This document shows, in pieces, positions 1 to 64,000 of a stretch of 64,000 bases of DNA (its first letter is position 1; every line of letters begins with the position of its first letter). This DNA is from Branchiostoma floridae. Its lineage: Eukaryota > Chordata > Leptocardii > Amphioxiformes > Branchiostomatidae. The notes beneath the pieces are model-generated. The model had not been told where the DNA came from and made no database searches. It saw only the letters and a list, made by a program, of their open reading frames with translations. The stretch is taken from assembly GCF_000003815.2 (NCBI RefSeq), contig NC_049997.1:6537204-6601203 (forward strand), given 5' to 3'. The translations under genes and the position numbers were made by a program.

Positions 1-167
1 ACAATGGACCGACCACAGTTGAACGTCCAATCTGCAACTATTCAATGAAATGCAAGCTAAGGTTATTGACAACAGCCAAAATCTTAATATCCGACCTGAA
101 GTTCCAGAGGCAGGGTTGCTGTTCACTAATATACTATGCACACTTGACTTTGTCTTTTGTGTGATAG

Positions 168-741
168 AATCTATTCCTGCCGACATGGATGTATGCTTTG
201 AGAAAGTCATCGACGGCGCCAGCCACAACTGGGACAAATTGGCCCTACAGCTGGGGTTCAGCGAGAGCCAGATAGATGGGATTCATACTTCTAAGATAGA
301 CCAGGATCGCAGGTGCAGGGAGACGCTCCGCAGGTGGAGGAATAAGGAGGGAAGTAAAGCCACAGTACTGGTTCTGAAACAGGCACTCATTGACATTGAT
401 GAAAGGCTGACTGCAGAGAGCTTAGAAGGTATGTTTGTTGTCTTCAATAAAAATGTAAATGTATTGTTTGACAAACAATATACTCCTTTGATATGATGTT
501 TTCTTGTATCATAAATTATGTTACAAGAATTTGAGAAGACCTTCAATGTTAAATTAGCTTAGAGTTATCATCGGATATGCATTTTATTGGAATCTTCTGA
601 ATGGGTTGATGTCCATTGTACATCTTCACATCCCACCCTGACTCAACATACATGTATATGTACTAACTTTGATTTGAAATATGTACTTACCATTCCTCTT
701 ATGTTGCAGAACTTTATGATGAACTGGACGAGGTTGCTTAG
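168..741 (+). CDS. Death-domain protein, last two exons (5' part outside window)
   Basis: Two exons, 168–428 and 710–741, joined in phase 1. The first follows an acceptor ending gtgtgatag and ends at GAAG|GTATG. It encodes a six-helix death-domain pattern: NWDKLALQLGFSESQID, then CRETLRRWRNKEG and a final helix VLVLKQALIDIDERL. The second exon adds only ELYDELDEVA and stops (TAG 739–741). Death domains mediate homotypic assembly of cytosolic signalling complexes (apoptosis, NF-kB, innate immunity). The domain sits at the very C-terminus, as in adaptor or receptor-type death-domain proteins, but the upstream architecture is outside the window, so the family member cannot be named. Domain call is confident; gene identity is unknown. 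Confidence 0.82.
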
Positions 742-1073
742 TTAGGATAGCAATATACTCAGCACTTGCATATAAATGCAACAGATGCCTTCAACCTCCA
801 TCATGTAAATGGGCGCCTTTGTTTGTACTATGCAGTCTTAAAACTCATTCTGGATTGTACCTCAAAATTTTAGGGCTATTCGGTAAATATATGAATTATA
901 TATGTAAAACCCTGAGCGATCTTTTGTCTAAAGGTGTTTCTTTCATGACCTGCATTGTATATAAATTGCATTGGATGTAAATATATATTGCAATGTACAG
1001 TTTTCCAATGTACAGTACGTTTTGTGTGTGTGATGTTGACAGAGATTTTATATTCCTTTGTACAATTTGGTAA

Positions 1074-1079
1074 AATAAA
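1074..1079 (+). terminator. Poly(A) signal AATAAA of the death-domain gene
   Basis: AATAAA (repeated as AATAAATAAAT) lies about 330 nt after the stop at 741 in AT-rich sequence. It is the first such hexamer I see downstream of the last coding exon, so 742 to about 1100 is read as 3' UTR. Confidence 0.6.
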
Positions 1080-1189
1080 TAAATAAGTTATGTTACACAC
1101 CCTGATCCCATCATACCTTGATTTGATAGATTGTTTCACAATACATTCGGTCAAACCCGGTCAAGGTATTTACAAATGTTTTAAACACA

Positions 1190-1790
1190 TAATACAAGTA
1201 TATTGTAGCACACATGACACAACGTAATGACATAGTATATATTATTATAAGATATCCTTTATCGATGAAATGTACAGACAACAAAGTACATCTCCTTGAA
1301 AGCCATTTAACTAGTACTTACTGAAATAAGACTGGAAACCCAAATCACACATTGTTACACACAACATTGACAAAAAACTTCAAACAAACCAGGTTAACCA
1401 TAGTAGTATGTCACCACATGCCCATGTGTAAGCATTTCAGGAGGTTACAAATTCATTATGTTTTGAAACAGAGTTTCAAAACTCACAATACAAGTGCATG
1501 TATACTGTAACACACCATTATTTATAGCAACAGAGCATATGAATATTGCATTCTACTATATATAAAATGTACAGAAATTGTATGTACATTGCAGAGCTAC
1601 TTAACCAGTATATTCACTAAAAGTAAATTCAAAACTAAGTCGACAACACAACACACAAAACTAGGAAAATCTGGTTTTGTAACTGTCTGGGGATAAACAG
1701 TTAGTTGCCATTGACTTAAAATCTTAATAAATACAATTTCTATTGCTTTACACAGAGCAGTCGCCACATGCCCATGTGTAAGCACTGCAA
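1190..1790 (-). repeat. Tandem duplication of the 3' end/3' UTR of the PHD-finger gene
   Basis: About 1193–1430 and 1487–1785 are diverged direct repeats. Each contains a 'cacaatacaagt…gtaacacac' start, a 'tgtacag…cattt/cagagc' middle and ends with the block cgccacatgcccatgtgtaag (1412–1437 and 1758–1783, one mismatch). In the second copy this block encodes the last residues (TWACGDC) of the PHD gene; in the first copy the frame is lost after TWACGD. The interval 742–1747 otherwise contains no gene I can support. Confidence 0.6.
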
Positions 1791-2683
1791 CCCTTATCAG
1801 GAGGGCTGACTGACAGGCAGCTCACGTGGAAGATCCTCCGGCATACCTTGCACCTCTCCATCCTTCCCAGACGCCCAACGTGTTGGCAGTGGCAGACCAG
1901 TGAGATTTGGTGTGCCTTGGTTGGACCGACCCTCCATCTGCGGCTGGTCAGACGCGGAAACGGCGTGAGTTTCCCTTGTTTGAAGCACATCTCCAAATGG
2001 CTCCTCATCTTCATGTCGTCATACACAACCCTGCTCACGTCTTGCCCCTCTGCGATGTCCACTGCCCAGGCGATGGCGAACAGCCCACTATCGTTCTCAT
2101 CCCATTGGCGCTGTACCTCCGGTACCAAGACGGCCAGGACATTTGTTTCCTGGTCAACAAACGCGGCGTAGGACTGGCAAAGCTGGATCTGCAGAGACTT
2201 GCTCATGGCGACACCAAGGCTGTCAAACAGACACACTTGTCCGTCTGTGTAAGACGACAGCACCCAGTGCATGCTACCACTACCGCTGTGGTGGATCTGT
2301 AGCCCCTTCCCGGTCAGCTTGGCAAACCCCACGTCATAGAGTCCGATGGTGGGGTCTTCCAGCCCTTGGAGTGTAGGGTACTGGCGGTGGAGCAGGCGCT
2401 GCGCAGCTTGGATGTGGTTGTACGTCAGCATCTTGCCTACTGTCAGAACCATATTGTCCTCCAAATGTTGACTTTCGACACACTCTTTACTTGGCGCTGG
2501 TTCTCCATCTCCAAGATGCCCCCCTGTGATGTCTGTAGCTGTGAGAGTGGCCTGGGAGGCGGGGTGGATCACAATGTCTGGTAAGTCTCCTCTAGGAGCG
2601 CGAAGTTCCTCACTTCCATCCTTGGAGACATTCCTGATCGGTGGGACAAAATCTGGTTCTGTAGGAAGTTCAGACTCCTCCAT
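1748..2683 (-). CDS. PHD-finger protein with Ulp1/SENP-like fold, catalytic Cys replaced by Ser
   Basis: About 311 residues on one exon. I take Met at 2683 as start because a good acceptor (tatctcaatacag) lies just upstream; the frame stays open to a Met at 2833, so an upstream exon or earlier start is possible. The middle part resembles a C48-type cysteine protease: HW in SMHWVLSSYTDG, Asp in VCLFDSLG, and the Q…DCG box reads QWDENDSGLFAIAWA, with AGT (Ser) where Cys is expected. The C-terminus is a C4HC3 PHD finger (CHCQHVGR…CKVC…FHVSC…WACGDC) ending at TAA 1748–1750. Such PHD plus Ulp1-like single-exon genes occur in invertebrates, often linked to transposons. Likely a catalytically dead or nucleophile-switched peptidase-fold protein with a chromatin-reader type zinc finger. 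Function not assignable. Confidence 0.7.
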   Translation of the reverse strand: MEESELPTEPDFVPPIRNVSKDGSEELRAPRGDLPDIVIHPASQATLTATDITGGHLGDGEPAPSKECVESQHLEDNMVLTVGKMLTYNHIQAAQRLLHRQYPTLQGLEDPTIGLYDVGFAKLTGKGLQIHHSGSGSMHWVLSSYTDGQVCLFDSLGVAMSKSLQIQLCQSYAAFVDQETNVLAVLVPEVQRQWDENDSGLFAIAWAVDIAEGQDVSRVVYDDMKMRSHLEMCFKQGKLTPFPRLTSRRWRVGPTKAHQISLVCHCQHVGRLGRMERCKVCRRIFHVSCLSVSPPDKGCSAYTWACGDCSV

Positions 2684-2861
2684 CCTGTATTGAGATAGGA
2701 TACCAACAAAAACACATTGAAGATGTTTGAGTCTGTAGATACGTTTTAGAATTAAAAATCTTTTCAGCATGCAGTGCCTGGAAACGGATGGATTGGCTGC
2801 AAAAATCCCAATGCGGTCATTCACGGTCACCATTGCTTGTAACCGTGCATGCTGATGTCAA

Positions 2862-3216
2862 TGAGGCCAAACTACCTTAATTTTATGGATGACATCCACA
2901 CGCGCATTCATTCTCGACTGTTCTGAAAAAAAGATGTGGCCACTTGTCACCATAGCATCCCTGATAGAAACAGACTTGTATTCTTGCTAGATGATCAGGT
3001 CTTCAGGGTAAGGAGCACATGGCTAGGACATGGGGCCACAGTGCCCTCGGGCCCCTCTTTAAACATAAATGGCAAACCAACCCTAGGAAAGATTGGCTTG
3101 ATGTTTAGTCCTGTGGTTTGACAGCGTTTTTGTTTGCTGTATTTTGTTTTCACCAACGCGCATTATTTGGGGTCTCCAGAGGGTGTCATCCATAAAATTA
3201 AGTCAGTGTGGCCTTA
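2862..3216. mobile_element. Non-autonomous DNA element with ~35-bp terminal inverted repeats
   Basis: The left end (tgaggccaaact…aattttatggatgaca, 2862–2897) is matched by the reverse complement of the right end (3181–3216; shared core ttaattttatggatgaca). There is no coding capacity of its own. It lies immediately downstream of the stop of the large polycystin gene (3301), so it may be in that gene's 3' UTR. No clear target-site duplication was found. Confidence 0.65.
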
Positions 3217-3300
3217 GCAATGAACTTAAGATTTTGAAACACCGGAAAATTAAAGTTTCAGGACGCTTAGGATGAGCTGAGGCATAAGGTTCAAACATGG

Positions 3301-3577
3301 TTATCCCCATAGGCCTTCGGGAACATGGCGTGTCAGTCCAACGGGCCACCCGTCTCGACACAAGAAGACGGTCAAATCTCTCCCGGGACGCTGCAAGACA
3401 GTAGCGGGCAGAAAAGGTAAAAGTAAAGGAAGACAACAGGGAAGATCCACTCCATGCTTCTGACAGGAACTCTTACTCGCCTGCAGTTGAAAAGGGACTG
3501 TCTCTTCAGCCACAGCCTCTCAACCTTAATCTCAACCTCAATAAGGCTATCGTGGAGCCTGTCAACGGAGTTCTCCC
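3301..3577 (-). CDS. Polycystin-like gene, last two coding exons (cytosolic C-terminal tail)
   Basis: Exon 3477–3577 (acceptor gaatctgcacag, donor CGA|GTAAGA) encodes a charged amphipathic helix, [20 protein letters not shown], matching the short coiled-coil tail of polycystins. Exon 3301–3390 (acceptor cgctactgtcttgcag after a pyrimidine tract) adds about 29 residues ending PEGLWG and TAA at 3301–3303. Phases join cleanly. If the intron is retained, the frame stays open and stops after SVPGEI instead, giving an alternative C-terminus. Confidence 0.72.
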
Positions 3578-6500
3578 CTGTGCAGATTCAAGTACATCCA
3601 TCAATTTGGAGTTAAACACAACAAAGATAAACATTTGCTCTCTAAGCAGACGTTGATGGGAAGACTGTTACCTCCTTATCCTACTTGAACTTGAACTTTA
3701 TTGCACGACATTTGTACACGGTACAATGTAAGGCAACAGCGCCGTTTTCTCTCCGATGGTGTCAGTGGAAGAAAAAGTGAAGCCAATCTTCCCCACCAAC
3801 TTCTACTTGTAGACTAATGAAAATCAAACGGTCAGCAAAAAAGGATCTATGTGGTAGCGCTTGTCAGTGCTACTTACTAACGCAATTAAGATTTGTGGTG
3901 CGGCATTACCTGTTAGTTGCGCTTGATGAAGCCCGAACAAAGACGTAAATCGCTCCCATAACCCTTGGAGGAAGTACCGGTCCTCTTCAGACATGTCGTG
4001 GTTCCGCACATCGGGGAGTGCGCTGTTGATGATCGCCACAGCGATGTTCATCAGCACCAGGTAGACGAGGCACATGAATGTTAAAAAGAAGATTGGGCCG
4101 AGGAAGGGGTTTTCATCAAACAGCTCTCTATAATCAAACAGTCCAAGAGACATCTGGAACAATGTTGAGTAGGACAAGCTGATGGCCCTGAAAGGAGAAA
4201 TCGTTTCTTTGTCAAAACGTTTTATCATGTTGTTTGCATGTTTCTTTTCATGACCGGTAGATTTCCGTATTGCATAATACATCAGTTTTGTACAGTTACA
4301 GCTGGTACAAGCTGCGAAAGACCAGACTGATAGGTGGGACCGAGGATGGGGTTTTCTTCCAACAGCTCTTTGTAATCAAAGAATCCAAGAAATATATCTG
4401 GACTCAAGTGCGTAATACAAAGGTGCGGTGGGTTTCTGCCCAAGGTATTGCTCTCTTCGAACCCGGAACCTCCAGCTTAACTTTTTCCCATCAGAAAGGT
4501 CGTTTCCAACCAGACCAGGATCTTGCCCAGACTTTGAACCCAGAATCTTTAAATCCAAAATGAAGTCAAAGCCAAGCTGCCACCCTTGTCATTTCTGGTC
4601 ATTACAAATTACCAACCTGTAGGCCGTTACGGTGGTACCAAACATGAGAAAACCGCTCATGCCAAATCCTGAGAAGAAGAGGAAGAAGTAGAGGATGAAG
4701 GCAGAGAACTCCACCGCCATTCCCCGGAACACGGACATCAGCTTGGCGAGGAACGGGTCGAACCTCAACAGCCTCAGCATCTTCATGATGTTGAGAAAGA
4801 CGAGGAAAGACAAGAACCATCCATACATCAGGTTTATGTCCACAAGCGATTTGATGTATTGGAGTTGATCTGGACAAAATCAAAAGAACAGTGCATTATT
4901 AGAACTGTATCACACAAAAATATATCACTGATGATTTAACAAAATTCAACAACATTAGCGTAGGATGGGCTAAGTAGAATGTGAAGTGGATACTATTAGG
5001 TAATCTCCAAGCAGATCCTGCGGTAGCATAAGATATGACTCCCTTTGGCCAGCTGTACTCCTTCGCCAGCTTTGATACTATCTTATGCCACTGGTAAATC
5101 TGCCTGGAGATTAGTGGCACACCTTTCCCTTGATGCACAGCCGCCAGAGCCATGGAACTGTAGCCTCTATTAGATCCGTACAAGGCAATGACTGTAAAGG
5201 CCAAGATGAAGTTGACGATTTCGACAACATTCCATGGCTCCTTCAGGTAGGCCCAGCCAGCTGCGCGCGCAGTTTTCGCCTCTTTCCACAGCGAGTAGAG
5301 GAGAATGGTGACGTAAATGATTTCCAGCAAGACGTAGATGTATCCGATTGTACCAGGCTGCTGACGAAGTCGGAAGGTGTGCAGGTGACGATGGGAAAAC
5401 ACTCCAGATACCTCGCTGAATTCAAACATCACCGTCAGCGATGTGAACAGATCCAGGTTTCCGTTGTAGAGCAGCACTTCCAAAATGACGGCCCTAGTCT
5501 GCCCGTCGATCCAGCCGTTGGAATTTAGCTCTGCTAGGATGCTGCGCATCTCGTCTGCTGATTTTCCTAGCTGCAGACTGAAGCCGTCTCCCCAGTAGTG
5601 CGATTTCAAACCAAAGACTGGTTTGATGGCGTAACCGCTGAGGCGGTGGCTCCATCCAGGGGCTTCTGATGCTACCTCCGACATATTTGTGACCCTTTTC
5701 CATCCCCTCTCAAACGCTCCGGTCTCCTTCGTCTTTTCATCATACGCTACTGAACATTTATCAGAAAAGTTCCGCATTGCTGCAGGAACCGTGCACAGCC
5801 CTGGGATGACAGTAGAAAGTAAAAAAAAAACGTAAATATAATTCATGTATCTTCCTGTTAATTCCTCTATTTTCGCATTAGTATTTTTAGAATATTTTAA
5901 GATAAAAAGTAAGTAAATATTCGGTAACGATGTCTTCCGTGAAGTGTTTAACCCACCTTGCTTTACTCGGGATTGGATCAGGCTAGGTGGGGAGACCAGG
6001 ACTGACTGCATGTCAGCTGTGAAGCCCTGCTCCCACCAGCGGGGCTTGTCGTCATTGTAGGAAGTCTCCGGGTAGAAGCTCTGCAGAGCGACTTCCTCCA
6101 GCCAAGCCCAGAAGGTAAGAGGGTCTGTCACCTTAGGTAGAATAAAGAGAGAAGAAAATATGAGATGCAGTGATTAACAATAGTACTACGATGTTATATA
6201 GAAATACATAACATTTAGATTCTTTTCCATTAGTCTAGTTTAAAATTCTGTACAGTTTAGTCTTTTTTTTCTGACCATAACGTCACCCTCTACAACTTCA
6301 CAACTTCTCTCGTAAGAATACCGTGGTCTGCTTACAGCGTCAGTATGGGACACAAAGCTATTAGCTGCACTCTGTGTCTGATGGAAGGCCGGAGTCGTGT
6401 TTTGGTGTGCGTTTGTGATCGTTATGATGAGCAGGAGGAACGCAGAAAACCGCACGATGACCCAAAGGACGTCTCCGATTTTCCTGTCTCTGTCTCGCTT

Positions 6501-9500
6501 CCGTCGCGCTTCCTTAACGTTCGCAAGGGACATCTGAGAAAGCCTTTCCATTTTCTTCTTGATGCGAAATCGACCACCTTTGTAAAAAGATATAATAGAA
6601 TTTTTAGCCGAAGACTATATATTAAGTGAAACATGACACGTATTGGGTCAATCGGTCGCCTTTTGCTGACGATGCTTCTACTGACAAAAAACAACAGATA
6701 AAAGCAACAGATGTTGTTTGAAACGTCTGACCGTTTCCAAAATCATATCCATTTGCTTTGGGCGTATCTTATTACCTGGATGTCTAACCTTCATGGACGA
6801 TGCGTTAATTGTAACCTGGACGATGGACCTTACACATGGTCTTGTGACAAATTCAAATCCAACAAATTATGATCGTACCGGATGGATGTCACTGTTACAT
6901 CATATTATCATCACAGTATACTAGTATCACTTACCATCAAAACCTTCTCGCTTTTGTGACGTCACAGTGCTGTCCCCTATGGAAACGGTGTCCCCCTCGT
7001 TTTCAAACATCTTCTTCGCGGTATGGCTTTTGAAAATGGATGAAAAGATGATTGCGAGAAGCACCACCTGTAACGTTAAAAGTTAAGATTTGAGCAATCT
7101 TGAATTATGAATATATCGGCGTCTTGTCAGGTTTGTAAAACCCTTTACGATGAATCATGTTAGTATATACAGATCCTTTCGGAGAGACCAAAAAATCAGA
7201 ATAAGATCTTGTTTTCTCTATAGTAGAACGTCAGATAAAATTAGCTCTAACGTGTGGAAGACCGGTGAAACTTAGTAGCGGGTTGAAATAACATTATAAT
7301 AAAAGTAAAGGCAAGAATACATTGCGCATTGGTGTTGACAACGAGGAAGTGACAAGACATAAATTGTTTGTCGAAATTACAATTATTTGATCGAAATAAA
7401 GACCGCAATGCTTTAAGGGATTCACAGACGAAGATGCAACATTCGCCAACCGTAGCCCATAGAATCACAATAAAGATGCTACGGTGTTGATGTGTTCAAA
7501 AATTTGTATTTTCCCAGAACCAGAACATCATATATATAGGCCGCATAGAATGGAATTTGTCATCACGAACTACAGTAGGGGAATCTTCGTTGGATAGTTT
7601 TAAAGAGCGGTTGCAGATAAATGTGCAAAAGCCAGGTGTGACGGTGCCACATAGTAATATAACCAGCTGCTGCCGTGCCGTGTACCTGCGAAGCTGGTGT
7701 GTTACGCCGAAGGGCGGTTATACCGGCTACATAGATACAGATGCAGATACGGTTTGAGGCATTCTGTTTTCTAAATCATCAGAGTAAACTAAGTTTTGTC
7801 GTCACCTTTGCTGGTTGCAGGAGGATCATGTCCGCCAGGAAGGATATGAAGAACGAAGACAGCCACCACTCGGACTTTTCCTTGCCCCACTCCAGACTGT
7901 ACAACACGATGAAGATAGCTGACCCCACAACAGACAGCACCACCAGCACCCAGGCCACGTACTTACACCAGTGCGGCAGGCCCTTGGCTGGTTTCTGCTG
8001 CGCGGGTGCCTCAGCTGGGTCGCCCGTCTCCACGTCTCTGACCCGCCGGTCGCCCTTGTTGCTGGGTCGGCTGAACTGGAACAGCAGGACTATGACTATG
8101 ATGGCGGGGAGGCAGATGATGCCAGTCATGAATCCCGTGTAGACTGTGTTCAGGGTGAAAGAGAACGGGCCAAAGCTGACGGCCTGCACAATCTGGGTCT
8201 CCGCTTCATCGTTCAGCCACATGGCGCTGGACACCATGGACAAGGTGAGGAAACTCAGGCAGCAGCCGATCCTCTCGCTCCGGGTAAACGTACTTTCTGC
8301 AGAAGAATTGGACATGTGAACCGAATATATCTATTTCTGAAACGGTAAATATTTTGGTATGATGGTAGGGGTAGAGAATGGGGTACGGAGTTTCTCGAAC
8401 AGACTTCGTAGCCCCTGCTTCGCCTCTTGAGTCAGTTACTATTTGCCTAAGCGTGATGTCTCTGACTTTTGGAGAAGAGATGCTGCTGACATGATCGTAG
8501 TTCGGTCCCAAAAGTGGTCAATGGCCTTGCACTGAGTAAACTCAGTGAAAAAAATACAAGTCTGGCAAATCTTACCTTCAGGCATAACAGCGACGGACAA
8601 GAAGAGGTGTTCCTCTGCCATATTACTCCGCAGACTTGCCGGGAACAGGAACCCGAAGGATCGCAGGTCCTGCTCAGTGGCAACAGGAAAGGTCTTCGCG
8701 ATTTGGCCATCTCCACGGTCGGCCGCCAGCCACTCGCCACAGAAGAAATAGGACCTGAAGTTCCAAAATTACAAGACAATCCCTTTGTTAGCTTGAAGGT
8801 TCAGAGATCGGTGGTATACCTTACATTTTGATAATTACCGGTGATAATTATTAATTGATGTGTAAACCGGATTGTATATCCATATCGGACAACCGTAAGA
8901 TAGTCTCTCTTCAAGATATCACAAGAGCCCTGTTCAAAATCTGATTAATCTTCATTACAACAATATTGACAATGCGTCTTTTATTTTGTATCTTCATCTT
9001 TCAGCCACGGCAATGTCAGAACTCACATTTTATGGGTGGTGAGATCCTGCACTGCTGCTCTGTCCACGTGCCACGATGCACGGCTCCCCTCCCCACTGTT
9101 GTCGTGCATGAGCTGCAGCAGCTCCACGTTGCCCAGCTGTTCTGCTGTGCTGAAGGTCAGCGTCACCTGGCTGCCTGGGGTAAAAACCTAAACAGCAGCA
9201 AAAATAGAACCTGTTAGTACCTGCCGTTGAACGTAAGAACGTGTTCAGGGCGCGGTCACATAGGTCGTGCGATCATTGTAGGATTTTCAAGCAGGCCGTG
9301 ACAGAACCAACCACCGACATGGTTCCAAAATAGCATTTTGTGTACCAAAACAAATTCACGTGTCTTAGTGGTAAATGTGGAGATGTTGACACATTGGCGT
9401 ACCAAATCCGTCGGTGTCTTTGCCTCCATTAGCCGTGAGGCTCGGTGGGCGTCACTCCACCGTCATGGGGCAGGGGCATCGAGTATCGAACTCGGGACCT

Positions 9501-12500
9501 ACTGGTTCCGATTCCAACGCTCTAGCCGTTGCGCCACACAGACCCCTGAGCTTGGCAGGAGATGTACATTTTTTATACTCCAAAGTGGCCGAAGTTAGCT
9601 ATCGTACGACAATCGCACGACCTATGTGACGCAAATAATTTGATGCCCACCTTCTCTGTGATGTTGACCACTCTCACACCGGAGGTTGCTACATCTCCGC
9701 ACAGATTAAAGGCAACGTTGGACTCGGTCCCAGCGTGCTTAGCGGTGCCTGTCCAAAGATGGAGACGGTACCGAAAATCGCTCTGCAGGTCGTCCAGTTT
9801 GATTGAAGGGTTTTTCTGTAGTGATACGTTTAGAAACTGAACATTTAGAATGTATACCTAAGTTAATCTGTGTATGTCCCAGTTATGTATGTGTCCAGAC
9901 CGTGGTCTGTGTGTGATTTTTACACTGGTAAAATAAATAAACGAAATGAAATAACTACATGCATAAATATCTAATAGACGACACCATGGTAACATTGTCA
10001 ACAATGCCTGCGTACCTTCTTTTTTCTTCTTAGGTCAAAGATCTTTGTTATGACCAACGTGAGCAAAAAGAGGCAGAACACCACGAAGATGGTTGTCAAA
10101 ACTGCGCCGTTGTCACGTAGGTCACTAAGCATTAATGCCCCGAAGTTGACCGTGTCCGGCGGTGTGGCGAAGTCACTTCCAAAGGCCGTCAGATGGTTGC
10201 AGTGACAGATGGTGCTGGCAATGGTGGATTTATCATCGATCTAAAGGTTAGGCAGAAATTTTGCATCTTCAGAATGATGGGTCATATACAGCCACATACG
10301 TCACAGGTAATCAACTTTATGTCGGATAAGACATCCAAAACCATCATAATAATTCAGCCCTCACAACACCAGTTTGCTAAGGAAATGTTGACAAACAGCT
10401 ACATACCGGATATACGTGTATAACGATATCCATACCGGATATAGGTATATACCGAATATAACGACCGTCTGTACCCACCGTGCAGCCGTCTGGTTTCCAG
10501 GCTCTCTGGGTCTCGCTCCAGAAAACGCAGCTCAGACGGGCCCACTGGATCTCGTAGGCGTACAAGTCCTTGGTGTGTACATTCCTTTCTTCGGGTCTGT
10601 CACTGATGTCGCATTTGGTCGCCGGTCCTGAAAAGAATACAAAATGTATATCACCCAAATCTACTGTCAAAATATTTGTGAATTACTGTTTTGAAAATTC
10701 ACAAGCGACGAAATATTCTCGTGAAGAGACTTTGTTAAACATTGAGGACTAAATTGAAATCTAATGTGTTTGATTTTAATATCGTTTTTCTAGCCTGACT
10801 AAAATCGCGCTCCTGGCGGCCAGCCTTACAGTTGCAACTAGACCTAGGAGGGGGTCATTAACCCCAGCCAGCGAGAGATTGCGTAAACTTCTGGCTATCG
10901 TGTTCCAACGACCAATTGTCGAGAAGAACGCAAAAGTGTCATCACTAAAAAGGCATTAATTAACCTTCAGACTGTGAAACAGTTGTAGTAAACTGTATTA
11001 TAGACTAGAGTTGCTTCACGTCTTAAGAATGATGTCAAAACAGAAAAGCTCACCAAGAACTTGGACTTTGACGTGATAATCCACCGGATCTGCCTTTCCT
11101 TTGATGAACAGTTTGGCCTCTGTCCTGTCCGTGTCGTCACCACTTAGAGTTTCCATCAAGGAACACTCCTCGGGTAGAACGTACGTCTCCATGGACACGT
11201 CGTAGTTTTGATCATCAGGGCGGCCGCCGTACCTACCTGACACGCCGTACACCACGCTTGTGTTCAGCGGGGTGATTCTGACCAGCCATCCTTCTGCGGT
11301 GTTGTTGAGGTTTAGTAAATGGTAGCTTGAAGTTTCGTTTCCAGAGACAGGGAAGGTGATGTTTTTTGCCGTTGGCTTGTTTCCGGACTTGCCTGGAATT
11401 GTTATTTTGAAGTCTTCAGTGAGGTTGCTGAAGACCAACGGTTTGTAGTTTTTCCGGCGAAGCGTAAGCTCTATGACGGAGGAGCGTGCCTGGTAGTACC
11501 CGCGACCTCTGGGGAATGGGTTCTGTTGGTACTCTATGAACTGAAAGATAAAGAAAACAATTGTTTAGCTAAGAATAATGGTGGTTCTGTAGCGAAAAGC
11601 CAAAGTGGGAGAGTAGAAAGATTATTGAATGAATGAACTTTATTGTACGACATTTCTGCATGGTGTAATGTGATGCAACAATGATGAATCAATCTATATT
11701 ATGATACTCGTCTCGTCTTAGGTCTATCACTAACGGGAATATGGGCGTAAATTGCGTATTGACATACGGTGATATACAAATCAAACGTTTCAGTCTGTTG
11801 CAATACGTTATCTCTTTTTTAGAGCGTTACATAATGTATTGGCCTAAATACGTAGATATGGAGTCGGGACATGACAAAAGTAGATTGAAAATACATGTGT
11901 TTGCCTTTGGCAAGGGTGTACTAGATTTACATATCTTCTTCTTCCTTACTGCCTAGCCACTTTGCAGAGATTAACGGCATGTGATCATATTCATTAATTT
12001 TTGTCTATCTACAGTACAGGTGGGACATGTTATTAGAAAATTATTCATCTTCAACATCTTGACATGGAGGATGAATGCGTACCATCACAGTGACGTTGTG
12101 AGGCGGGTGTTCCGGGAAAAGTGCCGTTTGGGATGGCAACTGGAATGCCCCAACCTCCGTCTGCATCACCTGATTCCCAGACTTGGAGCCGAAAATCTTC
12201 TGTGCTCGCATCGTAACGCCGGCCCTGCTGATGGTCACCGGCGCGTCTCCAGGCCGCATGGGGTCGGTGATGGCGTTGAACAGACTATCCAGGACCTGGC
12301 GGCTTTTCTGGACAACGACTTGTCTCTAAAATTGATAGAAATGTCAAGTCATAGTCATTAGCCATTGATACCTGAAATAGTGTATTTGCACTTCGTTCCC
12401 GGAGGCTAACTGTAAGTATAAAGTAGAAACATAAGGGGCATACATGTGACAACGGACAGCGACAAACATTTTGTAAAGAGACTAATCAAATATTAATGTT

Positions 12501-15500
12501 GGCTATATCCAGTCAGGTTGGGGTTGACGTCTTTTTTGGAGGCAGACGAGGACGAAAAGCCCGATTTTTTTTTTCTTCAATTTTTTGGTTCTCTGATTTT
12601 ATTTTTTCCGCTCGTCCGTGAATGTGGGAATGTTTGAATGTCACGACGACATGCGCTTACAATGAGCTTCTTTAGATGTGATCAAATGAACGATTTGATG
12701 AACAGGAGATTAGAATAAATATTGAAGTCTTACTAATTTACATAAATAAACTAACGGGAAATAAATGGCACGGGCTGAAGGGGACGAAGTAAAACATAGA
12801 ATAAACACCAAAGGCTTATTTTAACCTCAGCTCGCTGTTCTTCTTCCTCTTCTTTTGCCTTTTCAGCTCGCTCCTCTGGGGAGATATGATCGTCCTGTAC
12901 TGGATCGAACTTGGGATTCCCGGCATTCTCTTCGGCAGCTTCCTCTGGTGCGTTAAGCAGGTTAGCGACGGACTCCACCAGAGCTGCCAAATGAACCAAG
13001 GAAAGGTTTTTCACAAGGCATAAACATTTCTATGTACCCCGCCAGAGCTGTCAAAGGAATTGGGAAGACAGTTATAAACCTTACTATGCACCAACGGACT
13101 CCATCAGAGCTGCCAAAAGATCCAAGAAAGGCTTTGCACAAGTTATAAACATTACTATGTACAAACGAACCCCGCCAGAGCTGTCAAAGGAACCGGGAAA
13201 GCTGGTATCTAATTCCTAAACATTACAGTAACTATGGACCAAAGGTCTCTACCGGAGCTGTCAAATGAATCAAGAAAGCTTTTATCTAAATCATAAACAC
13301 TACTGTGCACCGACGGACTCCACAGGAGCTTTAAAAGAACCGGGAAAACTGCCATGCAAGTCAGAAACATGACAAGGTACCAACGGTACCAACATGAAGT
13401 AGACAGACCATTAGATAAGTCACCTAAGGTGGGTTGACAAGAGCGTAAACATTCTAGTCCGCATGAGGTCCGTATGGAAGCCTTAGCCTCTACCAGGCTC
13501 CAAAGGACGCTGAAAAAATAGAAATTGGACAAATGTAGTCAGATGATAAGCCAGCGGAGTTAGCTGGTCTCCTCTTGCATGTTATTTGTCTATATTTGTC
13601 CAATTTCTAATATTTTTCTAGCGGCCTGTGGAGCCTGGAAGTGGTTAAGACTTCCATACGGGCCTCATACGGACTCTAATTATACGCACGTGTGAACCTG
13701 GCTTTACATCGGTCGTGATCGGTGCAAAGTACGCTGGCGAATAATTCTAACGAAAGAAAATAATTGAACTAGCTCTAGACTGGACAATGAAGAGAATCCC
13801 CCCGCAGAAATGACGTAGGTAAAAATGATGTACTTACATCCTCCCACAGACTCGACGGTCAACGGGTCAGACATGTCCAGCTTGCCCAGTTTGCTGGTAA
13901 TGGACTTCAGAATATCTAGCGCAGTGTTCTGTTGCAAGTCATAAAGACATAACCGTTTAACTTAGTTAAGTTAAAAAGCTGCAACTTATTGCATGTAATG
14001 TTTCTGTTTGCCCCTATACAGGCTTGCACAATTAACGAAATGATTCAATGTAGCAAATTACTTTCTTATATGAAATAAACGAGTCAAATGTAACTTCTGC
14101 TAGAGACGGAAATAATCAAGATAAAATGTGTGGAAAGCATGTTTTTACCCTTAAGTCGTGGCCTTGTGGAATGTTGGTGCATGAGGTAATAACGTGTGAT
14201 GTTAATTCGGAGATGATTTGCAGATTGTCCGATGCCTGGGTCCTACCCGTTTCAGATCTCAATCTTTCAAGTGCCTTACTGCATGTCTACAACAACGAAT
14301 CACAAGAATATGAATGATTCATAGTCAGTGCAAACTCAACAGTTCACTCCTACGGTTTATAATAAAGAATCTAGTATACTCACAGCAGAAACGCTACTAT
14401 AGCAACTGGATATATTCTGTAAGCGCTTACGTGTTCTTCTACCTCTGCCTTTCGTTTGTGTCACTGGCGAAAGGTAGAGGATTCTACCTGAAACGTCTGA
14501 CCGTTAACAAAATCTATCGTAATGTTTGGGTAACTTTTATCTTATCATAATTTATGGATGTCTAACCTTTGAGCATCGACAAAGAGTTCAATCCAACAAT
14601 GGAAGGTTTCAAGATACTGTACTGACATTTAAGTTCGCAGGAATTTAATTTCGCGGTAGCGGGAATAGAGGACTTTTCGCGGTGGTTTTAAGTTCTTGCA
14701 CTAATGCACTGTAGTCTCTTAATGCCATGGAAAATATTCGCGGTAATTCTAAATTCGAGGTGAAGAGGCCACCGCGAAAACCGCGAACATACAACCACCG
14801 CGAACATTTCCGCATTAAGTACCCAAACATCGCTTACCTGTGACTTTTCCTCGGCAGATGATGTAGGCTTCTCCGACTCATCAACACCTCCATCGTCATC
14901 GGCGTTATTCTAATTTGAAAAAATAATTTCACTATACATACATGAAATAGTCTCTTAATATCAAATATTCTCAACCAAGAAGGCATGTATACGTATATAG
15001 TGTAAATGCTTATAGCATCCTAGCTACCTATTGTCCACTTACAAGAAAAGGACATTTTTAATCAATCTTGTTGGGTAGTCCCTTCAGTTAAAAAAATTGA
15101 TTTTCCAAGGGAACCGTACGTGCAAATTGAGGATCTTTACATTTACTTGAACTTAGTACTGGCTTACACAATGGCCGGTTGTGTTTGCGGCGAATATGTA
15201 TGACGTAAGTACATGATGCTACTAACCTGAGCCAGCATCTGAATCACGTCCTGCGGATTGGAGGAGATGACGTCACCGTAAATGCTGTTCAGGCTATGGA
15301 TATTTAGTGGTGCCTAATAATCGGGAAAGAACATCAGCAAACTTTTCACAATTTTTCATCAATTTCATCCCACTCGTAATAATGACATTATTTTTGCTTT
15401 TTTTAGATTGACACCAACCAAGAAACACACTCGACACCATAATTTATTGACGATGAATCTGTAATATCCGCTACCCATCTTGTAACGACCCATGTATCAA

Positions 15501-16422
15501 TATTCAGAGAAGTTTTTCTTTACAAAAATATTCGAATAAGTCTGTAGATAACGCTAACACCAGATTGTGTAGCGCAAACCTGTTCTTCTGGCGTTGTCCT
15601 GCTACCTTCTGGCGATGTCGTGCTGGTTGGCTTGGTTTCTGTATAGCAAAGACAAAAGAATCCTGTCACATACAATGCGCAACCAAAGCTGAACTTTACT
15701 TAATTGTTACTCTTACTAATTGCGGCGATTTTACGTATAGCGATGCTTTGGGACAAGAGATGCGGTGCTTTGATCAAGGGGCCAGTCCCTGGCCTAGGCA
15801 CTTACTAGTAGGCAAGTAGGCAGGATGCTTTGGGTTGAAAAGATTAGATACTTCCGGAATATTCTAGGGAATATTCAGTGACCGGACCTGAAATGCTATA
15901 ACACACGTGTAAATATAGTCAAGAAAACAATCTGTCCATACGAAGCACATGTACAGAGAATTGAAATGGAAAGGTCATCTACCAAAACTATCATGCAAGG
16001 AACCATCCAGGGAGGAAGAAAGAGGAATAGGAAACGGGAAAGATGCATGATGTAATGACAGACATGGCTCTCAGTAAAACGTTGAATTAGAAAATTAAAA
16101 GGGGTGGAGGATAGATAAGGTGAGAATGTCTTTATATGTTCTAGAAACCCTTACCCTCCGGATGCGTGCTTCCTTCAGGTGCAGCAGTTTTTATTGGGTC
16201 GAAGAAGTCGTAGTCCGGATACTGGTCTTCATCTAATGGGTCTTCCACTGAGCAAGAATGATTCATCAGTCAAATGCACCCATTTTTCATCACAAAATTA
16301 TAAATGATATGCTTGACACGATGTGTTCATCGAAACTTATGTCTCTCACGTGAATATTGTTGAATTGCTTGTAAATGTGTCACTGAAGTGCATACGTTTG
16401 CATATGGTATATATATATATAT

Positions 16423-16465
<43 letters not shown>

Positions 16466-19400
16466 ATATGTGTGAGTGTGTGTGTGTGTGTGCGTGTGTG
16501 TTTCTCCTAATATATGAGAGCACGAATCAAGTGAGTCTTGACAGATATGACTAGTGTTAATATGTTAACACCCGTATCTGTCATTTTGCCAGCGGATATT
16601 TGTCTCTGTCGCGACGTGTACAAATGTAAATTTTCCTTGGCAACGATAGGACAGTAATGTTAATGCACCTGCACGAATGATATGGTTAAATTCTATGATT
16701 TTGAAACATTCGCACCCTAAAACTTCACGTTACCGTGATCTAGTGGTCCAAGGACCCGCGTCGTTTCCGTTGTATCTGCTGGTATAGTTGACGTTAGTAG
16801 GCTGAAGAAGAAAGTCATCAGACTTGTTTGGTTGGGTGGAGCAGCTGAAGTTAGCAACATCCCTGTGAGAAAATAAACATGAATATAAATCTCTTTAGAG
16901 TGCTACGTTCACCCGTCTACTTTAAAGTGCATCATGATGGGGGCTGCAAGCAAATATTTGGTAGACATACACGACGTGTTTCAGATACGGAAATCTTTTA
17001 ATGATCTAAACACTAGTATAAGTGCCCCAATGAAGGTTAGACATCCAGGTAATAAGATACGCCCCAAAGCAGTTACTCAAGCAACTGGATATGAGTTTGG
17101 AAACGGTCAGAAGTTTCAGATAGCATCCACTATCTTTCGTCAGTGACATTAAAGTAATGGGAAAAAATTAAAGTAATACGCCATGTACTCACCAGTCATG
17201 TTATACCCGACTAGAGGTGCACTCTCTCGGTAACCTCCGATGGTGATGATCTCCACCTTGTACATTACTCCTGGCAGAAGTCCCTCGATCAAAGCTGATC
17301 TATTCCCCGGGTCCGGGGAGGGGATGAGTTGTTCTTTGGCCTCCCCCTGTCCGTACATGACGCGGTATCCGGTCACGGTCGCATTAGGAGGCACCCAGGT
17401 GAACCCCAGCGAGGACTCGGTCACTTTGACGAACCGAAGATCAGTAGAGGAGCTCATCTCTGAAAATGTACAATCAAAATTAGTGGTCAATTCAATTGAG
17501 AAAAAGTTTGGACTTGATATCAACTTAATTTTTCTGATCTTTTGTAGTATGTTACGTATGATAGTGACACGGATTTTTTGTTATTAATCTGCGGACCGGA
17601 ATACCTACGGCGATTTTGAAATTTAAGTTATTAGGATGTAGATCTTTGATTTAATATGATCATTGTAAAGTACTTATAATTTTTAGTGTAAAGTGTTTAC
17701 TTATCTATTTATTACCCCGTGACAACACCCCCCCCCCAACACACACACACTGGACCTCTAGTAAGAGCTGCTAAGGCGACAAGGCTATCCAGTTTAGATA
17801 AAGGATATTGATTGATTGATTGATTGATTGTGCACAGTACATTCTTATCGTCTAAAGTAGTACCATACAAATAACTTTTCAGAGCAAAATCTATTCCTCT
17901 CAGATTGTGGGTGTGACCCAACATTTAGCCATCTAAAGTCATTATAGTAAAAAGGCGTTTTAAGGTTTATGTATTTGAGGTCTTGATTTTAGTTGTCTAT
18001 GATCACTTGTAACAACGCTCTCCATACCTGTGGATGCGTGTATCACCGCCGCCTCGCTCTGTGACCGCCATCCAGCCGACAAGAACATCGACGTCACACC
18101 GACGACGTAATCCGAGTCCGGTGACAGATCCAACACCAGAAGTGATGTCTGATTCGTGGTTTGATTGACAGCTGTTGTCAGGTCTAATCTTGACACCACA
18201 ACACGGTATCCATAGAGGTCAGGGTCTGGGGACTGAGACCACGTGATCCTGAATCCTTTATCCGTGACGTCAGAAATGGCCATGTCGATTGGCGGTTCCA
18301 TGGCTGTGGAAAAAACAAATTTACTGAGTCACGTGTTCTATCTGCATAACGTGACGTCACGACAGCAGTGGAATGTTCATTCCTTGACAAAGACTGGTGC
18401 TGTTCCGTCGAAAATTTGGGTGAGTCCAATTTTTGTGTTGGATATTACAGTTTAACACAGTGTAGCACAGTGGTAGTGTATTCGGCCCGTGACCGAGAGG
18501 TCGCCGGTTCGAATCCGCCTGCCGTGTTGCCGGTCTTGTGCCCTTGGGAAAGGCACTTTACACGACTTTCCTCACTTTACTCAAGTGAAAATGAGTCGTC
18601 CCTCGGATAGGACGTTAAATGGAGGTCCCGTGTTTGGGGAGAGCCACACCCCGGGCACGTAAAAGAACCCGCCACATGTGCGCTGGTGCGATGTGGCGGA
18701 TCAAACCATTCCGGCCAAAATGGGGTAGGGAATTTCCCGAGCAGCCTCGTAACCCCTGCTTCGCCTATTGAGTCAGTGAAGTCAAGCTTTCTTAAGCTTG
18801 ATGTTTCTGACTTAGGGAGAAGAGATGCTGCTACAGTTATCGCTATGGGCCGCTCTTCATCACCATGATGGTAACATCAGGCCCTACGAACTTGATTTAG
18901 AAAAAAACTATTTCAATAGATTTAGAAGCAGGTAACATTGGAAAAGCGCAACAAATACAGACTGCATTTTTCCAATTGATAGCAGCTACTCTAATGTAGC
19001 TTTACGCTCCAAATACATACCGACAGATGACTCAAGCGTAAGCGAACGCAAACCATTGATCAAGGAACGTATGCAAAACTTTGATCCGTGAATAGTTTCA
19101 TCAGGTTGGTACGTCACTGAATAAAGAGACTCCTTTTACACAACCATTGCTTTATACACAGTCACCGGCTAAAACTTTGATGTCCAACAAATGCGTCCAC
19201 TGGAAGATTTCCCTGCCTACTCTTACGTGCTACAAAGCACCAACATCTAATCAAACTTACTATCATGTTACGAAAGAGAGATAAAATTTTTTTTATTATA
19301 CCTTCATTACAAAGCTGTGTTTTCCATCCATCTTGACATCCAGCCAAACAGACCCCGGTCGTCGGGTCACAGTTCACATCCCCGCCCCGGCAGTGGCCAC

Positions 19401-22400
19401 ACACTAAGCAATCAAAGAGGAAAATTGTCAGTTAATAATATCAATTTTGTTCGTATTTTCGTATATCAGACGTTGATATCGAGTCAAAATATGGCAATTA
19501 AATCATACTGCTGTTACTGCTACGTCGATGAAGATTAGACATTCAGGTATAAGATATGCCAAAAAGCAGTTACTCAAGCAACTGGATATGATTTTCCAAA
19601 ACCATATCCAATTGCTTGAGTAACTGCTTTTTGGCATGCTGTTACTGCTGTTTTTACGTTTGAATTGCTTTCGCCTGCTCGTTGACCTGTTTTTTTTCGT
19701 CTACCAAGACTGACCAGTCACAACCTTACCTGTGTAGGTGTTGTACAAGCAGATCAAAAGTATGACCCCCTTGAGTGGGGACAAGGACAAGTGTTTAAGA
19801 AGACACTAAATCTAAGCAACTAGAGAGACTGAAAAACGTCACTTTCTCCCTTGGCTACATGCGAAAATATCTTTATCAAGTCAGTATGTTTTCTTAACAA
19901 AGCATATCTGCATATACAAGGGAGACTAAAATTACTCGAATCATGTAGCAGCTCTCACTATTATGTATTCTGTACCATGTAATACTATGTAAAATTGTGT
20001 ATATTAACTTATAAGACTCATAAGGACTTTAAAAGATGTAAGTTGTATCTCTGATAACTTACATACTTTGTCTGGGACCCTTACCTCTTGCCTCATGACC
20101 TGAATGAAAAACGGCTTGCAGGCCGATTTGAGCTTTCATGAATAAATAAAGGTTCAAACAAACAAACAAACAAACAAACATTTCGGACCTCCACAACCGT
20201 GGGCGTCTGCCATCAGTACGAAGCCCTGTCGACAGGAGCATTTATAGCTCCCCGGGACTCTAGTACAAATCTGGTCACACCGGCCATTCAGTGTCGCACA
20301 TGGGTCGGAATCTGCAAAAGAGGTGAAAATTATGACCTGAAACACCTACAACAAACGCTACCTCAACAAAGGACATATCTCTATGTGCCAGAAATATCTG
20401 TCAACATTTCAATTTCTGCTGGACTCCTTGTTGATAAAGGGTAGAATAAATGGTTTCTGGCATATTGTCATGCAGTTGTTTGTACATGATAGTTTACAAA
20501 GAAGAAGTTTCTGTACCGCCGTATTTTCTCTTCAATAAAATTCAGTGTTCCTAGATAATGTTTACAAAAACGAGTGTAAAGTTTCCCAATACGGCTCTTC
20601 TGATGGGAAGGCCAATGCTACAACACAGGTATAGGTCATGCTTACAACAAGGTATACCGGATAACAGTTTGCGTAAAAGAACGCAGTAAGTTCGGGAAGC
20701 TAATTCTATCACATTTATTTGTCTCTGTTACCACCTAGATTATAATTTCAATGAAAACTGTGAAGTTCTGGGTTTGCCTTGCATTATAAGGTACACAAAG
20801 CAAATTGTCAGAGTCAGAGTGATAACTATCTAACCTTGTCAGCAGGGCTAGCCCTTTGTAAAAGCCACAGGCTAGTTGGACAGCCCTGGCTGTGCGTGCT
20901 AAACAGCCAAACCAATAGATAAAAAAATAAATAAAAAACCTGCGCAGCCATGCCCGTCCGGCATTAACACGAAGCCTTGTAGACAGGAACAGCTGTATTG
21001 CCCCCCGGGGTAGGGGGTGCAGTTTTGGGCACATCCGCCGTTTTCAACTGCACATGCGCTTTCTACAAGTAGTGCAGAGCATAAGCGAGAAAAAACAACA
21101 TTGCTGAAATTATCAGATAGTAAGCAACTACAGCATCAGCGATACGATATTTGCATGATGTAAAGGATTGTAGACGCATCACAGTTAAGCTACTAGTTCC
21201 AATTGGTCATTGCTGAAATTATAATAAGCAACTACAGCAACAGTGATACCGTTTTCATTTACATAATGTAAAGGAATGAACCTGTAGCACCATCACAGTT
21301 AAGCTACTAGGTCCAATGGTTATTGCTGAACTTATAATAAGCAACTACAGCATCAGCCATACAGTTTTCATTTACTAAATGTAAATTAACGCCACTGCAG
21401 CAGCATCACGCACAGTCAAGTTACTGGTTCCAATTGAGGTTGATGACTGAGAGAAAGCGGGTCGAATCCGGTTACGGGCGTCCTGGTTGAAACTACATTC
21501 GTCTTTTGGAATGGGGGAATGTTTGAGGATATATGTGGCCTCTTCGGTCAATGTTGACCATGGTAAAATCAGCCCTACAGCGTCGGCTATGGCTTAAAGC
21601 CATACTGTACTCCAGAGGAGAGTGTTATTTTCTAAAAGACCACATCTTTATGTACACAAAATCAACTAAATGTGTAACAATAAATCACGGATGAACAAAT
21701 AAATGGGCCATCCAGTAACTGAGTATTGCCCCTTCATTCAGACCCACCGGGTGTGATGCATGATGGGAATAATGCATTCCTATGGGATAATTGCTAAAGT
21801 TCCAGGTCAACATTGGGGCCAAATAAATAGAAGAATTCGGTTGCTAAGGATGAAAAATAATGAACAACTATTCACACACATGCTGCAAACATTGTTTTTA
21901 AGATCGGACCTCGATTTCTTAAGAGCTGCCAATTTTTTTCGAAGGCCCTTTTTCAAGTCTTAAGTATGGGTTTCAATGGGCTGATTGATAAAGATCAAAG
22001 CCCATTTGTGACCAAAAGCAAGAGGGGAATAAAGTTACTAAGGCTACAAGTTGTCAAACAAGTATCCAGAAACACATTGCAAAAGTAATTTTCAAGCTCA
22101 ACGAAAAATTTCTTTAGAGCTGACAAGTTGAAGTTTGTCCAATTGTTGTTCGTATTACAATGTGTTACACCTGGCTGTAATTTGATTGGAGGGTATTCAG
22201 GGGTTAATGATTTATAATACAACTGCTCCCTTGCCAGGTTCAATGTCAAGTGGTCGATACAATTACATTTTGGGATTCAAAAAAATATTACAAAATGTAC
22301 CAGCAAAATCGGAACACCCTCCTCTGTATCATAGTATGACTTTAAGAATCCTAAATGAGAATGACAGTCTCTGCTACATAGGACACATCTGTAAGCTGAC

Positions 22401-25400
22401 TCAGGTCTGTTGCATAGTTCTTTTTGCAGGATCCGTGTTTACTTAAATGGGCTGTACTACATGGTGAATGAATAAGGTGAAATAATATGGTGTCTTCTTT
22501 GTCTCACTTTAAATTTCTTCAATATAGTAAAACTGACAGTGTCAAACTGACAGTGTGTAAATGTCAGAAAAATCCTGTAAGCCCTCACATAACTGTTAAA
22601 GAAATCTATTACAAGGTTAACTTGGTGCACCAAAGAGAAACTGCTAGCTATGGTATAACGAAGTTTATAGAATATCCAGAAATATGATATTAAGTAAAAT
22701 AAGTCTTAATGCAGCTATCCCACCTTCACAACCATGTCCATCTGACATCAACACGAAGCCCTGTCGACATGAACAGGTATAATTTCCTGGAAACTTCGTG
22801 CAGTTTTGTGCACACCCGCCATTATTTGTTGCACATTCGTCCACTGCAAAACGTTCAGAATACGAACGAGACAATCAGTATCGGAATATTGCCTTAAAGT
22901 CCTCAAATGAACAGAAGTGGTTGAAAATAAGGCTTGGAATTTAAAAGGAAAGGAAAGTACTGTTGCCTTAACCTACACATGACATTATTACATGCATATT
23001 TAAAAAAGAAGTACTTTGACAGTTCATAAATAAGATCAGTAATGAAGAACTGTATGGAAAAACGAACACAAGACAGTTGTCTACTGAAATTGCCATCAGA
23101 AGACTGAAATGGTTGGGCCATGTTCTACGGATGTCGGATGACCGTATTCCCAAAGTTGCTCTACATTGGGTCCCTGAGGAGAAGAGAAAACGGGGACGTC
23201 CTAAAACTACATGGAGTCGTACTGTGGCTAAAGACCTAGCGGCCATTGGGATCCCCTGGGATGCTGCTCAGCGCCTAGCACATAACAGAACCCAGTGGAG
23301 GAAACTTATCACAGCCTTATGTCCCACATGGGATGAAGAGGATAAGTGAAGTGAAGTGAAGTGATGACAGTTTCTCACCTTCACAACCATGACCATCCGC
23401 CATTAATGAGAAACCCTGTGGGCAGATACATCTATGACCGCTCTGTGTGTGAATACATCTATGGGCACAGCCTCCGTTTCCTGATCCACATTCATTGTTA
23501 TCTGTAGAGAGCAAAGAGTACAATTTTTGAAGCATACATTATTGTATGCAGGTGTTGCACCATGGTCGATATGATACCATCTGATCACCAAAGAGAGTTT
23601 TGATATCGATTCAACCTAGAACTGGAAAGGCAACATCCCTCGTACCATGTAAAAATACTGTTTTGAAAATCACCCCTGTGCAAAAAAGCAACATTCCAAA
23701 GTAACTCCTGCCCCAAATGAAACTATTTCAAAGTTATTCCTGTCTGAAATGGAAGATTTCCCAATGTGACCCCTATGCGAGAATGGGTCCTATGGGAGAG
23801 GGAACCAATCAATGAGTGAAATTGAATTTAGAAAATATTCAAAAATAAGCTCTTCCAGCGTCACCCCCATGTGAAATGGACCAGTCCAAAATAACTTTAA
23901 ATAACCTAAGATCACCCCAGTCCTAAACACAGCTTTCCCAATTTGAACCCCCTCAATGGACTCTTCCAGAATACCTGTTTTTGGTCTAAATTGGGTAAAA
24001 GTCCATGCATGCCAAAATTGCATTTTTAATGTATTGTAAACATGCATTCCAAATGTCTAATTCCATATCACTCGTTTGCAATATGATGGTACAGGAGGCG
24101 AAAAAAACACATTCTAAGTCACTTGTGCCAAACACCAGGTCATTTGGCGTAAAAATGACAAAGATCAATCATCGATAGTTTTAGTTATCATTGTCCAACA
24201 CTAACCTACTGAGCTTGGTGCACACAATGTGTACACAATCCTGTCTCCGGTCCCATTTGACGAAAAAACTGCCTCTGTGCTGCGCAAGCCTTTTTCGGTC
24301 CTTTGTATCTGACGCTTGCACCAGTTTTGACAGCTGTAAAAGCCGAAACTCCTGCCCCTTGTTGCCCCAGCTGAGAAAGCCAGGTTGGCCACCTCAGCTA
24401 CACGGCCGGATATGGTGAGCGTACACCTGAGCACGTTATTGATGTAGGGGTCGGAGTTGTACGTGGTCACGCATCTGGAAACACAATAATAATAAGAAAG
24501 TTTATTTGCAAGTTCTTGCCCTAGGGCTAATTACAACATAAACATACAGAATATATAGTAAATATACATAAAATAAAATACTTTGATATAGATAATAATG
24601 GTGACAAGTGGAAACAAGTGCCTATTTTAGCAATAATATGGGCAGCTTTAATAATATTTGAGTTTATTTGCAAAATCATGCCCGAAGGCTAATTGCACGT
24701 ACAGTCGTCTCAAAGTAAGAGAAGTCATTCAGTACATAACATTGGTTTCTAATCTACTACAAGGTGCTAAGGTTACTATTGTAGGGTTTGGCTTCTTCTT
24801 TGAAGGCAGTGGTTAATGAAATCTCCCACTTTCTGCAAAATATCCTCAGGTATCTCGTCAACAGATATCACTTGCTCCTCTCCATCAAAAGATTACAGAA
24901 TACAGGACCGCCAGGGATGGGGAAGATGTTGCGCATGAGAATTAACATCCTTGAGGCAGGCAACTCAGAAAAATGATGAGGGGACATTTACCAAGTAAAA
25001 ATACAAGACCGCACAATATGGCATCCGAAAATAATTTCATCAGGTTGGTAGAATATAGGGTGTCTCTCAGACACCTTCCTCAGAAGCTCTGATGAAGGTG
25101 TCTGAGAGACATCGAAACATAAGCAAAGTAAGTGCATCTGGTTGACTGTGTAAAATAATTCTCCTATATCGCACACTATGGCTGTTTTACATATCGCAGA
25201 TCTTACTTTATGAAGTTCTGGTGGACCTGCCTCCCACCCTCGACTGCCCAGCTTTCCCCACAACCTGTTGGTCTCCTTCCGTACTTTGCACAGAGGTTTC
25301 GGTAGTCCCAACACCAGTTCTCAGTGGCAGACAGGCCGTCGACTGGCAGCTTCGCCTCGATGGCGAGGAAGTCGATTCCTTCATACTGCTGGTTTGCAGT

Positions 25401-28400
25401 ACGGAGGACCTCAAAAGCATGGATGTCTGATGAGAAAACAGACAAATACAAAATGTACCTTCATCTGCTTGGAGCTCTTAACGTGATGCCATGACAATAA
25501 ACAAACTCACACTTTATGACCTACGGGACTTAAATGTTTGTCAATTTTGAACATAACGATGTAAATTGAAATCTAAAATGTCATCTTTGAAAAGTATTTT
25601 TCGTTAGCCTAAGGATGCATCTAATTTTCTTAGCAACTCTAGACAAAAATCAATGAAAACGAAGAGCCTGAGTTCTGCAGTGACTGTAACAGCAGCGATA
25701 CTGGTCGATCCAAAACTCTGAAACGGTTTAATCTACATCAAAATTAAACATAATCTTCTGCTCACTCCACCCAATCAAAGATATCAGACTGACAATGTGT
25801 CTTCCTACACTGACATTACCTAGCATCGCCATTGCAAGATTGCTACTCGCTGTTATGTAGGGACGTTCATGGAATTTGTAGATATGGTACTGATTAGAAT
25901 TACTGATTGGTACACAATGCAATGGACCGATCCTGTCGAACGCCATATCGAACAGATAGAACCCCCTATTCTATTTCGAACACCTCCGTCAAAAACTGCC
26001 ACAGTGGGACAGAAATGGCTATTCTTGACGGAGGTGTTCGAAATAGAACCATGATCGAACAGGGGGCGGGGTTTTGGGATCGGTCCATTATCCCACCTTC
26101 ACAATCACGTTCATTTGCCGTCAACCCGAATCCCTGCAGACAAGAACAGGTGTAACCTCCTGGGACATTGGTGCAATTGTGGGCACAGCCGCCATTGTTT
26201 GCTGCACATTCATCTTCTGCAAAGAGTTCAAAATATAGACAAGACAATCATTATTGGCTTAAAGTCGTCAGACGAAAAAAAAACCATTACTATCATATCA
26301 AAAGTAAAGCTCATGCCTGGTAGTAATCACCGGGACTTTAATGCATGCCAATCCTGAATAAATTATTTAAAAGCCTTAAAAATCATATTTGAAAACAAAC
26401 AAAAAATACAGCGATTCGGTTTCCTTTAATCTTTGTAACGCTAGTTCACCTTTATCCGTGGGGTAACCTATATCCGTTGTTTTCCAAAACGGTATTTAGG
26501 CACATCAAGCTGACGGGTGGTAGTTTTAGACTGTAATGTACTGAAAAAATTGCAATTTGAAACCAACGTCCGTCGACGTGATATCCCCATACGCCGTTTT
26601 TAACAGCAACGGCACAGGTTAGCCAACGGATAAAGGTGAACTAGCGTTAACAGTTCTATGTATATATTTTTTGAATACATGTGTATTCTTTGCTTACTTA
26701 ACTCAATCATATCATATCAGTCTGACAGGCAGTAAGTATAAGAAGCATCAAATCCTTCCAATAGCCTGTTTAATGCTTTTTAATGCTTGCAGGATGTAAT
26801 TTTGAATTGTAATGTGTACTTGTGATTGATACGTTTAAAGAACAATTCTTTATCTTAATTTTAGACACTTGTATATGATGTACTAGATACAGTCAAATGT
26901 TGATAATAGTAAAAAATTTTAATGATGTAAAAAAACATTTGTGTACCAGTCCAATTCAGTGCACGAGTTTTGTGCACTGCGATGCTGTGTATTTTGTACA
27001 AGAATGCAAGAAAGAATGATAAACCATTACTACTACTACTACTACTTAATAATCTGCTACTAGCTCTGATGTAGAGATATGTTTTGAATATCATATTTTC
27101 TCCTGGCTTGGGTTGATGTGGTTCGCCATACCTACATATCTAAATATACATTGAGTAATATCAATCACAACATAATTACCCCCACCTTCACAACCATGCT
27201 CATCTGACATCAACACGAATCCATGTGGACAGGAACATGTGTAACCTCCTGGGACATTGGTGCAGTTTTGGGCGCACCCGCCATTGTTTGTTGCACATTC
27301 GTCTTCTGCAAAGAGTTCAGAATACAGAAGAGACAATCAGTATTGCCTAAGTCCGCAAATGAACACACGGCTGAGATAGTGGATAATAATAATAATAGTT
27401 GACCTGGTGAGCAAATATTATTTGGGATCAAAAAGCTACATACTACGTACAGCTCACCAAAGCTAAGAACTGTTCGTCGTGTCAACATACCCATGACGCT
27501 ATTATGCCCCCTTCACACGAGAGCACGAATGAGCCGGAATGTCGTCGGAATTAAAATTATTTTCTATTCCTGGCAATTCCTGGCGATACGTAGTGTGTTC
27601 CAGAAATTCTAACTGCATTCCAGCTATTTGTGCCCGTTCTTTTAGCTGGCTCGAAAGTTTTTGATATGTTAAAAACTGTCGAGGTGTATTCGAAGTGGAT
27701 AAATATCGAATGGCATGCGTAGTGGATTCTAAGTGTATTTTCACTATTCTAACTGCAGTCTGACCGCCTTCTACGGCATTCCAACATTATTCGAAACATT
27801 CTGATCTCATTCGATGGAGAACCGAAACGAAAAGCCACCTCGAATCCTGCCAGAATGTGACCGAAAGAATATCTGGAATGCAGTGAGAATGTCTAGAATA
27901 TACTACGAATTTACATGAATAGAACAGAATATTCATTCTGACGGTATTTGACTCATTCCTTCTCGTGTGAAGGTCCATTTGGAATTCCCACCTGAATGGC
28001 CCCGGATGTGGCACGAATTTTGCCAATACTTCATTCCGGCTGGTTATGATTGATTCCTGCTGATTCGGTTTCAGTGTGAAGGCCCTATTACATGGGCACT
28101 GTAAAAATAGCAACGTAACACTAGTTTCTCACCGTCACAACTATGGCCATCCGCCATCAATATAAAGCCCTCTGGGCAGATACACCTGTGTCCGGTCTGA
28201 TTGTGGATACATACATGGGTACAGCCGCCGTTTCCTGTTCCACATTCATCATTGTCTATGGAGAGTAAAGAGCAGGTTAAGCATTCATTTATTGGATGCA
28301 GCTGATGTACCCTAGTCCAAAGTGCAAATGACTGAAACTTGGAGAGTCGCGACGGAGAGGAGCACGGGCCTAAGCACTTAGGCAGGTAGGCAGATTTACG

Positions 28401-31400
28401 TATACCTTAACCGATCCTCCTCCCATTTTATCCCGGACGAGCTCTATGTTTCAAATTAAAAAGCCCCGTACTACGTTTGGTGGTGCAGTCACTATGAGTA
28501 AATCACAAATGGATGATGGTTGAACTGGTAATTAAAAAAGTATGGAATTTACATGGATACGTTTTCACAGTACACAACTGGTTGTCAGATGGAAGCTACT
28601 TGGATCAGGAGATCCAATTCAGTTACGAACCGTAATGAGAGGGATATATATAAAAATTACTTTACATTTGGGACCACAAGTGCAATCTGCGACACCTATG
28701 CTGCAATGCTATTAATTTTAAACAGTTAGAATTGCCCTGGGGAAGATGAAAGACGATTTATGGAAAATAACCTTATTCTTGTTATTTTATGAAACTGTGA
28801 ACGGAGTGCTGTGAATAGTTAGTGGTACCAAACCGCTTTACCGCCCGTTAACCAAGTCCTTACCCACTGAGCCTGTACACACGGTGTATACAATCCTGTC
28901 TCCGGTCCCGTCTGAGGCAAAGGCTCCTTCCGTGGTTTTCAGACCTAGCCGACTCACGTATATCCCACGTTGGCAGTCGGCAAGGTGGCCCCTGTAGAAG
29001 CCGAAACTCCTCTGCTCTGTGGCCCCTGCTGAGAAGGCTAAGTTCGCTACAGCAGCTACACCAACGTTCGGGGGACAGCCGAGCACGTTGTTGGTGTAGG
29101 GATCTGAGTTGTAGTCAGACACCAACCTGAAAAAAGTTGCATTTCTAAGATATCTTAACAATTGGTAACACGTGGCACCGGAAATATACAGCCCTACATT
29201 GACTTTTGAAGAGGATCATGTCCATAATATTACAAACAACAGAGGCAAAATAAGCCATATGGTATTTTTTGTCGATAAATCTGGTTTCACACCAAATCTT
29301 TAAGGCTAAATATCATTCCTTGATATTGTAATTTTTAGCAACTCGAACATGGAGTTCAACAATTAAATTCATTATAAGTAGTTGTCGTGGTTATCAAGCA
29401 AAAGGATTGGTCCAGCGGTCACTACGGAGGCTAACACTCTGACTGAGTACTATCTGCTGCTAGCACAAATGACAAAATGTAGATTACTGATAACACACAG
29501 AATAACGATCCAATATGTCACAGATCCTACCGCTCTGTCCCTGCCCACAGTCCGTCTGCATCCTCCCCACAGCCCGTAGGTCTCATTCCGTACTCTGCAC
29601 AGAGGTTCTGGTAGTCGATGCACCAGTTCTCAGTGGCAGACAGGCCGTCAGCCGGTAGCTTTGCCTCGATGACGAAGAAGTCGATTCCTTCATACTGGAT
29701 GTTTGCAGTCCGGTTAACCTCAAAGGCGTAGATTTCTGTTGAGAAAACGGAATTTAAGTTCGCATAAACAACGTCATTGATAACCAGGCTCTGGGGGAGG
29801 AATGTAAGACGAGAAATAACAATAATCTGTGAGTGATTACTATCATGTAATATCCCATGAAAAGTAAAAAAAAGCACATAACTTGTAGGAACTACTGGGA
29901 CTTAAATGTATGCCAACTATGATGATAATCTACGAAAATGATCTACGAAAGATCAGCCTGACACTTACAATAACCTGTCTATCAATCTGTTACGACTAGC
30001 TATGATATAGTAGGCCCTGAGTACCATCCTCCGTAGTGACCGCTGTCTCAATGCTTTCGCTTGCTAACCACGAAGTTTGGACCTGCGCGCATCCCTGACG
30101 GTTGGAAATTATCTCACGTAATGAGATAATTCAGCTGTGCACTCTAGGCGGGGCCTCACCTGAGAGACCGAAAGCGAAGGTATTGTGCCAGTGGTCACTT
30201 CGGAGGATGGTACTCAGGCTAATGATATGGAGAAATTCATTGAATGTCTAAATATGATAGTAATTAAACTTAACCATAATACAATCATCGTACCTTCACA
30301 ACCATGCTCATCTGCCATCAACACGAAGCCCTGTCTACAAGAGCAGGTGTAATTTCCTGGGACCTTCGTACAGCTTTGGGCGCACCCACCATTGTTTGTT
30401 GCACATTCGTCTTCTGCAAATAATTAAAAAGAAAAGACAAAGGTCGTTGGTTAACAGTTACCAAATAAACACATCGCTGACCTAGTGATAAGTTTATGTT
30501 CAGAATTTACATTAAGTTTCTTTTTATCAAGAGGTGCACAGATACAAATTTATAAGTGTTAGAAAGATTAGAACTATCAAAAGAACAAAACTTTGCATTA
30601 GCACATGCAAATTTTGAAAAAAAATACAGTGAAACTGTTTCTCACCTTCACAGCTATGACCATCCGGCATTAATATGAAGCCCTGTCGGCAGGTACAACT
30701 GTAGCTGCTCTGATTGTGGACACATATATGGCCACACCCACAGTTTTCTGTAGTATATTCATTATTATCAACAGAAGAACGGGGTTAAGCATACATTATT
30801 GTAACTGGTTGTTACATCAATAAGAATACATCTACCATGCAGTTGAGATGTATACATAACAACAATTTATTACTTGGTTCACCATCATGGAAATTTGCGA
30901 ATACAGAGCTTGTGGGAACAACATTGAAATATACCGTAATTACGTCATTGGTTCGTTAAATTTCTGTTATCATGTGATGGATAAAGAAGGAAGTGAAACA
31001 ACTGGGAATAGGGATTCTGGGGCCACCTCCTTTCATCCCAAAACCATTTTGCAATTTTATAATTGCTTATTTCTATATTGATATATTCGTATTTGTACAT
31101 TCGTATATGTGGCTGGAGGATGCAAATCCAAGGTAAGTTGGCGTAATTAGTGCCAAATCCTTACCTGCGTATCCTGTGCACACGGTGTGCACAGTCCTGT
31201 CTCCGGTTCCGTCACTACCAAATGATGTCACGGTTAGACTCCAATGGCTCTCGTGTATCCCACGCTGGCAGAGCGTTGGTCTACAATCGTTAAACCCAAA
31301 ACTATTGGAATTTAAAGCTCCGGCTGAGAAAGCCATGTTTGCGACCTCAGCTACACGCACGTACGGTTCACACCCGAGCACGTTGTTGATGTAGGGGTCA

Positions 31401-34400
31401 GAGTTGTACTCACTCACGCACCTGAAACACAACAACATTTTTATGATATCTTACCAATTGATAGCTCTGGCAATGTCGCTGATTAACTTAATCAATCGTA
31501 AAGACAATAATCGGTTGACTGCCTGGTAACTCAGAAATCATAAGAATGTATGTACTAATCATTACTTTTGCAAAATTTCTAAGAACGTCACTTTGTAAGG
31601 TTTGTGAAATCATTACACTATCCTGGGGTATACAATGGATGAAATAAGATGAGATTATGCAAACCTCATGATTTACAAAACACTACCATATTTAAATACA
31701 AGATGGTGCAATGATAACTAAAATATGTACCTGACTGTTATCAATGTTACAAATGCCTATACCCAAGCAGAGAAAACCAGATATAATTTACTACCAGCGC
31801 TCAGTATGACTGTTCTAAATGTCACAGAACCTACCGGATTCTGCCGGGGATGCTGTTGGTCCCGCCTTCGACTGCCCTGTCCTCCCCACAGCCCGTTGGT
31901 CTCCTTCCATACTCGGCGCAGAGGTTCTGGTAGTCCCGGCACCAGTTCTCAGTGGCAGACAGGCCGTGAGCTGGCAGCCTGGCCTTGATAACGAAGAAGT
32001 CGACTCCTCCATATTGCTGGTTTGCAGTACGGAGGATCTCAAAGGAATGGTTTCCTGGTAAGAAAAACGGAACTTCTAATAGTAACGCTAAACACCAAGA
32101 AAAATGACTTTTCTTTATCGATTTCGCGAGAAAGGTTCTATTTACATTGTTTTCACCCCATACACTCGTATTTACTGATTTCTACGAGCCATAATGTTCA
32201 TTTCTTAAAAAAACACCCCTGTAGTCCAAAATGACGCTCCTAGATCATAAACGTCTGCGAGGTCTTTCGATTACAAATAGTCTCTACCACCAAATTCTTA
32301 AATTTGCATGTTCAGATTAGATCACTTAATAGGAGGTTCCGCCACTAAGGTCCTCAACAAAGCATCATTTATCAAGAACTAAATGGGACCCGATGGGACC
32401 TAAGACAAATACAGTAACTATGAAAATCCCCCCAAAGTCTTTCGAGTTAGGCTGTTCAACCATGCACAAGTAAACCCAACCACACTACCGAAATTTGCAC
32501 CTTCATTGCAAAAAACCTTACTCAACTTGAAGTATATTTCAACGGCTCAGTTTCTAACGTTGGATTTACAGCATCTTACTCTTAAATACATTCGCATTGT
32601 TGGAAACAGCGCGGGACAATAAAACCCTGGCAGAACTATCTCCTGTTTTGTGCTGACTGCATCTTTGCTGTACTTTGGACATGTACTGGACAAAACATAA
32701 CTACCAATTCGAAAGTATTGAGCAAACACTTACCAGTGGAAGTTATGTCTGAAGGCCGTTTCGAAAAAGAATAAATTGGTCAATATGTGTGAATTATTTC
32801 CCCAGTCTATCATGCAATCAACAAAAAATCTTTCTGACTAAAAACTATTATCTAACAACTATAGGTCTATTAGTTAGCTGGACAATACCATAGAAAGTAA
32901 AAGTCACCGAAATGTTTTACAATACAATAAACAACATTTATTCAATTTAGTACGTGAACAATTAGAACAAATCACAGTGCAACAGTTTCCCACCTTCGCA
33001 GCCATGACCATCCGCCATTAAAATGAAGCCCCGTCGGCAGGTACACCTGTGGCCGGTCTGGGTGTGGGCGCAGAAATGGGCACATCCACCGTTTTCTGTT
33101 GCACATTCATCATTGCCTGTAGAGTAAAGAGCACGGGTAAGACAAAAATTTTGTTCTATTCTTGAGTTAGCCTCTTCGGAATTTTTTTACAAAAATTCCC
33201 CTGCTACTTTAACCCTAGTCGCTTGTAGGCCCATACTCACTCCTTGCCGAGCACAAGAACTATCTAACACTTAAACATCGTGACCATAGCTTGTTTGTAC
33301 ATGAGATATGAGGCCAGAAGCAGCACCAAGGTAAGCCGCTAGGGGGCCAAAATCTAATCATGCATTTATAGTTTTGGTCACGCCCTACCAACACACTAAG
33401 TATGTAACCAATCCATCCAGCCGTTCTTGAGTTATCCTGTTCCTGCAGAAAGACAGACAGAGGTGGTGGAGCAAGAGTCTACCTGCGTGGCATAAGCAAA
33501 ATAATAACAACTAATATATAACTGAAGATTGGAGTTCTCACAACTATTGGACTAAAGACATGCTAGAGGGAGGAAGGCCTTGGTGGCTTCCAGAGTCAGT
33601 CAGAGAAGAAGAAGAATTAGTGCCAAATCCTTACCTGCGTATCCTGTGCACACGGTGTACACAGTCCTGTGTCCGGTCCCGTCACCACCAAATGATGTCT
33701 GGGTAGAGTGTAGACTGTATCTGCTCTCGTATATCCCACGCTGGCAGTGGTTACAGTAGTTAAAGCCAAAACTCGTGCTCCTTGTAGCTCCAGCTGAAAA
33801 AGCCAAGTTTGCCACCGCAGCTACACGGCTGCTCGGGCCACAGCCGAGCACGTTGTTGATGTAGGGGTCAGAGTTGTAATCACTTACACACCTGGAAACA
33901 CAACATCTTTAAGTTACCTCACGAATGCATTGGCAACACTTCTTCCAATTTACCAGGAACTCGTAAATCATCACGCTTTTCTGAGGGTATACAATGATTA
34001 TGCAAAAGCCTTTCATCCTTTACAAGACATTAATGCATTTAAGTGGATGAATGGTCCAACAATATATTATATGAACTAAAATATGTACATCGTACCTGAC
34101 TGACTTACGTTCCATTTATTGAATTTTCCCATTCCCATATCCAGCATAGAAAACAAGATAGGATTTACTCCCAGCGCACAGTAAGGCTGTTCTAAATATC
34201 ACAGAAACTACCGGATTCTGTTGGGGTTGCTGTTAGTCCCACCCTCGACTGCCCAGTCCTCCCCACAGCCCGTTGGTCTCCTTCCGTACTCGGCACAGAG
34301 GTTCTGGTAGTCCCTGCACCAGTTCTCAGTGGCAGACAGGCCGTGAACTGGCAGCTTCGCCTCGATAACGAGGAAGTCGATTCCTTCATACTCCTGGGAG

Positions 34401-37400
34401 ATGAAGTCGTTTCCTTTATACGTCTTGTTTGCAGTACGAAAAACCTCGAATGAGTGGTTTCCTGGCAAGAATGCAAAAATAATTGATAACTATTTTGACA
34501 TCAATTTTCTTTATTTATTATGTTGAGTTTATACCAATAATTTGAATCCTATTATGTTAATATTTGCTACATTTATTGCAATGTTTACGGATCTCCTGTT
34601 TTGTTGACTGCATCTTTACTGGAATACTTTGGACATGCACTGGACAGATTTTCAAGAATTTAGCAAAACTTACCAGTTGAAACTATGTCTCTAAGCAGTG
34701 GAAAAGAAGAGACAAATTTGTTAGTAATTGTGTATTATATTCCCAAGAGTAATTACCTATAAAAGTTATGAATTAAATCAAACAAATATAATGAAACAAG
34801 TTTAGGGTAACTGTTTTGTTGGCCACAATACAGAGAGTGAAATATAATCTAAATTGTCACATTACATCCATATTGTGAACTGATTACAGTGAAACGGTTT
34901 CTCACATTCACAGCCATGGCCATCCGCCATTAAAATGAAGCCCCGTCGGCAGGTACACTTGTGTCCGCTCTGTGTGTGGGCACAGAAATGGGCACATCCG
35001 CCGTTTTCTGTTGCGCATTCATTATTGCCTGTAGAGAAAAAGAAAACAGCTAAGAAATACACGACTATAATCAGCTTGAGTGATGTCATTTCGTTCACTT
35101 GATACCATTGAGATTTTAAATGGGACAAGGGCGTGTTTTCGGTAGCTAATGAAAGAAACTTTCCACCAACCTTCACACGCCGACCAGTAAGACCCCCCCT
35201 CCACCGTCCGTTCAATTACTTTTGATACTTTATTCAACCCATTAGCTACCATACCTCAATTTGTAGGTAGCTAGTCTTCCTGGATTTCAAGACGTTAAAA
35301 CAGGACGTACAAACTACATACAATTTTTACAACTGGTATTTACAGGGTATAATTACGGTCTGGTCAAGCAAGAAGACTACTACTTATTGTATGCTTTTTG
35401 AACGATTGGCTACTTGTATATTTGTATAGGAATATTGGTTCATATTTCCGTATTTGTGGTGTAAGTTATAAACACCATCGGTGCCAAATCCTTACCTGCC
35501 GATCCTGCACACACGGTGTAAACAATCCTGTCTACGTCTCCGGTCCCGTCCCTGCCAAACGCATACCATGTAGAGGGTAGACTGGCATGAGCAGTACTGC
35601 TCTCGTATATCCCACGCTGGCAGGTGTTGGTGCCACACCTGTTAAAGCCGAAACTTCTGTACCTTGAAATTCCAGCAGGGAAAGCTAAGTTCGCCACCGC
35701 AGCTACGCGATCAGGCAAATAGCTACAGTCGAGAACGTTGTTGATGTAGGGATCGGAGTCATACTCAGTTACACATCTGGAACACATTTTTAAGATATTT
35801 TAATCATTGGCAACACTCGCTCCATTTTAACAAATGTTATAGCACTCTGGTTGATTAATTTTGGCTGACGTCCAGCAAGAATGTACTTAATAGTATAATG
35901 TCACTAATCTAGCCCACGCTAAAGACAATGGAGGACACATTGTCATTGTGTATATAAATCTGGATTCACGCAAATTATTTACCGTGAAACAACGATCATT
36001 TCTTTGCATCATTTTTTTTGTAGACGGTCCGTCAACTAATTCATTCACAAGAACGTATTTACTTGTATAATTCCTTTTTTTTTGCAAACAGGCTATTTTT
36101 CTTATGGAATATATATCACCACACCTTTCTGGCTTCCGAAATGGAAAGATACAGAATGATGGTGCACACACCTCATTTTATCATTAACTAAACAATGATG
36201 AATTTGAACCTAGGTTATTCTAGCAATGTTTATAACTAAAATATGGACCAGACTGACTTATCTTTCCTTTTATTTGTTTTTCAAATCCGCAGCCCGATGG
36301 CACACAAAGTTTTGCCTGCACGTGAAGTTCTACGGCGTGTCTGCGTGCCCCAAAATCCGTCGGATTGCCTACGAGATTGTACGGAGGCGGTACTTACCAC
36401 TTACGGATCCCAAAAGATTGCCCACGTTTTGGCACGTAGACAGCACGTATTTGCACGTACGGCGAATTGTGCCCTTAACTTTATGGCTATTCTACGTATC
36501 ACGGATCCTACCCGATTCTGTCTTCGTCGCTACTAGCCCCATCCTGGACTGCCCAGTCCTCCCCACAGCCCGTAGGTCTCCTTCCGTACTCTGCGCAGAG
36601 GTTCTGGTAGTCCCTGCACCAGTTCTCAGTGGCAGACAGACCGTCAGGTGGCAACTTCGCCTCGATGACGAGGAAGTCAATTCCTTCATACTCCTGGGAA
36701 ATGAAGTCGTATCCTTTATACGTCTGGTTTGCGGTACGGAGGACCTCAAAGGAGTGGTTTCCTGATGAAAAAGGAAGCTATGTTAGTACTAACACCAGTA
36801 GACACCAGTATATCAATCTAGTTTTGCTTACATAACTCAAATAGTTGAAGCTCATGAAACATCTAGATATGTTAGTAAGTAAAACGAAATCATGATACAA
36901 TTAGCGTACCTTTACAACCATGCTCATCTGGCATCAACACGAATCCATGTCTACAAGAACAGGTGTAAGCTCCTGGGATCTTGGTGCAGTTGTGGGCACA
37001 CCCGCCATTGTTAGTTGCACATTCGTCCACTGCAAAAATTTTAAAATACAGGCGTGATAAAGACTATCGCTTAAAGGTCCTGAAAGGAACATAAATGGAT
37101 TGACCTGATGAGGAAATGATGTTTGGAATTTAAAAGATACAGCTCGCCAAAACCATTCACAAGCATTATTGATCATCATTATTTTTACATATGCATATTG
37201 TGGAAAATTGCAATGAAATGAAATAGTTTCTTACCTTCACAACCATGACCATCTGCCATTAGTGCGAATCCCAGACGACAAATGCACCTGTGTCCGCTCT
37301 GAGTATGGATACATCTATATGCACACCCGCCGTTTCCTGTTCCACATTCATCGTTACCTGTGTAGAGTAAAGAGCACAGTTACAAGGCATGTATTTTTGA

Positions 37401-40400
37401 AAAAAAGGTGTATTCTGTTCGATTCTTGTCCCATTTGATCCCTAACGAGGTTTTGAATAGAAAAAGGGGAACGTATTCTGTTAAATGCTGCAGATCATTA
37501 TGATTAACGGGACTGTAAAAAAAGAGATTATGCACACATTCCCTTGACCTCTTCTGACTCAGGCCGCTAGTACTTGTATCTGGAAGAGGCTTAGAATGCA
37601 GACAGGGCACATGTCATAGTTTGGAATATCAAGGCTACATCTACCAAGAGGTCGAGATAGGTAAATACACAAGATTTAGATTTCGTTTTATCCTCATGGT
37701 GGGATTTGGGGGTTTATTAGCATGCAGTTGGGCTGCCAAGTGGTAATTATTCAGTAAGGCTGAAATAAACTATTATTACCTCATAAATTGGTTAATTTTC
37801 CAATCATTATATCATATGTGATGGACATGGTATAATAAAGCGCAGGGTGTGTAGATAGATAGAAAAATGAACATCGAATATAGTGATGATAATGCAAAGG
37901 TCTTTGATCTACAAATTGTTCGGCACCAACAGTAACAACATTTCCACCACAGCGACCACCACATTACTTTGTGGTTTGGGAAAATGTTTAGAGAATCGAT
38001 AGTGACTGTCCATAATTAGTGCCACGATGTATCCCTACCTGCCGAGCCTGTACATACGGTGTACACAATCCCATCTCCAGTCCTGGCATCTGCTGTGTTG
38101 TACAGACCTAAGTTACTTAACTGACGTTGGCACCAGCCGGCGTGACAGTTGTAAAGGCCAAAGCCCCTGTTCCCAGTAGCCCCGGCTGAGAAAGCCAAGT
38201 TCGCCACCGCAAGTACATTGGGACTGAGGTCGTTGTAACAGCCCAGCACGTTGTTAATGTAGGGGTCGGAGTTGTACTCACTCACGCACCTGGAAACAAT
38301 TATGAATCCACTAAGAAACCACTAAGACTTTTACTAAGTATTATAACCCCCCTACATCAATGATCTTAACGCCGTTCCACAACAATAACAACATATAGAC
38401 CCATTGCAAACAAAGTAAAATACATTGTTTTACTAAGTCTGGTTTCAAAACAAATATCCAAGACACCGAATATCAATCTATCAATTAGTATTAGTTGTTG
38501 TAAAGGTCAAAAACGTATTTTCTTAAAAAACGTATTTTCGATGTGATACCATCGCATTTCTGAGTTCAATGGATAAATTTCATTTTATCATTTACATAAT
38601 AATGTACTCCAATCTAGAATGGATATATGCATATGGATTGTTTTAAATCCCTTTAACTTCATTTACCGATTCCTATACCCCACGGCCCAGGACAGATGAC
38701 AAAGCAGGGATCACTACTAGTAACAGCGCACAGAATGCATGTTCTACATGTCGAAAATCCTACCGGATATAGACGGGGTGGTTGGATCTCCCAGTCACAA
38801 CTGCGTAGTCCTCCCCACAGCCCGTAGGTCTCCTTCCGTACTCTTCACAGAGGTTCTGGTAGTCCCTGCACCAGTCTTCAGTGGCGGACAGGCCGTCAGC
38901 CGGCAGCTTCGCCTCGATAGCGAGGAAGTCGATTCCTTCATAGGACTGGTTTGCAGTACGGTTGACCTCAAATGCGTAGCTTCCTAATAAGCCCAATAAA
39001 ATTGAAATAACAATATAAAAAAGGATCCAAAATCGAAGAGACATCCATTCCCTTCCCCTCTACGTGCTTGGCACATCGACATTTCAAAGAAAATAACTTT
39101 GGTACGATGCAGTTGTAGGTTTTTGTGTGTTATAGACAGATGTGTGCGGCAGAACAAGAACAAGAGTTCATGTTCAAACCTTTCACAGCAAATCATCAAT
39201 TGCAGCTGGCAGGTCAGTTGAACTTCTCTGTTGAACAATACCTCAATATCGAGCAAAGGAATGATCCTTTGGAGACACCCGTCAATCTCATTAGGATGGA
39301 AGGAGATGGGAAGTGTTTTTATAGAGCAGTAAGTTTCCATATTTTTGGTACTCATGATGTACCATGGAGTACCATGATGTAGTCAGGCAGCGTATGATTG
39401 AATACATGTCAACAACGCCTGAAGATATTTGCAGCTTATTGGAACCAGATCAAACTATGGACCAGTAAAGATCATAGCGTCTGGACTACTCATCATGATT
39501 TGAGTTTGTTAAGTTGAATAATTCCGTCAAACACAGGAAGCATAGCTCTAACTTTCACAGGTAGGTCGTCTTAACTGTAACATGTATATTGTCATAATGT
39601 AACACTAGTACGCTTTTATTCGATGGTTAACCTATATCCGTTGTCATACGTTGAAAACAGGGTATTCAGGGATATCAAGTCGAAGGACTGTCGTTTGGAA
39701 ATTGTGATATTTTAAAACATTGCAGTTTGAAACCACCGTTGACCTGACATCCCTAAAGACATCCTGTGTTCAAAAATAACGGAAATAGGTTACCCCACGG
39801 ATAAAGGTGAACCAGCGTTAGATGTGGGCCCTGCTGAAATAACCTTTAGGTTAGCCTTAGGCTGGAACATCGTTGTCATAGAATTCATGCGTCACATTTT
39901 GCATATGAGACGGAATGACTATGCATATGATAGCCACACCGCTGGAGAAAACGAAGACACAAACATTTTGCTTCATTTGTCAACAACACAAACAGCAGTA
40001 CTATATCATAATAGTTAACAATGTTAATGCTAATTTCTTATGAGCATGAAGTATTGCATGAACTCTATTACTTGTTGGGTCTGCAGAAAAAAAAACAGAT
40101 TTTAAATAAATGTTCTGGATATTTGTACAAAAACAACTGAACACTGTCTTACGTCTGCATGTTGGGACAGGCTCACTCCAATTGCGGTTGGCCTGGCATG
40201 TCACACTAGAGGCTCCTTCCAGCTTGTACCCCTGGTTACAACTGAACGTCACCTCGTCATTGTAGGAGGAGGAGTTCACTCCTTCAGGACTCAGTGCTCC
40301 GTTATCCGGCGGAGTCAGCGTCGGACATTGTACAGCTAAGAGGATAAACAAAATACTGTAATTCACTTTGTCTTCTCAGTACCAAACGGTGAACGAATTA

Positions 40401-43400
40401 TTTGTTATCAGTAATGATGAGTTCATGTCACAGTCATCACCGTGAAAACCGTGAACATTGAAAAAATCAGGAATTACAGTAGTATAGTATAGATCAGTAG
40501 CATTTTGATTTTAGCCCTTTATTTTGCAAGGACATGCGTATGCTGGAGAGGTAGGGAGTCCGTCACTCTCTTGTTTGAGTTTCAAAACCGCTCTTCTACA
40601 ACGGGAATAGCAATGCAACAACAAGGTTCTTCATAATTTGCACAATTCGTATCTGTCAATATCCTATTTCCTTTGCTACATATGGTAATGGTTGAAAGTA
40701 CTATTATTGAACGGATTGGATAAATAAAATTTTATCATTTTATTACAGATAAAATAAATTAGACCGTGAATTAAACAATGTCAATCAGCTGTTATGTTAT
40801 TCATCAGCTACTAACTGAAATGGGCTAGTCTAAACACATCATAACGAACAAAAACACCGAAATGATAGAAAGAAAACCACCTTAGTAACTTCAATGGACA
40901 AACAAAAATCTAAGCATGTTAATTGGAAGATAAAAACTGAATGAAATACTGCAGTTATTAATAATAAATAACCAAATACTGCTCACAGTGAATAGAATAG
41001 AATAGAATAGAATAAAATAAAATAGAATAGAATAGAATAGAATAGAATAGAATACAGCCATACGGCATGTTCCGACGTACTAGCTGTACTAAAGAGAGGT
41101 CATAGAATTGATAAAATGTGTTATTTAGTAAAATCCATCATAACGCAGCTATCCCACCTTCACAACCATGCTCATCTGCCATCAATTCGTACCCCTGTTC
41201 GCAGGAACAGGTGTAGTTTCCTGGGGTGTTGGTGCAGATTTGGGCACACCCATCAGTGTTTGTTCTGCATTCGTCTTCTGCAAAAAAAGTTCGCAACGCA
41301 GATGAGACAATCAGTATTGTCTAAACAAGTGGATAATGGTTGGCCTTACAGTTGGATAATGTTTGGAATTTACATGAATACACTTTTTATGCCCTTACCT
41401 AAAGCCCCCTTTACAAATAAAAAATTTAGCTAGGCCGACGTGTTGGACAGCTATAAATGGGCATGTTGGGCCTTAGAACGACCGACGACCTGGCGATTAC
41501 GCAGGCTCTGGGCTATTTTTAGCAGCTCGGTCGACGTTCGCGGGTCCCTGGAAGCTGCGCTTGAATGTAGGTAGGCCTCGGCGACGATTTTGGATGTTGG
41601 ATTGGTCTATCGCAAAATTCCAGTTAATATCATTGTTTGAGGGTGCCCGCCCACCGCACTCATGCCCTACATATTTCCCAAAACTCAGAAGCTAAAATTG
41701 ATCCAAATATTAGCTTTTTAGGGGGTTAGTCGACTCTCATTTCGTCCTTGTCCGAGAGATGCTACCATCCCATGGGGGTTATGTAATCATTAATGTTGGA
41801 TAGACGTCGCCCGAACCCTGTCCAATTTATAAAGGGATACGGCCGATGCTCGGGCGATGTTGAAATTCGGCGATGTCTGACCGATCTACAAATTCGGCCG
41901 GCGTTCGCATGAATTGTAAAGCCGGCTTAATGAATTACACAGATATCCAAAGCACAGGTCTGATTGCCATATAGGCATACGCGTAACATTACCAAAGGAA
42001 AATTGTAAAGCTAAGGGCAAAACCCACCGCACGAGCAAATACGTGCTGTCTACGTACCAAAACGTGGGCAATCTTTTGGGATCCGTAAGTGGTAAGCACT
42101 GCCTCCGTACAATCTCGTAGGGAATCCGACGGATTTTGGAGCACGCAGACACGCCATAGAACTTTACGTGCAGGCAAAACTTTGTGTGCCATCGGGCTGC
42201 GGATTCGCCCCCCCTTACGTGCCAGTACGAGCGACGCGCCTGCCCTGTACAGCGTTTTCAGAAATACGTGGTGGACGTGGCCGCCCCAAACTCGTACGGA
42301 CAAATTGCACGTACGGCGGGTTATGCCCTTAGCTTAAAAGAATACAGTGAAACGTATTTTTACCGTCACAACCATGGCCATCCGCCATTAATGTGAAACC
42401 CCATTGTAGACAGAAGCACCTGTGGCCGCTCTGAGTGTGGACACATACTTGGTCACACCCGCCCTTGTCTGTCGCACATGCGTCATAGCCTATGGACAGT
42501 TAAGTGCATAATTAAATCGTTATAGTATCACGATGGTTTGTCACTTCTTTGTTATTAAAAACCCCCTTTCCACTAGCACTAGGACGGCGCTCTCGCCACG
42601 CTCTCTCTGTGACCTAAAATTTGACAGATCGCTCAACGAATTGTATTAAAAAAAACGAATCTTTTTACACTTTGTGCCTTTTGTTGTCTTCTCAGTCACA
42701 CTTTTACATTTTGTATGGTATACCTAGAGTGAAAGTGAAGATTACACATATCTTATTTAGGTCTTTTATTTATTCTGTTGTTATTTCTCACCGGGTCACG
42801 TGTTCTATCTGCAAAACGTGACATACAAGAAGCAGTGGGTCGTCCATTCCTTGACAAAGATCGAAGTTGGACAGTCGAACATTTTTATGTTGGAAATTAC
42901 AGTTCAACATTGATTCAGAATGACTTTCAAATTACGATTATTCACAGTTTTGGTCAAAGGGCCCAACGCTCAAATTGCTAGATAAAACTGCGGGGAAATA
43001 GTGATAGGAAATCAGCACCAGAACAACATGAATCAAATTCTGGTCGAACCAGAGGCATGTGTATTTTTGCGTTTGTAAAATGACTCCTTATTTGTAGTAT
43101 CAAAGTTGATATACGTAAAGAAGGTTGATAGTCAGCAGTGTCAGACACGTACCTACTGAGCCTGCACACACAGTATACACAATCCTGTCACCGGTCCCGT
43201 TTACGGTAAGAGCTGCTTCTGTGTTGTACAGACTGGTAGAACACTCGCGAATGTCACGTTGACAGTCACTCTCCCCACATCTGAAAAAAACAAAGCTCCT
43301 CTGCACTGTAGCCCCGGCTGAGAAAGCCAAGTTCACCGCCTCAATCACTCTGCGGGGGTCGTAACAGCCCAGCGATTCCTTGATGTAGGGGTCAGAGTTG

Positions 43401-46400
43401 TACTCACTCACGCACCTGGAAGCACAACAATGTATTTTAAAGGCAACCTAAGCAATATTGCAGCGTTAAAAAATTACCATTACATGCATATTAGGGATAT
43501 GTGCCAGGTGCAGGTGTAACAATAGGAAATAAAAAGGAAATGGTGTAGTTTTGGATTTTACCGTTTACCATAGGTAGATATATAGAACAATGATGGAATA
43601 ACTTTGCCAAACGTCAAACCATATCAACCCCACAACACACCATACGCACTATCACAAAACAAAATATTTCATGCAGGTTTGAGTTTTCAGACTCTTGTTT
43701 ACCCTGCGTTTGTCTGTGTGTGTGTGTAAGCAAGATAACTCAAGAACGGTTGGGTGGATTGGTTTCATACTTGGTGTGTTGGTAGTGTGTGATCAAAGCT
43801 GGAAATAATTAGATTCTGGGCCCCCTAGCGGCTTCCCTTGGTACTAAAGCGCAACTTCCGGGTTTGCTATCTCGTGTTCTGAACAAGATATGGTCACGAT
43901 TTTGATGTGTTAGATAGCTCTTGTGCTCAGAAATAAGTGACATAAGTTTGGGCCCTCTAGCGGCTAGTTTTGGGATAGCAGGGGCATTGTTGTCAAAAAC
44001 TTCTGAAGACGATAACTCAAGAAGGGAACAAAGGAATTTTATGATTTTTGGTATGTAGGTCCCTTAGACAATGTTGTACTAAATGAAATACTAATTATGC
44101 AAAAAAGAGCACATTTGCATGATTGATGAGAATATTCTATCATAGCAGTTTTTCCATGTGTCTCTTGTCCCGGACATGATACGGTCTTGAGATTTGGCTG
44201 GTAGATAGCTTGCAGTGTCATGAAAAAGTGGGGTAGATTTCAGCCTCCTAACGTTTCATGTCGGAACTGCAGGGGCGTTTTTGTGAAGACATTCCAAAGA
44301 GGATAACTGCAGAAAGGATTGACGGATTTGCATCATTTTAGGCATACAGATAGTTTAGGCAAAGATGTCCATAATGATATACATGTTATGCAAATGAGAG
44401 CATTATTTGCATGATAAATGAAGAAATTGTATAATTCCATTATTTCAATAACTGGACTTCAATAAATGTCACACATGTAAATTATGATAAGTGGCACATA
44501 AACAGATACCAAATATGCAAAATGAGCAACTGATTTGCATTATATATGCAACAATAGCAAAACCGCTTAATGACGCTTTGACGCTTTGACTGATTAAATT
44601 TGAATGACTTCCATCATAAATGCGAAGAGTGCCATGTCGGGTACTTTACAATAACGACAATATAGGACACATTGTGTCACCAAAACTGGCTTTACACCAA
44701 ATAGACATACAATCAAGAATGACAATTCAGTAGTATCGAAAGTTTTGTCTAGTAAACATGTATGGAAAATATCTTTGCATCATCTAACGAAATAAACCCA
44801 TTACTTATTGCAAATACTAACACGATTCTGTAGGACTCAGACTTCCTTGAGGTGTTCGTCGTTTGTGGTAAGGTGTTTGTTAACCTTTTTATCAGGAACT
44901 AAGAGTTCTAGGACTTCATACCTTTGTAACAACATACTGAATATGAAATCAATGCATCAAGCCGTTCTTGAGTTATTTTGGTGACCAACAGACACTAAAG
45001 AACCTGAGAAACTCTGCCAAAAAAATAACTTTTTTTTGTGAGGGTAATGAATATGAACGAGACTGACTTCATTTCATTTAATTTCTAATTCCTATTCTCA
45101 GGAACAGAGGAAAGTAACGGGTTACCCACAACGCACAGTATATGTCACGTATCCTACCGAATATACACGGGGTAGGCGCGACCCCCACCCTCAGTCGCAT
45201 AGGGCTCCCCACAGCCCGTTGGTCTCCTTCCGTACTCTGCACAGAGGTTCTGGTAGTCCCTGCACCAGTTCTCAGTGGCAGACAGGCCGTCAGCCGGCAG
45301 CTTGGCCTCGATGGCAAGAAAGTCGACTTCTCTATACACTTGTTCTGCAGCGCGGAGGACCTCAAAGGCGTGGCTTCGCACTAAGAAGATCAATAAAATT
45401 GAAGATATAATTCAAAAAGGGTTTTAAAAAATCGAGGAAACATCAATTTCTATTCCCTTTTACTTGCTAATGCGACCTCGGCATAAAGAATAACTTTATT
45501 ACGATGTCACTCTATATATGTTCCTGTGTGTAACAGTTGAAGCAGAGACAGATGTTTGCGGCAGAACAATAAAATGACCTGTTAGAAACAACGATGCTTG
45601 CATAAATCTTAGCGTCTAGATTACACATCACGATTTGATTTTATTCAGTTGAATGGTTCTGTAGAACACAAGAAGTATAGCTAAAATGTCAGAGGGACCA
45701 GGGGGGAAGCAAATTGTTATATTTCAGTATCAAATATGTGTCTTTATATCTAAATGCAAACTGCATTTGATCCAAAAATGAGCTTGTTCTTAAGGAAATG
45801 ACACAACTTTATCAAACACTCTCGTTACTAAGCTATAGATTGTCTAGATTTTGGGCTTGACTGAATAAACTTTAGGTCAGCCTTAGGCTTTAACATCGTT
45901 GTCATCGATTTCATGTGTAACATGTTGTTATCATGTTGAATATGATAGCTCAACAGATATGCAGCACCGTAAGAGAAAAATTTGCCTACCATAAGACACA
46001 AGCACAGTAGTATAATATCACGCCAACAAAGTAAATGGCTTGCCACATACTTAGTATGAACTACTCAAAAAAAGGCAGTGTCTTTACCCCCTTGTTCCGT
46101 GTGTAGAAAGTGTTCCTAGACATTCGAACAAAATAAAACTGAAAACTGTCTTACGTCTGCATGTTGGAACAGGATGACTCCAAGTTTTGTTAGCCTGGCA
46201 CCTCAGGCTAGAGGCTCCATCCAAGGCGTACCCTGGGTTACAACTGAACGTCTCCTCGTCATTGTAGTAAGAGTTCACTCCGACAGGACTCATCGTTCCG
46301 TTAACTGGGGCAGTCAGCGTTGGGCATTCTACAGCTATTGAAAATGATAAATAAACAAGTGTTTATCAATTGCATTTTAAAACCTTTGTCCCACTGAGTC

Positions 46401-49400
46401 CGTATATGTACGGGATGCACATGTATATAATGCCTGTGTGTGGGTCCAGTATCTTTACGGGTTTGGGGTATTTTTCACTTAAATCTGGCATACCGCAGCA
46501 AACTGCATAGATTGGGAAAGGAAATTTGCAGCAGCAGCACAGAATAAGACATTCGTCAAGTTTTTTAAGTTGATTAATCAACCTGCTTAGGGGGGAGGTT
46601 GAATTGGCGTAAAAATTCTCATCAGGACAATTGTTAAATGATCTTTTGTGTGGGAGCAACCTTATACTAGAGAGTAAGGAAAGGGCTCGCTCTCTTGTTT
46701 AAGTTTCCCCTTCTAAAATTGCCCATATGCATCGGCAAGGCCAATACTACAACACCGGTATATACTACATGCAACCAGACATACAGCAATGAACTTTGAT
46801 ACCTATAAGCAACGTTGACACCGATAGAAACATTGTCCTTGCCTTATTTTTTCGGCAAATAAGATCTTTACTTAGGCATAACTTAGGCAGTTTCAGTACC
46901 ATCTTGTTTTGTCTGCGGAAAAAAAGCAACACAACAAGACTTTGTGTTCTTAGAGATGTGTACAAGTTGCCTTACGGTTGCATGTTGGAACAAGATCACT
47001 CCAAATTTGGTTCTTTTGGCATGTAGTTTCCAAGGCTCCTTCCAGCTCGTACCCCTGGTCACAGCTGAACGCGACCCTGTCGGTGTAGAAGTTGGCTCCG
47101 ATAGGACTCAGCGTTCCGTTACCTGGGGGAGTCAGCGTCGGACATTGTTGAACTGGAATGATGAATTTGAAATGATAATGAAATGATATATAGATAAATG
47201 ATAAATGAACTCAAATGATAAATGCATCCTTCTAAATCACCTCTTCTGAGAATGGAAAGCAATCGTAAAACACAGGTATTGGGTATATATACATATATGT
47301 AACATACAACAATTGATGTTCATTTAATAGTTATAAGTGCCAAATACTTACCTGGCCCTGCACACACGGTGTATACAATATGGGTTCCGGACCTGTCCCT
47401 TCTATAGGAATTTGATGTGTAGGGCAGACTGACTCCGGTGTCGTATATGTAACGTTTGCAGCGACCGACGTCACAGCTGTCGAAGCCGAAACTACTTGAC
47501 GTTGAAACGGGAATTGAGAACGCCAATCTCGCAGCCTCAGCTACAGCGGCGTTCGGGCGACATCCGAGTGCGTTGCCGATGTTGGGGTCGGAGTTGTACA
47601 CGGTCACGCATCTGGAAACACAGCAACATTTCTAAAGATCTCAACAATTAGTACAACTTCTCATTAAATTGACGTCGGTGGATGCTAAACTATGGCTAGC
47701 CTCCCAAAAGGCAGTAAGAACCATAAGACGCATTGTATTGCTGTTTTGTGTGTCACAGAACCTACATAGCCTGGAATCCAGCCTTGTTGTCTTTGGCCAA
47801 CTCTCGAAGGCCGCCACTCGCCAACAGACAACGACCTTCGGGAGCGGGCCAAAGCTAACGTTGATGCGTAACAAGGGTTAAGGCCGCATGTAGCCAGTCA
47901 CAAATATGCAGTCAAGTGTGACATGTATACAAATAGAATGTTACTCTACTTACTCTACCCATAACCGTTACTCATCATTGCCAATAATAGCCCATCCTTA
48001 TCTTTGTTCATCATTGTTCATGATTCCAGGCTAGAACCTACCTGCTGTTAGCACCGCCACGACCAGTTAAACAGCCCCCAGGCCTCCTTCCGTACCCCGC
48101 ACAGAGGTTCCGGTAGTCCCAGCACCACTCGGAGTTGTTAGACAGGCCGTTAGCCGGCAGCTTCGCCTCGATGACGAGGAAATCGACTCCTCTGTAGGTC
48201 TGGTTTGCGGTACGGAGGACCTCAAAGTTGTGGTATCCTGACGATGTAGAAGATGGAATTTATTATAGTTATTCTAGTCTAAGTACGTTTCACACCAATC
48301 TCTAGTTGCGAAGTTTTGCATCCTATCGTGTTTGTTCGTAGCAATTATTTCTACCAGCCAAATTCAGCTCTACGCCCACCTTTATATAATCTGTTTCACA
48401 CTCTTAAAAAATATCATTGCATTTCCAAAACCACGCCGCAAGGGGCAAGAACGTCTGGCAGTACTTTCGAGTACAATTGTGTGTTTTTTCCCCACCAAAC
48501 TTGTGACCACGTAGTACGTCATCATAAGGCCAAAATATAGAACAGCACGTTCTGTCACTAAGGGGCCAGTCTGCAACACCAAACCAAATTAAATACCGTA
48601 GAAACCTGTTCAAAGGCTCTTGGGTTACTCTACTTTAAAAGAAATAAACAAAACCGCGCTAACAATCGAATGTAACACCCAAGCGTCTTGGCAAAACACT
48701 CTCAAGGGTACATCTTTATGTATTTATATTTATTTGGACCTACTGAAAACAACGAAAAACAGAAATATTTACAGAACTCTCCCCTGTTTTCACTGTATCT
48801 TTACTGTATCTTCTTGCACCTTATGTTACCACCAACATACAAGCATTAACTTTAAAGTAAAAACTTACCAGGTGAAGTTGGGGCTAACAGTCCTGTAAAT
48901 AGAGTTATATTTGTCAGTATTTTAAACTGTGTGGGGGTGTCTGTGTGGCGCAACGGCTAAAGCGTTGGAATCAGAATCAGAAGTTCCTGAGTTCGATACT
49001 CGCCATGCCACTGCCCCCATGACGGTGGAGTGACGCCCACCGAGCCTCACGGCTAATCTGTCTAAAGGTGCCAAAAACACCTACGGATTTGGTGCTGCCA
49101 GTGTGTCAACATCTGCACACTTGCCACTAAGACCCGTGGATTTTTTAACTGTGTCCGTCAGTCCAATTATCTTTAAAAATCAACAGCTATTTATCGACGA
49201 AAATATTGAAAATAAAGATCGTTCAAACGTAAAGTAGAAAGGCAAGAGATGCAAGCAAATAGACCCAAGTTTAAGCTGTCTTACGTATGCATGTTGGAGT
49301 AGGATCGCTCCAAGTTTCGTCCGCCTGACACGTCACGGTAAAGGCCCCTAACAAGTAGTACCCCTGGTTACAGGCGAACGTCACCTCGTCTTCGTAAAAG

Positions 49401-52400
49401 CTCATTCCAATAGGACTCTTCGTTCCGTTACCTGGGGGAGCCAGCGTCGGGCATTGCACAACTGAAATGATAAACAAGTGTTGATCAGTTAAAACATCTG
49501 TTATGGGACACGCAATTATACAACAGATGTAAGAAGGTGGATCGCTCTCTCCTTCCTCTACAATCCCTCTTCTGACACGGAACGGCCGTGCTACCGCACA
49601 AGTATAGGTCGTCGTCGTGTGTGGCGTATCACTGGTAGAGCGTTCGGTTCGGAATCTAGAGGTCCCGAGTTCGATACCCGCCGTGCCGCCGACGTTGTGC
49701 CCTTTGGAAAGGCACATAACACGACCTTCCTCACTTCACCCAGGTGTAAAAATTGGTACCTCACTTCAGTCGGGGAGGTAAAAGAAAAGATTACCTTTAT
49801 TACCTTCTGCCTGCACTGCTAATATAAATTACAAAGTTGAGTGCAGTGCCACATTGTCCTCGTCTGTCCAAAAGCAAATAGAAAAAAGTATAGGTCTAGC
49901 ATGAATAAACAAATGTTAGTTAAATATTTCGTTTAGCCATGCCTTCTCGACAACATTTCTATAAACTATTGCAAAGACGCAATTTGTGTACCACGGTATT
50001 GTGTCTGTGCGGCAAAAAATCAGTTGAATCAGTGTTCCTTTATATTTGTACAAAAAAAGACTGAAAACTATCTTACATCGACATGTTGGAACAGGCTCAC
50101 TCCAATTCCGGCTAGCCTGGCATCTCGCAACAGAGGCTCCTTCCAACACGTACTTGTAGTTGCAGGCGAACGTCACTTCGTCATTGTAGGTATTTGCTCC
50201 GGTAGGGCTCAACGTTCCGTTTTCTGGGGGAGTCAGCGTCGGACATTTTGCAGCTGAAATAATAAAGAAGTGTTCATCGCGTGTATCTTAAATGCAAATT
50301 TAGTGTCTGTTGTGCTGGAACATTCATATACTGGAGATATGGAAACTTAATCTTTACCTAACTTGGCGCGGGAGAGGGCTAATAGGACTATTCTACAAAG
50401 TCTGCTTGTGCAGAGTCCCGTGTCTTATACATACCCTGCTCTACACAGTGCATCTTGCCCAACAACAATGTAATGCTATGCAGTGGCTCTCCCTCCCAAA
50501 ACAACTATACTCGCCTGAAAACCGTCCCTGTAACATATAAGCCATACTTTGTACCTTGTACAATTGTTGTGCAATAAAGTTATTATTGTAACTAATAAGC
50601 GAGGCTCGGGCGATTGCCGCAGATTCATCGTCCGATCGATTTTCGCCAAATGTGACATGGGTATTAGGGCAAAAACTTACCAGAACCTGCACACACGGTG
50701 TACACAATGTGGGTTCCGGACCTGTCCCTTCTATACGAGTTTCCTGTGTAGGGCAGACTAGACCAATCGCTGCACTCGACTATATAACGTCTGCAGCGAT
50801 TGGTACCGCAGGCGTCAAAGCCGAAACTACTTGACGTTGAAACGGATGTGGAGAAGGCCAAGTTCGCCACCTCAGCTACGCCGGTGTTCGGGCGACAGCC
50901 AAGTGCGTCGTTGATGTAGGGGTCGGAGTTATACACAGTCACACACCTAGAAAAAAGAAACATTAAGAGATTTCGCAAAGGTTACTAACATTTGCCCCGT
51001 TTGTGCATCCAGCACCATATTCGTTACATTACGATATTATAGAGCACACTACTACTGTGTCACAAGATCTACATTCAGACCAAATGTCCTAGGATGGACA
51101 GTGATTCCTATACTTTGAGTCAAGTAAAGTTGAACATCAAGTCATCAAGTAAAGTTGAAACCTATCAGCAGGCAATGACCGTAACAGCGCACGGTATGGC
51201 TCTTCTGAATATCACAGAACCTACCGGGCCGCTTCAGAACCCTCAACCGTTGCTTGTCTCTCCCCACATCCAGTTGGTCTCCTTCCGTACCCTGCACAGA
51301 GGTTCCGGTAGTCCCAGCACCAGTCCGAGTTGTTAGACAGGCCGTGAGCAGGCAGCTTTGCCTCGATGACGAGGAAGTCGACTCCTTGATACTGCTGATC
51401 TGCGGTACGGAGGACCTTAAAGTTGTGGTGTCCTGAAGATGAGAAAAACGCAACTTATACTGATGTAAGGACGTTTGGCACTTTGTGTAAATTTTATGTA
51501 TTATAAAATGAAAATAAGTGTAGCAAGAAAAACTTCTTTTTGCATAATGTGTATCCCATTATGTTGTTCACGTGTATTTATTATTGCTACTAGCCAAACA
51601 AATTCAGCTCTTATCAGTAACCTGTCTCTGCGTTTTAAAAACATCACAGTGACTGTATTTGACCACGCCGTTAGGGGCATACATTGCTGGCACTGTTTTC
51701 GAGTTTCTTTTGCTGAAATTGTGGGCATTGGGCGCTATTACATGCCAAAAGCATAAAACAGCACGTTACGCGTATACCGTATAAGTAGAAATCTATTCAC
51801 ATGCTTTTGGCTTTACAGAACTCTCTTCTGTTTGTGATAACTGCATATTTACGTATTTTCGTATTTCTACTTTACAGAAAACACGTATTATGAAGTAAAA
51901 ACTTACCAGGTGAAGGTGGAGTGAAGAAATATACTGGAAAAAGAGTTCAGTTTGTCAGTATATTTTAACTATGTCCGTCAGTCCGAGAGTAAAGGTTATT
52001 CAACTGTAAAGTGAAAACAACCATGGCTTATTTCACTCCATCTCTCTTTCCAGGTAATAAAACGTAACTGTCCAAAATCACCCCTGTGAAAAGATGAAAC
52101 ATTCCAAAATAGCTTTCACTTATGAGTGAATTGTTACCAAATTATCCAACTCTGAAATAAACCATACCGTGTTGACCTCTTTACATGAATTGTCACACCG
52201 TTGGAGATAATGGAGACTTGAACATTTTGCTCAGTATTCCAAGTTATCGTAAGACAGAAACTTTGAAAACCTTCTGAATTTGTTCTTATAGAGTTGTTCA
52301 TACGTGGACTATTGCAAATGACTGTGTCTATACCACCGTGTTCTTTCTGCAGAAAAACAACATTTTAACTCAGTGTTCCAAGATATTTGTACAAAAAAAG

Positions 52401-54470
52401 ACAGCAAACTGTCTTACATATGCATGTTGGAACAGGTTCGCTCCAAGTTTGGTCTGCCTGACACGTCACAGTAAAGGCTCCTAACAAGTAGTACCCCTGG
52501 TTACAGCCGAACGTCGCCTCGTCTCTGTAGTAGTAGTTCACTCCGGCAGGACTCAGCGTTCCGTTACCTGGGGGAGCCAGCGTCGGGCATTGCACAACTG
52601 AAATGATAAACAAATGTTGATCACTCACTCACTCACTCACTCACTCACTCACTCGTCCCGTAGCTCATGTGGCCGTAGGGGCAGTAATGCTGTTCACTAG
52701 TGACTTCCAGCTCTGGCGATCATCTGCCAGCCTCGTCAGCTGGGCTGACGTCCTTCCAGTCCATTCTTTTAGGTCGTTTATCCATGTTCGGCGGGGGCGA
52801 CCCCTCGGCCGCGCTCCTTCCACTTTGCCTTGTAAGATTGTATTTGTCAAGCTTCCTTTTCGCCTACACGCATGTCCAAACCACTGAAGCTTCTTTCTTT
52901 TGACTAAAGATAAAAAGCTGGGTAGTGGTCCTGCCAGAGTGGTGATGCGTTCCTGGATATCTTTATTTGAAGTATGGGATGTCCAGTGGACTCCTAGTAA
53001 CCGCCTGTAGCAGTTCATCTCTAGAGCATTTATTCTCTTTTTTATGTCTGCGTTCAGTGTCCATGTCTCAGCACCATATAAAAATATTGACAAGACAAGA
53101 GAGCGTAGAAGACGAATTTTGGTCGGCATGGTAATATTTTTGCTAGACCAGATGTGTTTGAGCTTTGACAATGCAAGAGTAGACTTTGCAATTCTGACCT
53201 TCACTTCTCGGGCTGAACTGCCGTCCTCTGTCTGTAAGGAGCCGAGGTAGGTGAACTCCCCGACCTGCTCCAACTCTGTACCTCTTACTGTGACTTGTGT
53301 TCTAAAGCCTGGTGGACCCGATACTAGGCACATTGTCTTGTCGAGGCCCACCTCCATGCCATACCTCCTGCTCGTGGAGTCTAAGCTACTGAACTGTTCT
53401 TGCTGGTCTGCTGCTGAGCCATCTATCAAGTCTACGTCATCTGCAAACTGAAGGTGAGTTATGATGCGTCCTGCAAGCTTGACAGGAGACTCCTTTGGTG
53501 TGAGAGCCTCTCTCATTATGTTTTCTAGGAATATGTTACACAGTGTAGGCGACAAGAGACAGCCCTGGCGCACTCCCACTGAAGTAGGGAAACACTCACT
53601 GAACTCGCCAGCTGTCATGACTGTGTCAAAATATGTCAAGGAGAACAACTGACCAAAAGGGTGACAGATTTCAATGGCAGTCGACATTTCGTTAGCCTGG
53701 ATAAAGATTACACCATGTGATGCAAATTAGCACATATTTTGCATGATAAATGACGAAACGTAATGTGTTCACTATAACCGCTATCTGGATGCAGTCTTGA
53801 GGCAAACATCTAGCATGTTGTGAACAATTCAAACACAGTTCCCTGCTTTCTGGTTTCTGAAAAAAAATTTTATTTGGGGATTTGAGTTGTTTATTGATGG
53901 ACTATTGCAAGGACGAAGTTTTTTGTACCGTGTTCTGTCTGTGTGGAAAAATAAGACTTAACATTTAATTTTAATGTTCCTAGATATTTGAAAAAAATGT
54001 CTTACATCGACATGTTGGAACAGGGTTGCTCCAATTCCGGTTTGCCTGGCATCTCGCACCGGAGGCTCCTTCCAGCACGAACTTCTGGTTACAGGTGAAC
54101 GTCACCTCGTTATTGTAGGAGTTCAGTCCGGCAGGACTGAGCGTTCCGTTATCCGGAGGAGTCAGCGTCGGACATTTTGCAGCTGAAATGATAAAACAAA
54201 ATTTTGATCAAGTGCATCTATTCGTATCACCTGTTTGGCGGGAACGTGCTTGTGTTTTTAAGAAGAATTGTTTACTACATGTATCTTTGAAATGATAATG
54301 AAATGATAAATGAACTGAAATGATCAATGATAAATGGATCCTTCTGAATTACCTCTTCTGAGAATGGAAAGCAATGGCAGAACACAGGTATGGGTATATA
54401 TATATATATGATAAGCAATAGTATTAATAAGCAATAATATTGCTTATATATATATATAAGCAATGGCAGA

Positions 54471-54533
<63 letters not shown>

Positions 54534-54547
54534 AAGCAATAATATTG

Positions 54548-54581
<34 letters not shown>

Positions 54582-54602
54582 CAATGGCAGAACACAGGTA
54601 TG

Positions 54603-54652
<50 letters not shown>

Positions 54653-57535
54653 GTGACAAATATATATATATATCATAAGTGCCAAATACTTGCCTGAGCC
54701 TGCGCACACGGTGTATACAACCCTTGTTCCTGTCCTGTCACTCCTATAGGCGTTTGATGTAAAGGTTAGACTTTCTCGGTTGTTGTATATATATTTGTCG
54801 CACCGACCGTTTGCAGGTTTACAATCGTTAAGGCCGAAACTACTGTGCGTTGAAACGGAAATTGAGAAAGCCAAGTTCGCCAACTCGGCTACGCGGACGT
54901 TCGGGCGACAGCCGAGTACGTTGTTGATGTAGGGATCGGAGTTGTACACAGTCATACACCTGGAGAAAGCAACATGTTAAAGATGCCTCAGGGTTTGCTA
55001 ACACTTGCTCCGTTTGAGTATCTGTGCATCAACATTGCGTTTATGAAGATTAACAAATAGTAAAATACAACTTAGTCTCCTCAATTGGATAAAACAGAGA
55101 CTTACTTCGGATGTTTCTAGTGACATCCATCACTCTTCTTCAGTGTCACTAGAATGAACTAGTGACGCGCTGAAGAAGAGTGATGCATGTCATACACAGT
55201 TGTAGAGATTGAATCTTATTCGAAGAAAGTTGAACATTAATAGATATACTGCATACGCATATAACCATGCACAAATAGCCTTCTTTTCTAACATAAGACT
55301 TTAACACTTGAATAACAGTATACTGCTTCTGTACCACATGTATATCTCCAATACATGTTGTAAAGAACAGCATTTTTCGTTGAAATGTGACATCACCACA
55401 CCTTTTTTGGCTATGTAATGGGTAAAACGTAGATTAGTGATGATACAAATCGTATTTTGCATTTGAAATAAAATTCAACTGATATTCAAAACTGACATAT
55501 GTTCAAGACAAACTAACAGTATTTGTTTCTAATTCCTATACGGTAACCTCCGAACTTTTCAGCATCAGGATCCTTAACCGCGCACAATATGGCTGTTTAC
55601 ATGTCACAGAACCTACCAGTGCGCGCCCCAACCCTCAACTAGTGCGTGGTTCTCCCCAATGGCTATCAATGTTAAAAATGCCTATACCCAAGAAGAGAAA
55701 ACCAGATAGAATTTACTACCAGCGCTCAGTATGACTGTTGTAAATGTCACAGAACCTACCGGATTCTGCCGGGGTGGCTGTAACTCCCACCCTCGACAGC
55801 CCCGTCCTCCCCACAGCCAGTTGGTCTCCTTCCGTACCCTGCACAAAGGTTTCGGTAGTCCCAGCACCAGTTGGAATTGTTAGACAGACCGTGAGCCGGC
55901 AGCTTTGCCTCGATGACGAGGAAGTCTATCCCTCTATACTGCTGATCTGCGGTGCGGAGGACCTCAAAGTTGTGGTGTTCTGAGCCTGAGAAAAACGCAA
56001 CTTATACTGGTGTTAGGTCGTTTGACACTTAGATTAAACATGGCCTATTCCATGTTGTAAGTAAGACCTCTGTCTACATAATTTATATAATATATATGTA
56101 TGTATATTATGTTTACGTCAGCTATTCCTACCAGCCAAAGAAAGCCAGGTCTTGTCCATAATCTAGATTGTAAAGTTAAGTTTTAAAAACATCACTGCGT
56201 TACTAGTATATAAATTTGCTAACCACTCTGCTAGGGGCATAAACATCTGGAACTGCCTTTGAGTGTAAAAGTTCCCTTTAATTTTGAACGTAGGACACTA
56301 TCACATGCCCAGGCTATCGAAACAAAATGTTCCGCAACAACGGGACCGGTTGTCAACACCGTACCAAATCAAATACTGCAGAAATCTATTCACAGGCTTT
56401 TGGGTCTTAGCTGAACTATCTTCTGTTTATGTTAATTGAATATTTACATAAAAGTTTCCACTGTCTCGAGCTCGTATTTTTGAAGCAAAAACTTACCAGG
56501 TGCAGGTGGGGTGAAGAAATATGCTGGAAAAAGAGAGTTAAATTTGTCAGTTTATTTGAAATGTGTCCGTCGGTCTAATCATCTCTAAAAAAATCACCTA
56601 TCAAACCAAACAACTATCATTTAAAAACTTTGGATCTATTGACAACATTCGTCAAGGTGAGGGTCACTCAAAGATAATGCAGAAAGAATTGCAAGCAAAT
56701 ATGGCTTATTTCACTCCATATCTCTTTCCAAACAAAAATTAACTGATCAGAAATCACTCCTGTCCAAAATAGCAACAAAAAAAAGCCGTATTATAAAGAT
56801 TGAATTTGTGCAAAGTCAAATCACTCTGACCGTACCAGCTGGACCGTACCCAAGTTGACCTCTGTAGACTGTACATGAATTGTCAAACCATTTGATACCT
56901 ATTACATTTCGCTCAATATGTCAACATTATGTATCGTCAGACAGAGGCACTGTAGCGTCATTCTTAACGTTAAAAGTGTTTTTGATGTGGATAGTTCCTG
57001 ACAAGTTCTGATGTTTCTGTATCTGCAGAAAAGGAAGCTTAAGACATTAAACCACTGTTTTTTGCTGGATATTTGTATAAGAAAAGACTGAAAACTTCCT
57101 TACGTATGCATGTTGGAACAGGGTCGCTCCAAGTTTGGTCCGCCTGACACGTCACAGTAAAGGCTCCTAACAAGTAGTACCCCTGGTTACAGCCGAACGT
57201 GGCCTCGTCTCTGTAGTAGTAGTTCACTCCGGCAGGACTCAGCGTTCCGTTACCTGGGGGAGCCAGCGTCGGGCATTGTACAACTGAAATGACAAATATA
57301 TTCAGGATACCGTACTGTGTAAAGCTCCTGAACCAAGACGGGTAATTTGTGAACAGTAGTGAATCTTTCTTTGTGTAATAACTGACCAATCATTGTAAAC
57401 AAGTGGATGTTATTTTGTCACTCGATCCTTTTAATTGTGTTAACTAGTTAGAGGTTGAAATACTGACTGTAAAGAAAATGACAATTCAGCCTTTTCTAAA
57501 TGTGCTGCAAGAGTTTTTGATGTCAATGGCAATAA

Positions 57536-57609
<74 letters not shown>

Positions 57610-60600
57610 GTTGATCAAGTGCATTTTGTTAAAAACTTTGAAGGGGGAATAACTGACCATAGGGGCGACAGATTTCAATGGTATTCGTCATGCCAAGACA
57701 GAGACTACACAATGTGAAGTAGATTAGGGATTAATTTCCAAAATAAATGAGGAAAGTTTATATGTTCGCTATAACCGCTATTAGTACACTGTGACAGCTA
57801 TATATAGCATCGGGTTAATAGTTATCTTGTTGTCCTATAATGTGGACAATCTAAACACAGTTCCTTACTTCATTTGTTTCTTGTACATAGATCGCTCAAA
57901 CAATTAGACTCAAATCATGCAAATGATTAAACGATGGCAAAACGTGTCTAATTACTAAAAAAAATAACATCTAGTAATTACTTACATCGACATGTTGGAA
58001 CAGGGTGACTCCAATTCCGACTAGCCTGGCACCTCGCACCAGACGCTCCTTCCAACACGAACTTCTGGTTACAGGCGAACGTCACCTCGTTGTTGTAGGA
58101 GTTCTCTCCGGTAGGGCTCAGCGTTCCGTTATCTGGGGGAGTCAGCGTCGGACATTTTGCGGCTGAAATGATAATTATAAAGTGTTTATCAAGTGCATTT
58201 TTATCGTATCACCTGTTTAGCGGGAACCATATGTTTTAAGAAGAGTTGTTTTCTCTCTTGTTCAATTTCTCCTTCTTAAGCCGCACACAGAATGAGTAAG
58301 ACGAGAAGGGCAATAAATCAACACAGGTATAGGTTAGGCATTTAGTCATACATTAATTGATTTTATCAAGGCAGCCAAGTGTTACCAATAGGCTACCATT
58401 TCTTAACAGTCGGTAGTGCCAGAACTTACCAGAACCTGCACACACGGTGTATACAATGTGGGTTCCGGACCTGTCCCCTCTATAGGAATTTCCTGTGTAG
58501 GGCAGACTAGTCCGTTCGCTGCTCTCGACTATATAACGTCTGCAGCGATAGGAACTACAGGCGTTAAAGCCGAAACTACTTGACGTTGAAACGGATGTTG
58601 AGAAGGCCAAGTTCGCCACCTCAGCTACGCCGGTGTTCGGCCGACAGCCGAGTACGTCGTTGATGTAGGGGTCGGAGTTATACACAGTCACACACCTGGA
58701 GAAAAGAAACATTTTAGAGGCATCGCAACGGGAACTAATACTCGGTTCATCTGAGTACCAGGGCATAGCACCATATCCGTCACTTTACTCACACTAAAGA
58801 CAATATTGAGCACGTTGTGTCACTAGATCTATAGTCAGATCAACTATTCAAGGATGAACAGTGATTTCCATACTTTAGGTTGAGTAAAGGTTAACATTGC
58901 CTTTATGAAGGTTAGACATCAAATATTAGAATAAACCTCAGTCTTATCAACTAGATAAAAACGGAGAGTTACTTCGGACGTTTCGAGTGACACCCATCAC
59001 TCTTCTTGGCAGTTCATTCTAGTGACGCTGAAGGAGAGTGATGGATGTCATACCCAGTTGTAGAGCTTGAATCTTATTTGAAGAAAGTTGAACATAAGGT
59101 ATTTCACCTGGCTAAATTGGCATTTTGACCTTCCATTGTTTTCTCATTATTGAATTAATAAAGAATGGAGCCTCAACGAATTCTGATAGATGGGCATGAA
59201 AGAATTACAGATTTGATTTTTTTGGCCATATGGATGACGTCATCAGGTTTTATTGCACTTAATATTATTTTACTATGAGAAAATACAGCACTTTGGTACA
59301 TACCACTGCAATGAAACTATGTTTTTCTTGCGCATAATGATGAAAGCTACAAACTCACGGTTGCGCAAATTGATATCTTCTAATGATCTTTAGTAATTAG
59401 AAACTTATTGTTTTCATGTAATTAAAACATCATTTTCTAATACATGTAATTACAGATCAGTAGAAGATTTGCGCAAAGAGATGAAAGGCCCAGAGGCGTG
59501 TACAGTGGAGGGCGATCATCGGTGACCTATGCTACGACCAGGGAAAAGGGCCCAAGTAAAGTAAAGTAAAGTAAAGTAAAGTAAGTACATATCACAGAAC
59601 CTACCGGTTCCCTTGAGAACCCTCAATCGTTGCTTGTCTCTCCCCACAGCCCGTTGGTCTCCTTCCGTACCCTGCACAGAGGTTCCGGTAGTCCCAGCAC
59701 CAGTCGGAGTTGTTAGACAGACCGTTAGCCGGCAGCTTCGCCTCGATGACGAGGAAGTCGACCCCTTCATACTGCTGGTCGGCAGTACGAAGGACCTTGA
59801 AGTTGTGGTATCCTGAAGATGAGAAACAACGCAACTTAAACTGGTGTAACTGTAAGGACGTTTGACACAAATAAAACATATACATAATATGTACATAATT
59901 ATGTATATACACATATTTAATCTATGTATGATGTATCTGATGTAATTATAGTGTGATTTTTTTGTAATCTTTCTGGCATGTCCGTTATGTGATATTGTAT
60001 TGACATATTTTACTAGTATGTGGAGGACCACAGGAAGGATCATCTAAGCTAACAGAAGCTAATTGTGGATCCAAATAAAGTCAAAGTCAAAACAAGTCCT
60101 ATTCCATGTCGCTAGTAAGATCTCTATTTATATAATTTATATCCTATTATGTTTACACATACATTTTAATTATTTCTACCAGCCAAACAAATTCGGGTCT
60201 TATCCATAATCTACTAGTAGTTTGTAGGTTTTAAAAACATCACTGCATTTGCAAACCACGCCGCTAGGGGTATATAGTGTTTTGCATGTCTTTCCAGTAC
60301 AAAAGTTGCTTTACCGAAATTGTGAATGTAGGCCGCTATGACATACCCAAAGTACCAAACAGCACGTTCCACAACTAAGGACAAGTTGTCAACACCAACA
60401 AAATTAAATACCGTACAAATCTATTGACAGGCTCTTGCGTCTTTAACTGCATATTTACGTTTTTTTCGTATTTCTACTTTACAGAAAAACTCGTATTTAC
60501 GAAGTAAAAACTTACCAGGTGAAGGTGTAGTGAAAAAATATGCTGAAAGAAAAGAGTTAAGTTTGTCAGTATATTTTACTTGTGTCCGTTGGTCTTATCA

Positions 60601-63600
60601 TCTCTAAGATCATCTATCAAATTAAACACAAACAACTATCATTTACCAACTCTTGATTTATTGACAATAATCCTAAACATTAAGGTCATCCAACTGTAAA
60701 GTAGAAAGGCAAGATTACAAAGATGGCCTATTCCCCTCCATACTGATATCTCATTCAGGACAAAACCCAACTGTTCAAAATCACCCACGTGAAAAATGAA
60801 ACATTTCAAAATTGCTCGCGCTTAAGGTAAATTACTGCAAAGTCACACCACTATGAATTGGACCTTTCCCAATTTTACCCCTATACAAAATGGTGAAAGA
60901 GAGAGGAGAAAATGGAGACATGAACATTTTGCTCAGTATTCCAATTTCATATCTTAAAACAGAGGCACTGTAACATAATTCCATAACGTTGAAAATTTTC
61001 TATATTTGTTTATGACAAGTTCTTATAGAGTTGTTCATACGTGAACTTTTGCAAATGACTGTGTCTATACCACCGTGTTCTTTCTGCAGAAAACAAGATT
61101 TAACTCAGTGTTCCAAGATATTTGTACAAACTGTCTTACGTATGCATGTTGGAACAGGGTCGCTCCAAGTTTGGTCCGCCTGACACGTCACAGTAAAGGC
61201 TCCTAACAAGTAGTACCCCTGGTTACAGCCGAACGTCGCCTCGTCTCTGTAGTAGGACACTCCGGTAGGACTCAGGGTACCGTTACCTGGGGGATCCAGC
61301 GTCGGGCATTGCACAACTGAAATGATGAATAAATGTTGATCAAGTGCATTTTGTTAAAATCTTTCAAGGGGTATAACTGCCCAAAGGGATGACAGATTTT
61401 AATAGTATTTGGCATGCTATTAGCCTGGATAGAGATTACACCATGTGATGCAAATTAGCACATATTTTGCATAATAAATGACAAAAATTGATGTGTTCAC
61501 TATAATTGCTATCTGGATGCAGTCTTGAGGCAAACATCTGGCATGTTGTAAACGATTCAAACACAGTTGAATGTTTCTGAAAAATTCTTATTTGAGTTGT
61601 TTTTGCGTGGACTATTGTAAGGACGCCAGTTATTTTCTGTACCTTGTTCTGTGGGAAAAATAAGTCTTAAAATCTAATCTTAGTAAAGTCTCAAGTCTCC
61701 AAGTCATAGATATTTGAAAAGAAAAATATCTTACATCGACATGTTGGAACAGGGTTGCTCCAATTCCGGTTAGCCTGGCACCTCGCACCAGACGCTCCTT
61801 CCAACACGAACTTCTGGTTACAGGTGAACGTCACCTCGTCATTGTAGGAGTTCAGTCCGACAGGACTTAAGGTTCCGTTATCCGGGGGAGCCAGCATTGG
61901 ACACGGGGCAGCTGAAATTGCAAACAAGTGTTGATCAAGTGTGTGATTGTTAACCCTATTCAGACGCCGCGGAGGAGGGGTGGTACTGTTGGGGGACAGC
62001 AAGAAAATTTCGTCTCAAATAACGCCAGGTGAGGTTTCCTAAAATTAGTTGAAGACATTTTCACAAATTTTGAAAAAAATCCCATTTTTTGTGTTTTCAT
62101 TGTAAACGTTTGGGCCGGGCCCAGGTTTGGAAATGTATTGTAGGCTTAACCGGTGCTTTACGGTTGTTGATGGCTGTTTGTTTGTTTGTTTGTTTGTTTA
62201 TTGAGATCTCCATTAGACTTGACAATTTTTCTCCTAAACTCTGTATGTGTATGTGTTATCAACTACATGATGTGAGTGACTGAACAATCATAAGTGTGCC
62301 AAGTACTTACATGAACCTGCACACACGGTGTATACAATGTGGGTCCCAGACCTGTCCCCTCTGTAGGAGTTTCCTGTTTGGTACAGACCGACATTGCTGT
62401 TGACTATATAACGGTGGCAGCGGCCGGCGCCACAGGCGTTAAAGCCGAAACTACTTGACGTTGAAACGGGTGTTGAGAAGGCCAAGTTCGCCAACTCAGC
62501 TACGCGGACGTTCGGGCGACAGCCAAGTGCGTCGTTGATGTAGGGATCGGAGTTATACACAGTAACACACCTGGAGAAAAGAAACATTTTAGAGACATCG
62601 CAAAGGATGCTGACACTTGCCCCGTTTGATCATGAATGCCTGTGCATAGCACCATATCCGCCACTTTACACACACTTAAGACATTATTTAGCACAAAGTC
62701 AAAGTTATACTATGACATGTTCATCCATTACGCCTTTGCACCTCGTACAAACGTGTCTCTCTTGCTCCAGAGTTCACAAACTCACAAATCAAATAAGCAT
62801 TTAAGTCCTTCTATGAGGAAAATTGGAACTAAAGAATGTCCTTATCATTCGGGCAAAGCATTTTTCGTGACTTAGTGTAGATGATGATATAATATAGATC
62901 TCATTTAGCATGTACAAAAGATGAGCCATTGGCATTCATAACTGTCCACATGACGAACATTTTTTCTAATCAAGTCCTATACTTCAGAACATATCAGCAG
63001 GCACTGATCAGAAACAGTGCACAGAATAGCTATTCTAAATGTCACAGAGCCTACCGGATCGCTTCAGAACCCTCAACCGTTGCTTGTCTCTCCCCACAGC
63101 CCGTTGGTCTCCTTCCGTACCCTGCACAGAGGTTCCGGTAGTCCCAGCACCAGTCGGAGTTGTTAGACAGACCGTTAGCCGGCAGTTTGGCCTCGATGAC
63201 GAGGAAGTCGACCCCTTCATACTGCTGGTCGGCAGTACGAAGGACCTTGAAGTTGTGGTATCCTGAAGATGAGAAAAACTGGTGTAAGGATATTTCACAC
63301 AAATAAAACATGTACATATCCATATATACATATTTAATCTACATATGTATGATGTATCTGATGTAATTTTAGTGTCTTTCTGGCATGTCCGTTATGTGTA
63401 TATTTTACTAGTATGTGGAGGACCAAAGGAAGGATCATCTAAGCTAACAGAAGCTAATTGTGGATCCAAATAAAGTCAAAGTCAAAACATGTCCTATTCC
63501 AAGTCGCAAGTAAGACCTCAATTACTTTATATCCTATTATGTTGACACATACATTTTAATTATTTCTACCAGCCAAACAAATTCAGCTCTTATCCATAAT

Positions 63601-63965: not shown

Positions 63966-64000
63966 CTGGAAAAAAGAGTTAAGCTTGTCAGTTTATTTGA

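Follow-up and report, generated by a model that had tools for sequence, protein, structure and literature searches.

A polycystin-1-like gene and its repeated two-exon module

The window, that is, the whole 64,000-nucleotide stretch of Branchiostoma floridae DNA analyzed here, harbors on its minus strand a gene that the initial annotation called polycystin-1-like, and matches to GPS, PLAT, Polycystin_dom and PKD_channel bear this out (Table 1). The GPS motif lies ahead of the first transmembrane helix and was matched at E 9e-12 (Pfam) when two exon pieces were joined by hand; on unspliced DNA the match was E 2.7e-4, under the curated cut-off. PLAT was also matched on hand-joined exon pieces (Pfam E 7.9e-9), and the scan of unspliced DNA gave no PLAT match.

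The same annotation had described upstream of these domains a module of three cysteines in an exon A and five in an exon B, repeated 12 times. All 12 A/B pairs were recovered; they lie on the minus strand, have usable splice sites and are free of internal stops, and the borders of the array agree with the earlier claim, 63262 being the first base of the first exon A and 24206 the last base of the twelfth exon B. Module profiles found 12 A and 12 B exons in the window, all on the minus strand, and none in three base-shuffled windows; as the profiles were built from the same 12 copies, the recovery of 12 is by construction and the zero in shuffled DNA is the control. The number 12 holds for the window, but a 13th pair lies just upstream of it (C19:6607364-6605609). 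A plain tandem array was rejected: Sushi exons are interspersed among modules 1-6 and EGF exons among modules 6-12, all ahead of fn3, GPS, PLAT and the polycystin channel. Because these exons divide the modules, the ectodomain is a mosaic and not a bare 12-fold repeat. A reverse-transcriptase fragment sits between module exons.

Table 1. Features of the polycystin-1-like gene in window coordinates
Feature	Position	Strand	Basis or remark
Module 1 exon A	63055..63262	-	phase 1-2
Module 1 exon B	62311..62570	-	phase 2-1
Sushi/CCP exon after module 1	61739..61903	-	regex; Pfam Sushi E 7.2e-11
Second CCP core after module 1	61239-61144	-	
Module 2 exon A	59605..59812	-	
Module 2 exon B	58430..58695	-	then CCP matches 58154-57990, 57203-57108 (regex)
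Module 3 exon A	55760..55979	-	
Module 3 exon B	54694..54959	-	GC-type donor; then CCP matches 54174-54010, 52517-52422 (regex)
Module 4 exon A	51225..51432	-	
Module 4 exon B	50681..50946	-	then CCP matches 50245-50081, 49453-49289 (regex)
Module 5 exon A	48042..48237	-	
Module 5 exon B	47352..47611	-	then CCP 47144-46980 and CCP end only 46200-46159 (regex)
Module 6 exon A	45158..45380	-	
Module 6 exon B	43153..43415	-	then EGF 41269-41162, CCP 40327-40157 (regex)
Module 7 exon A	38764..38983	-	
Module 7 exon B	38039..38289	-	then EGF matches 37286-37239, 37021-36914 (regex)
Module 8 exon A	36512..36761	-	10-residue internal duplication
Module 8 exon B	35496..35776	-	then EGF end 34957-34910 (regex)
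Module 9 exon A	34212..34461	-	10-residue internal duplication
Module 9 exon B	33635..33891	-	then EGF end 33045-32998 (regex)
Module 10 exon A	31835..32054	-	
Module 10 exon B	31165..31421	-	then EGF matches 30697-30650, 30405-30298 (regex)
Module 11 exon A	29531..29735	-	
Module 11 exon B	28864..29126	-	two Cys lost; then EGF matches 28184-28137, 27297-27190, 26208-26128 (regex)
Module 12 exon A	25207..25426	-	
Module 12 exon B	24206..24474	-	
Four EGF-like matches	20193..23430	-	starts 23430, 22835, 21054, 20300; regex
Two fibronectin type III exons	17152..18328	-	open frames 18328-17963 and 17580-17152; Pfam fn3
GPS cleavage motif and first transmembrane region	10001..10682	-	approximate bounds; Pfam GPS
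PLAT domain, three exon pieces	8654..9857	-	approximate bounds; Pfam PLAT; splice sites putative
Polycystin_dom and PKD_channel exons	3827..6173	-	Pfam E 8.4e-25, 3.7e-10

The alignment of the 12 copies contains 43 invariant columns. Among the motifs that had been listed as shared, WCxDYxNLC occurs in 12/12 copies, but the others are not universal: RRPTGCGE is broken in copies 5 (RRPGGC) and 11 (MRPTGCGE), and a 12-letter motif, AxLAFS and VYTVC each differ in a few copies. Exon A carries three cysteines in all 12 copies. Exon B has exactly the five cysteines assigned to it in 9/12, but copies 4 and 6 have six and copy 11 has three.

The module had also been proposed to replace the PKD repeats. 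Two signatures of the PKD repeat, of the type W.[FWL]GDG and searched as signatures, not as profiles, are absent from the six frames of the window, in line with this proposal, but the module does not occupy the ectodomain alone, which it shares with Sushi, EGF and fn3. No REJ match was obtained in the three minus frames of 10-20 kb, where exons were left unspliced; the REJ domain is defining for the SpREJ subset. The gene is like the PKD1-like receptors, including sea urchin SpREJ, in its C-terminal GPS, PLAT, Polycystin_dom and PKD_channel, its mosaic ectodomain and its several paralogues. In contrast to them, its ectodomain consists of unnamed modules with Sushi, EGF and fn3, and the PKD-repeat signature (window) and the REJ match (10-20 kb, three frames) are lacking. 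PMC1934368 gives 10 PKD1-family paralogues in the sea urchin and mentions PKD repeats for some members of the family, not others.

Search for known domains

When 21 distinct modules were searched against Pfam-A, PDB sequences and NCBIfam, no credible match was found, as had been predicted for Pfam. WSC, apple/PAN, SRCR, kringle and PKD repeat, which the earlier reading had set aside, all have Pfam profiles, and none of these matched the modules. The sole listed Pfam matches, each in 1/12 members, were RtxA_C (E 0.0052), zf-Tbcl_FmdE (0.051), LdpA_Fe-S-bd (0.14) and DUF5977 (0.37). RtxA_C was treated as a chance match, as were two PDB entries, 1adn (E 0.99) and galectin-1 (E 0.88 over 49 positions), the latter being the best match obtained with profiles A1 and A5. 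The 12 rows of A5 were chosen by eye, and three of them are window copies. Prokaryotic and viral contigs gave 63 + 30 pattern matches (two short patterns each), none of which was confirmed as a relative. Among the literature matches listed, judged by title and abstract opening, none describes the module. The module is unrecognized by Pfam-A, PDB sequences and NCBIfam, and our claim of novelty is confined to these libraries. It may be one of the 941 candidate novel domains of a 2014 lancelet paper, whose most confident candidates number 375 and occur in 1,884 proteins (PMC4284660). Like these candidates and ApeC (PF16977), it is a putative lancelet extracellular domain missing from vertebrate-centered libraries; it differs from ApeC in that ApeC has a Pfam entry, and ApeC is absent among the module matches listed.

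There is a real chance, to which we give a little under even weight, that the module belongs to a known extracellular fold, such as a C-type-lectin-like or Link-like one, but has diverged too far for sequence profiles to detect it. In a structure model of the copy 7 read-through, which includes a 158-codon intron (mean pLDDT 50.6; 60/314 residues reach pLDDT 70), the first 60 residues of exon A are predicted as a beta-hairpin and a helix with block means of 65-85, and exon B has pLDDT <50. The predicted hairpin followed by the helix W-C-x-D-Y-x-x-L-C-x-x-Y-G loosely resembles, by eye, the way in which a C-type lectin domain begins, the final cysteine ends the presumed last strand (VYTVC), and some polycystin-1 relatives have C-type lectin domains (PMC1934368). 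However, 24 hmmscan runs with the 21 distinct modules, reporting matches to E 10, listed neither a lectin nor a Link family, though HMMER filters may discard weak matches; profiles A1 and A5 retrieved no credible PDB chain, galectin-1 being the best; and none of the WIGL-like strings of the window lies inside module exons. The basic lectin fold has fewer conserved cysteines than the module. The module is comparable with the Lectin_C domain of polycystin-1 in possible function only, as an N-terminal part with the potential to bind ligand and influence the channel (PMC7728438); it differs from that domain in having no listed profile match, no WIGL-like string and more numerous conserved cysteines.

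Genomic distribution and construction of the module

The module is not private to the window gene but forms a genome-wide family. At least 153 module exon matches in at least 33 clusters were found (150 of 165-166 first-look candidates were scored), and among the matches listed the number of module exons varies between loci. In one PKD1-like subfamily, at least 16/24 channels are preceded on the same strand, at a distance of 14-59 kb, by modules, compared with 0/52 of the more distant matches of the same channel search among the module matches listed; the Fisher p of 7e-11 for this linkage is overstated, as many of the 24 are tandem neighbors. The tally rests on 79 channel rows (24 + 1 + 2 + 52), the genome having 158 PKD_channel matches; C19:6430921 was excluded as part of a gene that had entered the count before, and the two fragments on C12 were tallied apart, the linkage being 17/25 with C12 as one channel. 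Among the module matches listed, 8/24 subfamily channels have no module within 60 kb, and some modules lie farther than this from any subfamily channel. Some copies are found near VWA or EGF domains instead, and because copies near VWA can lie without a subfamily channel within 60 kb, the role of the module is not tied to channels.

Sushi and EGF units often act as spacers. The modules alternate with such units, and their exon count differs among loci, as might be expected if the modules were themselves passive spacers or mechanical links of a long ectodomain and not binding units. We think this unlikely, since a conserved frame with variable stretches and eight well-kept cysteines resembles a folded domain, although a spacer is still compatible with these features. 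By entropy, the variable positions form five stretches (module 1 positions 59-67, 86-89, 105-106, 112-118 and 124-135) within the conserved frame; the variable loops could also reflect drift. Cysteines 1, 2, 7 and 8 are kept in 39/39 modules, a count for which the pieces of three A exons interrupted by the 10-residue duplication were put together manually; C13:21867235, whose exon B was partly matched, was excluded from the entropy count and entered the cysteine count with two gaps.

At the remaining positions, C13:21863135 lacks both Cys 3 (exon A) and Cys 5 (exon B), window copy 11 lacks both Cys 4 and Cys 6, and C13:20688688 lacks Cys 5 alone. The sequences thus suggest an exon-spanning bridge 3-5 and a bridge 4-6, with paired loss in two copies only. 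The odd cysteine counts, three in exon A, and the two paired losses favor a single A+B domain.

With partial matches excluded, the acceptor of exon A is in phase 1 in 41/41 cases and the donor of exon B in 38/41 (a shift of a few codons allowed for both), the acceptor of exon B is in phase 2 in 40/41 (strict test), and the donor of exon A is in phase 2 in 41/41 (lax test). Phase 1 introns at both outer borders place the window copies and the other genomic copies in class 1-1, and because of these borders A+B is a unit that can be shuffled. In the genomic DNA examined, 43/44 A exons have an exon B 263-1743 bp downstream in the same orientation. In this tally, made by hand, exons that were split or N-broken entered once and two partial B matches were taken as present; the exception is C18, a 701-base piece. 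That A and B are small domains unrelated to each other and travelling together by chance is quite improbable. They lie on separate exons, and exon A is locally ordered in the model and exon B is not, but this near-constant pairing, the A-B junction in phase 2 and not phase 1, the three cysteines of exon A and the paired loss tying Cys 3 to Cys 5 all speak against it. Nor can the repeats well be decayed or non-coding copies without function, as the two missing cysteines of copy 11, the shortened copy 5 and the reverse-transcriptase fragment among the module exons might hint, because all 12 copies are stop-free with splice sites retained and dN/dS is below 1 in 66/66 window copy pairs (median 0.46, maximum 0.81), values from which we read the modules as coding and under constraint.

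Proposed role in the receptor

We consider it fairly probable that A+B is one extracellular, disulfide-stabilized module of phase 1-1, which spread mainly in one polycystin-1-like subfamily and alternates with Sushi and EGF units. Such a module of approximately 150 residues, its two exons forming a symmetric cassette, would fold as one unit and would have multiplied chiefly inside this receptor subfamily of the lancelet genome, the long ectodomain being assembled by its alternation with the Sushi and EGF units. The modules, with a conserved scaffold and variable loops, may be the binding units of the ectodomain, and the Sushi and EGF units its spacers. Binding or pulling might then reach the polycystin channel by way of the GPS-tethered stalk, by analogy with the N-terminal lectin domain of polycystin-1; PMC7728438 reports that the N-terminus and lectin domain activate its channel. 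SpREJ1, a sperm receptor of the PKD1 family, binds an egg-jelly polymer and has no multi-pass channel part (PMC1934368), so that the precedent it sets concerns binding and not gating. Much more tentatively, and with considerable doubt, an undescribed fold may supply variable recognition to a whole cephalochordate repertoire of polycystin-linked receptors, having multiplied via exon shuffling and tandem duplication as in the case of Ig or lectin domains.

Should the module prove to be a genuine domain, at least roughly 75 copies in one genome would be unrecognized by the libraries used, and the ectodomain of one polycystin-1-like subfamily would be unreadable by standard annotation. The binding end of a polycystin receptor would have been rebuilt with a different domain in the lancelet lineage, and the module would provide a compact, expressible unit for asking what such receptors bind.

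Twelve modules in a polycystin-1-like gene

Frame reading in the window bore out the initial annotation of 12 unnamed, two-exon modules with eight cysteines in a polycystin-1-like gene; exons A and B each occur 12 times on the minus strand. Profiles built from these copies matched 12 A and 12 B exons, all on the minus strand, a retrieval that holds by construction, and gave zero matches in three base-shuffled windows. All 12 copies are free of stop codons and possess splice sites, 43 columns of their alignment are invariant, and dN/dS is below 1 in 66/66 pairs (median 0.46, maximum 0.81). The three cysteines (Cys) assigned to exon A were confirmed, but exactly five in exon B were found in only 9 of the 12 copies.

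The 12 repeats are not directly adjacent; Sushi/CCP and EGF matches stand between the copies. Pfam confirmed all three sampled intervening exons, two as Sushi and one as EGF-like (FXa_inhibition). The modules are followed by two fn3 exons, GPS, PLAT, Polycystin_dom and PKD_channel in Pfam, the cut-offs for PLAT and GPS being reached only with hand-joined exon pieces. A PKD-repeat signature was searched for in the window and not found. One more module, the 13th, sits upstream beyond the window edge, with Sushi matches within the same 10 kb; the start of the module-bearing gene was not found. The exon A duplication common to modules 8 and 9 and a neighboring locus on the window's contig (C19) is either older than the gene split or was exchanged between genes.

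Features of the module gene, its surroundings and related modules (plain positions refer to the window; C9, C13 and C19 are genome contigs)
Feature	Position	Strand	Basis or remark
Modules 1-12	63262-24206	minus	exon A/exon B pairs
Two Sushi/CCP matches after each of modules 1-5		minus	regular expression
One EGF and one CCP match after module 6		minus	regular expression
One to four EGF-like matches after each of modules 7-12		minus	regular expression
GC-type donor (GCAAGT), module 3 exon B	54694	minus	GT in other copies
10-residue duplication, first hairpin of exon A, modules 8 and 9	36512-36761, 34212-34461	minus	
Same duplication, several modules of neighboring locus	C19:6650643-6665875	opposite	
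13th module	C19:6607364 to 6605609		
Death domain open frame	23-493	plus	PF00531, E 9.9e-15; likely exon belonging to a different gene, on the strand opposite to the module gene
353-residue open frame	52668-53726	minus	RVT_1 (reverse transcriptase), E 3.1e-11; remnant of a mobile element, flanked by the two Sushi matches that follow module 3
369-residue open frame	1751-2857	minus	downstream of channel exons; nothing in Pfam at E 0.01 or lower
Cys 4 and Cys 6 lost together	window copy 11		
Cys 3 and Cys 5 lost together	C13:21863135		
Modules and von Willebrand factor A exons (loci L049, L050)	C9:2.20 and C9:3.75 Mb	same	within 10 kb

A probable single unit, unrecognized by the domain libraries used

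Phase 1 introns bound the module on the outside and a phase 2 intron separates A from B, the pattern that a single shuffled unit interrupted by an intron should show. The number of cysteines in exon A is odd (three). Cys 1, 2, 7 and 8 are kept in 39/39 modules and the remaining four are rarely lost; three true losses were found, two of them double and one affecting Cys 5 by itself, and a fourth module with cysteine gaps is a partial match only, outside these losses. The paired losses suggest, in a small sample, predicted disulfides 4-6 and 3-5, the latter linking exon A to exon B. In a structure prediction for the copy 7 read-through, exon A formed a beta-hairpin (6-15, 18-26) and a helix (38-48), with block means of confidence of 65-85 for the first 60 residues of exon A; exon B stayed below 50.

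Pfam-A was scanned up to E 10 with two window copies, next with all 12, and last with a diverse set of 12, of which nine lie outside the window and three within it. For these 21 distinct modules nothing credible was obtained; the matches were single-member only (best E 0.0052). Profiles of both module sets reached no PDB sequence at an E under 0.88, and a single copy had a best E of 0.99. NCBIfam held no match at E 1 or lower, and no relative could be confirmed from pattern scans in prokaryotic and viral contigs. At the level of sequence, the module is unrecognized by Pfam-A, PDB sequences and NCBIfam, a status in the libraries used that falls short of proof of a new domain. It may be among the 941 candidate novel domains that a lancelet genome paper reports as shared by two lancelet species but missing in vertebrates (PMC4284660).

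A genome-wide family linked to one channel subfamily

In the genome (513 Mb, 431 contigs), one module protein gave at least 153 exon matches (150 of 165 first-look candidates scored) and a divergent module of contig C7 at least 150 (150 of 166 scored); the similar first-look totals suggest a family of about this size. Among the matches listed from both searches, 153 module-exon places form 33 clusters. By hand count in fetched DNA, exon B lies 263-1743 bp downstream in 43/44 A exons. Pairwise identity of 39 modules averages 0.62 (minimum 0.41). In the tree, five modules of C4, C7 and C9 form one group (86/95), and window modules 0-5 form another with four modules of the neighboring gene at C19:6.39-6.41 Mb (100/100).

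For the final channel exon of the window, the genome holds 24 close matches (57-100% identity), after which identity drops to 48% or less, except for two fragments on C12 and another part of a gene already counted. Among the module matches listed, the same strand carries module exons 14-59 kb upstream of 16/24 close channels and of 0/52 more distant ones (Fisher p 7e-11, overstated since several of the 24 are tandem neighbors), and 8/24 have no module within 60 kb. The channel repertoire of the whole genome is very large, with at least 158 PKD_channel exon matches (150 of 400 first-look candidates scored).

For other module clusters, the matches listed include no channel of the subfamily within 60 kb. 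PLAT matches downstream of clusters on C15 and at C13:20.68 Mb indicate that some of them may belong to PKD1-like genes. Same-strand VWA exons on C9 and EGF exons on C4 lie near modules within a 10-kb piece, in proximity only; the VWA neighborhood is perhaps a second architecture.

Proposed working of the receptor

The modular ectodomain sits on a GPS-PLAT-polycystin core. In polycystin-1 the channel is activated by the N-terminus and the lectin domain there (PMC7728438). The sea urchin protein SpREJ1, a PKD1-family member devoid of the channel part, binds an egg-jelly polymer and sets off the acrosome reaction (PMC1934368). The modules would be the binding units of the ectodomain, their alternation with Sushi and EGF units would give it reach, and copy number would set avidity. 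Among 38 modules, 25/160 positions reach 2.5 bits of variability, and 24/25 fall within five stretches. We moderately favor this working model as a whole; the anatomy of the module gene is far more certain than its function. The module is a real repeated extracellular unit, unknown to the libraries used and linked to one expanded PKD1-like subfamily. The receptor as a whole is of a known, PKD1-like kind.
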